Assembly: GCA_012064415.1 (NCBI GenBank)
Contig: SSNU01000327.1
Coordinates: forward strand, 148,935-212,934
Direction: 5' to 3'
Length of the DNA stretch: 64,000 nucleotides
Origin: Gyrodactylus bullatarudis
Lineage: Eukaryota > Platyhelminthes > Monogenea > Gyrodactylidea > Gyrodactylidae
Part shown: in pieces, positions 1 through 64,000 of the stretch
Position numbering within the stretch: position 1 is the first letter of the stretch
Layout: the number at the start of each line of letters is the position of its first letter
The notes under the pieces: generated by a model
Databases searched by the model: none
What the model was told of the DNA's origin: nothing
The model's input: the letters and a program-made list of their open reading frames with translations, nothing else
Position numbers and translations under genes: made by a program

Positions 1-117
1 ATCTTCGATTTCATGCAATAGAAATACATCAAATCGAGAATATTTTTCACTGACAATTTGGATTCTGAAAGTAAAATTGCAAGTTAAAATACAATTTAAC
101 AATGAGAATAATATTAA

Positions 118-330
118 CTAACTTTCGAAGATTGTTCCGGTCAAAATTGACATCCTCTTTCCACAGGTGTAATCGATACACCTCAGGTCGAGATGTCCAT
201 TGTAAAATGCTGGTCTCAGAATAGCTCCACATTCACAGTCTCTAACGTCATAATTGATGAGATCATTTTCAATCGCGAAATTTATTGCCTCTTCATTATT
301 CAAGCAGATAATGTTATGTATCGTGAACAT
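118..330 (-). pseudogene. Transposase N-terminal fragment, IS1595/Merlin-like zinc ribbon
   Basis: A 70-codon open stretch with an ATG start. It contains a zinc-ribbon-like pattern (CECG early, then RCIDYTCGKR) followed by the sequence LTGTIFES. This is the layout at the N terminus of IS1595/Merlin-type (ISXO2-like) transposases, where a C-x-C-G ribbon precedes a GT-F-E motif. The reading frame stops right after that motif and no DDE catalytic domain follows on the minus strand, so this is a truncated relic or a first exon whose partner lies outside the window. The family call rests on motif layout only. Confidence 0.4.
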
Positions 331-954
331 GATTGAGTTATGCCAGGAAAAAATCTACCGAACTATCTAACAAAAAACCCTGATAGGTTATCAACCAATC
401 ATTTAAAAGCTCTCCTGGGGTGTTTTATCACATTTGGAGTTCTTTTTTTGTAACTAAAGGGATTGTTTAGACTTCTGTAAGTAAACCGAATTTTATTTGT
501 TTTGAGGTTTTTTTGCTTTCCTATTGTGAAGTTATCCAGAAATGTTTGTTTGCTTAACCTCATTATTAGTTTCTCTAGAAACATCCTCATTAAAACGTTA
601 TTATGTATCGTAGGAAAAATTGAATTGTACCATTAGAAAGCTTGATTTTCAGAGATTATTTTGGTTAGAGCAGAAATTCAAAAATTTTATTCGGATACTG
701 ATATTCATCAAAAAGAAACCTTTCATAATAATGAGGGATAAATAATTTAATACATTGTGTTACATTACAACCCCAAACAAAGAAAAAAGGGGGCCTGTGT
801 TTTTTTGGGGGTAGACATGAAAAATTTTAACTTAGAAAAATTTTGGGCAGAAAAATTTTTAGGAGCTATTCTACACCATTACCTAGTTTTTTCTTGGCCA
901 ATACTAATATTCATAATATTTTTATCCGACTACTCCTAAGTATATTCACTTAAA
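331..954. other. No gene seen
   Basis: AT-rich sequence with only short open frames and no recognisable protein, RNA or repeat. A 63-codon minus-strand frame at 399-590 shows no family signature. Confidence 0.5.
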
Positions 955-1560
955 TATAGTTATTAAAAATTAGAAAACTGGTTAAATATTACAAAAATAG
1001 TGAACTTCCAAAAAACGTATAAAGAAGAGGATCTGACTAAAATATTTAAACCCCTCTCCTAATGAGTAATGAGACGAATTCAAGATTTTTTCTCCCCAAG
1101 TCAACCCACTTTGAGTGCTTCTATCATTCTTATTTCAAGCTCAAATTTGTCTACTAGATTATGTCTAGCTCTCTATTACCAGAATGATTTTCTTAAAATT
1201 ACAGAGGTCACTATTTTGGATCCAGATTCATTCAATTTAACACCATTAGATGCAGAATCAAAAGTTAAGTCAGCTGGGTAATTTTTATTCCAAAATATTG
1301 CCTTAAAGGAATTGTAATCTAATTTGAAACCAAATTTTTGATTTTTTCAACTCATATCAATTTTTTTGGAAAATCAATACGAAAAGTCGTTTCACAATTG
1401 AGAGAGACCCCTCTATTTACCAAACCAAACAACTACTTCATACTCTTTCTCACTGAGTCATCGAATAGCAGACCCCTTTTTTCCTATTTCACGTTGTGAG
1501 AATTAACACTCGAAAAGAGGGGTCTTCCATATAATGAACCCATTGATTCGTGTCTCCAGT
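955..1560 (+). repeat. Dispersed repeat R1, copy 1
   Basis: The same sequence recurs inverted at about 25160-25700 and, in direct orientation and interrupted by a LINE, at 48965-49103 plus 52616-52720. Shared landmarks include the run from GAACTTCC through GATCTGACTAAAATATTTA to the start of a short open frame at 1069, and the inverted motif CACGTTGTGAGAATTAACAC near 1490. The 70-codon frame at 1069-1281 begins MRRIQDFFSPSQ, which resembles a PCNA-interacting (PIP-box) peptide; the 49041 copy keeps MRRIKDFF. The element type is not established. Confidence 0.65.
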
Positions 1561-1737
1561 ATATATTAAAATATATTAGTCAATTCCTCTTCTTTTATAA
1601 AGAATCTTTTTTCTGGAAGTTGTTACATTTGAAATTTTCTCGGAACATTTTTATATACTTTGTAGTAGTAAGGTGATAAATATATTGAATTATATTAGCC
1701 GAGGGACTTCTGTATTTTCAAAATCATAACTTATGAT

Positions 1738-2553
1738 TCATAAGCTATCTGCATGAACTTTGACTATGATCTCAGATCTATCATCACAATCCAGGCCTTT
1801 ACAGTTGATTCTTCGTGTAAAGCAATTTTGTTTTATGAGCTTGAAGAATAAATCTCGAACTATCATACAGCTATCAGTTCCGCATGACTTCAAACATTGA
1901 TCAAATCTAAAAAATAATTATTTATAATTTTAATCTTAATATTTTTATATAGGGATCCATTCAATTTGAAATTTCTTAAAAATTTTATTGAAAAAACGTA
2001 TTGATCTTTTTTAAAAACGTAAGAATTGTACTTAGAAGTTTTATTGAATATTTTTTGGGGGTGTGCGATTTCTCATACACCAAAACTGGGGCACAACTGT
2101 AGCTTATTATCTGAAATGAAAAAATATTTTCTATATGTTCGTTTTTGATCAATTTCGTTCAAATTTTTTCTATATCAATAATATTTACATGTAAATTAAT
2201 TTTTTGGTGGAGATTATTATTTTTAAGAACGATTTTGACAAATAAGAATTCTGTTGGAGAATAGAATAAAACTTACACTTCATCACAAGAACAATTTAGC
2301 ATTGTATAACCGAAATTATTGGTAAAGCCATAAACTGTAGAATCTGGTTTGATTTTCAGACTGCATTTGTCATGATTACGACAGCAAATGTCCAATTCTT
2401 TAAGCAGACCGAAATCATAATCGTTGGCTGCTTCGTTTCCGGGTCCACACCATTTTGTGCCAGGTAACATTGAGTGTCCCTTTGAGATAAATGAGAACTT
2501 TAACTTGCATTATGAAAGAGAATTAAAGCTACAATTGACCACAACTTGATCAT
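1738..2553 (-). CDS. Group III secreted phospholipase A2 (PLA2-1)
   Basis: Hydrolyses the sn-2 ester of phospholipids; secreted and Ca2+-dependent, as known for the group III (bee-venom-type) family. Three exons: 2509-2553 (15-residue hydrophobic signal start), 2277-2479, and 1738-1906 (stop at 1738-1740). Exon 2 carries the Ca-binding loop WCGPGN and the catalytic CCRNHDKC (His-Asp), then CSCDE. Exon 3 continues F-x-x-C-L and further cysteines. Introns are phase 0 and phase 2, as in its two complete paralogues. Intron 1 is only 29 nt (2480-2508) and uses a GC donor (GCAAGT) with an AG acceptor. Without splicing there the signal is out of frame. The product is short for the family (about 139 residues including the signal). 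All key residues are present. Confidence 0.82.
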
Positions 2554-3342
2554 CGAGAAACGTTGAATTAATGAATGTACTTTTTTTTTCATTCAAAATA
2601 CACCTGTTATGTTGTTGTGCTACAAGAAATTCTCACTCTTTCAGTCTGCAAAAAAGGAATATTCAATAAAATTGAAATTTTTTTTCAGAGAGAAACCTAA
2701 TAAAATTGAAAAATACTTTTACCCCAACGCAGGTATTCATTTTAATCAAAGAAAATAATGACACACAAAAAATATGAGTGACGATTGTTGAACCCCAACT
2801 AATAGCATGGTTTCTTGCTCTTCAAATTGTAGCATAATGGAGCTTTAGGAAAATTTTGTATCATTAATTGGTCATTTCCAACGCAGAAGAATTTTGACGA
2901 TAGAATTGATTTTTTTGGTAATTTCTCAATGAGATTTTGATCAAACTAATGGTTGGAGTATAAAAGAACTAAGCCAAAAAACTACAGCATATCAGATGGT
3001 TTACCAAAAGATAAGTTGAATAGCAGAGACTCTTTATTAAATCAAAAGTATGGTCTCTTGTTTTCAGTGAGTCATATGTTATACCCAAGTCTTTAATCTC
3101 ATCGACTCTAGGTGGAAACAAGGAGAGATCTAAATTAGGGGATGAAGAGCCAGTTAAGGAATAATAATAATTGGAATAATTTAAGGATAATCAAATCTTT
3201 TGTAGAGAGTCTTTTATATAATTCATTTCATGGGTTATGTCAGCATTGGTGTCATAAAAAAATCCAATTTATCATAAATTTATGAATCTCTTCTTTCGAT
3301 ATAATTTATACGGATCTATCTTGCCAATTAATAAATCATATA
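2554..3342. other. No gene seen (upstream of PLA2-1)
   Basis: Would contain the PLA2-1 promoter and upstream sequence. I see no clear TATA box or other element, and no coding potential. Confidence 0.5.
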
Positions 3343-5677
3343 CAGTCAATAACCAAGAGAGAAACAAGAATAGTGGAATGACAAATCAGACGTAGCTTCT
3401 TAAAAATAGTGGAATGATATGGTGTATTCGAAGGTATATAAGGCAATTTCATAGCCTCACATACATCCATGTGTTTGACTCAAAATCTTAACACTGAAGT
3501 AACACCAGTAATTAGCAATTGAAGTTAATTTTTTAACATCACAAATGAGAACTAACATCTATAGTAATTAAAACCTTTTGACCTCAAAAATTAAATTCTT
3601 TACTACAATTCATTCACAAGCGTGATTCTACTTCATAGCATGCAAATAAGATAAGAATGTGTCTTGACCCCTCTCCCAAGTTTCGAAATTATTATTTTTT
3701 TCATTAATATGCAGGGAACTCGTCTTTCTATAGAGCAGAAACTTCGAATCACACGCTTAAGAGACGATGGATCAGATATAAAGGATCTTGCTATTCAATA
3801 TTCCTGTTCTGAAAGTCTTATCTACAAAATTCTGCAGGACAAGAATAAGATCCAACAAAGATTCATAGCTGATGATCCAGGATTAAAAAGTTCGTCAAAA
3901 TATAATGGCAACAAAAAATTTGAAAATAAGATTCTTGAAATGATAATTGGATGCTCTAAGCCAATAACAAGAGAAATAATATTTGAGATGGCTGAATCTC
4001 TGATCAAAGAAGAAAATATGGATATTGTTTTATCTGAGGGCTGGTATCGGAGTTTTACCTCTAGACATAAAGGTAGATTTCAACTTGGTCATACTGGAGC
4101 TCTTACTTTGAAAAGAAAGCTTGAAATTACTGAGAAGATTGAACAAGGTTCATCTTTGAAGGATATTGTTTGTTCGGAAAGAGTTTCTTCAAAAACTGTT
4201 TTTAATATCAATGAAAATCCTAGCACTTGTGATTTTGCTTTGAATCAGAAATATTCTTCTGAAAGAAAGATTATAAATTATGCATCCATTTACAAGGACT
4301 TGGATCTTGCTCTTTTTGACCATGTCAGATTTTTATCTAATAATGATGCTGTTGTAAATAAGCAAGTCTTAAAGATAAAAATGTGTCAGCTTTCTAGGGA
4401 TAGAAATTTCTCTTTACCAAACAATCAGAATGCCTTTCTTGATAATTTCATGAAGCGCCACAACTTGAAGGAAGAGAAAGTAGGATAAATTCTTTTTATT
4501 TCAAGATTCGTGGGTCTCAGCTAAAAGTTTCCGATGAACTCGTCCGAGATTTTGGCGAAAGACTCTTAACAATGAATATCCTGGTTATCAGCCATGATAG
4601 AATTCTCAATGCAGATGAAAGGTCAGTGCCCACTGTCTTTCAACCCGCCAGTGCTGTGGGGGATTCTAGAGGATATGGAGAATCGAAATCTCGGATCACT
4701 GTACCCTTAACCATAGACATGTCTGGAGGGAAGTATAAGCCTCAGATGATAGGCCAATCGAAGAAACCAAGGGCTTTTAAAAATAAAATACTTCCTCTAG
4801 ATTATGTTAGTACAAAGAATGGTTGGACAACCCTAGAAAGTTTTGAAAAATATCTTGATACCATGGATCAAAGGGTTTCTATGAATTCAATTCTTTTTGT
4901 TGACAACTATCCGGCGCATAAGTCTGAAAAAATCTTTAACAATTTTAAGTAATTTTTTAATTAATTTCTAGACTTCAAATGCTTCCCCCTTGTACAACTT
5001 CGAGATTACAACCATGCGATTCAATAGTGAATGCTCAATTTAAAAGAATTTATCAGGAGGTTATGTTAAACCGAGTTTACGATAAATCAGCAGGCCTTTT
5101 AACGAAGGAGCCAGTTAAATTTGACTTATTTCAAGTGGCTGAAATGATAAACTTGTCATGGAGTAAAATATCCGAAAATATGATCATAAAATATTTTCAA
5201 GAGACATTTGGAAAAGCTTTAAAATTTTCGAATCAATAAAAAAAGTTTCTTTTCATTAAATCTTCAACCATCATTTATTAATACTTATCAAAGATCAATT
5301 AAGATTCTTTAAATGAGAACTTTTTTATTAAATTGCTAGGATCAAATATGGAAACATGTTTTGCTTTAAATAATATTTATAAAAATTAGATGACTCATAT
5401 GATAAACTTGGTAAAAATCTTATCTTTCTTGTTTTCTGTTGTGTAATGTTAAAAAATTAACTTCAATTGCTAATTACTGGTTTCATTGCATACGACTTGA
5501 TTATAATTATCCTTCCTATACTTCAGTGTTAAGATTTTGAGTCAAACACATGGATGTATGTGAGGCTATGAAATTGCCTTATATACCTTCGAATACACCA
5601 TATCATTCCACTATTTTTGAGAAGCTACGTCTGATTTGTCATTCCACTATTCTTGTTTCTCTCTTGGTTATTGACTG
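3343..5677 (+). mobile_element. Tigger/pogo DNA transposon, full length
   Basis: A 2335-bp element with terminal inverted repeats of about 200 bp starting CAGTCAATAACCAAGAGAG and flanked by a TA target duplication (3341-3342 and 5678-5679). CAG-starting ends with a TA duplication are the hallmark of Tigger/pogo. The right TIR differs from the left mainly by a short insertion. It encodes one transposase on the plus strand. It sits between PLA2-1 and PLA2-2, ending 46 bp from the PLA2-2 stop. The continuous coding frame after splicing and well matched ends suggest recent insertion. Confidence 0.85.
3709..5239 (+). CDS. Tigger/pogo-like DDE transposase, apparently intact
   Basis: Three exons, 3709-4479, 4506-4948 and 4972-5239, joined across introns of 26 and 23 nt to give 493 residues without a stop. 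ATG at 3709 was chosen because it precedes the first helix-turn-helix. The N-terminal ~257 residues contain two helix-turn-helix plus CENP-B-type modules in tandem: first ending near GWYRSFTSRHK, second near FLDNFMKRHNL; one module is usual. The DDE_1 core follows: first Asp in LNADERS, second in LFVDNYPAHK, third in LQPCDSIVNAQFK, with GWTTLESFEKYL between. Both intron positions match those in the degenerate relatives at 43 and 46 kb. Likely binds the element's own TIRs in the nucleus and cuts and pastes it. Confidence 0.8.
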
Positions 5678-5722
5678 TACATATAATGATCAGAATTTAT
5701 TTGTCAAGTTTAGTTTAGTACT

Positions 5723-6731
5723 TTATTTCATTTTATTTTTTTTCGTGTAAGTTACTTGTGATTCAACGACAGTTTCAACTTCTTTACAATTTCCATTTTC
5801 ACAAACTTTTGTTTTTTCCAACCTGAAGCATGGTTGTCTCAAATACAGGAAGAACATCATTTCCACCGTATGGCAAAAGAACCCGCACCTTTCTAGGCAT
5901 TCTTTAAATCTAATAAAATTAATGATTGTGCTGTTGATAGGATTTTTTAAATATAATAAGAAACAATACTTAATAAGTCATTTTTATGGGATACAGTAGA
6001 AAAGGGAATATTAGATTTTAAAATCATAACTAACTTAACATCGCAATCACAGTGTTGCATTGAGTAGGGCTTTGTGTTCGTGAAACCAAGAAGAGTTTTT
6101 CCTGGTCCTATTGAATGTTTACAATTATCATGATCGCGACAGCAATTATCTAAGCCTTTGAGAGGACCTAGATCCTCATAACCATTTGCCTTGTTACCTG
6201 GTCCACACCACTTAGTTCCTGGATAAATTGGGGCCTTGGCCTAAAAATAATTTATTTAGAAGGAATTTCATCTTTCTTATCGTTCTTATTTTGATTCAAG
6301 TTTAACTGGTAGAATACAGAATAAAGATATTTTTTGAACTGAAACAGTTGCAAATATTTTCTCTGATCCTGAGAATCGTATTCGTTTTTCAGGATGGTGA
6401 GCTACTAATATTCTACATAATATTTTTTTTAATGTAAAGCATGAAATTGACTCTATTGAAAATTTACTTACCATTAACCTTGTAAGAGCCCGAAGTAGTA
6501 GTGTATGTCGATATTTTAGTAAACTAAATTATACTAAAAACCATTTTTTATTATTGAGAAAAATATGTTACATGATAAAGAAAATTCGGGTATTTTTAGA
6601 ATTGTTTTGGATATAGGAAATTTTTGATACAATCTTTGAAAAAACAGAAAACTCGTAAGGATAAAACTCACGTTTATAACCAGACCAAGGAATATGAGTG
6701 AATAAATTGCTTTTGAGAGCATAATTTCCAA
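5723..6731 (-). CDS. Group III secreted phospholipase A2 (PLA2-2)
   Basis: Three exons: 6672-6731 (signal peptide; an internal ATG at 6722 is an alternative start), 6035-6240 and 5723-5909. Intron 1 has a GTGAGT donor and is phase 0; intron 2 uses the weak donor GTTAGT and is phase 2. Exon 2 shows the Ca-loop WCGPGN, a YEDLG motif, the catalytic CCRDHDNC and CDCD; exon 3 supplies F-K-E-C-L and later cysteines and ends in a lysine-rich tail. All residues expected for activity are present. A run TATATATA about 20-30 bases upstream of the ATG could be a TATA box, but would leave almost no 5' UTR. It is the second of four minus-strand paralogues. Confidence 0.83.
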
Positions 6732-8340
6732 AGCTGTCCTAACGACCAGCTGTATATATACATTCCGAGAATAAACTATGCTATATAATATGAATTAATT
6801 GAATACTATACAGACTGGTAAAACAAGGAGGTAATGTTTAATTAACAACCGACATCGACTATTCATTTTTTTCAAATGAACCTTTCATAATTTTGAACAG
6901 GCTTAAATTCTTGATGTTCAGAAAATTCTTAGAAAAAAATCAGAATGCCGTGAAAATGAATAAAAATGTCAAGTGAAAAAGGCTTGACAAGTAGGAAAAC
7001 TTCATGTATTATGTGAAGAGTCTCTACTCAAAAGATTCTTTTTTTCTAATTTGTGATGAAATATGATCTTACTTTATCTAGTTGATCTCGGATCACTGAT
7101 ATTAGTTAAGAATAAAACGCTGAATTTTTTTCACATAATTAGTAAGATTTGTTAAACCATGACGCTCTTGTATTGTAGTCTAAGACTCGTTCAATCTGAT
7201 AATATTTACTTGATAAAAGTCGGCAATATTATCATTCTACCTGACAATTTTTGGTTAAATTTTAAAATTAATTAAGGGTAACTATTCATCTGGTTTTTAC
7301 CTCATGATCTTCGCGTTAACTATTAATCAGAATTCAAAATCACATATCTTTCTTATCTATGATTATGATTACATAATGAAAATTATCATTTTTATTTTAA
7401 TATCAAAACTATGAATGATTCGATACTATAGAAAAAACAGAATTCAAAAAAAATATAGCGAATAGAAAAATACATCTTATGACACGTTATACAGTGGATT
7501 CTGTAATAATAACTCGATAAAAATAACATGGCGTGTCACTTTTTTTTCGATCTGGGGATATCGAAATAAACTAAAGTGATCCTGATTCGAAATTTGACGC
7601 AGATTCCGAATCTGGTCTCAGAATCTCCGAATTGTATTCAGTTTCGGAGATATTCGCAAAAAACGAAAATTTCGAATTTTCCCAAAATGGGAGTTACTAA
7701 TTTGACAAAATCATTAAGTGAAATTAACTAATTGCCCATCAACGGGATATCATTGAATAGAAAATTTAATTTTGCGTCGATTTGTGTATGTATATACGGG
7801 AGAAAGAGAAAAAATTGCGCGAAAAATAAGATGAAGTAAATTTTATTGAAAAAAATTCATAAAATTTGAGTAAAAATTTGTGTTTTCAAATTGACTCACG
7901 GCTTCAAATAGATCAAATTTCAAAATTTTCACCCTAGATTAAAATTTTCTGTTCTTTCGATTGAGACCACTCTCGACCCTGTCAGACTTCATCTTCAGGT
8001 GTAAAATTCGACTTTTTAAGATGTTGTTGAACATTGGTATTTCCATATAATATACTGTACCATTTATTGTAAATCCATATTGTAAACTCTTTTCGGCATT
8101 TAAAAAATTCTTCTGAATACATGGAATATAATATAATGAATTAGATTGACGAAATGAAACTTACTTTATCTTTTGGGGCTCAAAATGTCTCATACGAATC
8201 AAGTCTAGACAATGCATGGCATGCTTTACTACACAACCAATCAGATTAGAGGTCAGCCTTAACTATGAGCCAATGAAATGGGGAGATTTTTTTCGAGTTT
8301 AATCATGTGATTTTCTCAATTAACTTTTTTTAATTAAATC
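6732..8340. other. No gene; contains a decayed repeat
   Basis: No coding signal. Between about 7545 and 7735 the sequence resembles, in diverged form, the ends of the long-TIR element at 16085-17135 (CTCAGAATCTCCGAA followed by TCGGAGATATT and AAATGGG-type stretches). The remainder is AT-rich and featureless to me. Confidence 0.4.
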
Positions 8341-8601
8341 ATGAATAGAGCTTTCTACTGTAGAAATTATAGAAATAAATTCTGTTACATTTGTGGTTAT
8401 TTTTTCCACAATAAATTAATGTTTCCCATAACTGATGAAATGAAGCAAGCAATGATTCAGTATTTTCAACGTCAGCTTACTTTAAATGCTAATTTCACGC
8501 CTATGAATTTATGCCGATCCTGTTTTTGTAAAATTAACAATCAGAATGGGACCAAAAGAAGAAATCGAATTAAACTCTGGTGCGAGCCTTTTAATCATTA
8601 A
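8341..8601 (+). CDS. Small zinc-finger-like open frame, probably a transposon fragment
   Basis: 86 codons from ATG. Contains a CYICG pair and a later CRSC pair, spaced like the zinc-binding leader seen in uncharacterised invertebrate transposon-derived proteins. It lies just upstream of a Penelope-like element but no protein domain links it to that element. It may be the first exon of a lost gene or a relic. Confidence 0.3.
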   Translation: MNRAFYCRNYRNKFCYICGYFFHNKLMFPITDEMKQAMIQYFQRQLTLNANFTPMNLCRSCFCKINNQNGTKRRNRIKLWCEPFNH

Positions 8602-8777
8602 GTTGAATGCTATTTTTGCTTAACCAGGATTGTCGTTGGACGAAAACCATCCAAACATGTAAATATTTATAAATTTATTCTAAGATTTATCCTTCAAATC
8701 GTACTTGCAGAGACTTGGTTGTTCAACGAAATCATGAAAATATGGAAGTCATGATCGTCCGATTAGCCCTGAGTTAG

Positions 8778-10879
8778 GTGAAAACTCCAATCATGAAAAA
8801 CTCCCAGAAAGATTTCTTAGACAAAAATGAGCATGATAAACTTAGAAAAATCGAAAAATTTAAAAATTGTAGATACCTTAGAATAGATCTAAATTTGTAT
8901 AAGAAATATGATAAAACTTTAGGAAAATTATTTGCCCAAATTTTCAGTTTTAATACTTTTTATTTTTTTAAAGAAACTAATTTTGAGAACATTGTTAATC
9001 TATCTTCTAAAGACTTCTCAAATAATACATTAGAATTTTTAAATAAAGGGTTAAGTTTTAATTTAAGACCTATAAAAAATGACATTAAAAAAACTCTTTG
9101 CGATGTTTTACCCATACGTTATAAGATTACTGAAAATAGGAGGACGGTTTTTGAGGAAGAAATTTTCGAAACCATTAGAAATAGGAAAAGAGACAAAAAT
9201 TTTTTCATAAGTAGAATAGATAAAAATGCCCTAAACGAAATCAGGATGAAAAATGTTTACATTAACATCGCTGACAAGGGAGGAGGTATTGTTATCTTAG
9301 ATAGGATTGAGTATATAAATAAAATGGAAGAAGTTCTGGGGTATCCTAACACATAGTTTAAGTAATGAAAACACAATGGGTAACATTAATATAGAGATAA
9401 ATAAGTTGTTTTTAAAATTTCTGAGTTTTAAGTACCCAGAGATTGTCCCTAAAACAAACAAATGTAGTAGTTGTTTTGGTTTAGTTAAAATTCATAAGGA
9501 AAATAAACCTTTGTAATAATTATAATTAATACTAAAAATACATCTGCACATAAGTTAGGAACAAAAATCAATGAGTTACTTAAGGAAAGCAGAATATTGG
9601 TGAACATATGAAACATTGTGTTACCAACTCATACTCTGCAAAAGATAGAATAAAAGAGGTAAATATAAATAATAATGAAAAATTATATAGTTTAGATGTA
9701 GAGTCTATGTATACTAACATTCCAATTGATCAAGCCCTGGATGTGTTGAATGATATTCTAACTTTTCCTGGAGATTTGAACAACCAGAAAAAAAGATTTT
9801 GTGATTAAAGCTTCTAAAATATGTCTAAATCCTACTATTTTTAGATTTAATCAGAAGTTTTATATTCAAAAATTTGGTTTAGCTATGGGAAATCCTTTAT
9901 CTCCAACAATAGCGAATATATTCATGACTAGAATAGATAAAATACTTATTAAGGAAATAAGGCCAAAATTACTCATAAGGTACTTAGATGACTATTTAGT
10001 AATATCGAAGGCTACTAATCGACAAATAAGTATAGCTATATCTAAAATAGGAAGGGAATATAGAACCATAAAATTGACAACAGAAAAAGAGGAAGATAAC
10101 TCTCTTAATTTTCTAGATATGAAACTAATGAGAACAGAAGCTGAAATCCAAACTCGAGTATACAGAAAACCTACAAATAAAAATATAATTATGAATTATT
10201 ATTCATATGCACCTCGAAAATATAAACTAAATACATTACAAGGGGAAATTTTAAGAACACTAAGATTATGTGATACTTGTTTTTTAAGAGAAGATTTAGA
10301 AATACTTATTTTTATTTTTCAGAAAAATGGTTACCCAGATGGTTTAATAAATAGTTTTATTGTTAGTACAAAAGATAAATTGATAATAATAATTTTAATA
10401 ATTTTGTTTTTGATTTTAATAATATTGTTTTAATGGATTTTTCACAGTTAAGTATTGATATATCTTCAGTTTTAAAAAAATTTGGTATTAAGACTATTTT
10501 TAGGTTAGGTAATAAAACAGGAAAATTTTTGACTGAAAAACAAAATTTAGATCTAGATGAGATTTAAGGCATTTATAAAATAACTTGTTCGTGCGAAAAA
10601 TCATACATAGGTCGTACCGTAAGAAATTTTGAAATTAGGTGTAGAGAGCATAAGAAGGCTTTAGAAAAAGTACAGGTAGACAAATCAGCACTAGCTAAAC
10701 ACTGGGCTGACAATCCAGATCATATTATAGATTTTAATAACGTAAAAAGTCTAGGAAACATGAGAAATAAGTATAAAAGTATGATTTTGGAATCTATAGA
10801 GATTAAACTAAACGAGGTTGTTAATGGTAATAAGACGGATATAAATATTGGAAATCGTTGGTTAGAATTGATTGATTAA
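8778..10879 (+). pseudogene. Penelope-like element reverse transcriptase with GIY-YIG endonuclease (PLE-1)
   Basis: A Penelope-like polyprotein broken into several frames: 8778-9356 (N-terminal part; ADKGGGIVILDR), about 9370-9600 (KIHKENKP, fingers), 9608-9808 (SLDVESMYTNIP, the first catalytic Asp block), 9801-10433 (GLAMGNPLSPTIANIF, then RYLDDYLVI with the catalytic DD), and about 10570-10879 with a GIY-YIG nuclease (ITCSCEKSYIGRT, then REHKKAL and HWADNPDH). Breaks near 9356, 9530, 9800 and 10435 prevent full-length translation; the one at 9800 lies in an A-run. The C-terminal GIY-YIG is diagnostic of endonuclease-containing PLEs. Reverse transcribes its RNA at a nicked target. Confidence 0.85.
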
Positions 10880-10948
10880 AGTTGAGAAGAAATCTGATTG
10901 GTTTAATGTTTTGATTGGACACACAAGGTTTTAAGTATCTTAAGTTTT

Positions 10949-11404
10949 TTGAAAAATCTCACGCCAGAAGAAGAATACGACATGTATTCGAAATATTGTG
11001 TGAGTCCTAACTGTTTTTATCAGGGTAATCTAAATGTTTTTTATTCTAATCTTTATTTTAATTTTCCTTCAAGTGATGAATTATATTATCAGAGTTATTA
11101 CTCTAATAATTCTGATTATTGTAACAATCACTATAATTTTTATAATCCTTGCTCTTTAAGAAATACTACACACTTTTCTCCTGTTTCTACAAACAGACCA
11201 ATACAAGCCAGAAGACAACATAGTCAGGCAGCAAGTGAACAACGTTATAAACAATCTATGCCGAACAGCTCCCTGAAGAACTACTTGGTTCAAAATTATG
11301 ATTACAATGCTCTATTTGGGACCTTCCATTGGTTCATTTTGGCTTCGCAACTTCTTTCAGAAGGGTGGAGAGCTTGCTGTGAAATTCATCTCTTGATCTG
11401 CTAA
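10949..11404 (+). CDS. Tyr/Asn-rich open frame downstream of PLE-1
   Basis: A 151-codon frame just after the PLE-1 stop. It is rich in Tyr, Asn and Ser with no recognised domain. From 11301 it runs into the left arm of a perfect inverted repeat, so its C-terminal third is dictated by that structure. The plus-strand right half (11500-11723) reads as a different lysine/arginine-rich tail ending KLQIDNFLKRQK. PLE-2 also has a downstream Ser/Thr-rich frame. Coding status uncertain. Confidence 0.3.
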   Translation: MKNLTPEEEYDMYSKYCVSPNCFYQGNLNVFYSNLYFNFPSSDELYYQSYYSNNSDYCNNHYNFYNPCSLRNTTHFSPVSTNRPIQARRQHSQAASEQRYKQSMPNSSLKNYLVQNYDYNALFGTFHWFILASQLLSEGWRACCEIHLLIC

Positions 11405-11829
11405 TTACTTTTGCCTTTTGAGAAAGTTGTCAATTTGTAACTTCCCACTGTACCTTATTCGTTTTCTTTTGGTTGTAGAGCAGTTTTTCCTTTCTCTGAA
11501 GCTGATAATCTTCTCTCTCAAATCCAGTGTACAGCCCCAGCAACTATTACGGAATTGGCAAAATGTGAAACCAGTGAGAAGTCAACAATAGTTGATAATC
11601 AAATTACCAGTCAACCTGTAATTAGTGATAAAAGAGAAAGGAAAAACTGCTCTACAACCAAAAGAAAACGAATAAGGTACAGTGGGAAGTTACAAATTGA
11701 CAACTTTCTCAAAAGGCAAAAGTAATTAGCAGATCAAGAGATGAATTTCACAGCAAGCTCTCCACCCTTCTGAAAGAAGTTGCGAAGCCAAAATGAACCA
11801 ATGGAAGGTCCCAAATAGAGCATTGTAAT
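11301..11829. repeat. Perfect 197-bp inverted repeat, 135-bp spacer
   Basis: Arms 11301-11497 and 11633-11829 appear identical when one is reverse-complemented, running from ATTACAATGCTC to CCTTTCTCT. The spacer (11498-11632) and right arm form an open frame ending at 11723. The structure lies at the 3' end of PLE-1, just before the hammerhead-like motif at 11846. Confidence 0.9.
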
Positions 11830-11845
11830 AGTATTTATATGTTAA

Positions 11846-11893
11846 CCTGGGTAGAGTCTGAAGAGACCCGGCAAAATACAACGTTTATCACTC
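11846..11893 (+). ncRNA. Hammerhead-ribozyme-like motif, copy 1 (PLE-associated)
   Basis: Contains the CUGANGA core (CTGAAGA, 11858-11864). It is flanked by GAGT (11854-11857), which pairs with ACTC (11890-11893) after the candidate cleavage triplet ATC (11887-11889). Upstream CTGGGT pairs with ACCCGG. The GAAA box is degenerate here (CAAAA). Two relatives at 27135 and 27808 keep a perfect GAAA. Hammerhead ribozymes are known in the terminal pLTR regions of Penelope-like elements. Confidence 0.5.
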
Positions 11894-12870
11894 AAATTTA
11901 CGCTTGTTGTTCTCTAACCTTCCACATGAGTTTAGAATCTAACAATTTTTTCAATGTATTTTAAGACAGGATGAAAACGACCTCATATCTAGGTTCGTTT
12001 TGCATTAATATATCATATACCAACGTTTCAGAGCAATGGGTTCAAAGATGACGATTTCAAGTTTTTTTCATAATTCATCGATGAAATTTATACCATTCGA
12101 TAGAGAATCAAAAATTATATAAGTTTCCACTTTTGTTTCTAGGAAAAACGTAACAGAAAACATTAGTGGCTGTCTAAAATCAATTTCCAGTTTTATCCAC
12201 CAACATTTCATTTCTTAAAAATCATCTGAATTCCAGAGCTAGCTTGTGAAGGGATTGACTTGGATGTAAAACCACTCTGACTCTCACCCCTCTTGTTCCA
12301 GAGATTAGAGAGTAATGTTTACACTATTCAACATTGAGCTCAAGCCCTTTCGTCCTTCACCTCATGCTAGTTATTGTGCGCTTTTATGCCCAAGTTGAAT
12401 CTTTTTCTCAATCTACCTCAAAATATTCAAGGGGGGGATTGATTACTAAAGGATAACTAAAAGAATCTAAAGAAAAGAAAACTTTTCAAATTAGAAATTG
12501 CTTCTCCTCTCACACCTGCTAGTTATGCGATTTTTGGCTCGGCTAAATCTTATTCATAACGGTTCACACTTATAAGCTGACAATAAACATGAATTTTTTA
12601 AATTTATCATTAAAGATCTCTTAAAACTTTACTGATCTGAAATAGTTCACAATATGATCAGACGGAATTCCATCCCATGCAATTCGGGCCATATGCATAA
12701 CTTCCTAATAAAATAATTGAGCGTATAAAAGTTTTAACATATAAATTTTAAATTACTATTATTACTTTGTAGTATATTGATGAAAATTTATATTGAAATA
12801 TATCAAAAATTATCAATTTTATCCGGAAGTTATTTTATTGATTAGATACAATTAACTAGAACAATTATAA
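11894..12870. other. No gene seen
   Basis: AT-rich sequence downstream of PLE-1 and of PLA2-3. The first ~40 bases (…CGCTTGTTGTTCTCTAACC) match sequence beside the other hammerhead-like copies, so are probably PLE terminal repeat. Nothing else recognised. Confidence 0.5.
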
Positions 12871-14483
12871 TTATTGAAATTTAACTCTTGAAAAAATTAT
12901 AGTGTTGCAAGCTCCTCCATTGTTTTCTGTACTATTCTCAATACATGGTAATGTATTATTTCTCAAAATGAAACATTTTTGTGCTTTTGTTTTGAAGTAA
13001 ATCCGGCGTATAACGTAGGAGAATTGTCCATTAATATTTTTCAAACAATCATGAAATCTAAAAGAAATGTATAATACATGAAATGAAATCTTTCGTGAAT
13101 TATTAATTTTAATCGATAGCTTTCCTGTGAATAATAAGTACTGACATATACCATACATCTATGTCAGATACTAGATATTGTTCCTAGGTTTCTATAATCT
13201 AATTTCTAAGGAATTAAATACGGGTTTATTTATCTTAGTATAAGTCTTAAATCTAATAAATCTTTAAATTTCAAACATTATTGTAATTGAATTGAAATGC
13301 TCTTACTCCTGATCGCAATCACAGCCGCTGTAAGAATACTCTGTTGGGTTGTAATAGCCGAAATTCTCTTGTTTTGGCTTAATTTTGAGGGGACATTTAT
13401 CATGACTTCTACAACATTTATCCGTGTCTACAAAGAATCCAAGATCTTCATCATTTTTAGCTATTCTACCCGGACCGCACCATTTAGTACCTGGGAATAT
13501 TTTCCATCTGGAATGTCGACTCTGAAATGGGAAATTATATAATTGGAAATTAGCTTTATGGATATAAAAATATTACTTTAATAATCTATGATTAAAATTA
13601 ACATCAATAGTTTTCTGCTAGACGTCTATACCTTTTGCATGTCATTCTGAGAGAAAGTGTTGAACAAACTGCTATATAATTGTTTTCATTTTGCAAGTCG
13701 TGAAAAGGGGGGTTTATTTATATGCCTGAACGTAAAATTTTTTAAAGGTCAAATGTTAAACTCATTCTGATTGGTTAAAATTTTTGACTAAATTTTTTAA
13801 ACTTTCTATGTACATAGTGTCTACGACGATAGTGAAACATCACATAACATGATGAGAATGTGAGAAAAAAAGTTTTGGCCTTGTATAGGAACGGGGGTAA
13901 CTGGAGGGAATATGCCAAGATGTCTGTGTTCCTTATTCCACAGCCTACCGTTGGGTTCGTAGTGAAAATGATTTACGCCTACCAAGAGGAGGACATTAAT
14001 GATTATTCAAGAACTGGAGATTATTACAACATGAGAATTTTAGAAATTAGGGTTGAACAAGCTATACGACAGATATTCCTAGATACGATTTCTCAATGTG
14101 CCGTACATATTGAAAAATATTATCCTATTATAATAAAAAAATCCGTCATACTATTAATTATACATCAGGATGGACTGTTGTACATATACTTCTATAAAAT
14201 TACACTACATTTATACTCCATTTTGTATATCTTTATAATGAAAAAAATTATCTAGCAGTTTGTTCAACACTTTCTCTCAACATGACATGCAAAAATGTCG
14301 ATAATCAAAAGTAGATATGACTGAGAATAAAATACGTTTCGTATTTATAGAAGATAAACATGAATATCAAAATTATACAGTTTTATGAAAAATTCATTAC
14401 TTAATGAAAATAAGATTATTTATTCAATAACTCACATTTAAGCAAGTAAGAAAAATTGAAATAAGAATAATAAAGGCTCTCAT
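12871..14483 (-). CDS. Group III secreted phospholipase A2 (PLA2-3)
   Basis: Three exons: 14436-14483 (16-residue hydrophobic signal starting MRAFIILIS), 13307-13521 and 12871-13057. Intron 1 is phase 0 with a GTGAGT donor and TTTCAG acceptor; intron 2 is phase 2. Exon 2 carries WCGPG, EDLG, the catalytic CCRSHDKC and CDCD; exon 3 carries F-H-D-C-L and later cysteines. A mariner-type MITE (13629-14297) lies inside intron 1 and would be removed by splicing. Ca-binding and His-Asp catalytic residues are intact, so the product should be an active, secreted enzyme. The middle segment differs strongly from PLA2-1 and PLA2-2, showing old duplication. Confidence 0.83.
13629..14297 (-). mobile_element. 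Tc1/mariner-type non-autonomous element, copy 1
   Basis: Ends carry inverted repeats starting TACCTTTTGCATGTCATTCTGAGAG with TA at the left border; the right end is slightly eroded. The same family occurs in opposite orientation at 58907-59581 with the same length (~670 bp). The 131-codon plus-strand frame at 13860 begins with a helix-turn-helix-like segment (KKVLALYRNGGNWREYAKM) typical of mariner-type N termini but then degenerates. Confidence 0.75.
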
Positions 14484-15480
14484 CTTGATTTTTCAATAGT
14501 TTCTACAGACAATTTATCAAGTCAATTTTGTAACAATTTAGCCAATAAAAATCATTTCAAATTGCAATTCGTTACACAATCTATGTATTAGTTCTACGAG
14601 CTCTAAAATATTTCTATTTTGTTATATTCGACGAAATATTTGGATTTTAATACACTGATATGAAAATTTCATGACTAATACGAATCAATATATGAGTAAC
14701 TGTATAGGTCATTCCAATTATGATGATTTAATATTTAACAAATACTCCAATGGCAAGAGTATATATCAAAAAGCATAGAATAGTCAGCATAAAAATCTCT
14801 TAATAAATAATAAAGCCATTTTATCGTAGGCTTTCATCATGATTAGATGAACATGATGTTGATATTATGGATAAATAAATATTTTGAATAGAAATGGTAA
14901 AATCTATTGCGTGACTACATCAGTAATATTATGATTTGGGAATGACGCAAAATTTTATTTACGCGTGTATTACACATAAGCCAATGAAAATCAAGGAGGT
15001 TCTTGTGAACTATTCAATTCCTATTATGATCTATTTAGATACATGTATATTCATGTGTATTATTAACTTATTATTCTTGATACAAATGTGTATGATGGAC
15101 GAAACTTACTTTAATCATCTTGATCTCTCAATTCTTATTTGATTAAAAACCAAAGTTTTGCTAGGTTTATCTAAGCATACCAAACTCACATAAAATTCAG
15201 TACCTTGATTCGGTGCATGGGCTTTTTTTTCTATTTTTATCATTATGGGTATCTCAATTCAAAATTTTCAGTCCAATAAAATCATAGATAGAAAATAATC
15301 GAGATGTTTTCGGAGGTATCGGTCACGTGATTGAGATCGATAAGACGAAAGTATCATCATCGTTGTATTTTCAGAAATGAATGGATCGTTGGCGCTTATG
15401 ATCAAATGTATTTGACTGAAAATTTTTACAGAGAGAAATAATTTTATAATTTAAAATTATTTAATTTAATTTATAAATCA
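14484..15480. other. No gene seen (upstream of PLA2-3)
   Basis: AT-rich, with short chance frames only (for example 14936-15142). It would include the PLA2-3 promoter; no convincing TATA element was picked out. Confidence 0.45.
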
Positions 15481-15499
15481 TTTTAATCAGGATAAAAAT

Positions 15500-15688
15500 T
15501 TGAAAAATATGTCCATACGATTAAAAAATTTATTATCACTTTCAAAAAGTATTTTGCTAATTAGAGATTGTTTGGTTCAAATTCATCATCGGCAGGAAAT
15601 CTTTCTCGATAAGACAACTTCCATTAAAAGACTGTGTGCAGTTTGTGAATCGACTGGCATCAAAACAAGGCGTAAAGATGAAGAATAA
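15500..15688 (+). pseudogene. Possible piggyBac-type transposase C-terminal fragment
   Basis: A 62-codon frame containing HHRQEIFLDKTTSIKRLCAV followed by CESTGIKTRR. A GRH-F-EK…C-x-V-C pattern with basic tail occurs at the C-terminal cysteine-rich domain of piggyBac-like transposases. The second half of the zinc motif is missing, and no DDD core is present nearby. Weak, pattern-based call. Confidence 0.3.
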
Positions 15689-16084
15689 CATTTTTACCAA
15701 TCGAGGCATAATACCAGATACATTGTCAAGACATTTACTAAATCTGCATTAAAATATTTTTAATTTTCCACGAAAATTCTCAAACTGAAAATTTCTTTTG
15801 ATTTGCGAATAATATAGTTTAACTATTCTTCGGAATTTAATCCACAATGTGCTTCCAATTTTACTTATTACAGACAATTGCCAAAGAGTCTTCATGTATA
15901 GGAGAATGGAAAACGCGAAAAGAGTTTCATATATAATGAAATGATATAATGTATTCTTCGACCTTAAACACATCTTAATCTTCAAGTTAATTATAATGAG
16001 AACACTTAATACTAATTATCAGAGTCTCAAAAATGACTATTTTTACTAAACTGCACAGGAAGTTGCATGGCTTTAAAAATGATA

Positions 16085-17135
16085 ACACAGGGGGTCATGA
16101 ATTCAAAATTGCGGTAAAAAGTAAAATAATACTGATTCTGGTGTAAAATTTTGCGCATCTGTGCTCAGATCTGTAAAATTCACTATAATTTCTGAGATAA
16201 TTGGAAAAAACGGTATTTCCCAAAATTCCAAATTTCCCAAATCTTTAAAATTAATTTTCGCAAAAGCCGTAAATGTTATTGTATTAATTGTTTCGCAATT
16301 AGATGAGAAACTAAATTCTGCGTCGATTGATATGACTTTTGTAGGGGTTGAGTTTTATCGGCTTTCGGAAATTAACGCGAAATAAAGGTAATGTTCGAAT
16401 TTTTGGGTTTTTTTTTGTTGAATTTTCACCATGTTTTAGAGAACAAATAGACTTTCCGAAGAGATTTTTAAAAAATTTTAAAGGCTATCAGGATCAAAAT
16501 TTTGTGAGCTTTCCGAATCTGCCATTTGTTTTTGGTTATCTAATTCAGAAAAGGTGTAAAAATCGCATTTTTGAAATCTGTTTTTAGACAGAGTTTTTCC
16601 GTTTTTACGTTTTAAGCTCCCATTATAAGCAAAGCTTGCTTCAAAATCTAGTAGAAAAAAATTCCTTGCTTTCTGAGATAAACTAACTAAACAATTGTTA
16701 AAAACTATTCCTTTGACTTATTTGTATTGCAAGAAAAATTACAAAAATACATTTCTAATTCTAAAGATATTTCATTTAAGGCAATTAAAAACTCACCTAA
16801 CTCTTCAGGAATTGGCGATAAATCCAAATGACCAAGTTCATCTTCTTTAATATTAAAAGAACTTCAAAATGAGGGGCTGGGTGTCTTATAAGAATGTTAT
16901 TTGCATGATTTATTACTGACTAAAGTTCATCCTTTCTCAGGCACAAGGTACTAATCAACATTGACGAATAGAAATGACTCATATGATCAATTCTATGTCT
17001 TCAGTGATTGGTTCATTATAATACCCTGTGAATTTTACAGATCTGAGCACAGATTCGGGATCAGCGCAAAATTTTAAAGAATCAGTTTTATTTTACTTTT
17101 TACCGCAATTTTGAATTTTTCATGACCCCCTGTGT
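16085..17135. mobile_element. Long-TIR non-autonomous DNA element
   Basis: Begins ACACAGGGGGTCATGAA and ends with its inverse; the TIRs are about 100 bp and differ by small indels. Inside, a minus-strand frame of about 50 codons (about 16700-16855; PIPEELGEFLIALNEIS) may be a transposase scrap. Diverged relics of the same TIR are visible near 7545-7735, 40330-40550 and 62440-62560. Confidence 0.65.
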
Positions 17136-17951
17136 AATTAAAGGTTCTAAAGTTGCTTAGTACTCTGGGTTCCGAAGTTATAACCTACTAAATTCTACTT
17201 TTTATTCTTATACTATTTCAACTTTTAAATAACTTTTAGTAACTTAAATTCCCATGCCGTGTTTAGTTATAAACCCTAATTCTGATTGGTCCTTGAAATC
17301 TCGACCAATCAGATTATGCTAAATTCATTGATACAATAATTGAGCGTGGTGAATCCTTTTTTGATTATCTAACCGCGTTTCAAAAAGCAATACCCTTATG
17401 AATTCACTGTAATATGCGACCGCATGTATCACCTCGTAGAAATTTCAAAACCGATAGATTTAACATGATGAAGATTTTTAATAAAAAATTTCAATAAAAT
17501 GATCAATCATTAATTTTCAAATCCCATTACTTTAAAGTAGATCATGTAATATACTAAAAATAGTAATTTATTCTATCGTTTGTATAATATTTTGCGATTT
17601 TTAAGCTACTATTTTTGAGACTCTGCTAATTATAATTAAAATTTTTAAGTCTAAAATTTTATATTGGTATGTGTAGCGGACTAAATTTAAAGAAGCATAC
17701 ATTCAATCGATCCACTATACATGAAACTCTTTTCAAGATATCTCATTTTACTATACATGAAGACACTTTGTTAATTTACTGTTTTTCTCTCACTCAATAT
17801 TAAATAGTCAATCACGATGTGATTTCATCTTGAATTCATAATATGCTCTTCTAGTTTTCTTTAAAATCCCTGGCTAAGTGGAAAATTAAACTTGATGTTT
17901 AAATTACGCTAGTCATATCCATTAAAAACTGGTGAAACAAATAAACATTAC
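17136..17951. other. No gene; expected PLA2-4 third exon absent
   Basis: Searched on the minus strand for an acceptor followed by the F-x-x-C-L pattern that starts exon 3 in the three other PLA2 genes; none was found. AT-rich otherwise. Confidence 0.5.
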
Positions 17952-18159
17952 TTTGAATCGCATCTGCAGTCTGATATTGTAAAAAAATAATAGTTCCAAA
18001 TGTTATACTTTGTTGTATACGATTCAATATATGTATCACAAAAGTCATGTTCTCTACAGCAGCTGTCTGTTTCATTAGCTGACCCAAGATCATCATAACT
18101 GACAGATAAATTCCCGATGCCGCACCACTTAGTACCTGGCATAATTAGACCCCAGTTAC
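17952..18159 (-). pseudogene. Group III phospholipase A2, partial (PLA2-4)
   Basis: Corresponds to exon 2 of the three complete paralogues: acceptor TTTTAG at the 5' edge and donor AA|GTAATG at the 3' edge. Ca-loop reads WCGIGN (Ile for the usual Pro), then YDDLG, the catalytic CCREHDFC, and CRCD. No exon 3 is found downstream. The nearest upstream candidate exon (ATG CTT TTC TTA TTT GAT then GTAAGT, near 18240) is very short and joins out of frame. I read this as a decaying copy, though exon 3 could be beyond an intron I cannot see. Confidence 0.65.
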
Positions 18160-18837
18160 CTAAAATATTATGCTTTAAGGGTGATAATATAGACAGAAGA
18201 AGTTAAGTCTTACTGAGTAACTTACATCAAATAAGAAAAGCATTTGAAAATGAAAAAAATCTTCGCTCAAGTTATTTTAATGGAAATTAATAATCGATTG
18301 CTAGGTTTGGAAAAATGTATGGAATTCAATTAAATCACCATAGATAGAAATTTTGGTGAAATGTTTTATTGAAATTGGCATAATTCACTAAGATAAGAGT
18401 ATATCATCAAATCAAAATTAAAATAAATTTAGATTAATAACTGGTTTCGAAACTTCAGATAGATTAACAAAACTATTATTTAGTTATCGTTGATAAAATT
18501 TCATTTATAACGGGTTCGTTTAAGCTTTTTAATATTGCCCTATAACTTTTTTATTTATTCAATAACTATGAATGATACTGGTTTAATATTTAAGGATAGG
18601 TTTATCACTACTATTAATAACATAAGTCCTATTAATAGGTATATGATAGGCTTTTACTTTACTATAATATTATATTTTACGAAAATATACGTTCTTGTAT
18701 TCCGAAAATTTTATTGAACGGTTATGATCGTATTAGAGGGTATAAAAATACCCTTCCATTTATTTGTAAATAGACAAGCAATTTCCATTCTCGTTGGTCT
18801 TTAAAAAAATGTCTATTAAGGTTATGCTTTAAATATA
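18160..18837. other. No gene seen
   Basis: AT-rich flank between PLA2-4 and the LTR retrotransposon. A 60-codon plus frame at 18535 shows no signature. Confidence 0.5.
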
Positions 18838-19295
18838 TGTAATGACGCAGCATCACGCTTGCCATTGGGCTTTCGCGTGTTGGTACCGCGGAGTGTTAGC
18901 GCGTCAACTTGAGGACATACTGCCTCTTCGCAATCAGTAACATCGGAGGCTATAAGCTCTCCGTTAGATGAAGAAAGATGTAGATCGTCATTTAGTTTTG
19001 TTATATTAACGTTGATGGGTTTTGAAGGTTCAGAGTATAAGCACTCAGTAGCTTTTGATGTAGCAGGCTGTTTGGCCTTTTTAATGGTTTTTGGGATGAT
19101 AACCTCTGCGAGGTCTTTGTGTTCACTAACCTTTGAAATAGAAGAAGTATTTTCCATGTTGTATTAATGAGTGTATTTTTTAGAATAATCATTTTACAAA
19201 TTAAGTTAAACAAATTGATTTCTGAATAAATAGTTTTTAAAGTAATTTCTTGTTTTTCTGATTATTGGTGGTGATTCGATATGAAGGTCACCACA
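18838..19295 (-). repeat. 3' LTR
   Basis: 458 bp. Near-identical to the 5' LTR apart from an extra ~60-bp segment around 19117-19180 that is missing from the 5' copy. Other differences are only a few substitutions, suggesting a fairly recent insertion followed by a deletion. Confidence 0.88.
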
Positions 19296-19315
19296 TTCCC
19301 TTCCTTCTGTTGAAG
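19296..19315 (-). promoter_or_regulatory. Polypurine tract
   Basis: On the minus strand, AGAAGGAAGGGAA immediately precedes the 3' LTR. In LTR elements this primes plus-strand DNA synthesis. Confidence 0.75.
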
Positions 19316-19326
19316 ATGGGCCATCT

Positions 19327-20430
19327 TCATAAGACGTAGTCATTATCATATTTGCAATTTTTTGTTCTGATTCTTTTCGATCTTCTTGTTGCCTTGTTTT
19401 CCAGCATCTTTTCATTCAATATGCCTTTCATCTGTTTTGCTATTTTTGTCATTTCTTCTTCTACTTTTTCTTCTTGTTTGTTTGCCGTAGTTTCATCGAC
19501 TTTGTCATCTAGATTTATCTTCTTTTGTAGTCGTGCAGGCTTTACTCTGTCTTTGGATATTTTTTTCATTTTTACCTTTTCTATTAATTATTACATGTTT
19601 TTCTGTCACTTTTATCACTTCGTATGGTACATAATATGTTTGGTCCTTTTTCGACTCTTACATATACCATTTTAGCTTGGTCTAATGCCTTTGGAACATA
19701 TACGTTGTCAGGAAGTTTCCTTTTTTCAATAAATTCATCTGTATTGATTTTTGCTAAAGTTTCCATTAATTGTTTAGTTTCATCGCTTAGGTTTTCTGAT
19801 ATTTTCTGATTTAATATTGTATCATTTGGTAGGTTTAGATTCATACCATATACTCTTTCATGTGGAGATATTCCATCATATGGGGTTGCGTTGTACCATA
19901 ATACTATGTCATCAATTATGTCATACCAATCTGTGGTTTTTTCTGATGCTATTATTACATCTCTTATTAAACGATGACGTCTTTCTATTATTCCATTACT
20001 TTGTGGATGGTATGCTGATGTGAACTGTGGGGTTATTTTTTTCTCATTTAGGTGATCTGTGAATTCTTTGGATACAAAAGCTCTTCCTTGATCCATAGTT
20101 ATGATTTGGGGATATCCTTTTCTCATAATCCATTGCTTTTTTAATGTTTGCCATATAGTTGTGGCTTTTTCATCTATTATTGGTATTAATTCCATATACT
20201 TCGTCTTTCTATCAATGATGCTAAGTACTTTGCTAAAACTGTTGGAAGGACGAAGTGTTAATACGTCGATGTGGATTAAACCTTTTTCTGTTTCTTGGAG
20301 TAATACTGCTCCTATTCCTGTTTTAGATGCATCTGCTTGTATTATGAATGGTGAGTTTGGATCTGGGGATTTTAATACTACTTCTTTTGCTTGGCATTTA
20401 TTAAATGTTTCTGTTTGATGTTCGTTAAGT
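19327..20430 (-). pseudogene. LTR element pol: RNase H fragment and integrase
   Basis: Begins with an RNase H start (QADASKTGIGAVLLQE), then jumps directly to the integrase core: IHIDVLTLRPS (first Asp), ITMDQGRAF (second Asp) and SNGIIERRHR (Glu), so the D-D-E triad is visible. The C-terminal region (19327-19569) is lysine/glutamate rich. The missing stretch between RNase H start and integrase Asp equals the RNase H C-terminal half plus the integrase HHCC domain. At least one frame change occurs near 19580. Not functional on its own. Confidence 0.75.
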
Positions 20431-20431
20431 T

Positions 20432-21063
20432 TTATTTTTGCTGTTCTTTTGGTGTCTTTGATGGCTTGTCTGAGTATATTTTCATATTCTGATGCATTTT
20501 ATAGAAGATTATTTTTCCCAATATTCTTTCCATCTCCTTTCTTGTTTCTGGTATAGGGTAATTTAATATTTCATATTTTTTCTCTTCGCATGGGGTTATT
20601 CCCTCTTTAGATATATTGTGACTTAAAAATGTTATTTCTTCAACTTTAAATTTGCATTTTTCCATGCTTAGTGTTATGTTTTCTGATTGTAATTTTGATA
20701 ATATAAAGTCAATGTGTTCAATATGTTCTTCTTCAGTTTTACTGAATATTAATATATCGTCTAGATATATGCGATTGCAAAATCTATATTTAAGAATAAT
20801 CTGTCCATGTATTGTTGCCATGTACAGCCAGCATTACATAGTCCAAAAGGCATACCTACCCATTCGAGTAGACCGATTGGTGTTTTTATTGCTGTTTTTT
20901 CTATATGTTCTTCTTTTATTTTTATTTGATGGAATGCTTTTCTGCAATCTATGGTTGAGTAATATTCATAACCTGCGACTTTAAGTGTCAAATTTTGTAC
21001 TTTTGGAACAGGATATCTGCTCTTTTTAGTTCTTTCGTTTAATCCTCGGTAATCAACTACCAT
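20432..21063 (-). pseudogene. LTR element pol: reverse transcriptase
   Basis: Two overlapping frames: 20761-21063 (VVDYRGLNERTKKSRYPVP, STIDCRKAFHQIKI, MPFGLCNAG) and 20432-20821 (IYLDDILIFSKTEEEHIEH with the catalytic YLDD, then SHNISKEGI). The catalytic Asp residues are present but a frameshift near 20780 separates fingers/palm from the YLDD segment. Confidence 0.8.
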
Positions 21064-21314
21064 TCTTTCTTTACCATCATGGGTTCTCCTAAATGGATGA
21101 GATAACCATGGGGAGTTTGAGTATCTTAATATTCCTTTTTCTAATAATTCTCTGACATTGTTTCTCTATGTATGCATGAGAGACGTCAGAGTTTTTCCTA
21201 TTGAAATCAAAGAACGGTTTTCCTTCGGTTTCAATTTCATGTGTTACGTTTTTTATCGGTGTTGAAGATTTCTTTAAACTTTAAGAGGATTTGATTTATG
21301 GCTTCATCTGCCTT

Positions 21315-22010
21315 TCATATTTCAAAATTAATAGGTGTTTTATCATAGATTTTACATGGTATTTTCATGTTTAATGCACTATCTATTAACATTTTATTTG
21401 TTAAATCTACCATGAGGTTGTTTTCTATTAGGAAATCTGCTCCTAAGATATTATAAGGGATGTCACATAAGACGTAATTTAAGTTTATGGATATAAGTTC
21501 TTTATTGATATTATTTACATATATATTGGTTTGTATAGTTTTTGATATGGGGATATATGGCCCTGTAATACTACTTATATGAGCCTTTATTTCTTTTTTA
21601 TCCAGTTTGGAGCCTATGATAGAAATATGAGCACCAGTGTCAATAAGGAACTTTTTAAATGATTTTTCGCATATCAAAGATATACGGTAACTTACTGGAA
21701 GTGATCTCGTAAAGTGTTTGCTGGAATCCCTGAACTCGAATTCACAGTTTTTGGTATCAAGGCATTTCTTACATTTGGGCCCGAATTTGTAATGATATAT
21801 ACACATGGTTATGGTTTTTCCGTTTATTGTGGTTCTTACAAGTGGGTCTTTTTGAGTGTTGTTATTATGATATGCATGGTTTTGATAATTTTGATAGTTT
21901 TGTATATCATTTCTTTGCGTTAGGGCCACACTTGGGCCGGGCATATTCTCTTTGTCGTTTGTGATATCGTGAGTTATCTCAGCCAGGTCCACCAATTGAT
22001 CTAGTGGCAT
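21315..22010 (-). CDS. LTR element Gag C terminus and aspartic protease
   Basis: 231 codons. First part has a Gag-end motif (CIYHYKFGPKCKKC), similar in layout to the C-Y-H-x-x-F-G-x-x-A-x-x-C block of CsRn1/Kabuki-type Gag. Second part is a retropepsin with the active-site DTGAHISII and, later, YNILGADFLIENN, the usual closing motif. The frame remains open over both domains, so protease follows Gag directly. Confidence 0.72.
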   Translation of the reverse strand: MPLDQLVDLAEITHDITNDKENMPGPSVALTQRNDIQNYQNYQNHAYHNNNTQKDPLVRTTINGKTITMCIYHYKFGPKCKKCLDTKNCEFEFRDSSKHFTRSLPVSYRISLICEKSFKKFLIDTGAHISIIGSKLDKKEIKAHISSITGPYIPISKTIQTNIYVNNINKELISINLNYVLCDIPYNILGADFLIENNLMVDLTNKMLIDSALNMKIPCKIYDKTPINFEI

Positions 22011-22128
22011 GCCTGCTGGCTTTTCTTATTTCTTTACTGAGCGTGTTCATCCACGTCAGTCTTAGTTGATTTTCGTCTTTTTGAATAGCTGTTTTTAAGA
22101 TACGGTATTTTTCTAATGGAGATTCGGC

Positions 22129-22338
22129 TCATTTTGCCCTCTCCATGACTGTTATCAAGTCTGTTTTGTTAATTTTTCCATATTTCTTTTGAATGTGCTT
22201 TATTAGGCCTTCTGGGTTTTTGATGAATTTTTCTTCTTTTGATAAGTTTAGTATTTCCTCACTGTTTTGACCGTAAGGAGATTTTGTAATTGATATGGCT
22301 ATTGTTTTAGTTCTATCCGTTGTGGGAACGTCCCTCAA
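22129..22338 (-). pseudogene. LTR element Gag N-terminal fragment
   Basis: 69 codons from ATG between the PBS and the Gag/protease frame. No conserved motif, but position and the CsRn1-type layout suit Gag. A stop separates it from the downstream frame. Confidence 0.4.
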
Positions 22339-22460
22339 CGACCAGAACGATTCTATGGCGTTAGTCCACCATGTTATATTGTTATCAAGAGTGGGTAGAA
22401 TGTCCCAATAATAGTCATATGTGTTGTTATATTTTCTCTTTGAGTTTAATGGTTTTTCTG

Positions 22461-22480
22461 GCCTTTCGGCGTGGTCACCA
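22461..22480 (-). promoter_or_regulatory. Primer-binding site, tRNA-Trp-like
   Basis: The element strand reads TGGTGACCACGCCGA directly after the 5' LTR. The first eight bases complement the 3' end of animal tRNA-Trp (…GGTCACCA); the next positions match imperfectly. Confidence 0.6.
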
Positions 22481-22865
22481 TGTAATGACGCAGCATCACG
22501 CTTGCCATTGGGCTTTCGCGTGTTGGTACCGCGGCGTTTTAGCGCGTCAACTTGAGGACATACTGCCTCTTCGCAATCAGTAACATCGGAGGCTATAAGC
22601 TCTCCGTTAGATGAAGAAAGATGTAGATCGTCATTTAGTTTTGTTATATTAACGTTGATGGGTTTTGAAGGTTCAGAGTATAAGCACTCAGTAGCTTTTG
22701 ATGTAGCAGGCTGTTTGGCCTTTTTAATGGTTTTTGGGATGATAACCTCTGCGAGGTCTAATTTTACAAATTAAGTTAAACAAATTGATTTCTTAATAAA
22801 TAGTTCTTAAAGTAATTTCTTGTTTTTCTGATTATTGGTGGTGATTCGATATGAAGGTCACCACA
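22481..22865 (-). repeat. 5' LTR
   Basis: 385 bp; same ends as the 3' LTR but with an internal deletion of roughly 60-70 bp. Confidence 0.88.
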
Positions 22866-24690
22866 TATATCACTAAAAGCTTGGGTAGGCAAGACATGGT
22901 TATTCATAGGAAATTAGGACTGCGGCTCCCATTTACGTGCATTTAACTACCAGATCCCTATCATCTATTTCACTATTGAGGAAAATTGTATAAGCGATTT
23001 CACACTCCCTTTTTTGTGAAATATCTTCTCATGAAAAAATGGGGATCTGAGAAGCTGATTGCAGATGGATCTAGGAATGAAAACTACATTACTAATTTCA
23101 TATATAATTTAATTGATATCTTGAAGTTTAAATTTCTTTTGAATGACGATTTATACGAGAAGATTGAAATAAATTTTGAATCGCCAAATCGAACTTAATC
23201 GGATACAATAGAAATGTATTTCTGTTCTTTTCTTAAACTTTAAAATGCTTGAACAAAATTGAATATTTAAGCTCCAGCTTGTTGCTCATATGGGTGTCCA
23301 TTCAAATAAAGAAGCCGAAAACTTTTGAAAGGCTTGAATCTGCATAAAACTTAATTCACATAGTTCATAAAATAAAAATAGTAGTTCATTTCTTCCAGAT
23401 AACGTCGCACTTTGAATAATTATTTTATCTTTTTCTTTCTTCAAAGATTATAAAATATTCTCATGTTTGAAATGTGAGTATTAAAATAATATATTTTCAT
23501 CGATAAAAGTTTTAAATGATATAATCATCAATTAAATTTGTTCATACAATTGTGAAAAAAATAATATATTTCTTTCTTTTTTCCTCAAAGTCTTGAGTAA
23601 GAGAAAGGTTTTGGAAATGAGTTATATATGTAAAGATTAGCTGTGTAAATACTAGCCTGGTTGCAAAATTAAAATGTATGCCTGGCCACAATCAAATGCA
23701 ATAAGTGAATGCTTAGTATATGATTGCTGAATCGGATGTCGTTAATAAAACATTAAACGTCCAAGGATAGAGCGGTCAGGCAGAGATCTTCTCTTAGTGT
23801 TCATACAAAAGAATAAATATTTCTTACTATGATTAAGTGTTCTATTCCTAGCCCAGATAGACTGAGTTATTTGGAGGATGCGATTCCGCGAGGATCGGTT
23901 CTAATAGCTACTGCAGACTAAGTCTCAGTTGCAAGCACCTCAGCAGTCAAAGACTCTGAGAATAACATTATCGATGGAAAGACCTTCGATTCTACACATA
24001 TATAATCTAAGGTAAAGTATTCTGTGAACTTTTTATCCTAAAAAATTAAATCCATAGGTCTAAACTTTAACTAGAACTAAATTTATACGTTGAGAATTAA
24101 TTATGATTCATTTCAAGTGAAGACAAGTCAAGAATATTCTGATATTTTTCGAGGGTAGAGAGAAGATGGGATTTATCACAAAGATACTATAGTATAACAA
24201 GTTTTTCTGGGAGATTTTAACTCTTAAGATCAATCAGAACATATCATCATGAATTTTCATATTTTAGAATTTTATCTGAGGATGATCGTGAGTGAAAGGA
24301 TGAAATGTAAATAATTCATTATATCAGGAGTCTACTCAAATATGGGTTTATAAAAAAGTATATTCGTCGTCCTAGAAATAAAAACAAAAAAAATTATTCA
24401 AATAGTGAAATAAAATTAGATTTATTCGAAATATAACCAAGCCTTTTCGAGACTTTTTTATACTGAGATAGTCAAATTGAATTTTGAAACTACTCTTAAT
24501 CAATGTGGAAGATTAGAGAAAATACTTATACTTTTATTTTATAGATTTCGAGTTAATATTGAATCACGAATCAATTAGAAATTTCGAAAAAATCGAATTT
24601 CTGAATAATTTTTTTTTTAATTTTGATTGGATTATACCTGTTACCAATTGTATTAAGGGTTCATAATGATAATTATTGTGTTGCTGAGAA
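22866..24690. other. No confident gene
   Basis: Mostly AT-rich sequence without recognised features. A 70-codon plus frame at 22986-23198 is open and charged at its end, but matches nothing I know. Confidence 0.4.
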
Positions 24691-24960
24691 GAACTCCGTG
24701 ATCCGTTTGCTCGTCTCGACTTCTTCTCTTTTTTGGTTGGGGGCTGGGAAAATTTTTTCTGCTCTTTTGGTTCTGGGAGGTTCAGGGGCTTAACATGGTT
24801 TTGGCTTTTGTTGATTAAGGAGGTATGCTTCAGCAGGTTCTAAGCTATGACTGCATATTCCCGAGGGTTTATACTAATTTTAAAGTTTCGGGTGGAAACT
24901 TCGGCATTGCAGTTTTTGAGGTGCTCTCTGATGGTTGTTTGGGGGGCTGGTACCAAAAAA
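24690..24960 (-). pseudogene. Penelope-like/GIY-YIG C-terminal relic
   Basis: Minus-strand frame reading TTIREHLKNCNAEV, then NFKISINPREY and a Pro/Lys-rich tail. The pattern of a helix with EHL-x-x-C followed by F-K-I is typical of the end of GIY-YIG domains in PLEs. One in-frame stop. The segment is visibly richer in G+C than its surroundings. Confidence 0.45.
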
Positions 24961-25159
24961 CACAGAAAATTAGCTTGAGGTCTTAACTTATCCTATATTT
25001 AAAAATAGGGTTAATTCCAAAAATCACCCCAAAATTTTCCAAAAATCACCCCAAAGGAAAAAAATTTCCAAAAATCACCTCAAAGCAAAGAATGACCCCA
25101 ATGAAAATTTCAGCTCTTTTACTCATATCAATAAACAATATACAATGAACCCATCGATT

Positions 25160-25700
25160 GGGGCTCTAGTGTTAATCCTCACAACGTGAAATAGGAAAAA
25201 AGGGGGTCTGATATACGATGAAACAGTTAGAAAGAGTATGACGTAGTTGTTTGGCTTGGTAAATAGAGGGGTCTCTCTCAATTGTGAAAACGACTTTTAG
25301 TATAGATTTTCCAAAAATATTGAAATGAGTTTAAAAAATAAGAAGTGGGGTTTAAACTGTCACCAGGCAATATTTTGGAATGGAAATTAGGCAGCTGACT
25401 CAACTTTTGATTCTGCATCGAATGGTGTTCAATTCAATGAGCTAAGATCAAAAATAGTGAACTCTGTTGTTTTAAGAGATATGAATTAGAAAATTATTCT
25501 GGTAATAGAAGGATAGAAATAGGTGACATGTTCAAATTTTCAACACATTTGAACTTGAAATGAGAGAGATAGAAGCAATTCAAAGTCGATAGACTTAGGG
25601 AGAAAAAATCTTAAATTCATCTCATTACTCATTAGTAAAGAGGTAAATATTTTAGTCAGATCCTCTTCCTTATATACTTTTTTTAGGAAGTTCACTGTAT
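25160..25700 (-). repeat. Dispersed repeat R1, copy 2 (inverted)
   Basis: Reverse complement resembles 955-1530. Either R1 inserted into the MULE, or R1 is itself MULE-derived sequence scattered elsewhere without the transposase. Confidence 0.6.
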
Positions 25701-25904
25701 ATCCAATTAGCTGATAAAATTAGTTTTAATATTTTTTACGAACCATAAATTAATATATTTGGGGTATAGTAATTTATGACTCATTCATAGAGTGATGGAG
25801 GGGTAGGAGAAAAATTTATAATTTGATGAGATTATCACTGAGATATTCGTTATTATTCGAATATTCACTAACGGTCGGTCTCAGTTACGAAACCAAAGAA
25901 AGAA

Positions 25905-26994
25905 GTGAAAAGTTTTGTCATGGACCACTCAATCGCTACTCAGAAGTCATATAAAGTGAAGAAAAATACGGAGAAAGCTTACATTTGGAAATGCAAAGAT
26001 TGTGAAGCTTTCATACGTTTTAGTTCAAGAAAAGATGGAGGATTCTATTTAACTTCTTTTCAAGGTCATACGTGCACACCTTTGAGCTGTAATGTCAAAA
26101 AGGTTTTTTGTTTTTCTACTTCAGTCCAAGCCTTCAAATATTCTTTTCCGGTAATTATTATGGATGGATGTCATTTGAAGGGAGACTATAATTATGTTCT
26201 TCTCGTTGCCTCAGGAGTAGATGGCAACAATAAAAGTTATCCTATCGCTTTGTCCATAGTACCTACGGAAAATGAAAAGTATTGGAAAAGATTTTGCGAA
26301 GACCTTCAAAAATCTTAATCACTTAATGACCAAAGTAACTTAGTTATATTTACTGACAGAGAGAAGGGGTTAATAAATGCAATCAAATCATCGATACCAA
26401 ACGCTGCACATTCTTACTGTCTTTTTCACTTAGCCAAAAATATCAAGATAAAATTCAAGATGGATATAAAGCCTCTATTATGGAAAGCAGCTAGAGCAGA
26501 AAACGAGAATTCCTTTAACTTTGTTATGGACCAGATCTCGAAAATCAACAAAAATGTTGTAGAATATCTTGAAATTTCTGTTGCAAATTGGGCCAATTTT
26601 GCATTCCCAAGTTGAAAAAAACTTACGCGAATCTAGATTTTTACAAATTTTCGCTACTCCTAAAGATGATCTATTTTATGTTTCTCAAGATCGCAATAGT
26701 GAAATACGAAGAGTCGTTAATTTCAATAAACTCCAATGCTCTTGTAGTTTTGCAATGATTAATGGATATCCTTTTAAACATCTGTGTGCCGTCGCTAATA
26801 AGTTAGAAGTTCCCCCTGAAAAATATGTTCCAAATGGATTCAAAGTAATCTCCTTGAAAGCAGCTTACTCGGAGATTATCATGCTGTGTGACGTCGAAAA
26901 TCTGAAAGAGTCAGAACTTGAAGGCTACAGAATAAATAAAAACGTGGAAGACCATGTAAAAGCCGTAAAAAATCAAAAGCTGAAAAAAATGTAA
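25905..26994 (+). pseudogene. MULE transposase (DDE plus SWIM zinc finger)
   Basis: Three consecutive frames. 25905-26318 has a cysteine/His leader (WKCKDC…GHTC) and the first catalytic Asp in MDGCHLKGDYNYVLLVASG, then DGNN-x-x-YPIA. About 26320-26580 carries the second Asp (VIFTDREKGL) and a CLFHLAKNI block. 26569-26994 ends with a SWIM finger (CSCSFAMINGYPFKHLC). Frame changes near 26315 and 26575 make it inactive as read. Confidence 0.82.
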
Positions 26995-27134
26995 TGAAAT
27001 TTAGTGTTCAATGTAATTATTGCTTGTTATTTATAAAAAGTATTTTATTAGAACGGTAATATTGTCGAACTTCATCTAATATATTACAGTTGTGATTTAG
27101 ATTCATAAGGAAGATTAGAAAACAAGCGAATAAT

Positions 27135-27185
27135 AAGTGATAAACGTTTTATTTCGCCGGGTCTCTTCAGACTTAATCCCGGGTA
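27135..27185 (-). ncRNA. Hammerhead-ribozyme-like motif, copy 2
   Basis: Minus strand. AAGT, then CTGAAGA (27170-27164), GACCCGGC, GAAA (27155-27152), hairpin TAAA-ACG-TTTA, TC, then ACTT. AAGT/ACTT form stem I and TAAA/TTTA stem III, with the conserved CUGANGA and GAAA boxes and an AUC cleavage triplet all in the hammerhead order. Upstream CCGGG also complements CCCGG. Stem II is otherwise only one strong pair. Confidence 0.58.
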
Positions 27186-27337
27186 TTTTCTTTTGAAAAT
27201 TTTCGGGGTGATTATCGGAAATTTTTTTTCCTTTGGGGTGATTCTTAAAAATATTCAAAAGTTTAAGAAGTCTTAGAAGAAGAAAAACACTGTGAATAAC
27301 ACTGTTAAATTGCTTGAACAAAATATTAAGTAATTAA

Positions 27338-27628
27338 CACCTAATCGACAGTTGGACTAAAAGGTTGAGTACTCGCTCAACGGTTCGAATATTATCTATC
27401 ATGAGATATCAGCTCGATGAAGAGTGGTATTACGAACGCTTCTTGCACGCAAATAATGAACGCGTCTTTCTGAAAACTCAAATTTTTTTCAAGAAAAGAG
27501 TTATTTTATTAGGATTGTTCGACATGGGAATGGCTACTGTTCAGATAGTTTATAATTTTAAAAAATGCATATTAATTTGCAATTATTTGCTAACGCTGCG
27601 AATATAACAACTATATTCAGTCAATTAG
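27338..27628 (+). pseudogene. Orphan exon of the phase-1 repeat-domain family
   Basis: Aligns with the exon at 56227-56514 (LLGLFDMG here, FLGLFDMS there; NAANITTIFSQLG versus KASNIKTIFEKLG) and ends in the same phase-1 G|GTAAGA donor at 27628. An A-run near 27565 is one base short, which breaks the frame, and no phase-1 acceptor is seen at the 5' edge. It lies about 8 kb upstream of the main array, between two divergent hammerhead-like motifs. Confidence 0.6.
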
Positions 27629-27807
27629 GTAAGATTAAAATTTTAAAAAATTCAATAAAATTGAGAAAATTGCTAAAGTTGCCATATTCTCCAAATCATC
27701 TATCGATAATTTTAACGTCATTTTTCATAGATTTTAATAAAAATTAATAGATATTGGAATTTAATTTTCTTACGTCAGGTTTCAGGAGGTTTTTGATAAC
27801 TGCTCAA

Positions 27808-27859
27808 GTCGGTGTAAGGTCTGAAGAGAGCCGACGAAAATAAATGCTTTTATTCACCT
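27808..27859 (+). ncRNA. Hammerhead-ribozyme-like motif, copy 3 (upstream of PLE-2)
   Basis: GTCGG (27808-27812), AGGT (27817-27820), CTGAAGA (27821-27827), GAGCCGAC, GAAA (27836-27839), hairpin ATAAA-TGC-TTTTAT, TTC, ACCT (27856-27859). AGGT pairs with ACCT (stem I) and ATAAA with TTTAT (stem III). GTCGG complements CCGAC, a covarying counterpart of the pairing in the other two copies. It sits about 80 bp before the first PLE-2 frame, as expected for a pLTR. Confidence 0.6.
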
Positions 27860-27937
27860 AACCTCTTTCGTCGTTCTAACTACCAGCATGACCATTAGTC
27901 AGCGCCCCAAAATATTTTCGAGGAAATAAGGCAATTA

Positions 27938-30327
27938 ATGTTTCAAAATGATGAATCTCCAATTTCTCGTCCTCATTACAATGATCTTAAGTCGTTTCTC
28001 AACACCTCCTGCTCCATGGCAGAGGACAAAGTACTATGTGAAGTCCTTCACCAATCGCTCGGCACTGAAATATTCCCCAAATCAATTTGGTCCAGAGTAA
28101 AGAAAACAAAAATGAAGAAGTCAGTTGCTAATGCAATCCATGTCTCTATGAATTTGGTTCGCGAGACGGAGAATGGCATCAAAGGAATGATGAACAACTT
28201 ACATGCATGCATCTGTAGATCTCCTACCAGAAAACCTCTAAGAGTCCTTCCTCCAGTACGTTGATCTAGTCAGCAATAAACGAGCCATGACCATTTCCAA
28301 CTCACTCCAAAACAGCATCGCCACTAGACCTGAAGACATATCATTCCCGAAAAATCCGGAGAAATTTGTATACAACCTCAGTCAAATCACCCTATCGAAA
28401 GATGCCCTAGAAGTCCTCAGCTTAGATCCAAAATTCTGTGTGCCAAACAGACGTAACCTGGACCTCGAAACAGACTTAGGCTTCGAACTTTTCCACAAAA
28501 AACTGAAGAATCTTCCTGCTTCCTCAAAAGAACTCCGCGAGCGTTTCGATACTGTTCTCAACGATGCAAGAGTTCAATACAAACAACGTAAAATAAACTT
28601 TCCCTACCTGACCTCAGACCACTACCAGTCCCTGTCAGCGCTCCGAAAAAACCCAGACGTACTGAACTTGACAAAGGTACTGGAATAGCAATTGTCAATG
28701 CGGAAGAATACCAACGCAAAGGCGGAGAGCTCATCTCTGACCCAAAAATGTTTAGACAAACGAACAGTAGCGAAGTTGACAAGAGGGCCAAGAATTTCTT
28801 CGTATCAATAAACAAGAAGATCGACTCGCTTTCGGAAAAGCAAATCATTTCCTCCGGGACAGCCCGTAACATCCGCCCAAAAGGACCCGGATCCTGTTTA
28901 CTCTACCTACTCCCAAAAATCCACAAAGGAACTGATGACCTGAAATTCAGACCAATCCTTGACATGACACCCAGTCCCCAGCACGGATTAGTTCAATGGC
29001 TTGCAGATGCTCTCAAACCCCTGAGAAACTTTTTTGCCCTCATTCTGTAATTAATGCTTCAGATTTCATTTCCAGACTCCGAAACAAGAACCCGTTCGAG
29101 GGGCAGATGGTCTCGTTAGACATGACCTCCCTCTTCACCAACGTCCCACTTAGAGAAACATTTCAATTCATACAGGAAAAACTAACGAAACACCCAGACC
29201 TCATAGAAACCGACTCAGAGGCAACGAACAAAATACCTCCAAAAGTTCTGTGCTCCTTGATCCATATGATAGTCCAAAACATTGATTTCAGATCCAATGG
29301 CTCCTACTTCCGACAAATAGATGGAGTAGCAATGGGAACCCCCCTCGGCCCAATCCTTGCAGACATCTTCCTTGCGAGCCTTGAAACCACGAAAATGGCA
29401 AAAATCATCAACGAGTGTTACCTATTCATACGATATGTTGACGATACCTTCCTCATGCTGAAAGAAGACCAAGACCCTGACGCTATCCTAGCCGAGCTGA
29501 ACTCAATGCAACCCAGGTTGAAATTCACCATGGAAGTAGAAAAGGACAACAGTCTCAGTTTCCTTGACGCAAAAATCCAAAAATGCACAACCACGAAAAC
29601 CTTTAGCTCAAGTTTACACCGTAAACCAGGGATCCCTACCCAGTACATGCCCTTCACCAGCTTCAACCCCACAGCGACAAAAAGATCCATAGTGAGATCC
29701 GAGTTCCTAAGGATCAAAAGAGTTGTGTCAACCCACTTACAAGACGATGAAAGGAAACGCACAACTGAATTATTCCAGTCCAGCGGATTCCCAAAAGAAT
29801 TCATCCGAAAACATGCAAGGATCAAAGAAAAAGACATTACAGCAACAGATGAAAAGAAGGCTCTAATCCTATCCTTGCTGTTCAAAGGTGACGTGCCCAA
29901 TACAATACTCGGAAACAAACTAAGCAAAATCACAGGGGACACGTTTCCCGGGTACCAAATCCGTCACACCTCGAAAACCACCAAGCTACTGAACGATCGA
30001 AATAAGGACCGAGTACACTGGCTCAACAGAAGAAACGTCGTCTACGAGTTCAAGTGCTCCTGTGGCCTATCCTACATCGGAATGACGACGCGAACCATTG
30101 GCGAAAGGGGCAAAGAACACCTAACAGCGAACAATAAGACCTCTTAAATACAAGAACACCTGAGGGAAACAAACCATCCAGCAGGCCTTGAGAACTTCAA
30201 AATCAGATATATGGCGGACCCGAAATTCAGTAAAGACAAATCAAAAACGATCCTGGAAATGGCTGAGACCAAACTTGTCAACGAAGAGAAACCAGCGCTC
30301 TGTGCTCAAAAACTCCTGGGAAGATAA
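27938..30327 (+). pseudogene. PLE-2 reverse transcriptase and GIY-YIG endonuclease
   Basis: Frames in order: 27938-28264 and 28287-28688 (N-terminal region; KFCVPNRRNLDLETDLG), ~28680-29050 (KGTGIAIVNAEEY, LPKIHKGTDDLKFRPIL), 28996-30147 (SLDMTSLFTNVPL with the first Asp, GVAMGTPLGPILADIF, RYVDDTFLML with the catalytic DD, NSLSFLDAKI). The GIY-YIG domain follows (VVYEFKCSCGLSYIGMT, GERGKEHL). One in-frame stop at 30146 and frameshifts near 28205, 28680 and 29035 interrupt an otherwise well kept protein; the sequence continues after the stop with QEHLRETNHPAG to 30327. An endonuclease-bearing PLE of a lineage different from PLE-1. Confidence 0.87.
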
Positions 30328-30429
30328 CTAGGATTCACTGGCACAAATTACCACAAAGCCCATAATATCATCAAGAAGGTCTCAAAACTGACTGCAAACT
30401 CAGACACAAAAATCCCTTCAGGTTTATCC

Positions 30430-30804
30430 TTGGCTCATAAAACACCTACCTCAACATTAGTTGATAAATCTCTCTCCAAGAATAAACCCGGTTCCTCCGC
30501 CCATCCTGACGACAAAACATCGAACGATTCCACATTGAGACCCCTAATAGCCTCAACGCAACGCCCAGCTGATGATCAATTGACGACCATTCCCACAACA
30601 CCAGAATCCCACTCAAAACCTCCCCGAGTGGGTGTTGATCAGACTTTCACACCCTTGCTCTGCTCGACTCAATTCACAGCTCAAAGCGATATGACCAAGC
30701 TCCCACCCAACAACTCAACCAAAATCCAACACTCAAATCCAATCCCAGACATGGCAACCTCGATGGCAACAGAAACTCAAACCTCAACATTAGTTGATAT
30801 TTGA
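30430..30804 (+). CDS. Ser/Thr/Pro-rich frame 3' of PLE-2
   Basis: 124 codons, low complexity, no domain. Same G+C-rich composition as PLE-2, so it belongs to the element. The peptide STLVD occurs near both ends, indicating an internal direct repeat. Confidence 0.35.
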   Translation: MAHKTPTSTLVDKSLSKNKPGSSAHPDDKTSNDSTLRPLIASTQRPADDQLTTIPTTPESHSKPPRVGVDQTFTPLLCSTQFTAQSDMTKLPPNNSTKIQHSNPIPDMATSMATETQTSTLVDI

Positions 30805-31170
30805 GTTTATTCAGTAAAATCTTTTGTTGAAATTCAAAAGAGCAATTATGTGATCAGTGATCATTATTGATTACACTTCCTGCTGTGATGAATTAGATCC
30901 AACAGGTGAGCTTAGATTTTATTTTTTATCTAAAAAGGAGACATATTTTCTTATATGGGTTAACAGGCTTTAAGTGATCTAGATAAATATAGAATATGAA
31001 CAAGTTAGTAAAGTCTCAAAATTTCAAAAGACATAGTTAAATTGTGATTTAATATACTTGTTTAACTCATTACTTCTGGATATCTATACATCTTTCATAG
31101 TTAAAGAAATAAGTAATACATTTTTTTTGGTTTTAGTTAAGGAATCTCGAGTTAATTTCTTTCTTGAATT
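30805..31170. other. No gene seen
   Basis: AT-rich sequence between PLE-2 and a pogo-like transposase relic; no terminal repeat matching the relic's right end (33665-33770) is present here. Confidence 0.5.
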
Positions 31171-31175
31171 CTTCT

Positions 31176-32289
31176 TTATTGAAAATCATAGACAGTAGAA
31201 TTTAATACTGGGCTATCTTTGATGAATTCTAGGTCTTCTATTATACTGATGGACCCTATAAGTTTTCGAATCGATAGATAATTCTTGAGAAGTTCCAGAT
31301 CAACCAATGTTGCTCTTCGTATATCTTCAGTGTCACCATCATTCTTGGGTATCAATCCAGTTTCTTCCCAACACTTAATGATAGTGTCTGGACCGATATT
31401 GTCCCATATATCGACTGCTATTCGAATACAGTCTGCTAAATTCATAACTCTGCTCATATCATTGACGAAGAAGCCTCTTTCAGATCGTATAGCCTCTAGA
31501 CGCTTATTATACATGGCTTTGAAATTTCGTACTATTCCCGCGTCTATTGGTTGAAGAACTGAGGTTGAGTTTTCTGGAAGATAGATAATCTGAAAAAGTT
31601 ATAAATTCAAAAATAATTTTAATGTTTGGATTGTTACCTTTATATTTCTTAAAGATCTTTGAAGTTCTTCTTTACAATGTTTGAAGTGAGCACTACACTG
31701 ATCCATAAAAAGTAAAATTTTTCTATCTTCTAAACGTCTTTTCTTTCCTAGAGTTCGATCCCATGCCATCAGATACTTCATGAATGAATCCTTTGTCATC
31801 CAAGCTGATTTATTAAATGAATATTTAATTCTTTTTAAGAGATGCTCTTGATTTTTAAAGCATCTTGGATTCTTGCTTTTACCAATTATCCAAAGCTTTC
31901 TCTTGGAACCAGTAGCATTAACAGCGACAACTAGAGTGAATCGAAGTTTCGATTTTTTTCTACCAAATACTTTTGAACACTTTTTGGCAATAACTTTTGA
32001 ATAATAATTGAACATATTCCAGCCAGCTTCATCAATGTTCCATAGTTGCTTAGGAAAATCTTCAAGAAACTGGTAACTGGTCGGCCCTTTCTTAGATTGA
32101 GATAGATATTTCACTTTCGCCTGAAGGCAATCTCGATTGTCTAAGTTTAGAAGCACTTGAGATAAGCGGCATCTTTGAAACGGTCTTATAAAGTGTGCTC
32201 ATGGAGCAGTCGAAAACTAAAGCCAAATAACGTGGTTCAATCCCATCATTGAATAGCGTTACTAGTTGAAATCTCTCTGGGATAGACAT
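31176..32289 (-). pseudogene. Pogo/Tigger-family transposase relic X1
   Basis: Minus strand. A helix-turn-helix start (32092-32289: LALVFDCSMSTLYKTV, then RLPSGESEISISI) is followed, after an internal deletion, by the DDE core (31638-32156): WNIDEAGWN (first Asp), GWMTKD-type SAWMTKDSFMKYL, LFMDQCSAHFKH (second Asp). A 48-nt intron (31590-31637) follows. The last exon (31176-31589) has LPENSTSVLQPIDAGIVRNF (third Asp) and a C-terminal tail. The DDD triad is intact, but the deletion between helix-turn-helix and catalytic core makes it defective. Confidence 0.75.
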
Positions 32290-32299
32290 ATAGGGAGTG

Positions 32300-33336
32300 A
32301 GATGCTAAGAAATTAAATGTATTCCTTACTTTAGCTTTGAAAAAACGTAAAAATCTATAAGAAAAGTTTTCGAAGATAGGAAAATGAACTTTCCTGATCC
32401 AATCGATCAGGATTTTATCTCTCCAAAAACCAAGGATTTTCAAGTTGCTGCTTACAACAAGAAGATTGAAAATTCTCTCCTGATCAGTATTTGAATAAAA
32501 ATCTGTTGGTAAGCTATAAACTTCCAACTTTCGTAAAATTTCAGAATTTTTTGATGGAAATCTTTTGTACAAAAAATTGAACTCTGATAGTCGATGTTCA
32601 ATGTCTAATTTTCTATTAAAGAAAAAAAATTTATTTGCGGAAACATCAAACAGCAGCGATGCAGGTGCTGTCCCAAGAATTCGTTAAAGTTAACAACAAC
32701 ATAAATTTTATTTGGCACTGTCTGATTCAAGTTAAAGAAGAACATCAGTATGTACTTCAAAGAATTATAATGATTCTTCACCCGAACATAAAAATTTTTG
32801 GTAAGATCTGATTTGAAAAGCTAATTGAATCAGAATAAGATTCATCAAAGTTGGCAATTCTGATTGTCAATAGAAACTGATCACGTTTTCTATAAAAATC
32901 AGATCTGTCTTCTTCTGAGAGACCGATGAATGTGATGATTTTATCAAGTTTCTTTTGAGCCTGGAAATATATAAACAGAAATGGAACCATCATTGAAATC
33001 TTGAATCCCATAGTTCTTCATAATCTTTGAGACGTATTGGGATTCTCCATAAACATGGGGTAGATTTCGGCTGTTGGCAACAACATCGAAAATATCTTGT
33101 ATATGACTGGGCTGTATTTCTATAGATGTCTCTTTAAGTTCTTCAACTTGTTCAGCTACTCTTGCGTTAAATCTCTTGAACCGGTCCCCATAATCATAAT
33201 TAACATTAGCTGATATTTTTCCAACGTTCTTTTGCCAACGTAGAATAGAAGAAACGGAAAAATTAAATTTCTGCGCTATATCTTTTAGACTAACATTCGT
33301 TTTTTCCATTTCAAGGAGAATATCAAGCTTGTCCAA
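32300..33336 (-). pseudogene. Second pogo-like relic: helix-turn-helix N terminus and unrecognised frames
   Basis: 33336 downward encodes 130 residues starting with a helix-turn-helix (KLDILLEMEKTNVSLKDIAQ, FNFSVSSILRWQK) like a transposase N terminus. Two further minus frames (32778-33011; 32246-32572) are open for 77-108 codons but show no motif and may be parts of the same protein. No catalytic residues seen before X1 begins at 32289, so X1 may have inserted into this element. Confidence 0.45.
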
Positions 33337-33770
33337 ACGGCATGGTTGACGTGTTAAATTTCCATTACACTATGCTATACATAGTATGTAGGGATGAATG
33401 TGTCTGTCAAACGCTCCTGGATAATGATAACACGTAAGGAAATATCTATCACACACTCATGACTACGTTGAAATATGAGTAGGTTAGGGTATGTAGATTA
33501 GGGGTGGATGATAGTTTAGATTGACATGTCTAGTCATGAATATACCAACGTATATCTATGCAATGCATATCATAAGCAGGGATGACATCACCTCTGTGGG
33601 GTGGAGGGTTTTGGGAAAGAAAATAATTTTTCATTCCTTTCTAAAAACCTAAAATGATACTGTAATTTCATTGGTCGAAATTTGGGGTAGGAAGGATTTC
33701 AAATACTATTGATATTTTTCACAAGTTGTCTCACTTTACAGAGCTTTTACCTGTATTTACGTTATTATTT
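33337..33770 (-). repeat. Terminal region of pogo-like element
   Basis: 33665-33770 is the inverse of 41790-41890, near the left end of a related relic (shared stretch ACAGAGCTTTTACCTGTAT). Hence this is the 5' terminal inverted repeat of the minus-strand element at 32.3-33.3 kb. Confidence 0.55.
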
Positions 33771-34122
33771 ACTATCGTGAAATACCGACATTTTTAAGTT
33801 CAAGAACCCTTGTTAAGTTATACCTAGAAAGAAGAAAGAGAGCTACTTTACTAAAAAAATATAGAGAAGAAAGGAAAAAAACAGATATTCCAACCAGTTT
33901 ACCACGAGATAAGCTTCCCACCAATGGAGATGTTATCAGAGCTTATAATCTCAATAAAAAAGACGGTAAGAATCTAATTACGATGCAAATCGTTAATCTT
34001 TATGAAAAAGCCAGAATTCCCGTCAAACTATTCGATACAATACGAATTAGAATAGGCAGGCTCATTAAAAAGAGAAACGAATATGTTTCTCATTGCAAAA
34101 ACCTTTTAAAAGGTCTATGCTG
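33771..34122 (+). pseudogene. Lys/Arg-rich open stretch without a start codon
   Basis: An open frame from about 33755 to the stop at 34122, with no ATG near its beginning. It reads LYLERRKRATLLKKYREERK, then TNGDVIRAYNLNKKDGK and IGRLIKKRNEY: highly charged, helix-forming. The internal phrase resembles N-terminal leaders of uncharacterised invertebrate transposon proteins, but I cannot assign it. Confidence 0.3.
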
Positions 34123-34329
34123 ACCTATTTCCTGCTTCAATTTGTGCCCACTACCTCGAACAAGAATGTTCCTGCGGAATTTCAATGCATGCCAGAAATT
34201 TCTTGAGTGATCAACATACCGCCAGGAATATAACGATCGAGCAATTCATTAGGCCTACTATTTTGTACAATGTACATATCTCTTTGAATATCAATCTTTT
34301 GATATAATTTTAATAGATGAATATTTCCA

Positions 34330-34610
34330 GTTATCCGGACGTATATGTAAATGTATCTATATTTTTATCAAAAAATAATTTATCGTCCCGCATGCACATC
34401 CAACAATTTTTGCAATTCCTCGATTGCTCAGACCATCCATTTTAAGGTTCATCGTTAGATAATATTTATGTAATAAATATCGGCATTTTATAAAATACCA
34501 CAGAGCAAATGGTATACTCAAAAAATACTCAAATTCTATTGGTTGTTTGTTTTCATGCATATTATTGGTCACCTGAAGAGGAGCAGAGAGGTATAAATAT
34601 AATTTTGGTA
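34330..34610 (-). repeat. Tigger-type terminal repeat, inverted copy
   Basis: Reverse complement starts TATTTATACCTCTCTGC and continues to GACCAATAATAT, matching the direct copies at 43955 and 47630. A short minus frame inside (34357-34572) has RGIAKIVGCACGTINYF, a helix-turn-helix-like phrase. Confidence 0.45.
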
Positions 34611-35399
34611 GGAAATATATTCATCTAGTGAGCCATCATGTGTATAGTTACCTGAATTTGATCTTCTAGTCTTCGAAAAAGAATCTCATGAATCTATTTG
34701 AAATTAATAGAAAATGATGTATTTCTCTCGTGTTGACGATGGCATTCCTAATCGTGACAAAAAATTGTTCGGTTATTCTTAGAAAAAAATGATGGGACGT
34801 TGAAGATAATATACAGTTAATATATCATAAATAGCTTCACGAGGACTACAAAAAACAATAAACTATTCGAAATAATTTTAAAATATGAATTCTTCGATAT
34901 TTTAGTACTTTCATGATATCAAAAATGCAATTATTAATAACTCATCATTTATTTCGCATAAAAAGAATATTGTTTTAGTAAGTCAAGCAAAAGAAACAGT
35001 AAATATCTGACATTGCAATTTATTCACAACTTTAAAACTGTCTGACACAAAATTAATTACAGTTTTCAAAAAATAATACTAAACAACTTAAATTTACTAA
35101 TTTCGAATTAAAAGACAATGTAGCTCACAATTATAAAGTGAATCAATTATAATTGATAATTATTTTTGTTATTTTCCTAATTTTGTAAATGGTCATATGA
35201 CTTTAATATCAATTTTATTATCGAATTATTTTTATATATTATTTTCATGTAATTTATTAATATAATATCTGGAATATAAGATATATTTATGAAAAGATTC
35301 AACGATTCGAGTTTTATTCAATAATGATGATCATCATTAAATTACATAAAGAATATCATTTTTGATCATAATGGAAAATAACGGTTATCAATCTTATAG
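34611..35399. other. No gene seen
   Basis: Very AT-rich stretch before the first array exon. Earlier exons of the gene may lie here but none has both phase-1 borders and domain similarity. Confidence 0.4.
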
Positions 35400-35666
35400 A
35401 TTTTGATATGGAACATCCATATTTTGAGTATGATGTGGAATTATACTCAAAATTTCTGGTTAAAGTCGATGATATAGCTTTTTCGAATAACTTGATGCTG
35501 TTGAAATATAATGATCAAATAAAGCATGAAATGGATTTATCTACAGCAAAAGTAACGATTAGGAGTAAAGCGATTATATTCATTGGAATTCCCCGTTTTA
35601 ATTTTGGATCAACATTTTATTTAAACGGAAGTGTAGATAGAATTGTTTTTTGGATGTCACAAATAG
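35400..35666 (+). CDS. Repeat-domain exon A1 (267 nt, phase 1-1)
   Basis: Acceptor TTATAG|A and donor ATAG|GTAACC; both borders are phase 1, giving 89 codons that join to D at the start. Open throughout. Protein clearly parallels exon B3: DVELYSKFLVKVDDIAF against DAALYSKTLVKFKDIEF, and DLSTAKVTI against DLSKAKVMV. The pattern is alternating strands closed by a short helix (VDRIVFWMSQIG). No transmembrane segment or known motif. It is the first of five plus-strand exons in block A. Product unknown. Confidence 0.7.
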
Positions 35667-37248
35667 GTAACCATCAGTTATATCTTCTGCTTAGTTCTAT
35701 CATCCCACAGTATAAAAATGGTAGGAGATTGGCTGCTAGTATTCATAACCATTGTTTCCTTCTTACGTATCTGTCAATTGCCCACTTAGACTTTTACGTT
35801 TTCTACCATTTTGCAATTGCAGGTGCAGCCAAAACTCTAGTGGTTCTTGATTCTCGCCTTCACTGATCTGACTGTTTGACCTACAAAGTCTTAACCGCGT
35901 TTACATTTGAGTAAGTATTTCACACATTTCTTCTCAAGACTTGGGACTGGATCTTTTTTCTCTTATGAAAGAGACAGAATGAGGGTGTTTGTGAAAACTG
36001 AGAACTATTAGATATTTCTTTCGACTAGATATTTCTTCTGTGATGAATCTGTAATACGTGTTCAGTGTTAGCACAAAAAGAAAATAGGCCAATCGTATAA
36101 ATCGAGGTTATTAAGGTTGATCTGCAATGAATAATTCATTGTGAGAACTTTTTAGATTTAGAGTTTAGGATATATTTTTTTGAAATGAAATGAAATTTAT
36201 TGAACAATTCATAAGTTTATATTTTATGGAATTTTATAGGGAAACTTTATTAAGCCAACAAAAAATAAAAATTTAATTCTTCAAGAGCTAGTTTTGGAAA
36301 TAATTCCATTTTAAAACTACTTTGGAGGATAATCCTTAATAATAAGGTTTAAGAAGTTCAATATTGATGTTCTTAAATATTTTTTCTTCCTCAGAAAATT
36401 ATTTCTGTGAGTCATATACGTCATACACTTTGTAGTTTTCATGTTTATTATGACAACTAAAAAATTAATATTTTGTTCATAATAAGTAGAGAAAGTCAAT
36501 AATTTCCCTTTATCTTTTTCCAGCTTAACTTCATAATTAATGCTTACTAGCATAATATTGATACACTGAAGAAAGTCAAGAATCTATATTTTTCTGATCA
36601 ACATAAAAAATTTTACGCTGATTCCAAATATGCCGAAAAATATATACGCTTCCCATCGAATAAAGAAGTTATACCAGTTTAATTGATTCAACCATTTCTA
36701 TAGCACATAAATGTACTCAAACTCAAATATCGACTCAAGGATTAAAGTTGAGAACTTGATCTTCACAAAATATTTTAACAGACAGTTTCTCCACTCATGT
36801 TCGAAATTTAGATCTGATCTGACATTTTTTTTAAATCAGGAGTGCTCTTTGAAAATTTAAAAGTTGAAACTTTTCATAATTTATAAGGGTTAATTTTATG
36901 CTTGATTTCATTCAATCTAGTTAAATAGTACTTAATCAGCTCCCAAGTGGTATATAATTTATTGTCTCAAGTGTTCAACAACAGTCAACTCGTACATCAG
37001 AAAATTTTGATCAGAAAAATACAGATTTAAAAAAATTTAAAAACTTTCTCCAGTGATATATAATAAAGTTAAAAATTATTATTGTCGGAAAAATTGTAAA
37101 ATACATCAAAATATTTTAGTTGGGTTAAGTAGAGTTAGAGAAAACAAGCGTGAATTATAGTGATAAGCGTCTCATTCAAATATCTTGTTTACACCTGGAG
37201 TATTTTATTTCTGAATATTTTTAAAACGCAAAATATTAATTTCACTAG
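35667..37248. other. Intron A1-A2; a segment shared with block B
   Basis: 36180-36240 (TGAAATGAAATTTATTGAACAATTCATAAG) resembles 57745-57775 upstream of exon B3. No exon with both borders found. A 78-codon minus frame (36317-36553) has no family signature. Confidence 0.45.
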
Positions 37249-37515
37249 ATTCATCGATGGATCATAAGTCTTATTTAAGATACGATTATAATAGAGTAGT
37301 TAATTTCGTGAATATTGATCACCTCGAAGTATGAGACAAACAGCTATTAGTTTTATGTAACAACAAATCTATTGATTCCTTCTATAAAATTGTCAGCAAA
37401 GGAGATATTATTGGAAAACGATTCAGTATTGATACTGAGAATAGTGAAAAGAAGCGAGTTATTGTAGAAGTTTTGGGATCCGTGGAAAATCTCGAACGGC
37501 TTCATAATGAGATCA
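37249..37515 (+). pseudogene. Repeat-domain exon A2 (267 nt, one stop)
   Basis: Acceptor CACTAG|A, donor ATCA|GTAAGC, phase 1-1, exactly 267 nt. Matches exon B4: LRYDYNRVVNFVNIDHLEV against LCYEYDNVFCLEKVDRFDL; the tail SVENLERLHNEIS ends in the same helix as the other exons. A TGA at about 37333 interrupts the frame where B4 has Ile-Arg. This suggests decay of block A, unless the base is a sequencing error. Confidence 0.65.
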
Positions 37516-37663
37516 GTAAGCTTAACCATTGTATAATATTTTCGTGTTGCATATAATTTTTATTAAAGGTGAAGGTCAAAACTCGAGTGAATATTTTTCA
37601 TTCTTTAAATAAATGAATATCAAATGTATAAACAATCGTAAATAAAGAATATTTCAATTTCAG

Positions 37664-37930
37664 AACTTACTATAACTGTGAACAATAATTTATGTTTATA
37701 TGTTTTATCCTTTCATTGGAAAAATACCTCAATGATATGTAAGACTTCAAAAGGCGACTATTCTTTTGATTTTTCTAATGCTCTTTGTTCGATAACAAAA
37801 CAAGAAAATTCTTTTTTTATAAATTGAATCATGTGAAAGTTAATGGGATAAAATCAACAGAATCGATTACAATTGTTGGCAAAAAACTAGAAATGAAGAA
37901 ACTGATAAAAAAAACTAGAAGAATTATTCG
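37664..37930 (+). pseudogene. Repeat-domain exon A3 (267 nt, two compensating frameshifts)
   Basis: Acceptor TTTCAG|A, donor TTCG|GTGAG, phase 1-1, 267 nt. Matches B5 (FHWKNTSMICKTSKGDYSFD against VQWKNFLMICKTEQGSHKFD). Frame is lost in a T7 run near 37810 and would be regained by a change in an A8 run near 37903, so total length is preserved. Both lesions lie in homopolymers. Ends in LIKKLEELF once the second frame is considered. Follows A2 after a 148-nt intron. Confidence 0.62.
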
Positions 37931-38251
37931 GTGAGATTAACTATAATTTTATCGATTAAAATGTTTTGTAACAGCTACCAGATCACTTATTTCTATATTC
38001 TATATTGTACTTACTACCCATTTTCTCAATACAGATTTATTTTCTAAAAAAATGTCATTATTATCAAGTAAGAAGATGCCAAAAATAACGACCTGTATTT
38101 CGGAAATACTCATTATACATGCCATATAAAAACAGGTTTAGAAGTGAGAAGTGATTATGTTATTGAATAAACTTTGGAATAGTATATCTGTTGTATACCT
38201 GTTTCCAGATCATATATAGTTGTGTTACAAAGATCAGTTTAAGATAACTAG

Positions 38252-38715
38252 AGCCTCAAAAAGTATTAAAATGCTTATTTAACCAGCTATTCCCTCTGTT
38301 ATGAAAACCATTTTAAACTAATAATTTTTCTGCTATGTCATCAGGGTTCAAAGTTATAAGGTCTTAAAATGTATTATTTTGAAGATAAGGTTTTAAAATA
38401 ATACTTTATAAAGGCATTTATTTCATCCATATCAATGAACTCGATTCTCATTTTTGAGGTAGAGAGATGATTTTCATTGTCTAACAATTTGCTAAGCTCA
38501 AAAATAGCCATGGAGATAGTAATTTGGATATTATCTCGATGTTTCAGATCAATTACAACATTAATCTGTTTTTCAAATTTTTATTCTGTTTACTTATAAG
38601 TAGTTCATGTAAGATATTTGCTGTAAATTAGGGATAAAGTATTAAAATAATACTTTTCAAAATTTTTAGATCTTAAAAAATTATTTTTAGGTAATATTTT
38701 TTGAGGCTATAATGA
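38252..38715 (-). repeat. Repeat unit with inverted ends, carrying a domain-like relic
   Basis: Begins AGCCTCAAAAAGTATTAAAATG and ends with an inverse of AGCCTCAAAAAATATTACC. The left 130 bp recur at 48787-48900. Between the ends a minus-strand frame resembles the array domain (see 38374-38580). Confidence 0.45.
38374..38580 (-). pseudogene. Minus-strand relic resembling the repeat domain
   Basis: Minus-strand frame of about 68 codons with its stop at 38374-38376. Alternating hydrophobic strands (NIQITISMAIFELSKLL) precede a helix-like end (MDEINAFIKYYFKTL), the same layout as the plus-strand array exons, especially B1. Opposite orientation inside a repeat suggests a copied terminal exon. 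Similarity is by pattern only. Confidence 0.35.
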
Positions 38716-39005
38716 TAAATAATTATAATTAGTAAAAATATGAAAATAATGGAAAACTGTTATTATTGTAATTATAACGGATAATTTTTCACAAAACTTT
38801 TAAATATCATTTCATCCACCTGGACGCAGGTCTTAAACGAGTGTACTATTCTAAAATATGGTTAGTAACATAATATCTTACAATATTACAATATCTCAAT
38901 ATTACACTAAATGTATAAAAATAAAGATTTAAATTTGTGGTATATTTTGACATCTTCTCATTTATTTACATTTTAAAAGTTTAATCTCAATATTTTTATT
39001 TTCAG

Positions 39006-39301
39006 ATTCTATTAAAAACGCGATCTTGTTTCGATATTTGACAGTGAATTTCATCGAAGAAGATATTGTTCAAACTGAAAACTTGCAGCTTTTATAAAGA
39101 ATGAAGGACACCAACAATTTACAAAATACACAGCAGATGAGATTATAACTAATCATATATGTTTGAAAGAATCAACTATAATGCTAGGTATAGATGAGAG
39201 TAATAGAAAATGTATTCAAATTAAGAATGCAATTCACTCAATGGACCATATAAGTATTAAAATCTATGTGGATAATATTGAGGTATCTTTTAAAAAGCTT
39301 T
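39006..39301 (+). pseudogene. Repeat-domain exon A4 (one frameshift, donor lost)
   Basis: Acceptor TTTCAG|A. Matches B6: DSIKNAILFRYLTVNFIEED against DSMKQSILFRYVTAKEIEGS, then after a frameshift near 39095 (in a T run) NHICLKESTIML against NNICLREASLKL. The expected donor reads T|GTTTTTAA instead of T|GTAAGT, so splicing is probably lost. It is 296 nt against 303 in B6. Confidence 0.62.
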
Positions 39302-39566
39302 GTTTTTAATTTTAAAATTGATTAGTAAAATCAGCTAGTTGTTGTTTGACTTAGCTCACTAGAGGAGTGTTGATTTTTCGTATTCGTACACTAAACATTT
39401 TTAAACGAATCATTATTTCAACAGTGCGAAAAACGAGGTTAATACTCTAATATTATTCATCAGTTTTTCAAACTAAATTCAATTCTTTAATTTAATTATT
39501 AATTCCGTTATTTATTTCATAAAACCTAACATATGTAATTATCAATTGAAGAATTAAAATTTTTAG

Positions 39567-39578
39567 TCGATTGTTATC
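39567..39578 (+). other. Candidate 12-nt microexon, block A copy
   Basis: TCGATTGTTATC bounded by TTTTAG| and |GTGAGT. The equivalent place in block B (62629-62640) has CTGATTGCTACC between TTCTAG| and |GTAAGT. Twelve bases keep the phase-1 array in frame. Alternatively it is the beginning of a longer terminal exon (D-C-Y-R…), open in both copies. Confidence 0.35.
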
Positions 39579-41170
39579 GTGAGTTTTTTTCAAACAAGAA
39601 AATAAAATTAACAATTTTGGACAAAATAGTTCTTCAGGGAATTCGGCATATATTTACTAGAACGTTGTTCACTTGCCACCTGACTATGTCGTCTTCTGGG
39701 TTGTAGAAAAAGAAAAAAATCTGTTCGAATTTTTCTTTAATAGTTATTACTTCAATCTGAAACAAAAATTTTACATTAATAGATCAAGTAATGTTCAGAG
39801 TAGAAAATTTAGTTTTCCGCAGCAAACCTAACGATATTTCACCGATATAACGTTTACATATGTTCTTGAAGTTGATAGGTTTTTTCTAAAGCTGATTCTT
39901 CACTAAACTTGCGTGTTTCATTAATTGAACCAACATAGTCAGCAAGCTAGTGAACAACTTTGTAGTAAAGATCACACAGAACTACCAAAAAATAGTTTTT
40001 TCTTCATAAGAAAAAATATATTAAAAATTTCATATTTTTATTATCAGGTGCAGGCAATACAATAGACTGTTTCAGTATCACATATAATGGTGTTGATACA
40101 ATATGGGACAAAGTCAACTGCTATATGAAATCTCGAAGAACTTTTAAATAAACCATTATCATATAACTAGAACATATCTTGCTGGGTCATTTCAAATTAG
40201 TTCAATTGATTTGAGTATTTCTATTGATCCATCTTGAGTAATTTGAGTATTGATGGGAATACAGTCTAGTGAATAGATCCAACCATATCCACCCCAACAC
40301 ACGATTTATCGATCGACATATATTGGAAATTTTAATCCAATCGAGAAAAAATAATAGAATAAAGTTTAGGGTTTGCGAAATTTTGAATTCTCAGAATTTT
40401 TGTTTTTTTTCCAATTATCTCAGAAATTATAAGTAAATTTTCAGATCTGAGAATAGATTTGGAATCATTTCAAAAGTTTACAACAGAATCAGATCACTTT
40501 TCCCTTTTACCTAAATTTTGAACTATTCACGACCACTAGTACTGTTTATACTATCAAGTCTATTCAGAGAAATAATTAGTTGGTCATAAATTGAATAGTA
40601 TAATAAAATGAATAATAATAAAGAAAAATTTGGGTGATATCATCAGTCAGTTGTGCAAACGTTGAGAGCATTTGAATAAATAAGAATGGATGCCAAGAAA
40701 ATTTGAGGAATGAGCTCTTTATTTCAGGCATTGGCTAAAGTATTTGATAATTTTGTTAGAGTTATTTTCTACATCTGAACACCTCATCCTTTTACTCGAT
40801 TCCTGAGGTTGGCTACTAATCTGAACTGAGGAGGTTGTTCTATTGTTCAAAAAGAATAACCAAACCAAATAAGACCAAGAGGTTTTACTATTTTCTACTG
40901 TTTGCATAGGCTAGAGTTTTCTTTCTTAACTGTTTTCACTTTTCCCATTTTGTCTATGGCTTTTGTTTTTACTATATATTTTGCATGTAAGAGGCTAGAG
41001 AGTATGCCTGAAATAAAGCGCTTATTCCTCTAATTTTCTCGGCATCCTTTCTAATTTTAATATTAAATTAAAGGTGTTTAGTATTTATAATTGAATATTT
41101 AAATAAAACATTGAATGTGTTACTTTTAGTAGTTAAACCATGGTTAGATTTTGAATAACATATATTTCAG
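39579..41170. other. Intronic; holds a long-TIR relic and a MITE
   Basis: 40330-40550 resembles the ends of the 16-kb long-TIR element (CTCAGAAATTATAAG; TTGAACTATTCACGACC). A separate small element occupies 40688-41047. No exon equivalent to B7 was found. Confidence 0.45.
40688..41047 (-). mobile_element. Small TIR element (MITE)
   Basis: About 45-bp inverted ends: GGATGCCAAGAAAATTTGAGG … and its inverse at 41003-41047, including TTTATTTCAGGCAT. Inside, a minus frame (40719-40907) ends SSQPQESSKRMRCSDVENNS then NKIIKYF, close to the plus frame at 60248-60472 (SSQPEETRKRNRNSD … NKITKYF). The two are related transposon C termini with a PIP-box-like end. Confidence 0.55.
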
Positions 41171-41428
41171 AAGCTAAATCATCAATTCCATATATGAACT
41201 ATTTTGATGGAGCTGTAAGAATAATGGAAAAAATAGAGAATATCAAAAAGAATGGCCCGATTTCCGGTTTTATTTCTCGTAAAATAGAAGTTGATAGATT
41301 TAATCATTTTCAGAATGTTGAGAGAGAATCTCAATTCTTGATGCTTCACGCGATAAGGAATGAAGAACATATTCAAGCTTTCATATATGGAGATGAAGAA
41401 AAATTAACAAGAATTTACGAAGATTTAG
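41171..41428 (+). CDS. Repeat-domain exon A5 (258 nt, phase 1-1)
   Basis: Acceptor TTTCAG|A, donor TTAG|GTGATT. Open. Matches B8: SIPYMNYFDGAVRIMEKIEN against TIPYVVYSFDDKKIVEKVDT, and FIYGDEEKLTRIYEDLG against FIYADQERLNRIYNELS. If the weak GTGATT donor is not used, the frame reads on to a stop at 41508 (DFSLRIFTPFI…), similar to the read-through of B7 (DFIIRLFCPL). It could therefore be a terminal exon. Confidence 0.68.
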
Positions 41429-41759
41429 GTGATTTCAGTTTAAGAATATTTACTCCGTTTATTAAAAATTATGAAATCCAAATTATAAATGCCGAAATTA
41501 TTTACTAATTTTTATATTTTCAAAGCATCTAATTCCCAGCAAAGTTCCCTCAATTAATTAGAAGATCGATAGCAGTAATTCCTTCAAGTGAGAATTCGTT
41601 ATAATGTCAAATGAAAGATTACATATCTCAAAAGAATGATAAATTATTATATATAGTATGAACGTAAAATATTTCGCGAGAGAAACTCTTTAATCTCTGT
41701 TTTTAGTTGAGCTATTGATAATTCCATGAATAAAAAAGGTTGATGTCAGTTATAAGAAT

Positions 41760-43723
41760 GTTTATTTCGTGGCATACTCATCAGCTTTAAAATGCCAGAT
41801 TTATACAGGTAAAAGCTCTGTAAAGGGTTAAAAATTTCAATAGTACATTAGAATGAAATTTCGACCAATAGGAATCGTTCAATAAAATTGAAGCTTTATT
41901 ATTTCTCTTCGATTCTATCAAAATTCCTCGTTGTATAGAATTTTATTAACTACTAAATTGACATTTTGTCACTAAATCAAGTGGGTTGAGTTAAAAATGA
42001 TGTCATGCATTGTTGATTTTAGGCACATTAGAGAGAAAAAATGTAATTATTAGATCAAAATTAAAATAGGTAGAAATATTGATTGATTTTTCTAGCTCAA
42101 CTAAAGTCTAATTTCATTCCCCGAAAAAAACAAACAGATGATTATCAGCACTAGGTACATACATGGTGCACCAAGAGGTGTGTTAAGAATATATGATGTA
42201 TATATTTTACTATTGACACGTCTGGATATGTCAATCTGAGATATCAATGCAATCCTCTAGTTATGTTAAAGTCACAAGGGGGTCACTGAGAGGGGCCACA
42301 GCCTTTTGGAATACGATGGGAGTGTCTGATAAACACGCCAAATGCTTTTGTATTTCAAACACTCATATTAATCAAACCTTAACGAGTAATAAATATCTTG
42401 TTTATTTAAGTTCGTTTATTTTTAAAATTATATACAGTTTAATTTAGAATTGGATTGTCTTTTGAAAAATTCAAATTCTTCACAATACTAAGAGAGCCAT
42501 CTAGTTTTCTCACTGTCAAATAGTTCTTCAGTAATTCTAAATCAGATGATGTTGCTCTTCTTATTTCATCATTTTTTCTATTTCTTTCGGTATCAAACCA
42601 GTTTGTTCCCAACATTTAACGATCATATCAGGACCAATCTCTTCCCATATATCTGAAGCTATATCGATGTATCAGCCAAGTTCATGAGATGGTGCATATC
42701 ATCAACAAAAACTCCTCTTTCAGACCTGATTCTCTCTAGGCGCTTGTTGTACATCGCCTTAAATTTCCTGAAGTTGAATTTTCTGGAAGATAAATAATCT
42801 GAAGAAGATTAAATAATTTTGAATAATCATATTCTAATGTTTACTTTTATGTTCCTAAGAGATCTCTGTTGTTCTTCTTTGCAATGTTTAAAATGAGCAC
42901 TACATAAAAAGTATTATCTTCCGGTCGACGATTCTTCTTTTTTTCCCAAGAGTTCTGTTCCATGCCTGTAAATATTTTTTGAAAGCATCTTTTGTCATCC
43001 ATGATGATTTTTCATGAGTGAACTTGATCCTTTTTAGAGTATTCTGGCGGTCTCTGAAGCATATTGGATTTCTGTTTTTTCCTATCACCCAAAGTTTTTT
43101 CTTTTGACCAGTGGCACTCACAGCAACAACGAGGGTAAATCTCACTTTGGATTTTTTTCTTCCAAACAGTTTGGAGCCTTTTGTTGCGATGACTTTAGAA
43201 TAGTAATTGAAAATATTCCAACCGGCTTCATCTATGTTTTGGCTGATACCCTTCAGTTAACTCAGGAAGCTGTTGAAGAAAGGCTGCTATTTTCTCGGCT
43301 GGCGCATCTAGTTTATCACCACAGGACTATAAAAGAAGGTTTTGATAAATTTTATATAGCTTCACTTAAAAATCAACTTACAGCTCTAACGACTAATTTT
43401 TGACGATTCTTAAAGTTTTTATAGAATGTTTTACTACCTATGAAAGTTGTAAAACCCATCTGTGTTGATACGTCTTTAACTATATTTTCTAAGTCTCCAT
43501 CACTAATATTCGATGAAAGAATTTCATCCACCCGTTCTTTGATAGAAATAGATATTTCGCTCTCTCCAGATGGCAACCGTAAATGTCTTTCCTGTTGAGC
43601 ATTGATTATGGATGTTGATTTTTTCAAAGACTTATATACAGTCTTCACTGAACAATTGAAAATAGAAGCCAGGTGGGATGGGTCAATTTTATCATATATA
43701 TAAGAATAGGTAATTTTATTCAC
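41760..43723 (-). pseudogene. Pogo/Tigger-family transposase relic X2
   Basis: Relative of X1. N terminus 43373-43723 with helix-turn-helix (LASIFNCSVKTVYKSLKK) and RLPSGESEISISIKERVDEI. An intron of about 63 nt (43315-43378) sits at the same position as in the 46-kb copy. Then the DDE region (42900-43300: LVVAVSATGQKKKLWVIGK, SSWMTKDAFKKYL, RKIILFM) and a second intron of 46 nt (42799-42844). The exon after it is deleted across the third Asp. 41790-41890 is the left terminal repeat. Defective. Confidence 0.7.
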
Positions 43724-43739
43724 TAAATGTAGTAGAAGT

Positions 43740-43895
43740 TTAAATTAGATCTTTTAACTATTTATAGAAGTTTTGACCGAAAACCTTTAAGATCTAGTTT
43801 ATTAACAAAAAAACATTTTGAGGCATTGAAAGAACTAAAATCTAATGAGAACATATTCCTTACTAAACCTGATAAGGGTCAATGGATAGTTATAC
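43740..43895 (+). pseudogene. Penelope-like RT N-terminal scrap
   Basis: Plus frame with FEALKELKSNENIFLTKPDK then G-x-x-VI. The ALKELK…TKPDKG-x-x-VI block is the conserved start of PLE-type reverse transcriptases. No palm motifs follow. Confidence 0.5.
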
Positions 43896-43954
43896 AGTGA
43901 GTTGCATAGATAACGCCTCGAGATAACTCTACCCAAAAAATAATCCTTTATTTA

Positions 43955-44410
43955 TACCTCTCTGCACCTATTTTATTGACCAATAATATTCGAGTATCCT
44001 ATCAACCAATGAGATTGGAGCATGGTTTTTCCATATCCACTTTTTCTGTTTCTACTCTCTTTCCCCAGTATGATTACGTTTTAGAAAATATGATTCTATA
44101 TTTTACATAGTTGAAAAGAGAATTTTCTTAGCTTTTACAAGAAATAAAAATTAAATCTCTAGCATCACGTATTACTGAATTAAAATAACTCTGTTATTAT
44201 TAACTTCCAGGTCAAGATATTAGCACCATTCGATAGACAATGTTATTTTAACTGGCTTGGGAAATTTTCATTAAGCCAGCATTAAAGAGCTCAAAGAAAA
44301 TTAGTTTATAAGTTTTGATCTGAAATAGCTTTTTAAAAATCTAATTCAAAATCACATCACTCATGAATGTAGAATCGACAATGAAAACCATGCTCCACCC
44401 CTCCCCCTCA
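43955..44410 (+). repeat. Tigger-type terminal repeat, copy 1
   Basis: About 450 bp, from TTTATTTATACCTCTCTGCAC to CATGCTCCACCCCTCC. Diverged direct copy at 47630-48075 (CCTCTCTGCCCC … CTTGCTCCACCTCCCCC). Confidence 0.6.
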
Positions 44411-45660
44411 ATCTGCTATCATATGTGAAAAAGGGAGAAAATTCTTTCGTCATTAGTCATGACCTTTTTGTTATTTTAAAGTCATACCTCCCTTTTACCA
44501 TGAATCTGTGTTTGTGAATGTATTCATATTTATGTTCATTTCAATATCGACCAATGGAATTGTTTCTAAGTTTGTAAAATCGATTCATTCTCAATAAAAT
44601 TTTATAACTGAAATGACTAAACTGACGCTTTCACAAAAGCAAGAGATCTTAAATCTTTACGAAACTCATTCCATTGTTCATCTAGCAAAGCTGTTCAAAG
44701 TTTCAAAGCCTACTATACGAAAGGTTCTCGACAGTAAAGAAATCAAGCGGCCATTAAATGACGAGAATTCAAGATCTATTATTCGTTTATGTCTCCAGAA
44801 ACGTGCTGAAGATGGAATCACGACAACTCCTGATGAACTTGGAGATTTAATTAAAGATATCGCCAACAATAATAATATTGAAAAAATTCCCAAGAGCACA
44901 ATGTCTTTCATGTGTCAGGATAGTTTTCTAGATGAAAGAAATGTAAATTTTCATTTTCTTAACCTTTCAGGTACAAGCTAAAAAAGTTTCCTTGAATAGG
45001 ACAATAAACCTCCATTACAAAATCGATAATTATATAGAATCTAGTTCTCAGTGCTATCTTCTGTATGTCTCGTCAATACATTACAAGAATAAATTCATTT
45101 ACTGCCTACAAATTATCAATTTCGATTCAGAAAAGAGACAGTTTCTCTGCATCAAGCAAAAATATTTACTTACAAGTTTCAATGCTATCAAAATCGAGCA
45201 GAAACAATCGATTTTAATGTATTTGTTACGGTTTATCTCTCATTTCAATAAATAAGTGAAGGTTCCATCAGCACTATTTATTCAGAAAAACTCGGAATTT
45301 CTAATTGATATCAAAAAAATATTACTTCAACTCCATAATTTGGATATTTATACTTACTCGGTTGATAAGCCGACTAAAATTTCATACGTTTTCCGAAAAG
45401 CGACAAAATTTGAAGCTTGCATCAAGTCAAGACCTGGACTTCCACATAAACCTGCAGATCAATTTTATTGAGAATGAATTGATTTTACAAACTTAGAAAC
45501 AATTCCATTGGTCGATATTGAAATGAATATAAATATGAATACATTCACAAACACAGATTCATGGAAAAAGGGAGATATGACTTTAAAATAACAAAAAGGT
45601 CATGACTAATGACGAAAGAATTTTCTCCCTTTTTCATATATGATAGCAGATTGAGGGGGC
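44410..45660 (+). mobile_element. TIR element with truncated transposase N terminus
   Basis: Inverted ends of about 200 bp (44412-44610 and 45455-45660) starting CCCCCTCAATCTGCTATCATAT. Inside, 44613-44981 begins MTKLTLSQKQEILNLYETHS with a helix-turn-helix (LAKLFKVSKPTIRKVL) and PDELGDLIKDI, followed by two shorter plus frames (44992-45255, 45256-45471) without recognised motifs. No DDE core, so non-autonomous. It truncates the minus-strand transposase that starts at 47244. Confidence 0.7.
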
Positions 45661-45663
45661 AAT

Positions 45664-47244
45664 ATACAGACATTCTTTTAGATTGAGGCATTTCTTGATT
45701 TCAGTATGGTTTATACCTTTGGAATGTATTACATCCTCGAGAATCCTTCTATAATTACATTTGAATGACCTAATAATCCCAGCATCGATTGGTTGACATA
45801 CTGAAGTACAATTCGGTGGTAGAAACTTTAGCTATATGAAATTAGAAAAAACAGTCTTACTTCAACATTTGTGAATTCAGAATTGTCAACTGCATGACTT
45901 GGGGCATTATCAATAAAAAGGAGGATTTTCCTATTGGTTATTTGAAGCTCTTCATTCCAGTCTAATAAATATTCTTTGAACAATTCTTTAGTCATCCAAC
46001 CTTTTTTTGAAGATGTATAATTCAAAAAGTGTTTATCATTATCATCAAAGCATCTAGGCTTCTTAGATGAATGTATGATTTGAAAAGGACGCTTATCTCC
46101 AGCAGCATTTACACAAAAGACAATAGTAACACGGTCCTTGAAGTCTTTAAACCCATGTGCTTGTCTTTTAAGCTTAACTAAAACTTTACGTTTAGTTACA
46201 TAGAAGAAGAGAGCTGTTTCATCGAGATTATAAATATTGTTTCTTTCATATCCATTGATGATCACTGGTAGATCTCTATAAAAGTTTTCTAATGATTCAC
46301 TTGGAGCACTGTTTGCTTCACCTGAAGGCTTTAAAAGACAAAATTAAGTTTTGATATTAGAGATTAAATTCGACAAATTTTAATTACCTTTCGAAATACT
46401 AGACCATTTCGTTTACAAATTTTCATCAAATGCCCATAAGAAGCTTTATAATCATCTCCATTGCTAAAGCGACAGCACTTGCAAGTTCTTGAAGTTCTTT
46501 GATTCCAATAGAATCAATATTTTCTTGTAAAATTTCTTCTATTTTCTCTTAATTAATATCTCTTCAAAAACTGTATGATGATCTTCATATCGTGTAGCAT
46601 TAAGATCAATAGAAGATTTATTCAAAGCAGATTCATCTATTCTTATGTATCTTTGAATACTTTGTTCGCTTTTGTGACTAGCCCTGGCTTCTAATCTTAA
46701 CTTTAACGGAAATTGTTTAGTCTTTATAGTTGGAAACCCAAGGTTAAGAACTGAACGGTCGATTTGACAGAAAAACTGTTGGTTTAGGATGAACTTCAAA
46801 GTTTTGGCATCTTGAAAACTTCTGTTATATTGAAGCTCCTTTATGGCATTCATACAATATTTGTGAACAGTTTGCATCAGACTCTGATAAATTTTCTCAA
46901 TATGATTGAAGTTGATGTTTGAAATTTTTTGAGAATTAAGTAGAGTCTTGGAATTGGATAAAATTTCTTTGAAAAAATTCCTTGCGACAGCTTGTTATGA
47001 TATCTATCAAGATTTTACGATCAACTTGAATTCACTCTTCTTGTTTCATATCAAGGGACTTTTTAACTTCCTCACGAAGAATTTGATATTTAGAAACTTT
47101 TTGTGCAGGAATAGCTTCTGATTCAATGATTCTTTTAATTGTCATTGGGGTAACTCCATACTTTTTCGCTAAGAATCGAGTAGAGTTTGTCTTGGATAGC
47201 TCTTTGATAGTTAATCTGTCTTCTTGAGAGAGATGTTTCTTCAT
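45664..47244 (-). pseudogene. Pogo/Tigger-family transposase relic X3
   Basis: Starts at 47244 with KKHLSQEDRLTIKELSKTNS and a helix-turn-helix (LAKKYGVTPMTIKRII). A middle region follows in broken frames (46539-46877 and others). A 59-nt intron (46329-46387) precedes SGEANSAPSESLENFY, NLDETALFFY (first Asp), GWMTKELFKEYLLDW and LFIDNAPSHAV (second Asp). Then a 29-nt intron (45832-45860) and LPPNCTSVCQPIDAGIIRSF (third Asp). The C terminus is cut by the TIR element at 45660. DDD residues remain but the middle is frameshifted. Confidence 0.75.
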
Positions 47245-48100
47245 GATGTTATTGTAATGAAATGAAAGATAAAAACAAATGAAATTCTATGTGACTGTGA
47301 TGAGGACCCCTCAATCTCATGAAAGGCGAGTTCGAAAGAGTCCCCCGAGCGTTTGTATACTAATAAAATAGACTCTTTGGGATATACATGTATGAGTGAT
47401 ATATATCCCTATCACGTTTGACTCTATAATATAGAAATTATGTACAAGAGGGTGGGTAATGTTATTGTAATTGAAAGCACAAAGCAGTTTGAAAATATGA
47501 GGTATGAATACAACTGAGAGACAAATCGTAATTTTTTAGGGGATGAAAACTGTTTCAGTAAGTGAGAGTTATTTAGGGAATTACAGTCAATTGGATAGAT
47601 AAATAAATGTACAATCAAGTAAATCTGTTACTTATTCCTCTCTGCCCCATTTTCATTGACCAATGATATCCGAGCATAATTTTGATCAATGAAATTAAAG
47701 GTAGAATTATCATTAACCGTTTGATTCACTCTCAACTTTAAGGATCCATATCTTCACAATTTCTCAAAACTCTATAGATCATTAAACATCATTTTATAGC
47801 AAATTTTCTATTCTTTCTTATGGTATGAAAAATATTTCTCTCGGATCCTTTATAATCGATATACAATAACTTTGTTGTCCAGGATTATATTGTTTTGAGA
47901 TTTACACCATTGAATAGAGGATTGAAATTTACGTCTCGTGACCAAATTTCATTATAGTTGTTCAACAATTCGCTGAATAATAATGATTTGAAGTTCGATC
48001 CAAAATATCTTAGGAAAAGATTAAAATCCTAAAATACAGTTTCATTCTCTTGCTCCACCTCCCCCTTCTTTATCAAGATCGCCCCACATTTCTGTATACT
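47245..48100. other. Transposon ends; terminal repeat copy 2 at 47630-48075
   Basis: Upstream region of X3 followed by a second direct copy of the 43955 repeat, which leads into the plus-strand relic at 48130. No host gene. Confidence 0.5.
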
Positions 48101-48129
48101 ATAGTGTAGAAGTACCTTTATCGTTTTTA

Positions 48130-48350
48130 AAAACACTAACATGGATTTTGTTGTTTGTTGATAATGCTCCAAGTCATGTTTTGGAAGAAGGATCACGTTT
48201 ACGCAATATAAATGTAAGTTTTAATTAGTATTATTAACAGCTTCAATATCTCCCACCCACTGAAAATGATATAAAACCATTCATTAATTCCATGAATGAA
48301 AGATGTTTCGATGTTATAGAAGAAAAAGGTGAATTTTTGGGTTAATATAA
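48130..48350 (+). pseudogene. Pogo/Tigger-family transposase scrap X4
   Basis: Plus strand: LLFVDNAPSHVLEEGSRLRN (second catalytic Asp), then a 27-nt intron (48214-48240, GTAAGT…AACAG), then LQYLPPTENDIKPFINS. The intron is at the same place as in the 3.3-kb Tigger. The usual TS-x-x-QP-x-D is replaced by ENDIKPF, so the third Asp is lost. Confidence 0.65.
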
Positions 48351-48964
48351 AGTGTTTCACATATTAGTTCGTTTTCAACTTCAATGAAAAATAGTATTTT
48401 TACAGGGAAAGATGAAAAGGTAAAAAAATTCATTCAGATATCAATTGATAAAGAATTTTATAATTTAATTTTTACTTAACGCGAGTCATGTGCGAAATTG
48501 ACTGTAGTAGCAAAAATTAAATCTAGACTGCAAGTAATCAGAATGAATTGAGAATATTCAATTATTATTCGCAGTAAATAATATAAACTTATATTACGTA
48601 GTTAATTGTGAGATATTTCCAATTACCAATAATCTTGAATATAAAAGAATTTTCAATATGACAGAAATGTAAGTTCGGATTCCATGAAAAATGATCGAGA
48701 ATTGATGTTAATTTATAAACTTAACATGACTCAACACTAGGATTCCTGGCCATTAGTCATCCAAACATTTCGAAGGTAATTTTTAAAGCCTCAAAAAGTA
48801 TTAAAATGCCTATTTTAACCATCTAAATTGACCAAAATTTTTTTTATTTTGGCATTTGGGTTCAATGTATTAAGGTCTTACAAATGTATTAAAGTGAACT
48901 TCGTTAATATAAGTTATGAGTTCATTTTCATCACTTAGACATGGAAAAGGTAAATTTTCGTGAA
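48351..48964 (-). repeat. Repeat unit related to 38252-38380, with a domain-like minus frame
   Basis: 48787-48900 parallels 38252-38380 (GCCTCAAAAAGTATTAAAATGC; GGTCTTA-AAATGTATT). The minus frame ending near 48870 reads LPFPCLSDENELITYINEVH, matching the layout of the domain-like frame at 38374. Cut off by repeat R1 at 48965. 48351-48780 is featureless. Confidence 0.4.
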
Positions 48965-49103
48965 CATAAAGTGAACTTCCTAAAAAGTATATGAAGAAGA
49001 GGAACTGACTAAAATAATTTAACTCCTCTACAAATGAGTAATGAGACGAATTAAAGATTTTTTTCCTGCAAGTCAATCCACTTTGAGGGCTTCTATCTTT
49101 CTT
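48965..49103 (+). repeat. Dispersed repeat R1, copy 3, left part
   Basis: Matches 1000-1120. Continues at 52616-52720 on the far side of the LINE, so the LINE inserted into it. Confidence 0.65.
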
Positions 49104-49157
49104 ATTGTACATATATTCTTCATTGTACATATATTCTTCATTGTACATATATTCTTC
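49104..49157 (+). repeat. 18-bp tandem repeat at LINE 5' end
   Basis: Three exact copies of ATTGTACATATATTCTTC; possibly the LINE internal promoter or 5' monomers, or a microduplication at insertion. Confidence 0.8.
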
Positions 49158-49216
49158 ACGAACGCAAAAAAAAGGCAGACCATCGAAAAGTACATCATTG
49201 AACTACAACCAAGTAC

Positions 49217-49826
49217 TCATGAATGAAATAAAACAATTAAAAGAAATGAGTGCTCTTCTTCAAGAAAAAAATTAGAAAATTAGAAGAAAATGCTATTGAT
49301 GAAGAACTAATAACCGACTTCTCTATTTTGAATGACCGTACTAAATTACGCAATCTTCCCGTCAACAAATTAATTGAACTCGATAGAAAGTTTTTCCTTA
49401 TATCTAATGAAATTGAACAAAGACAGAATAAATCTAAAAATTTCATAGTATCAAAAAGATGATAGAAATGATAATAAAGAGAACTTACTACAGCTCACGA
49501 AAGAAATACAACGAAAAATTGACCCGAAATCCTCGAATTCAATTATAAACGTATATCGGTTGGGGAAATTCTCCGGTAAAAACAGACCAATTAAAGTGGT
49601 CACTGATAAAAGAATTCATAAAAACTTCTTCGTCAACAAAAATGACTTTACAAAATCAATGAATATCAGGATTAGTCGAAACAAAACAATACTACAACAA
49701 ACGATTGCAACAGCTATTTATGTCGTGAAAAAGAACAGCAATCTTAACTCCCACCCTAGTCAGCTGAGTCATGACATCAATAACAACATAATGGATATAA
49801 CTAACCCGCAATTATTTCTTAAGTAA
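49217..49826 (+). pseudogene. LINE ORF1 (coiled coil plus RRM-like)
   Basis: A charged helical part (EMSALLQEK; 49250-49462 with ELDRKFFLISNEIEQRQ) is followed in another frame by INVYRLGKFSGKNRPIKVV and a Lys-rich stretch (49490-49826). VYRLGK…RPIKV is the RNP-like strand of RRM-containing ORF1 proteins. Frameshifts near 49270 and 49455. Would bind LINE RNA. Confidence 0.55.
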
Positions 49827-49859
49827 AACGCCAAACCTAATCAGATTATTTTTATTTTT

Positions 49860-52498
49860 ATGAACATTACCAATATATTAATTGTTTCTCCTTATGTAAA
49901 TAATAACCCCCAATTAACAACACATGTACAGAACAAGGCCTTGACAACTCATTTACCTCGTAATTACAAATTTCATACAAATCCAATGACGACGAATCAA
50001 TCAAGACTCCAATTCTCCTTTTTTCTCCAAAACATTCGCTCATCATTCTCTTCTTTTCATCAGTTACGGATACATCTAATTAATACTAGATATGACTTCT
50101 ATTGTTTTACCGAAACCTGGCTCTCAAATAAAAATATACCTAACAGCCTACACAGTGAAGACTTGGTGTTATTCGATCTGACAGAACTGATGATCCCCAC
50201 GGAGGTGTCCTGATTTACTATTATAAAAATACAATACAAATATCATCAACAAACAAATTCAGCTTTCATGGAAACGAATTCCTCATCGTTAAAGCTAACA
50301 AAATAGGAAGTTCCAAATCGATAAATATTGCTCTTTTATACAGAAAACCTAATACAAACTCCCAAACTGATATAGAACTTGCTAACATTATAGATGAAAA
50401 CTTAACCCTTGATGATGACTTAATTTTTCTGGGAGACATTAACATGCCTAATGAAAACTGGAACAACCCAAACTCTGATATTGGTATACTACTACAATCT
50501 TTCAATCTAAAACAAATAGTATCGACACCAACACGAGGCCAAAATATTCTTGACTGTATATTTCTAAATGCCACAACTCTGTCATTCTATGTTGAAACTC
50601 AAAATATATATCACAACAAAGATCACTTAGGAATTTTCTGCATTATTGATACACACCTCACAGAAAATTCAATGCCTTCGAATAATGAATATTCTTTCTA
50701 TGATTTTACTGACTACAACGTCTTCAAAACAATAACAATTATGCCCGAGAATTACATCAACGCAAACAACATCATTGATTACTATAATAGAATGTATAAT
50801 ATTGCTACTATTAAAAAGCGTAGAAGAAACATTGACCATCTCGAATTAAAACTAAATAATCGTCTTGAAAACAAACTCAAATACTGCTGTTCAGTTACTG
50901 ATGGAAGAAGATTACTAATCAACACACAAAATCAAATATCATCTCTAACATCAATGACTTATGCTCGTATTGAGAAGAACCTAAAGAATGAAATTAAACA
51001 AAGACCCAAAATTGGTTACCAACAATTGAACAAATACTTTAAATTCTCCAATAAAAACGTTCATAGTATCAAAGAAAACCCTGACACCATCCAAGAAAAG
51101 TTCATCAATGTCTTCAATGCATCACCCCAGTTCAACCCTAACAATCTTAGACACAACCCAAGTTGCGGAGATGAGATTAATTACAATTTTATGTCATATA
51201 CTCAATTCTTCAATATGCTTTCAAAACTTAAATTCAAGAATCGACGAGACATCTACAATATTAGCATAAATATATTGCTCAATGGTCACTGCACATTCCT
51301 AAATAACATATATAATCTATTTAAAAAATCCTTTGATGAAAATTTTATTCCAAAAGATTTCCTTGCAACAAAAGTTATTCCTCTTCCTAAAAAAGACTCA
51401 AATGAATTCAGACCTATCTCGTTACAGTCAACACTCATGAGAATCATTGATTCCTTCCTGTTTATTCAAATAAGGAAAACTGTAAACATTAACATAATTG
51501 ACCCCAATCAACATGGCTTCTGTAGGGGTAAATCATGTGAAACTAATCTTTATCAATTTCTAAGCTACATCTCATGCTTAAAAAGCAAAAAGAAAAAAAT
51601 AGTTGTTGTATACATTGACCTTAGTAAGGCCTTTGATAAAGTCTACTTCCCAACTATACTTGAAGCCTGTCATAAACAAGGTATCTGCTGTAAACTTTTA
51701 AACTATCTCGAAAACTATCTCATCAATAGGAATCAATTTGTCGAATGCAATGGCCAAAGATCATATAGTCAAATAATCAAATCAGGAGTCCCTCAAGGAT
51801 CCAGAGTTGGACCTCTACTTTTCAATATTGTATTTGCTGATATTCAACCTTCCTCATTCAAAATTTTTAAATATGCTGACGACTTTAAAATAGTCTTTGA
51901 TTTTGATGGTACCTATAACACAAATATTATAAATTCAGAAATATCAACTATCATCAACAAATTAATGAGCTTTGGATTGTCCCCTAACATAGAAAAATCA
52001 TTCTACTCGACTCCAAATGAATCAAGGATCACTGATTTAAATATCTACATCAACCAAAATAAAATTCACCCTAAAACTACAATTAAGGACCTTGGGATTA
52101 CTTATTCATGGAAACTTGATTTTGTTGATCACTATAAAGAAATTATTAAAAAATTCATTGGCCGGCTCATCCACATCCACAAATGCATCAAAGTCGACAG
52201 CATGAAACTACTCTTATTCAAAGTTTATGCTAGACCAGTAATTGAATACTCTTCTGCAATCTGGAACCCTGAATGTGACAAATGGTCTAAAAAAATACAA
52301 ACTGCATGCAACAGATTTACGCGCTTTTTGTCATCAACTGAAATGAAATCCACGAAGAACTCCTTATGGCTAAGAAGAGAACTCAAAACAATTACCCTAA
52401 TCAAACTCTCACCCCTGGCTAACTCCAATCGTCAAGGCCTACGCTCCAACGTTCCTGAATATGGCAATCTAAAAAGCTATCAATTTTATCAAATTTAA
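49860..52498 (+). pseudogene. LINE ORF2: AP endonuclease and reverse transcriptase
   Basis: Endonuclease (49860-50700): FFLQNIRS (Asn), FTETWLS (Glu), one frameshift near 50180, then HGGVLIYYYKN, FLGDINMPNENW (Asp) and KDHLGIF (His). Reverse transcriptase in a 684-codon frame (50444-52498): FRPISLQSTLMRI, VVYIDLSKAFDKV (first Asp), GVPQGSRVGPLLFNI and KYADDFKIVF (catalytic DD). A connector and C-terminal region follow, ending at the stop 52498. Only the frameshift at 50180 separates it from an intact protein. Confidence 0.85.
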
Positions 52499-52615
52499 AA
52501 AAGAATTAAAAAAACTTTATAATTTATAGATTTCCACAAAACTGAAGAATCTATTTAATGTTTATATAGATAACACATGTATTGTTTAATAAATATTATT
52601 ATTATTATTATTCCA

Positions 52616-52745
52616 AGTTCAAATTTGTTGAAAATATGAATATGTCTAGGTTTCTATAACCAGAATGATTTTCTAAGTCATATCTCTCAAAATAACAGAG
52701 TTCACATTTTTTCAGGGCTTCAGACTCTACCCTGGTAATATCTAT
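52616..52745 (+). repeat. Dispersed repeat R1, copy 3, right part
   Basis: CCAAGTTCAAATTTG … ACCAGAATGATTTTC matches 1135-1190. Its end carries (minus strand) GGGTAGAGTCTGAAG, a 15-base match to the hammerhead-like motif at 11849. Confidence 0.6.
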
Positions 52746-53265
52746 GTCAAGGCCTTCCATCGGTCAATTTAATTATTTTTCCCACTGTCTCTACTGACTG
52801 GGTCATAAGTGGATTATCAACTATCATTAACTAATCGTGAAGTGCGTAAAAGATCATTACCAAGTTGAATCCGGAACGAGCGAGAAAATTAGGTTTCGAA
52901 TTTTGAATAAACTTTTGGGTTTGATTTTTGGAAGTAACCCTAAAAGTTACTTTTGTAAAAGTGCTAGAAATTTTTAAACAAGAAAAAGGATTGATGCCAG
53001 TTACTTATAACTTATTAGTTATGAGAATTTTGCGCTTTTATTTCATGCATCCTCATAAAAATAGATATGCAAGATTTTTAATATCACTGGACAATTGAGC
53101 AAACGTTGAGAGCATGTCAATATCAATCATCACAAACCCTACCCGATTGACAGTGTGATAAGTTTTCATATGTTCCCTAACACAACAAGAGAGACATTCA
53201 GATTAACTTATACTTTTTCTTTATATATTATTATGGGATAATGACAAAAAGTGTATCAAAAGGTA
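52746..53265. other. No gene seen
   Basis: AT-rich. A short phrase (GAGCAAACGTTGAGAGCATG near 53095) also occurs at 40655; nothing else recognised. Confidence 0.4.
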
Positions 53266-53269
53266 GAAA

Positions 53270-53770
53270 AAATAACACATCATATTTTAGTTTTGACACT
53301 TCTTAAATCAATATACAAAACTTATATAAGAATAGATAAATCATACGTCAGTTTTGGCGGAAATTGACAAAACTTGTATAATTTTTGACAATTCTTAAGT
53401 CAGTCTTAGTGGGCAATGACAAATCTTATATCAAACTTAACCAATAGTATATCAGAATTGGCTTGAAAACAGTTTGACAGCGAAAAAAACAAATTTATTG
53501 AGTTGCTTTAACAAACTTATTAGTTTTTCTACTGGCATGTAGCTAATGATTCGGGTACAAATGTGCAACAGGAATTGATGCTCACAACGAGATATTTTCG
53601 AAAGCGATACTCAGAATATTATGAGACAGACTTTTTATCTTCAATGCCTAAATGACAGTATTCAGCTTTCCACTAAGACTGATGTATGATTTGTCAAAAT
53701 TGATATAAGTTTTGTCAATGCTCAAATAGACTGATATATGATTCATATATTTGTATATAAGTTTTGTAAA
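53270..53770. repeat. MITE-like region with internal inverted repeats
   Basis: Variants of TTGACAAAACTTATAT and its inverse recur at least six times; left and right halves are inverted (TCAGTCTTAGTGG near 53400; CCACTAAGACTGA near 53670). No coding potential. Confidence 0.5.
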
Positions 53771-53978
53771 TACAGTTGAAATTCTTGTAAAGTGAGAGGA
53801 GATTAAATTAAAAGGGGATAGATCCTCGTATATATAGGGCTAATTTGGGTTGATATTATTGTTCGATTGCATGGACCAATGAGAATCGAGGGTAGGGAGA
53901 ATATCATATTATTTTTCACCTTGATTCAATCTAATTTTTATCAACCTGTGATTTATTTCTGGTGCTTAGAAGCATATT

Positions 53979-54633
53979 AAAAAAGTGATGGTTTTTAGAA
54001 ATTAAAATTGAAATGCGAATTCTCAATCTCCCAAACAGAGCATGATTCATTCATTCACAACATGTCTCGTTTAAAGTGCTTAGACATTAGGACAGACCAT
54101 GATGCTATTCCACCGTTTAAATCATACAAACCTTACCATTAGGTATAGGAGTAGTAAGTAAAAACACACACACATTTAGATATCACACGTATTACTCGTG
54201 CCTAATATATAAAGCTGCATGCTTTTTCTCAAACTCATAATATAACAGATATCAGCAGCAAGTTCTACGCAATTTACAAGGGTCATTGAGCTTGCCAATT
54301 TATTAAGATATTCCTCTCGATCAGATCTTATCTGCTGTAGGCTTTGGTTGTATACAGCTTTGAGCTTTCTGATAACGCTTGCATCAATTAGTTGTAATAC
54401 AGACGTTGAATTTTCAGGGAGGTTAACAATTTATAGAATAGAAAACAGAACTAATCTCAAGATTCATTTTTAATGGTAAGGTTTGTATGATTTAAACGGT
54501 GGAATAGCATCATGGTCTGTCCTAATGTCTAAGCACTTTAAACGAGACATGTTGTGAATGAATGAATCATGCTCTGTTTGGGAGATTGAGAATTCGCATT
54601 TCAATTTTAATTTCTAAAAACCATCACTTTTTT
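53979..54633. repeat. Perfect 163-bp inverted repeat enclosing a transposase scrap
   Basis: Arms 53979-54141 and 54471-54633 appear identical as reverse complements (from AAAAAAGTGATGG to CTTACCATTA). The 329-bp middle encodes, on the minus strand (about 54420-54230), LPENSTSVLQLIDASVIRKL and a following helical tail, the C-terminal part of an X1-like pogo transposase. Not followed by other transposase domains. Confidence 0.85.
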
Positions 54634-55664
54634 GATATTTTTTTCATTTATTAATAATAACTTGAAATTAATATTTTAGAATAATTTCTGAATCTGATAG
54701 TAAGTAAAATCATCCGCTTTAGATATCACCGAAAAGCTGGTCTTAAAATATTCAGCTATATTCATTCATATTGATAAGCATAGTTTCTTTCATAAGATAG
54801 ATTAGTTAAACCTGGATTTATCAATTTCTCGAATACAATTTACAATTATGATTTGATACCAGAGAGAATGAGATATTTAACGATGAATAATAAGAATTTT
54901 TAAAAATCTCAAATACTAATAAAGAATTTTATTTGAATATTTTTTTCCACTGAATACCCAGAAACTCCTCTTACAATCATAAATTAGAATCTTGAATTAA
55001 AACTAAATTCAACTAGAGGTAGCTAAAATCATCTAATGAAGCCATAAAGGGTCATGAATTCGTAATAGAGTATGCTCTCAGGTATTCATGAATATTTTCT
55101 GACCTAAGTTTAAAACCGAAAAAAAATTCTTATTTATCTATTCTTCTAAGACCTTGGCATGTACGCAGCTTCGATTTAGACCTGATTGAGGAACTTTAGA
55201 AAATTCTTAGTGATAATAAAGTTTTGATAATCAAAATGAATAGATAGATAGACCTAATTTTTCATCAGATTCAATTTAGTGTACAAACAATCTTTAGAAA
55301 AAGGATTCAGCTTTTTGTCAAAAGAAGTTAAATTAAATCTGATGAAAAATTAGGTCTATTTCTCTATTCTTTCTGATTATCAATACTTTATTATTCTATT
55401 CTCTAATCTGATTGGGAAAAAACAGATAGGGATGAGATCATGAAAGTATGTAAATAATATCTTGTTTTTGATAAGCTTTTCGTACCACTGAAGAACGCAT
55501 GTGAAGACAATCACTTTCGATCATTCTTCCCTGAATCCGAGTAGATTTTGTCAAACAATAAATTTAATTTGAGGTTTCGAACCTCATAAATATTATTTTA
55601 ATAATCTTTTGATAAGTTCAACAAAATTTTCTTTTAAAAAATGACATAACATTTAAATTTTCAG
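54634..55664. other. No gene; one small inverted repeat
   Basis: A 60-bp imperfect inverted repeat (55215-55277 and 55330-55392; core ATAGACCTAATTTTTCATCAG) with a 52-bp spacer looks like a tiny MITE. Otherwise AT-rich sequence leading to exon B1. Confidence 0.5.
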
Positions 55665-55919
55665 ACTTCGAATCTATAATTGATGGCCAGAGGATAAAAA
55701 AGTTCGAAGATATTTTATTTTTGAATGGTTTCATGTATCTGAAAGGCGAACAAAGCTTCGATTTTAATATTTCTTGTTCATCGATAAAAATATCGGGAAA
55801 TATCATATCTTTTAAAAATACACTATTAAAAGATGCTAGAGAAAAACTATGTGACTTACAGTTTACAGGACACAAACAGTTCATTGATAAATTTATAGAA
55901 GCTTACGACGTAATAGTGC
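55665..55919 (+). CDS. Repeat-domain exon B1 (255 nt, phase 1-1)
   Basis: Acceptor TTTCAG|A and donor C|GTGAGT, both phase 1. Open. Reads as short strands (FNISCSSIKI, FKNTLLK) with a closing helix (HKQFIDKFIEAYDVIV). Without splicing the frame stops at 55957, so it could also be a terminal exon. No counterpart seen in block A on the plus strand. Domain unrecognised. Confidence 0.6.
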
Positions 55920-56226
55920 GTGAGTCACTTATAAAAATAAGCCTTGAGAAAAAATAGTGCAGGTTTTTTTATGAGGCCTTTCTCATTCTAATTAGTAATT
56001 AAAACTTAAAAAAGGAGGTATTTATTTTCGAATATTTGTAGTGATTAGTTATCAGCGATACGTAGTTTCACTGAACTTGCTAGAAAATATAATTTTTCTA
56101 GGAAGATGAGCGTATATACACTTGGCTAGTGAGAAATAATGATGAGAAATGCGACGATTCCTCAAAATATCGAATTCAGACCTAACCAGAAAAATTTTAT
56201 CAATAATATCAATAACATATTTTTAG

Positions 56227-56514
56227 ATCTGGATGCAGAAAATTCTTTAATAAAATTTGAAATTGATAATGATATTATTTATCATCGTTTCTCGGAATTA
56301 CATTGTGAAAGATCCGTTTTGAGATTTGAAATTACCTTTAGAGGCAGAAGACTTTTCTTAGGCTTATTTGATATGAGTTACGCAAAGGCCTTTATCACAG
56401 GAGAAGAAGAAAATTATATTTTTTTCGTCGATAATGTTTCCACGAAAAGTAAAATAACCACGATTCATTTATATGCAAAAGCATCTAATATTAAAACTAT
56501 ATTCGAGAAATTAG
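56227..56514 (+). CDS. Repeat-domain exon B2 (288 nt, phase 1-1)
   Basis: Acceptor TTTTAG|A, donor TTAG|GTAAGA. Open. Central RFEITFRGRRLFLGLFDMS and end KASNIKTIFEKLG. The orphan exon at 27338-27628 is its closest relative. The frame is open further upstream to 56139, but a phase-1 acceptor at 56226 and matching exon length favour this start. Confidence 0.68.
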
Positions 56515-57936
56515 GTAAGAATTCATGATAACTAATTGCTTTTTGTGAGAATTATTTTAGCATTACTCAATTATTTTTCGTGTTATTCGTAATTGAATTA
56601 GATATAGATTCAACTGACTAATTCATGACTATTCATTGGAAGTATACCATAATTTTAAAATGAGGAAGAATAAAAACCATGATTCATAAATCATGACTAA
56701 TTTAATCTTTCTATCTATTCCTTTTTTCTATAATTAATTTATTTTTGTGTACCCTCAACTTTCTAGAAAATGTATGAGCGAGAAACCCGACAAAACTCAG
56801 GTGAAAGCTCTCCAAAGTGACACGACTTGTGTGAACACTCAAATGTAACTTTCACTATAATTTGATCCAATAGAATTGCCAATCAAAACGAAACAATATT
56901 CTTCAGTATTAATCTTACGTAGAATAATGTGTTACAAGAATTTTCCATATTACAATTTAATTCTGAAACTTGTTTCAGATTTCAAATTAATAAGTTTAAT
57001 AATCCCGAAAAGTCTTTAATTTCTCTTAATCCATCATACACAATCACAGGATGCGTCATCCCTTGTTAAATGCTTGTATAATATGTGTGTGTGAACGGAT
57101 GTCTAACGAATCCCTCATCATTTCCAATACTTTTCTAGTACCTTTTTGTTTGTCAAACTTATTTTGGGATCAGATGTTCATTGACCAAATTCGAATCTAA
57201 GTTACTATCTAGGCAAGAAGAAATAGCTAGTCTCTTTTGGTCATGTTCGAAAAATTCTTGATCATTTTAGACACTCTGTGATATTCAAAGCGGCTGAAGC
57301 TTAACTTAAACTAATGTTGATAAAAACGAGTGAGTTTATTATAATTTTAACTTAATTATACTTTTTAGAAATGTAATGCAATTATATACGAAAAATTCCG
57401 TTCGTTACAACAATAATATTGCCGAACTTCATTTTTAATAAATAAAACTTTTTCTTCAGAATCCACCAGTTATATCCAATACTAATAGATATTATCGATA
57501 TTATTATGAATTTTCTTCTAATGATATGTTTAATCACTTAATTCTATTAATTCGAAGAAAACTGTTTCAGTAAGTTTTTCTGTTTTGATTGACAATAAAT
57601 CTACTTCTCACTTCTATATTCATTTATTGGTTCTAATATAAATTAGAACGATATCTATCATAATTATGATATTATAAATTATAATTTATTTATTCTGAAT
57701 CTGGGGTTTTTTATTTAATTTTTTTATGTTAATTTTTTAATTGAAATGAAATTTTATTGAACAGTTCATAAGTTCAGCTTAATTATGATCCGTGAAACTA
57801 TAAATTAGTAAATATCAAAGATAATTCTGCATCGATAGAAGCATAAATGTATATGAGGAAGTGAAAGTGTATTGTATTTATTTAATGAATCTATTATGCT
57901 TTAATTTCATCTCTCATTAATGTAATTTCTCTTTAG
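56515..57936. other. Intron B2-B3
   Basis: AT-rich. 57745-57775 resembles 36180-36210 in block A, supporting block duplication. No exon found. Confidence 0.45.
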
Positions 57937-58203
57937 AGTATGATTTGAGAATACCATTTTTTAAACTCGATGCAGCCCTTTATTCGAAAACACTTGTAAA
58001 ATTCAAAGATATTGAATTCCTTAATGACAAATTATTAATGATGGATGATGAAAAAATTATAAATGAAATTGACTTATCTAAAGCTAAAGTGATGGTTAGA
58101 AAGGAACTAATATCAATGACTGGCATAAGAGATTTTGATTTGGATGTTGTTTTTAATATTCGTGTTAAAGCGGAAAAGTTAATTCTATGGACGCCTAGAA
58201 TAG
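57937..58203 (+). CDS. Repeat-domain exon B3 (267 nt, phase 1-1)
   Basis: Acceptor CTTTAG|A, donor ATAG|GTAAGT. Open, 89 codons. Counterpart of A1 (both have LYSK-x-LVK and DLS-x-AKV). Strand-rich: KLLMMDDEKIINEIDLSKAK, then DLDVVFNIRVKAEKLILW. The strand pattern followed by a closing segment is reminiscent of PH-like folds, but I see no diagnostic motif. Confidence 0.7.
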
Positions 58204-58906
58204 GTAAGTTTTCATCAAAACAACTGGGAATTCACATTTCACATTACATCATGATAAGAAAAAATTTTATTTTAGAGGAATATTTTAGTAAGTACATAGA
58301 ATAAACGTTGAAAAACAACAATAGATAATAGTTACAATTCATAAACTAAATTCAATAATTAATAAATACTTATTAGATACGCCTAAAATATAGATGTTAT
58401 AATAAGTTAGACATACGTGAATCTCTTCCTGATTAATACTATTGTTATTTATTCAAAAATGAATTTTATAACCATTAACTTCATATAGCTTTCAGTTTCA
58501 CGATTTTCAGAGTTAAATCTACAGCTAGTTCTGACAATGAATTTTTTCATCCGAAAATTCCTAGATTCTGATGGATATTTCGAATTCATTAATGATTGAT
58601 CTAAAAGTAGTTTTATATATATTATTTTTTTAAACTTAGGTCACTATTAATATTCTCAGACATTGGTCATTCACTCAATGGTACGATGATGACTCTTCAC
58701 GATTTTTTATTTTTTCGTTCTTCTATCTTTTTTCAAAAGTTAGGACTCTAGTAATAGTTTGGAATCGATTTCTCTTTTGTTTCCGATTTTATTTTTAATG
58801 GGCTTCGAATAGGATTTTGTATCAAATTTTGATACTGGATTAATATATATTCATTGTGAAAAATCTCGAAAAAAAGTCAGAAATATTTTTCTTTAAATTT
58901 ACACTA

Positions 58907-59581
58907 TACCTTTTGCATGTCATTTTGAGAGAAAGAGTAGAACATACTACTAGATAGAGGTATACAAAATGAAGTAAAATTGTAGTGTAATTTTATAGTA
59001 AAGTATGTACAACAGTCAATTTTGATGTATAATTAATAGTATGACGCATTAATTAGCACTACAATAAATAAAATCAAATCAAAACGAAAGTTGATAATTC
59101 AATTTAATAACAAAATTTAACTTGTTCATTCAAAATTAACAACATCGAAAAATCGTAGCTGGGGTTACTTGTTTAGTCCCGATTTCTAAATTCATTAAGA
59201 CTCTTAAGCTGAATTGGAGTCATTTTTAAATCATCCTCCTCTTAGTAAAGGGAAATCTCTTTTTGTTTGGACCCAACACAAGCTGTAGAATAAGTAACAT
59301 AAGACATACTGGCATATTCTCTCCAGTTCTGACCATTTCTATACAAGTCCTAAATTTTTTTTTCTCAAATGTTGCCATGTTTCACTAACGTAGTAGACAA
59401 AAGTACCTATTAAGTACCTATACAAACTAAACCAATCGGAGTGAGTTTAACGTTTGACCTTAATTTGACTTGAATATTTAAGTTGAGAATAAATAAACCT
59501 CCCTTTTCACGACTTCAAAAATGAAAATAATTATCTAGCAGTTTGTTTTACTCTTGTTCTCAAAATGACATGCAAAAGGTA
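58907..59581 (+). mobile_element. Tc1/mariner-type non-autonomous element, copy 2
   Basis: Ends TACCTTTTGCATGTCATTTTGAGAG and its inverse, with TA target duplication (58905-58906, 59582-59583). Same family and length as 13629-14297, reversed. Lies in the B3-B4 intron. No coding capacity. Confidence 0.8.
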
Positions 59582-59629
59582 TAATGGTTTTAATTTTTTG
59601 ACATGATTTTTTTAATGACAATTTTATAG

Positions 59630-59896
59630 AGTTATCTATTGTAAGAATGCCATATCTATGTTATGAATATGACAACGTTTTTTGTCTGGAAAAAGTGGAT
59701 CGATTCGATCTGATTCGTAACCAGTTATCAGTAATCAGCGATAACAAAGTTGTTGATACCTTTAATTGTTTTATTAAAAAAGAGAATAATATGGGAGAAT
59801 GGTTTTCGTTCAAAGTTGAAGGTTCAGATAAAACAGAAATCAATGTTGATGTTTTTGGAACAGCAACTTCAATAGGAAAGTTATACGATGAAATTG
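59630..59896 (+). CDS. Repeat-domain exon B4 (267 nt, phase 1-1)
   Basis: Acceptor TTATAG|A, donor ATTG|GTAAGT. Open. Counterpart of A2 (CYEYDNVFCLEKVDRFDLIR; closing helix ATSIGKLYDEIG). Starts 49 bp after the mariner element, so the insertion spared the acceptor. Confidence 0.7.
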
Positions 59897-60134
59897 GTAA
59901 GTAGAAATTAAATATCAAAAAAGCAGACAATATTTTATATTAGATGAAAAAAGTTGATAATATACATTAATGATAAAAAATGTATCTATTCAAGAGAAAG
60001 AGAAAAAAACAAGTAAGTGATGAATTTTACCTTTTGTTGTTGTGAATTTTCAATTTCAAGAGAATGTATGATCTGAAGAATTATCTATCTTAATATTTTG
60101 CCTGGTACGACTATTAATTAATGACAGTTATTGG

Positions 60135-60472
60135 AGATATGTAGGCGACACGTTACTTTTCCTCGATAAAGAGAAAGATGAAAATGGCTTATTGAACAAG
60201 TTCAACGACGCCCACTCAAAACATGAGTTTCACAAAATCTCAACACCTTGAAAACTGCAGAAGCTTTCTTTATTAAAAGAGAAAACCCAATATTGTGCAA
60301 GCAAAAGAAACTATTCAAGACATTGGGTCTAAATTGGCACAATACGAGAAATAAAAATAGAGCAATTGTTGAAACTAGCAGTCAACCAGAGGAAACAAGA
60401 AAGAGAAACCGAAACTCGGACACAATAATAATAATAATACAAAACAACAAAATTACAAAGTATTTTTTCTAA
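60135..60472 (+). pseudogene. Penelope-like RT scrap and transposon C terminus
   Basis: 60135-60250 reads RYVGDTLLFLDKEKDENGLL, a degenerate YVDD block (Gly for Asp) of a PLE-type RT. 60248-60472 encodes SSQPEETRKRNRNSD and ends NKITKYFF, similar to the minus frame at 40719. Intronic relic. Confidence 0.45.
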
Positions 60473-60937
60473 TGATCAATAATTCCAAAAGATATCATGA
60501 AAATCTACGTTTATGTTTATTAACCTTTTCTTTCAAACTATTTATAATTATGTTAAATTGAAACTTTATCGCCTCAATCATATGCGATATCATACATATG
60601 TTACCGTTAATCTTGTTACTCTTGATTTGTCTTCACTAATTTCTGTATATAAAAATTTTGACAGAACATTGCCGACACCCCTAAGATGATGTGAAAATAA
60701 ATCTGGAAATTAAAAAAACTAATAAGACCCCCTCATCATCTTAAAGATTCATGAATATAAATTTAACTATAATTATAATTATATATTCATGAATGCCATA
60801 CAGTCACAGATTGTCTATGTGATGAAACTAATAAAAATCAAAAACGAATTCTATCAAAAGTAATTTTATCAATATGAAACCCTCATTGATAATATTGAAA
60901 ATACATTTTCATTTATTCTCATTTTTAAAATAATTAG

Positions 60938-61204
60938 AGTTAAGCATAACAATCAACAAAATAAAATGTATTCATGTGATAAATGTGCAGTGGAAAAATT
61001 TTTTAATGATATGTAAGACAGAGCAGGGCAGTCATAAATTCGATTTATCTTTTACTTCATGTTCAATAACGCCCTGTTACAATAATAATTTGGTCCAATT
61101 AAGATATGTAAAACAAACGGAAAATCAACAAGATTTCTTTCTTTCAATTATTGGTCAAGAAGCTGAAATGAATAGACTAATTGCTCATCTCAAGAACCTT
61201 TTTT
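60938..61204 (+). CDS. Repeat-domain exon B5 (267 nt, phase 1-1)
   Basis: Acceptor AATTAG|A, donor T|GTAAGA. Open from the acceptor, well before the first ATG-like codon. Counterpart of A3 (LSITINKIKCIHVINVQWKN; closing helix EMNRLIAHLKNLF). No lesions, unlike A3. Confidence 0.7.
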
Positions 61205-61634
61205 GTAAGAGAAAAATTTTGTAACAAAAAATATAACCTTCTGTTTATATAACCTTAGAGCAATAAAATTATTGCCTCAAAAATATTGAATCGCGCTCTC
61301 TATGATTAATTATGCCGAAATTAATTGCATTTCATGTTTTATTATGATCATACTAGTGATCTGTACTAAGTTAAAATAGTTAACTTATAGTTTTTATTAG
61401 TTTAACTATTTGCATAGAACATAAGTTAATTCATTTCCAAATATGGCACTCCAGTGATTTTTATTATTATCCTCTTTATATTTAATAAAGATAATTTTTT
61501 TTTATTTTAAATGAATCGGAAATACCAATCAGAGAGCAATTTTAGTAAGAATATAAAAAGTTATTCTGAAACAGAAAAATGCAATTACAATGCGATTAAA
61601 ATTTAGTACATATTAGAATAAATATATATTTTAG

Positions 61635-61937
61635 ACTCCATGAAACAATCGATCCTGTTTCGTTATGTTACTGCAAAGGAAATTGAAGGTAGTGTAATTG
61701 AAACAGAGCATTTCGAGATTGTCCTCTTAATTAAAGTAGAAGAAAACCAAACTTTTGGATCTTATACATTCAATGATACGATGATAAATAATATTTGCTT
61801 GAGGGAGGCATCATTGAAATTGCGAAAAGATGATAAGAAAAATTTATGCATAGATATTACGAATGCCTTACAAGGAATGAATTATATCAATATCAGAATC
61901 TTTGCCCCAGATATTAAGAGGTTTTTTAAGAATTTAT
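61635..61937 (+). CDS. Repeat-domain exon B6 (303 nt, phase 1-1)
   Basis: Acceptor TTTTAG|A, donor TTAT|GTAAGT. Open, 101 codons. Counterpart of A4 (SILFRYVTAKEIEGS; closing DIKRFFKNL). It is the longest exon of the array. Confidence 0.7.
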
Positions 61938-62241
61938 GTAAGTGGAGAATTAGCTCCGATTAGTTGATTCAATGAATTATTTTTTGAATCGCATTTTGTT
62001 ATATACTTTTTGGAACCTCTGTAAAAGAACTTTTTCTACATTCAATCGCTGTTTTCAAAAAAATTACATTTCAGAAGGAATTGGTGAAAATATTATTATT
62101 TATTACTACCGTTTTATAGTTCATCGTATCTGTTCGAACTGTTAATTATAATTAAGATCTAAAAGAAAATTTCCACCAATAATAGTATTCTGTCTAATTC
62201 ATGCTTTCATTTATCAATAAAATTAAACCAATGAGAAAAAT

Positions 62242-62570
62242 ATGTATTTTTTAAAGGATTTTTCAATTTTTTCTCACTTGACGCGCGTTTTAAAAAGCTT
62301 TGCAAGAGTGCTAAATTTGCGTATACTCCATCAATTAACGCGAAATGTTACGCTCTTTTTAATGGGAATAAAATCAATTTCCAATTCTTATGTTTTGATA
62401 CCAATAATATCAATTAATTTCATTGAGATACTTAAAATTAGCAATTTTTGTTTTTTTGGCCATAGCGACCAAAATATTAAAGCTAGCGAAATTCTGAAAG
62501 CAGATCTGAAATCAGCACAAAATTTTATTCCAAAAAAGTTAAACCTGATCAAGATTTTATAAAATTTTTT
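62242..62570. repeat. Relic related to the long-TIR element
   Basis: GCAGATCTGAAATCAGCACA then AAATTTTATTCC near 62500 resembles the TIR of 16085-17135. The 106-codon plus frame here is non-coding in appearance (repeat-derived). Confidence 0.4.
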
Positions 62571-62628
62571 TCCAAATCACTACCCGTATAATTTAAATTC
62601 ATATAAACAATAATTATTCATTTTCTAG

Positions 62629-62640
62629 CTGATTGCTACC
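62629..62640 (+). other. Candidate 12-nt microexon, block B copy
   Basis: CTGATTGCTACC between TTCTAG| and |GTAAGT; see 39567-39578. Would encode four residues (…DCY…) in phase 1-1. Confidence 0.35.
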
Positions 62641-62716
62641 GTAAGTTGAATAGAAAAAATTTAATGCTTCATAAGCTTGCAAAAAATACAAGGGGATTTA
62701 TTTTTCCAATTTTAAG

Positions 62717-62971
62717 GTTGTGATGACAAAATCGATTATTTCAAAATATCAAACAAAGATTCGTACGTTTTCTTGGACAAAATTGGCATGTACAAATGTG
62801 AAAACTCAAAACTACTCTTTGAAAATAGCGAAACCACTAAAATTTTTATTGGTTATGCCAGAATTTTGCAAGGTGAAAAAATTACAATTATGAATGTGGA
62901 CTCTGACGAGCTTGTCGTAGAAATAATAAGCGATAAAAATACATTGTTGGAAGATATAATGAAAATAATAA
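62717..62971 (+). CDS. Repeat-domain exon B7 (255 nt, or terminal to 63005)
   Basis: Acceptor TTTAAG|G is weak; donor A|GTGATT is phase 1. Open. Reads DDKIDYFKISNKDSYVFLDK … and closes with LLEDIMKIIS. If the donor is not used the frame ends at 63005 after DFIIRLFCPL, resembling the read-through of A5. No block A counterpart found. Confidence 0.55.
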
Positions 62972-63559
62972 GTGATTTCATTATAAGATTATTTTGCCCA
63001 TTATAATAAATCACTTCATTTAAGAATTAATATTAAATTGTTAATTTTTTTCTTCTGAAGTGAAAAGTTTCAGTAAGTATGAATTAGAAAATAACTATTT
63101 CCAAGTTTAAAGAATTACTGGAGCATTTTTCCAGCTGAAAATTAATTTTTTTATTATCTGCATACATTGTGCAACACAAAATTTGGTAATTTTCTATAAA
63201 TCACAATTCCGGAGTAACTTTTCACAATAATTCCAATGGTGTATTTTATCCTCAGAATGCAAGGAGAAAAGTTATAGCACTTCAAAGTCTTAATAATGTT
63301 TATTTCATGACTTTACGCTAAAATATGAGAAAGTTAAGTGCTAAAATGTAACTTTTTCATGTGATTTTATGATATATGGAGTATATACCATGTATTGCGG
63401 GGTTGATGGTATAAATGTTAAAATAGGATGTTAACTAATTATGCAAAGTGGACCCTACATAACCTTCAGTATGGCAATGCTTAAAACTATTTTTTGAAAT
63501 ACATAACCATGAATTTTTCCGAATATATCAATAAAAATTTATATAAATTTTCTTTACAG

Positions 63560-63820
63560 AAGACAATTTAACAATACCTTATGTTGTTTACTCTTTTGAT
63601 GATAAAAAGATTGTAGAAAAGGTGGATACTTTTAAAAAACGCGGACAGGTTTTCAAATTATTATCTCATAACAAAGAGATAGATTCTTTTGAAAATTTCA
63701 TACAAATCCTAAAAGAAATGGATGATTGTCTGACATTTAATGCCAAGAGGAGAACAACTGAGGTACAAGGCTTTATATATGCTGATCAAGAAAGATTAAA
63801 TAGAATTTATAATGAACTAA
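63560..63820 (+). CDS. Repeat-domain exon B8 (261 nt, phase 1-1)
   Basis: Acceptor TTACAG|A, donor CTAA|GTAAGT. Open. Counterpart of A5 (IPYVVYSF; VQGFIYADQERLNRIYNELS). The strong donor means the gene continues past the end of the window. Confidence 0.7.
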
Positions 63821-64000
63821 GTAAGTAGTTTTTAATGTTGGATTCAGTAAAATATGATCTGAAATTAGTAATTACACTAAACTTCCTAGAAAATGTATTA
63901 TCCGAAAAATAATCGATCGAAATATTTCTACCTGATTACTCATGAGTACGACCATTAATTTTCAAAAATATTTTTAGAGCCTCGTGTGTTCTGAAGCGCC

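What the first reader, a model, noticed from the sequence alone, without database searches (positions are those of the whole stretch)
35400..63820. Array of at least 13 symmetric phase-1 exons encoding an unrecognised ~90-residue domain
Exons A1-A5 and B1-B8 all start after AG with codon position 2 and end with GT after codon position 1. Seven (A1, A2, A3, B3, B4, B5 and, by length only, the lesion-bearing A2 and A3 among them) include six exactly 267 nt long; the rest are 255-303. Each domain ends in a helix of the type N-x-x-x-h-a-x-x-L-G (KLTRIYEDLG, RLNRIYNELS, NIKTIFEKLG, SIGKLYDEIG). Exact length and phase conservation with strong sequence divergence indicates a modular protein built by exon duplication, or a bank of alternative exons as in Dscam. 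I recognise no known family; PH-like strands plus helix is only a guess. Correction for counting: the 267-nt exons are A1, A2, A3, B3, B4 and B5.
Basis: partly seen in the sequence, partly recalled or inferred. Interest (0 to 1): 0.92.

Follow-up and report, generated by a model that had tools for sequence, protein, structure and literature searches.

The report
Twelve-domain PH-like repeat protein gene
In what is likely a flatworm genome, twelve open exons each encode one small domain, in four kinds whose order recurs clearly twice and likely a third time, beside a broken older copy; the two domains modelled are predicted to fold like PH domains, and together the exons would make a string-of-beads protein that matched no known family in our searches.

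The parts
24547..24618 (+). A-block remnant of the B1-like exon, 3' part lost next to unrelated sequence
   Evidence: matches B1 residues 1-24; E times number of pieces about 0.05, the weakest remnant
27395..27627 (+). A-block remnant of a d-type exon (B2-like), frame broken
   Evidence: matches B2 residues 6-59 (28.9 bits); a short weak match to residues 78-95 follows in another frame
35400..35666 (+). A1, open, 267 nt, copy of B3; an interspersed repeat begins after the first six bases of its intron
   Evidence: 36% identical to B3 over 88 residues; repeat seen
37249..37515 (+). A2, b-type exon, 267 nt, in-frame stop
   Evidence: best match B4
37664..37930 (+). A3, c-type exon, 267 nt, frame-shifted inside
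   Evidence: best match B5
39006..39301 (+). A4, d-type exon, 296 nt, frame-shifted
   Evidence: best match B6
41174..41428 (+). A5, b-type exon, open (start may be 41171)
   Evidence: best match B8
55665..55919 (+). B1, domain exon, phase 1-1, 255 nt; c-type by order, nearer to e-type by sequence
56227..56514 (+). B2, d-type domain exon, phase 1-1, 288 nt
57937..58203 (+). B3, domain exon, 267 nt; e-type by order, not by sequence alone; AlphaFold2 model PH-like
59630..59896 (+). B4, b-type domain exon, 267 nt
   Evidence: B4-B8 E 7e-10
60938..61204 (+). B5, c-type domain exon, 267 nt
61635..61937 (+). B6, d-type domain exon, 303 nt
62717..62971 (+). B7, e-type domain exon, 255 nt
63563..63820 (+). 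B8, b-type domain exon, 258 nt (261 if it begins at 63560); AlphaFold2 model PH-like, pLDDT 94.7

Best explanation
The twelve open exons from B1 to C5 likely belong to one gene and are predicted to encode one protein in which twelve compact PH-like domains follow each other almost without linkers, as two clear and likely three copies of a four-domain cassette (types c-d-e-b). Shown: the open exons, their common phase, the period of four over the array, the single genomic locus and the collinear decayed copy. Predicted: the PH-like fold, modelled for B3 and B8 only. Inferred: because every exon starts and ends in phase 1, unequal crossing-over within introns keeps the frame, so the gene would have grown by duplicating a four-exon cassette, and a block of at least eight exons was later copied to give block A, which has since decayed. 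Inferred function: with no conserved cysteine pattern and 11 of 12 domains at a net charge of +1 or below, the protein probably works in the cytosol as a multivalent protein-binding scaffold. Each domain type would bind its own partner, and the repeated cassettes would give it several copies of each site. Phosphoinositide binding by single domains is possible but less favoured.
Confidence: 0.6

Rival explanations
1. It is a divergent member of a known PH-superfold protein family of animals, too changed for sequence profiles, that has merely gained repeats in this lineage.
For: The fold is common, and listed structural neighbours include RanBP2 domains, Homer, Akt and talin F3. The A and B copies have already dropped to 36-39% identity (three pairs).
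Against: No Pfam family scores better than E 0.0013 for any of 14 domains (COG3_N for B8, under its cut-off), no PDB sequence matches at E up to 10, and no single family stands out among the structural neighbours.
Confidence: 0.15
2. The whole locus is decaying: B and C are also no longer expressed, and only look intact because they are younger than A.
For: The adjoining A block is clearly broken, transposons lie in the introns, and no transcript was seen.
Against: All twelve B/C domain exons are open, and in 11 of 12 no better donor lies within 60 nt (C5 the exception), although sequence similarity between types has almost vanished, which suggests long constraint.
Confidence: 0.1
3. Blocks A, B and C are one still larger gene of about 20 domains, with the broken A exons skipped in splicing.
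For: Same strand, same phase, and A1 and A5 are still open with plausible borders. No first exon was found between A5 and B1.
Against: A is a collinear copy of B1-B6 and B8, as expected of a tandem gene copy, and five of its seven remnants are broken or cut short.
Confidence: 0.1
4. The exons are a bank of mutually exclusive alternatives, as in Dscam, with one domain chosen per transcript.
For: The open exons are symmetric in phase 1 and of similar length, so each could replace another without a frame change.
Confidence: 0.05
5. The exons are part of a transposon protein.
For: The region is full of transposons, and one exon candidate (C3) did turn out to lie in repeat sequence.
Against: All 18 matches of the joined protein in the genome are at this locus. 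By contrast a DNA search with 35400-36400 met a true repeat beside A1 with 55 matches, itself included.
Confidence: 0.02

Closest known systems
RanBP2/Nup358 (four Ran-binding domains of PH-like fold)
   Different: There the domains are of one kind and interspersed among others. Here at least twelve follow directly, in four kinds with a four-domain period, and no RanBD profile is among the Pfam hits.
Tandem-PH histone chaperones (Rtt106, SSRP1/Pob3, Spt16)
   Same: PH-like domains packed in tandem (family knowledge recalled; Rtt106 3to1 is in the Foldseek list at E 0.17).
   Different: Two PH-like domains per module there (recalled), and no sequence match here.
Exon-per-domain repeat proteins such as titin-like Ig arrays (recalled)
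   Same: Symmetric exons, one domain each, grown by duplication of multi-domain cassettes.
   Different: Another fold. PH-superfold domains are not among the well-known array formers (recalled; two searches found no paper, and the listings showed no such array, judged from titles and the starts of abstracts).
Dscam alternative-exon banks (recalled)
   Same: Arrays of similar, symmetric exons.
   Different: Here neighbours differ and every fourth exon is alike.

Membership tests
PH-like superfold (PH, PTB, EVH1, RanBD, FERM-F3) | Two near-orthogonal antiparallel sheets of about seven strands closed by a C-terminal helix | tested here: met
   AlphaFold2 models of B3 and B8 show eight strands and a C-terminal helix, and the listed VIA matches are nearly all PH-superfold chains over 72-84 residues. 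Met by prediction, for B3 and B8 only; no c- or d-type domain was modelled.
Pfam PH and related families | Profile match above the curated cut-off | tested here: not met
   The only PH-named hit among 14 domains is PH_S11IP for B3 at 12.5 bits against a cut-off of 27; cut-offs were shown for two hits and neither is reached, the other families have E 0.043 or worse
Phosphoinositide-binding PH domains | Basic lipid-binding pocket at the first strands | tested here: inconclusive
   Only net charge was computed: 9 of 12 B/C domains are at 0 or below, C2 being -14. No pocket analysis was made.
RanBD / RanBP2 | RanBD sequence motif and Ran-GTP binding | tested here: inconclusive
   Structural neighbours only, and no RanBD profile among the Pfam hits; Ran binding was not testable
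Dscam-like mutually exclusive exon cluster | Adjacent exons are close paralogues of one another and used one at a time | tested here: not met
Transposon-encoded protein | Multiple dispersed copies | tested here: not met
   All 18 genome matches lie at one locus (the tool calls its counts lower bounds)

The most novel reading that the evidence does not exclude
A new kind of animal repeat protein: the PH-like domain used as a bead in a continuous, linker-less rod of at least twelve domains with a four-domain period. It would be built from phase-1 exon cassettes, specific to one flatworm lineage, and evolving so fast that only fold and order survive.
Probability: 0.4. Interest if true: 0.72.

Novelty: new variant of a known kind. 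Interest (0 to 1): 0.6.

Why it matters
PH-like domains are among the most used adaptor folds of eukaryotes, yet they are usually met singly or in pairs (recalled). A continuous array of twelve, in a regular four-type order, would show that this fold can also form an extended repeat protein, and would give a clean case of cassette duplication by symmetric exons. In a small-genome flatworm it could also be a lineage-specific gene with no counterpart to borrow a function from, so it makes a direct test case for how such orphan modular genes arise.

Tried and rejected
Exon candidate C3 (72087-72362) was first taken into the array and then dropped. It lies opposite a 605-residue reverse-transcriptase frame and has a second copy at 76971-77321. 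It was left out of the 1073-residue protein and of the period tests.

Search for relatives: the 1073-residue joined protein scored no hit at E up to 10 among the 7995 candidates scored. As a control, an SLC22-like transporter of the same contig found 7 proteins, all with MFS/sugar-transporter domains; the two that carry an organism name are bacterial. So this database seems poor in animal proteins, and the empty result says little about other flatworms.

Terminal exons: translated comparison of the stretch before A with the stretch before B, and scans for first and last coding exons near B1 and C5, gave nothing convincing; two short translated matches after A5 and B8 look like a shared repeat. 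DNA comparison of blocks A and B found four short matches, none over an exon pair, so I take the introns as fully diverged.

RNA families: none in the window at Rfam's gathering scores. tRNA genes: none. Viral structure library with the B8 model: no match at E 0.001 or better, the best an uncharacterised Klosneuvirus protein at E 0.0066, not followed up. A COG3_N Pfam hit for B8 (E 0.0013) is under its cut-off.

Literature: searches were seen as listings. Of PMC12677651 I saw passages, of PMC4704004 three passages, of PMC3718338 the start of the abstract. No paper was read whole.

Full report
Where we are. The window is part of a 583,304-base contig of a 77.3-Mb, 471-contig eukaryotic assembly. 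On the mitochondrial contig (C13, 14,926 bases) the cox1 gene has TGA at tryptophan sites, AGA/AGG at serine sites, AAA at sites that are not the conserved lysines (those use AAG), and ATA at isoleucine sites. This is the echinoderm/flatworm code (recognition of the conserved sites is from recalled cox1 knowledge). With this genome size and about 31% GC in the window, a flatworm is likely. Published gyrodactylid monogeneans have 67-91 Mb and 31-39% GC (PMC12677651, passages), so one of these or a near relative is my guess. The species is not known.

The observation. B1-B8, A1 and A5 are open, start at codon position 2 and end after codon position 1. A1, A2, A3, B3, B4 and B5 are 267 nt. In 13 of 14 exons tested no donor within 60 nt scores better than the chosen one, and in 10 of 14 no acceptor does. 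A2 carries an in-frame stop, and A3 and A4 are frame-shifted.

The array goes on. Beyond the window's end, behind about 1 kb of N, exons C1 (69593-69874), C2 (70027-70314), C4 (78375-78623) and C5 (83759-84001; window coordinates continued) have the same phase and length class. The next genes are a 26S proteasome RPN2 gene on the minus strand at about 85.9-89.3 kb and a dihydrolipoamide acyltransferase gene from 89.4 kb, so the array probably ends near C5. To the left lie minus-strand phospholipase A2 exons. Remnants of two more domain exons lie at about 24.55 and 27.4-27.6 kb. In the whole genome the joined protein matches 18 places, all at this locus: the 12 B/C exons and 6 rows in block A.

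Block A is a decayed copy. Seven remnants match B1, B2, B3, B4, B5, B6 and B8 in that order, and the B7 equivalent was not found. The first (B1-like) is the weakest, at a corrected E of about 0.05. Three A-B pairs have amino-acid identity of 36-39%, dN about 0.5 and dS 1.6-2.6 by NG86. This suggests that both copies evolved under constraint for most of the time since duplication, although dS is near saturation. Decay of A came later.

What it most likely is. One gene for a modular protein of at least twelve PH-like domains with almost no linkers, because the exon border falls at the end of the C-terminal helix in both models. It grew by cassette duplication through symmetric phase-1 introns, and was once copied in tandem. 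Function is inferred only: 9 of 12 domains have a net charge of 0 or below and 10 of 12 lie between -5 and +1 (C2 is -14, B5 +3), and I see no conserved cysteine pattern in the alignment. I therefore favour a cytosolic, multivalent protein-binding scaffold over a lipid-binding one. The first and last exons, the transcript and any partner are unknown.

What it is not. A bank of alternative exons would have like next to like; here like is four apart. A transposon protein would be dispersed; this is at one locus.

Novelty. The fold is known. A continuous array of this length with a four-type period was not found in my literature searches, which cover open-licence papers only and were judged from titles and the starts of abstracts. 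The protein search seems not to see animal proteomes. So I call it a new variant of a known kind, pending a search of flatworm proteomes.

Noticed in passing
window -2098..-1856, 2276-2509, 5950-6240, 13306-13572, 17951-18202, minus strand: A tandem cluster of five exons of the bee-venom-type phospholipase A2 family (the one at 5950 tested: PF05826, E 1e-25; the others by likeness).
   Followed up: partly
70627-72441 minus strand (beyond the window end; L010): An open 605-residue reverse-transcriptase frame (RVT_1), Penelope-like by eye, inside the intron between C2 and C4.
   Followed up: partly
35673-35960: An interspersed repeat begins after the first six intron bases behind exon A1; the DNA search that met it gave 55 matches in the genome, the query itself included.
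   Followed up: no
window -597..83, minus strand: A 227-residue open frame of an ISXO2/IS1595-like transposase (PF12762, E 4e-13).
   Followed up: partly
about 64,000-65,050: The contig reads N from about the window end for about 1 kb; the B8-C1 intron contains it.
   Followed up: no
50159-52498: An open 779-residue frame of a non-LTR-like reverse transcriptase (by eye) lies between blocks A and B.
   Followed up: no
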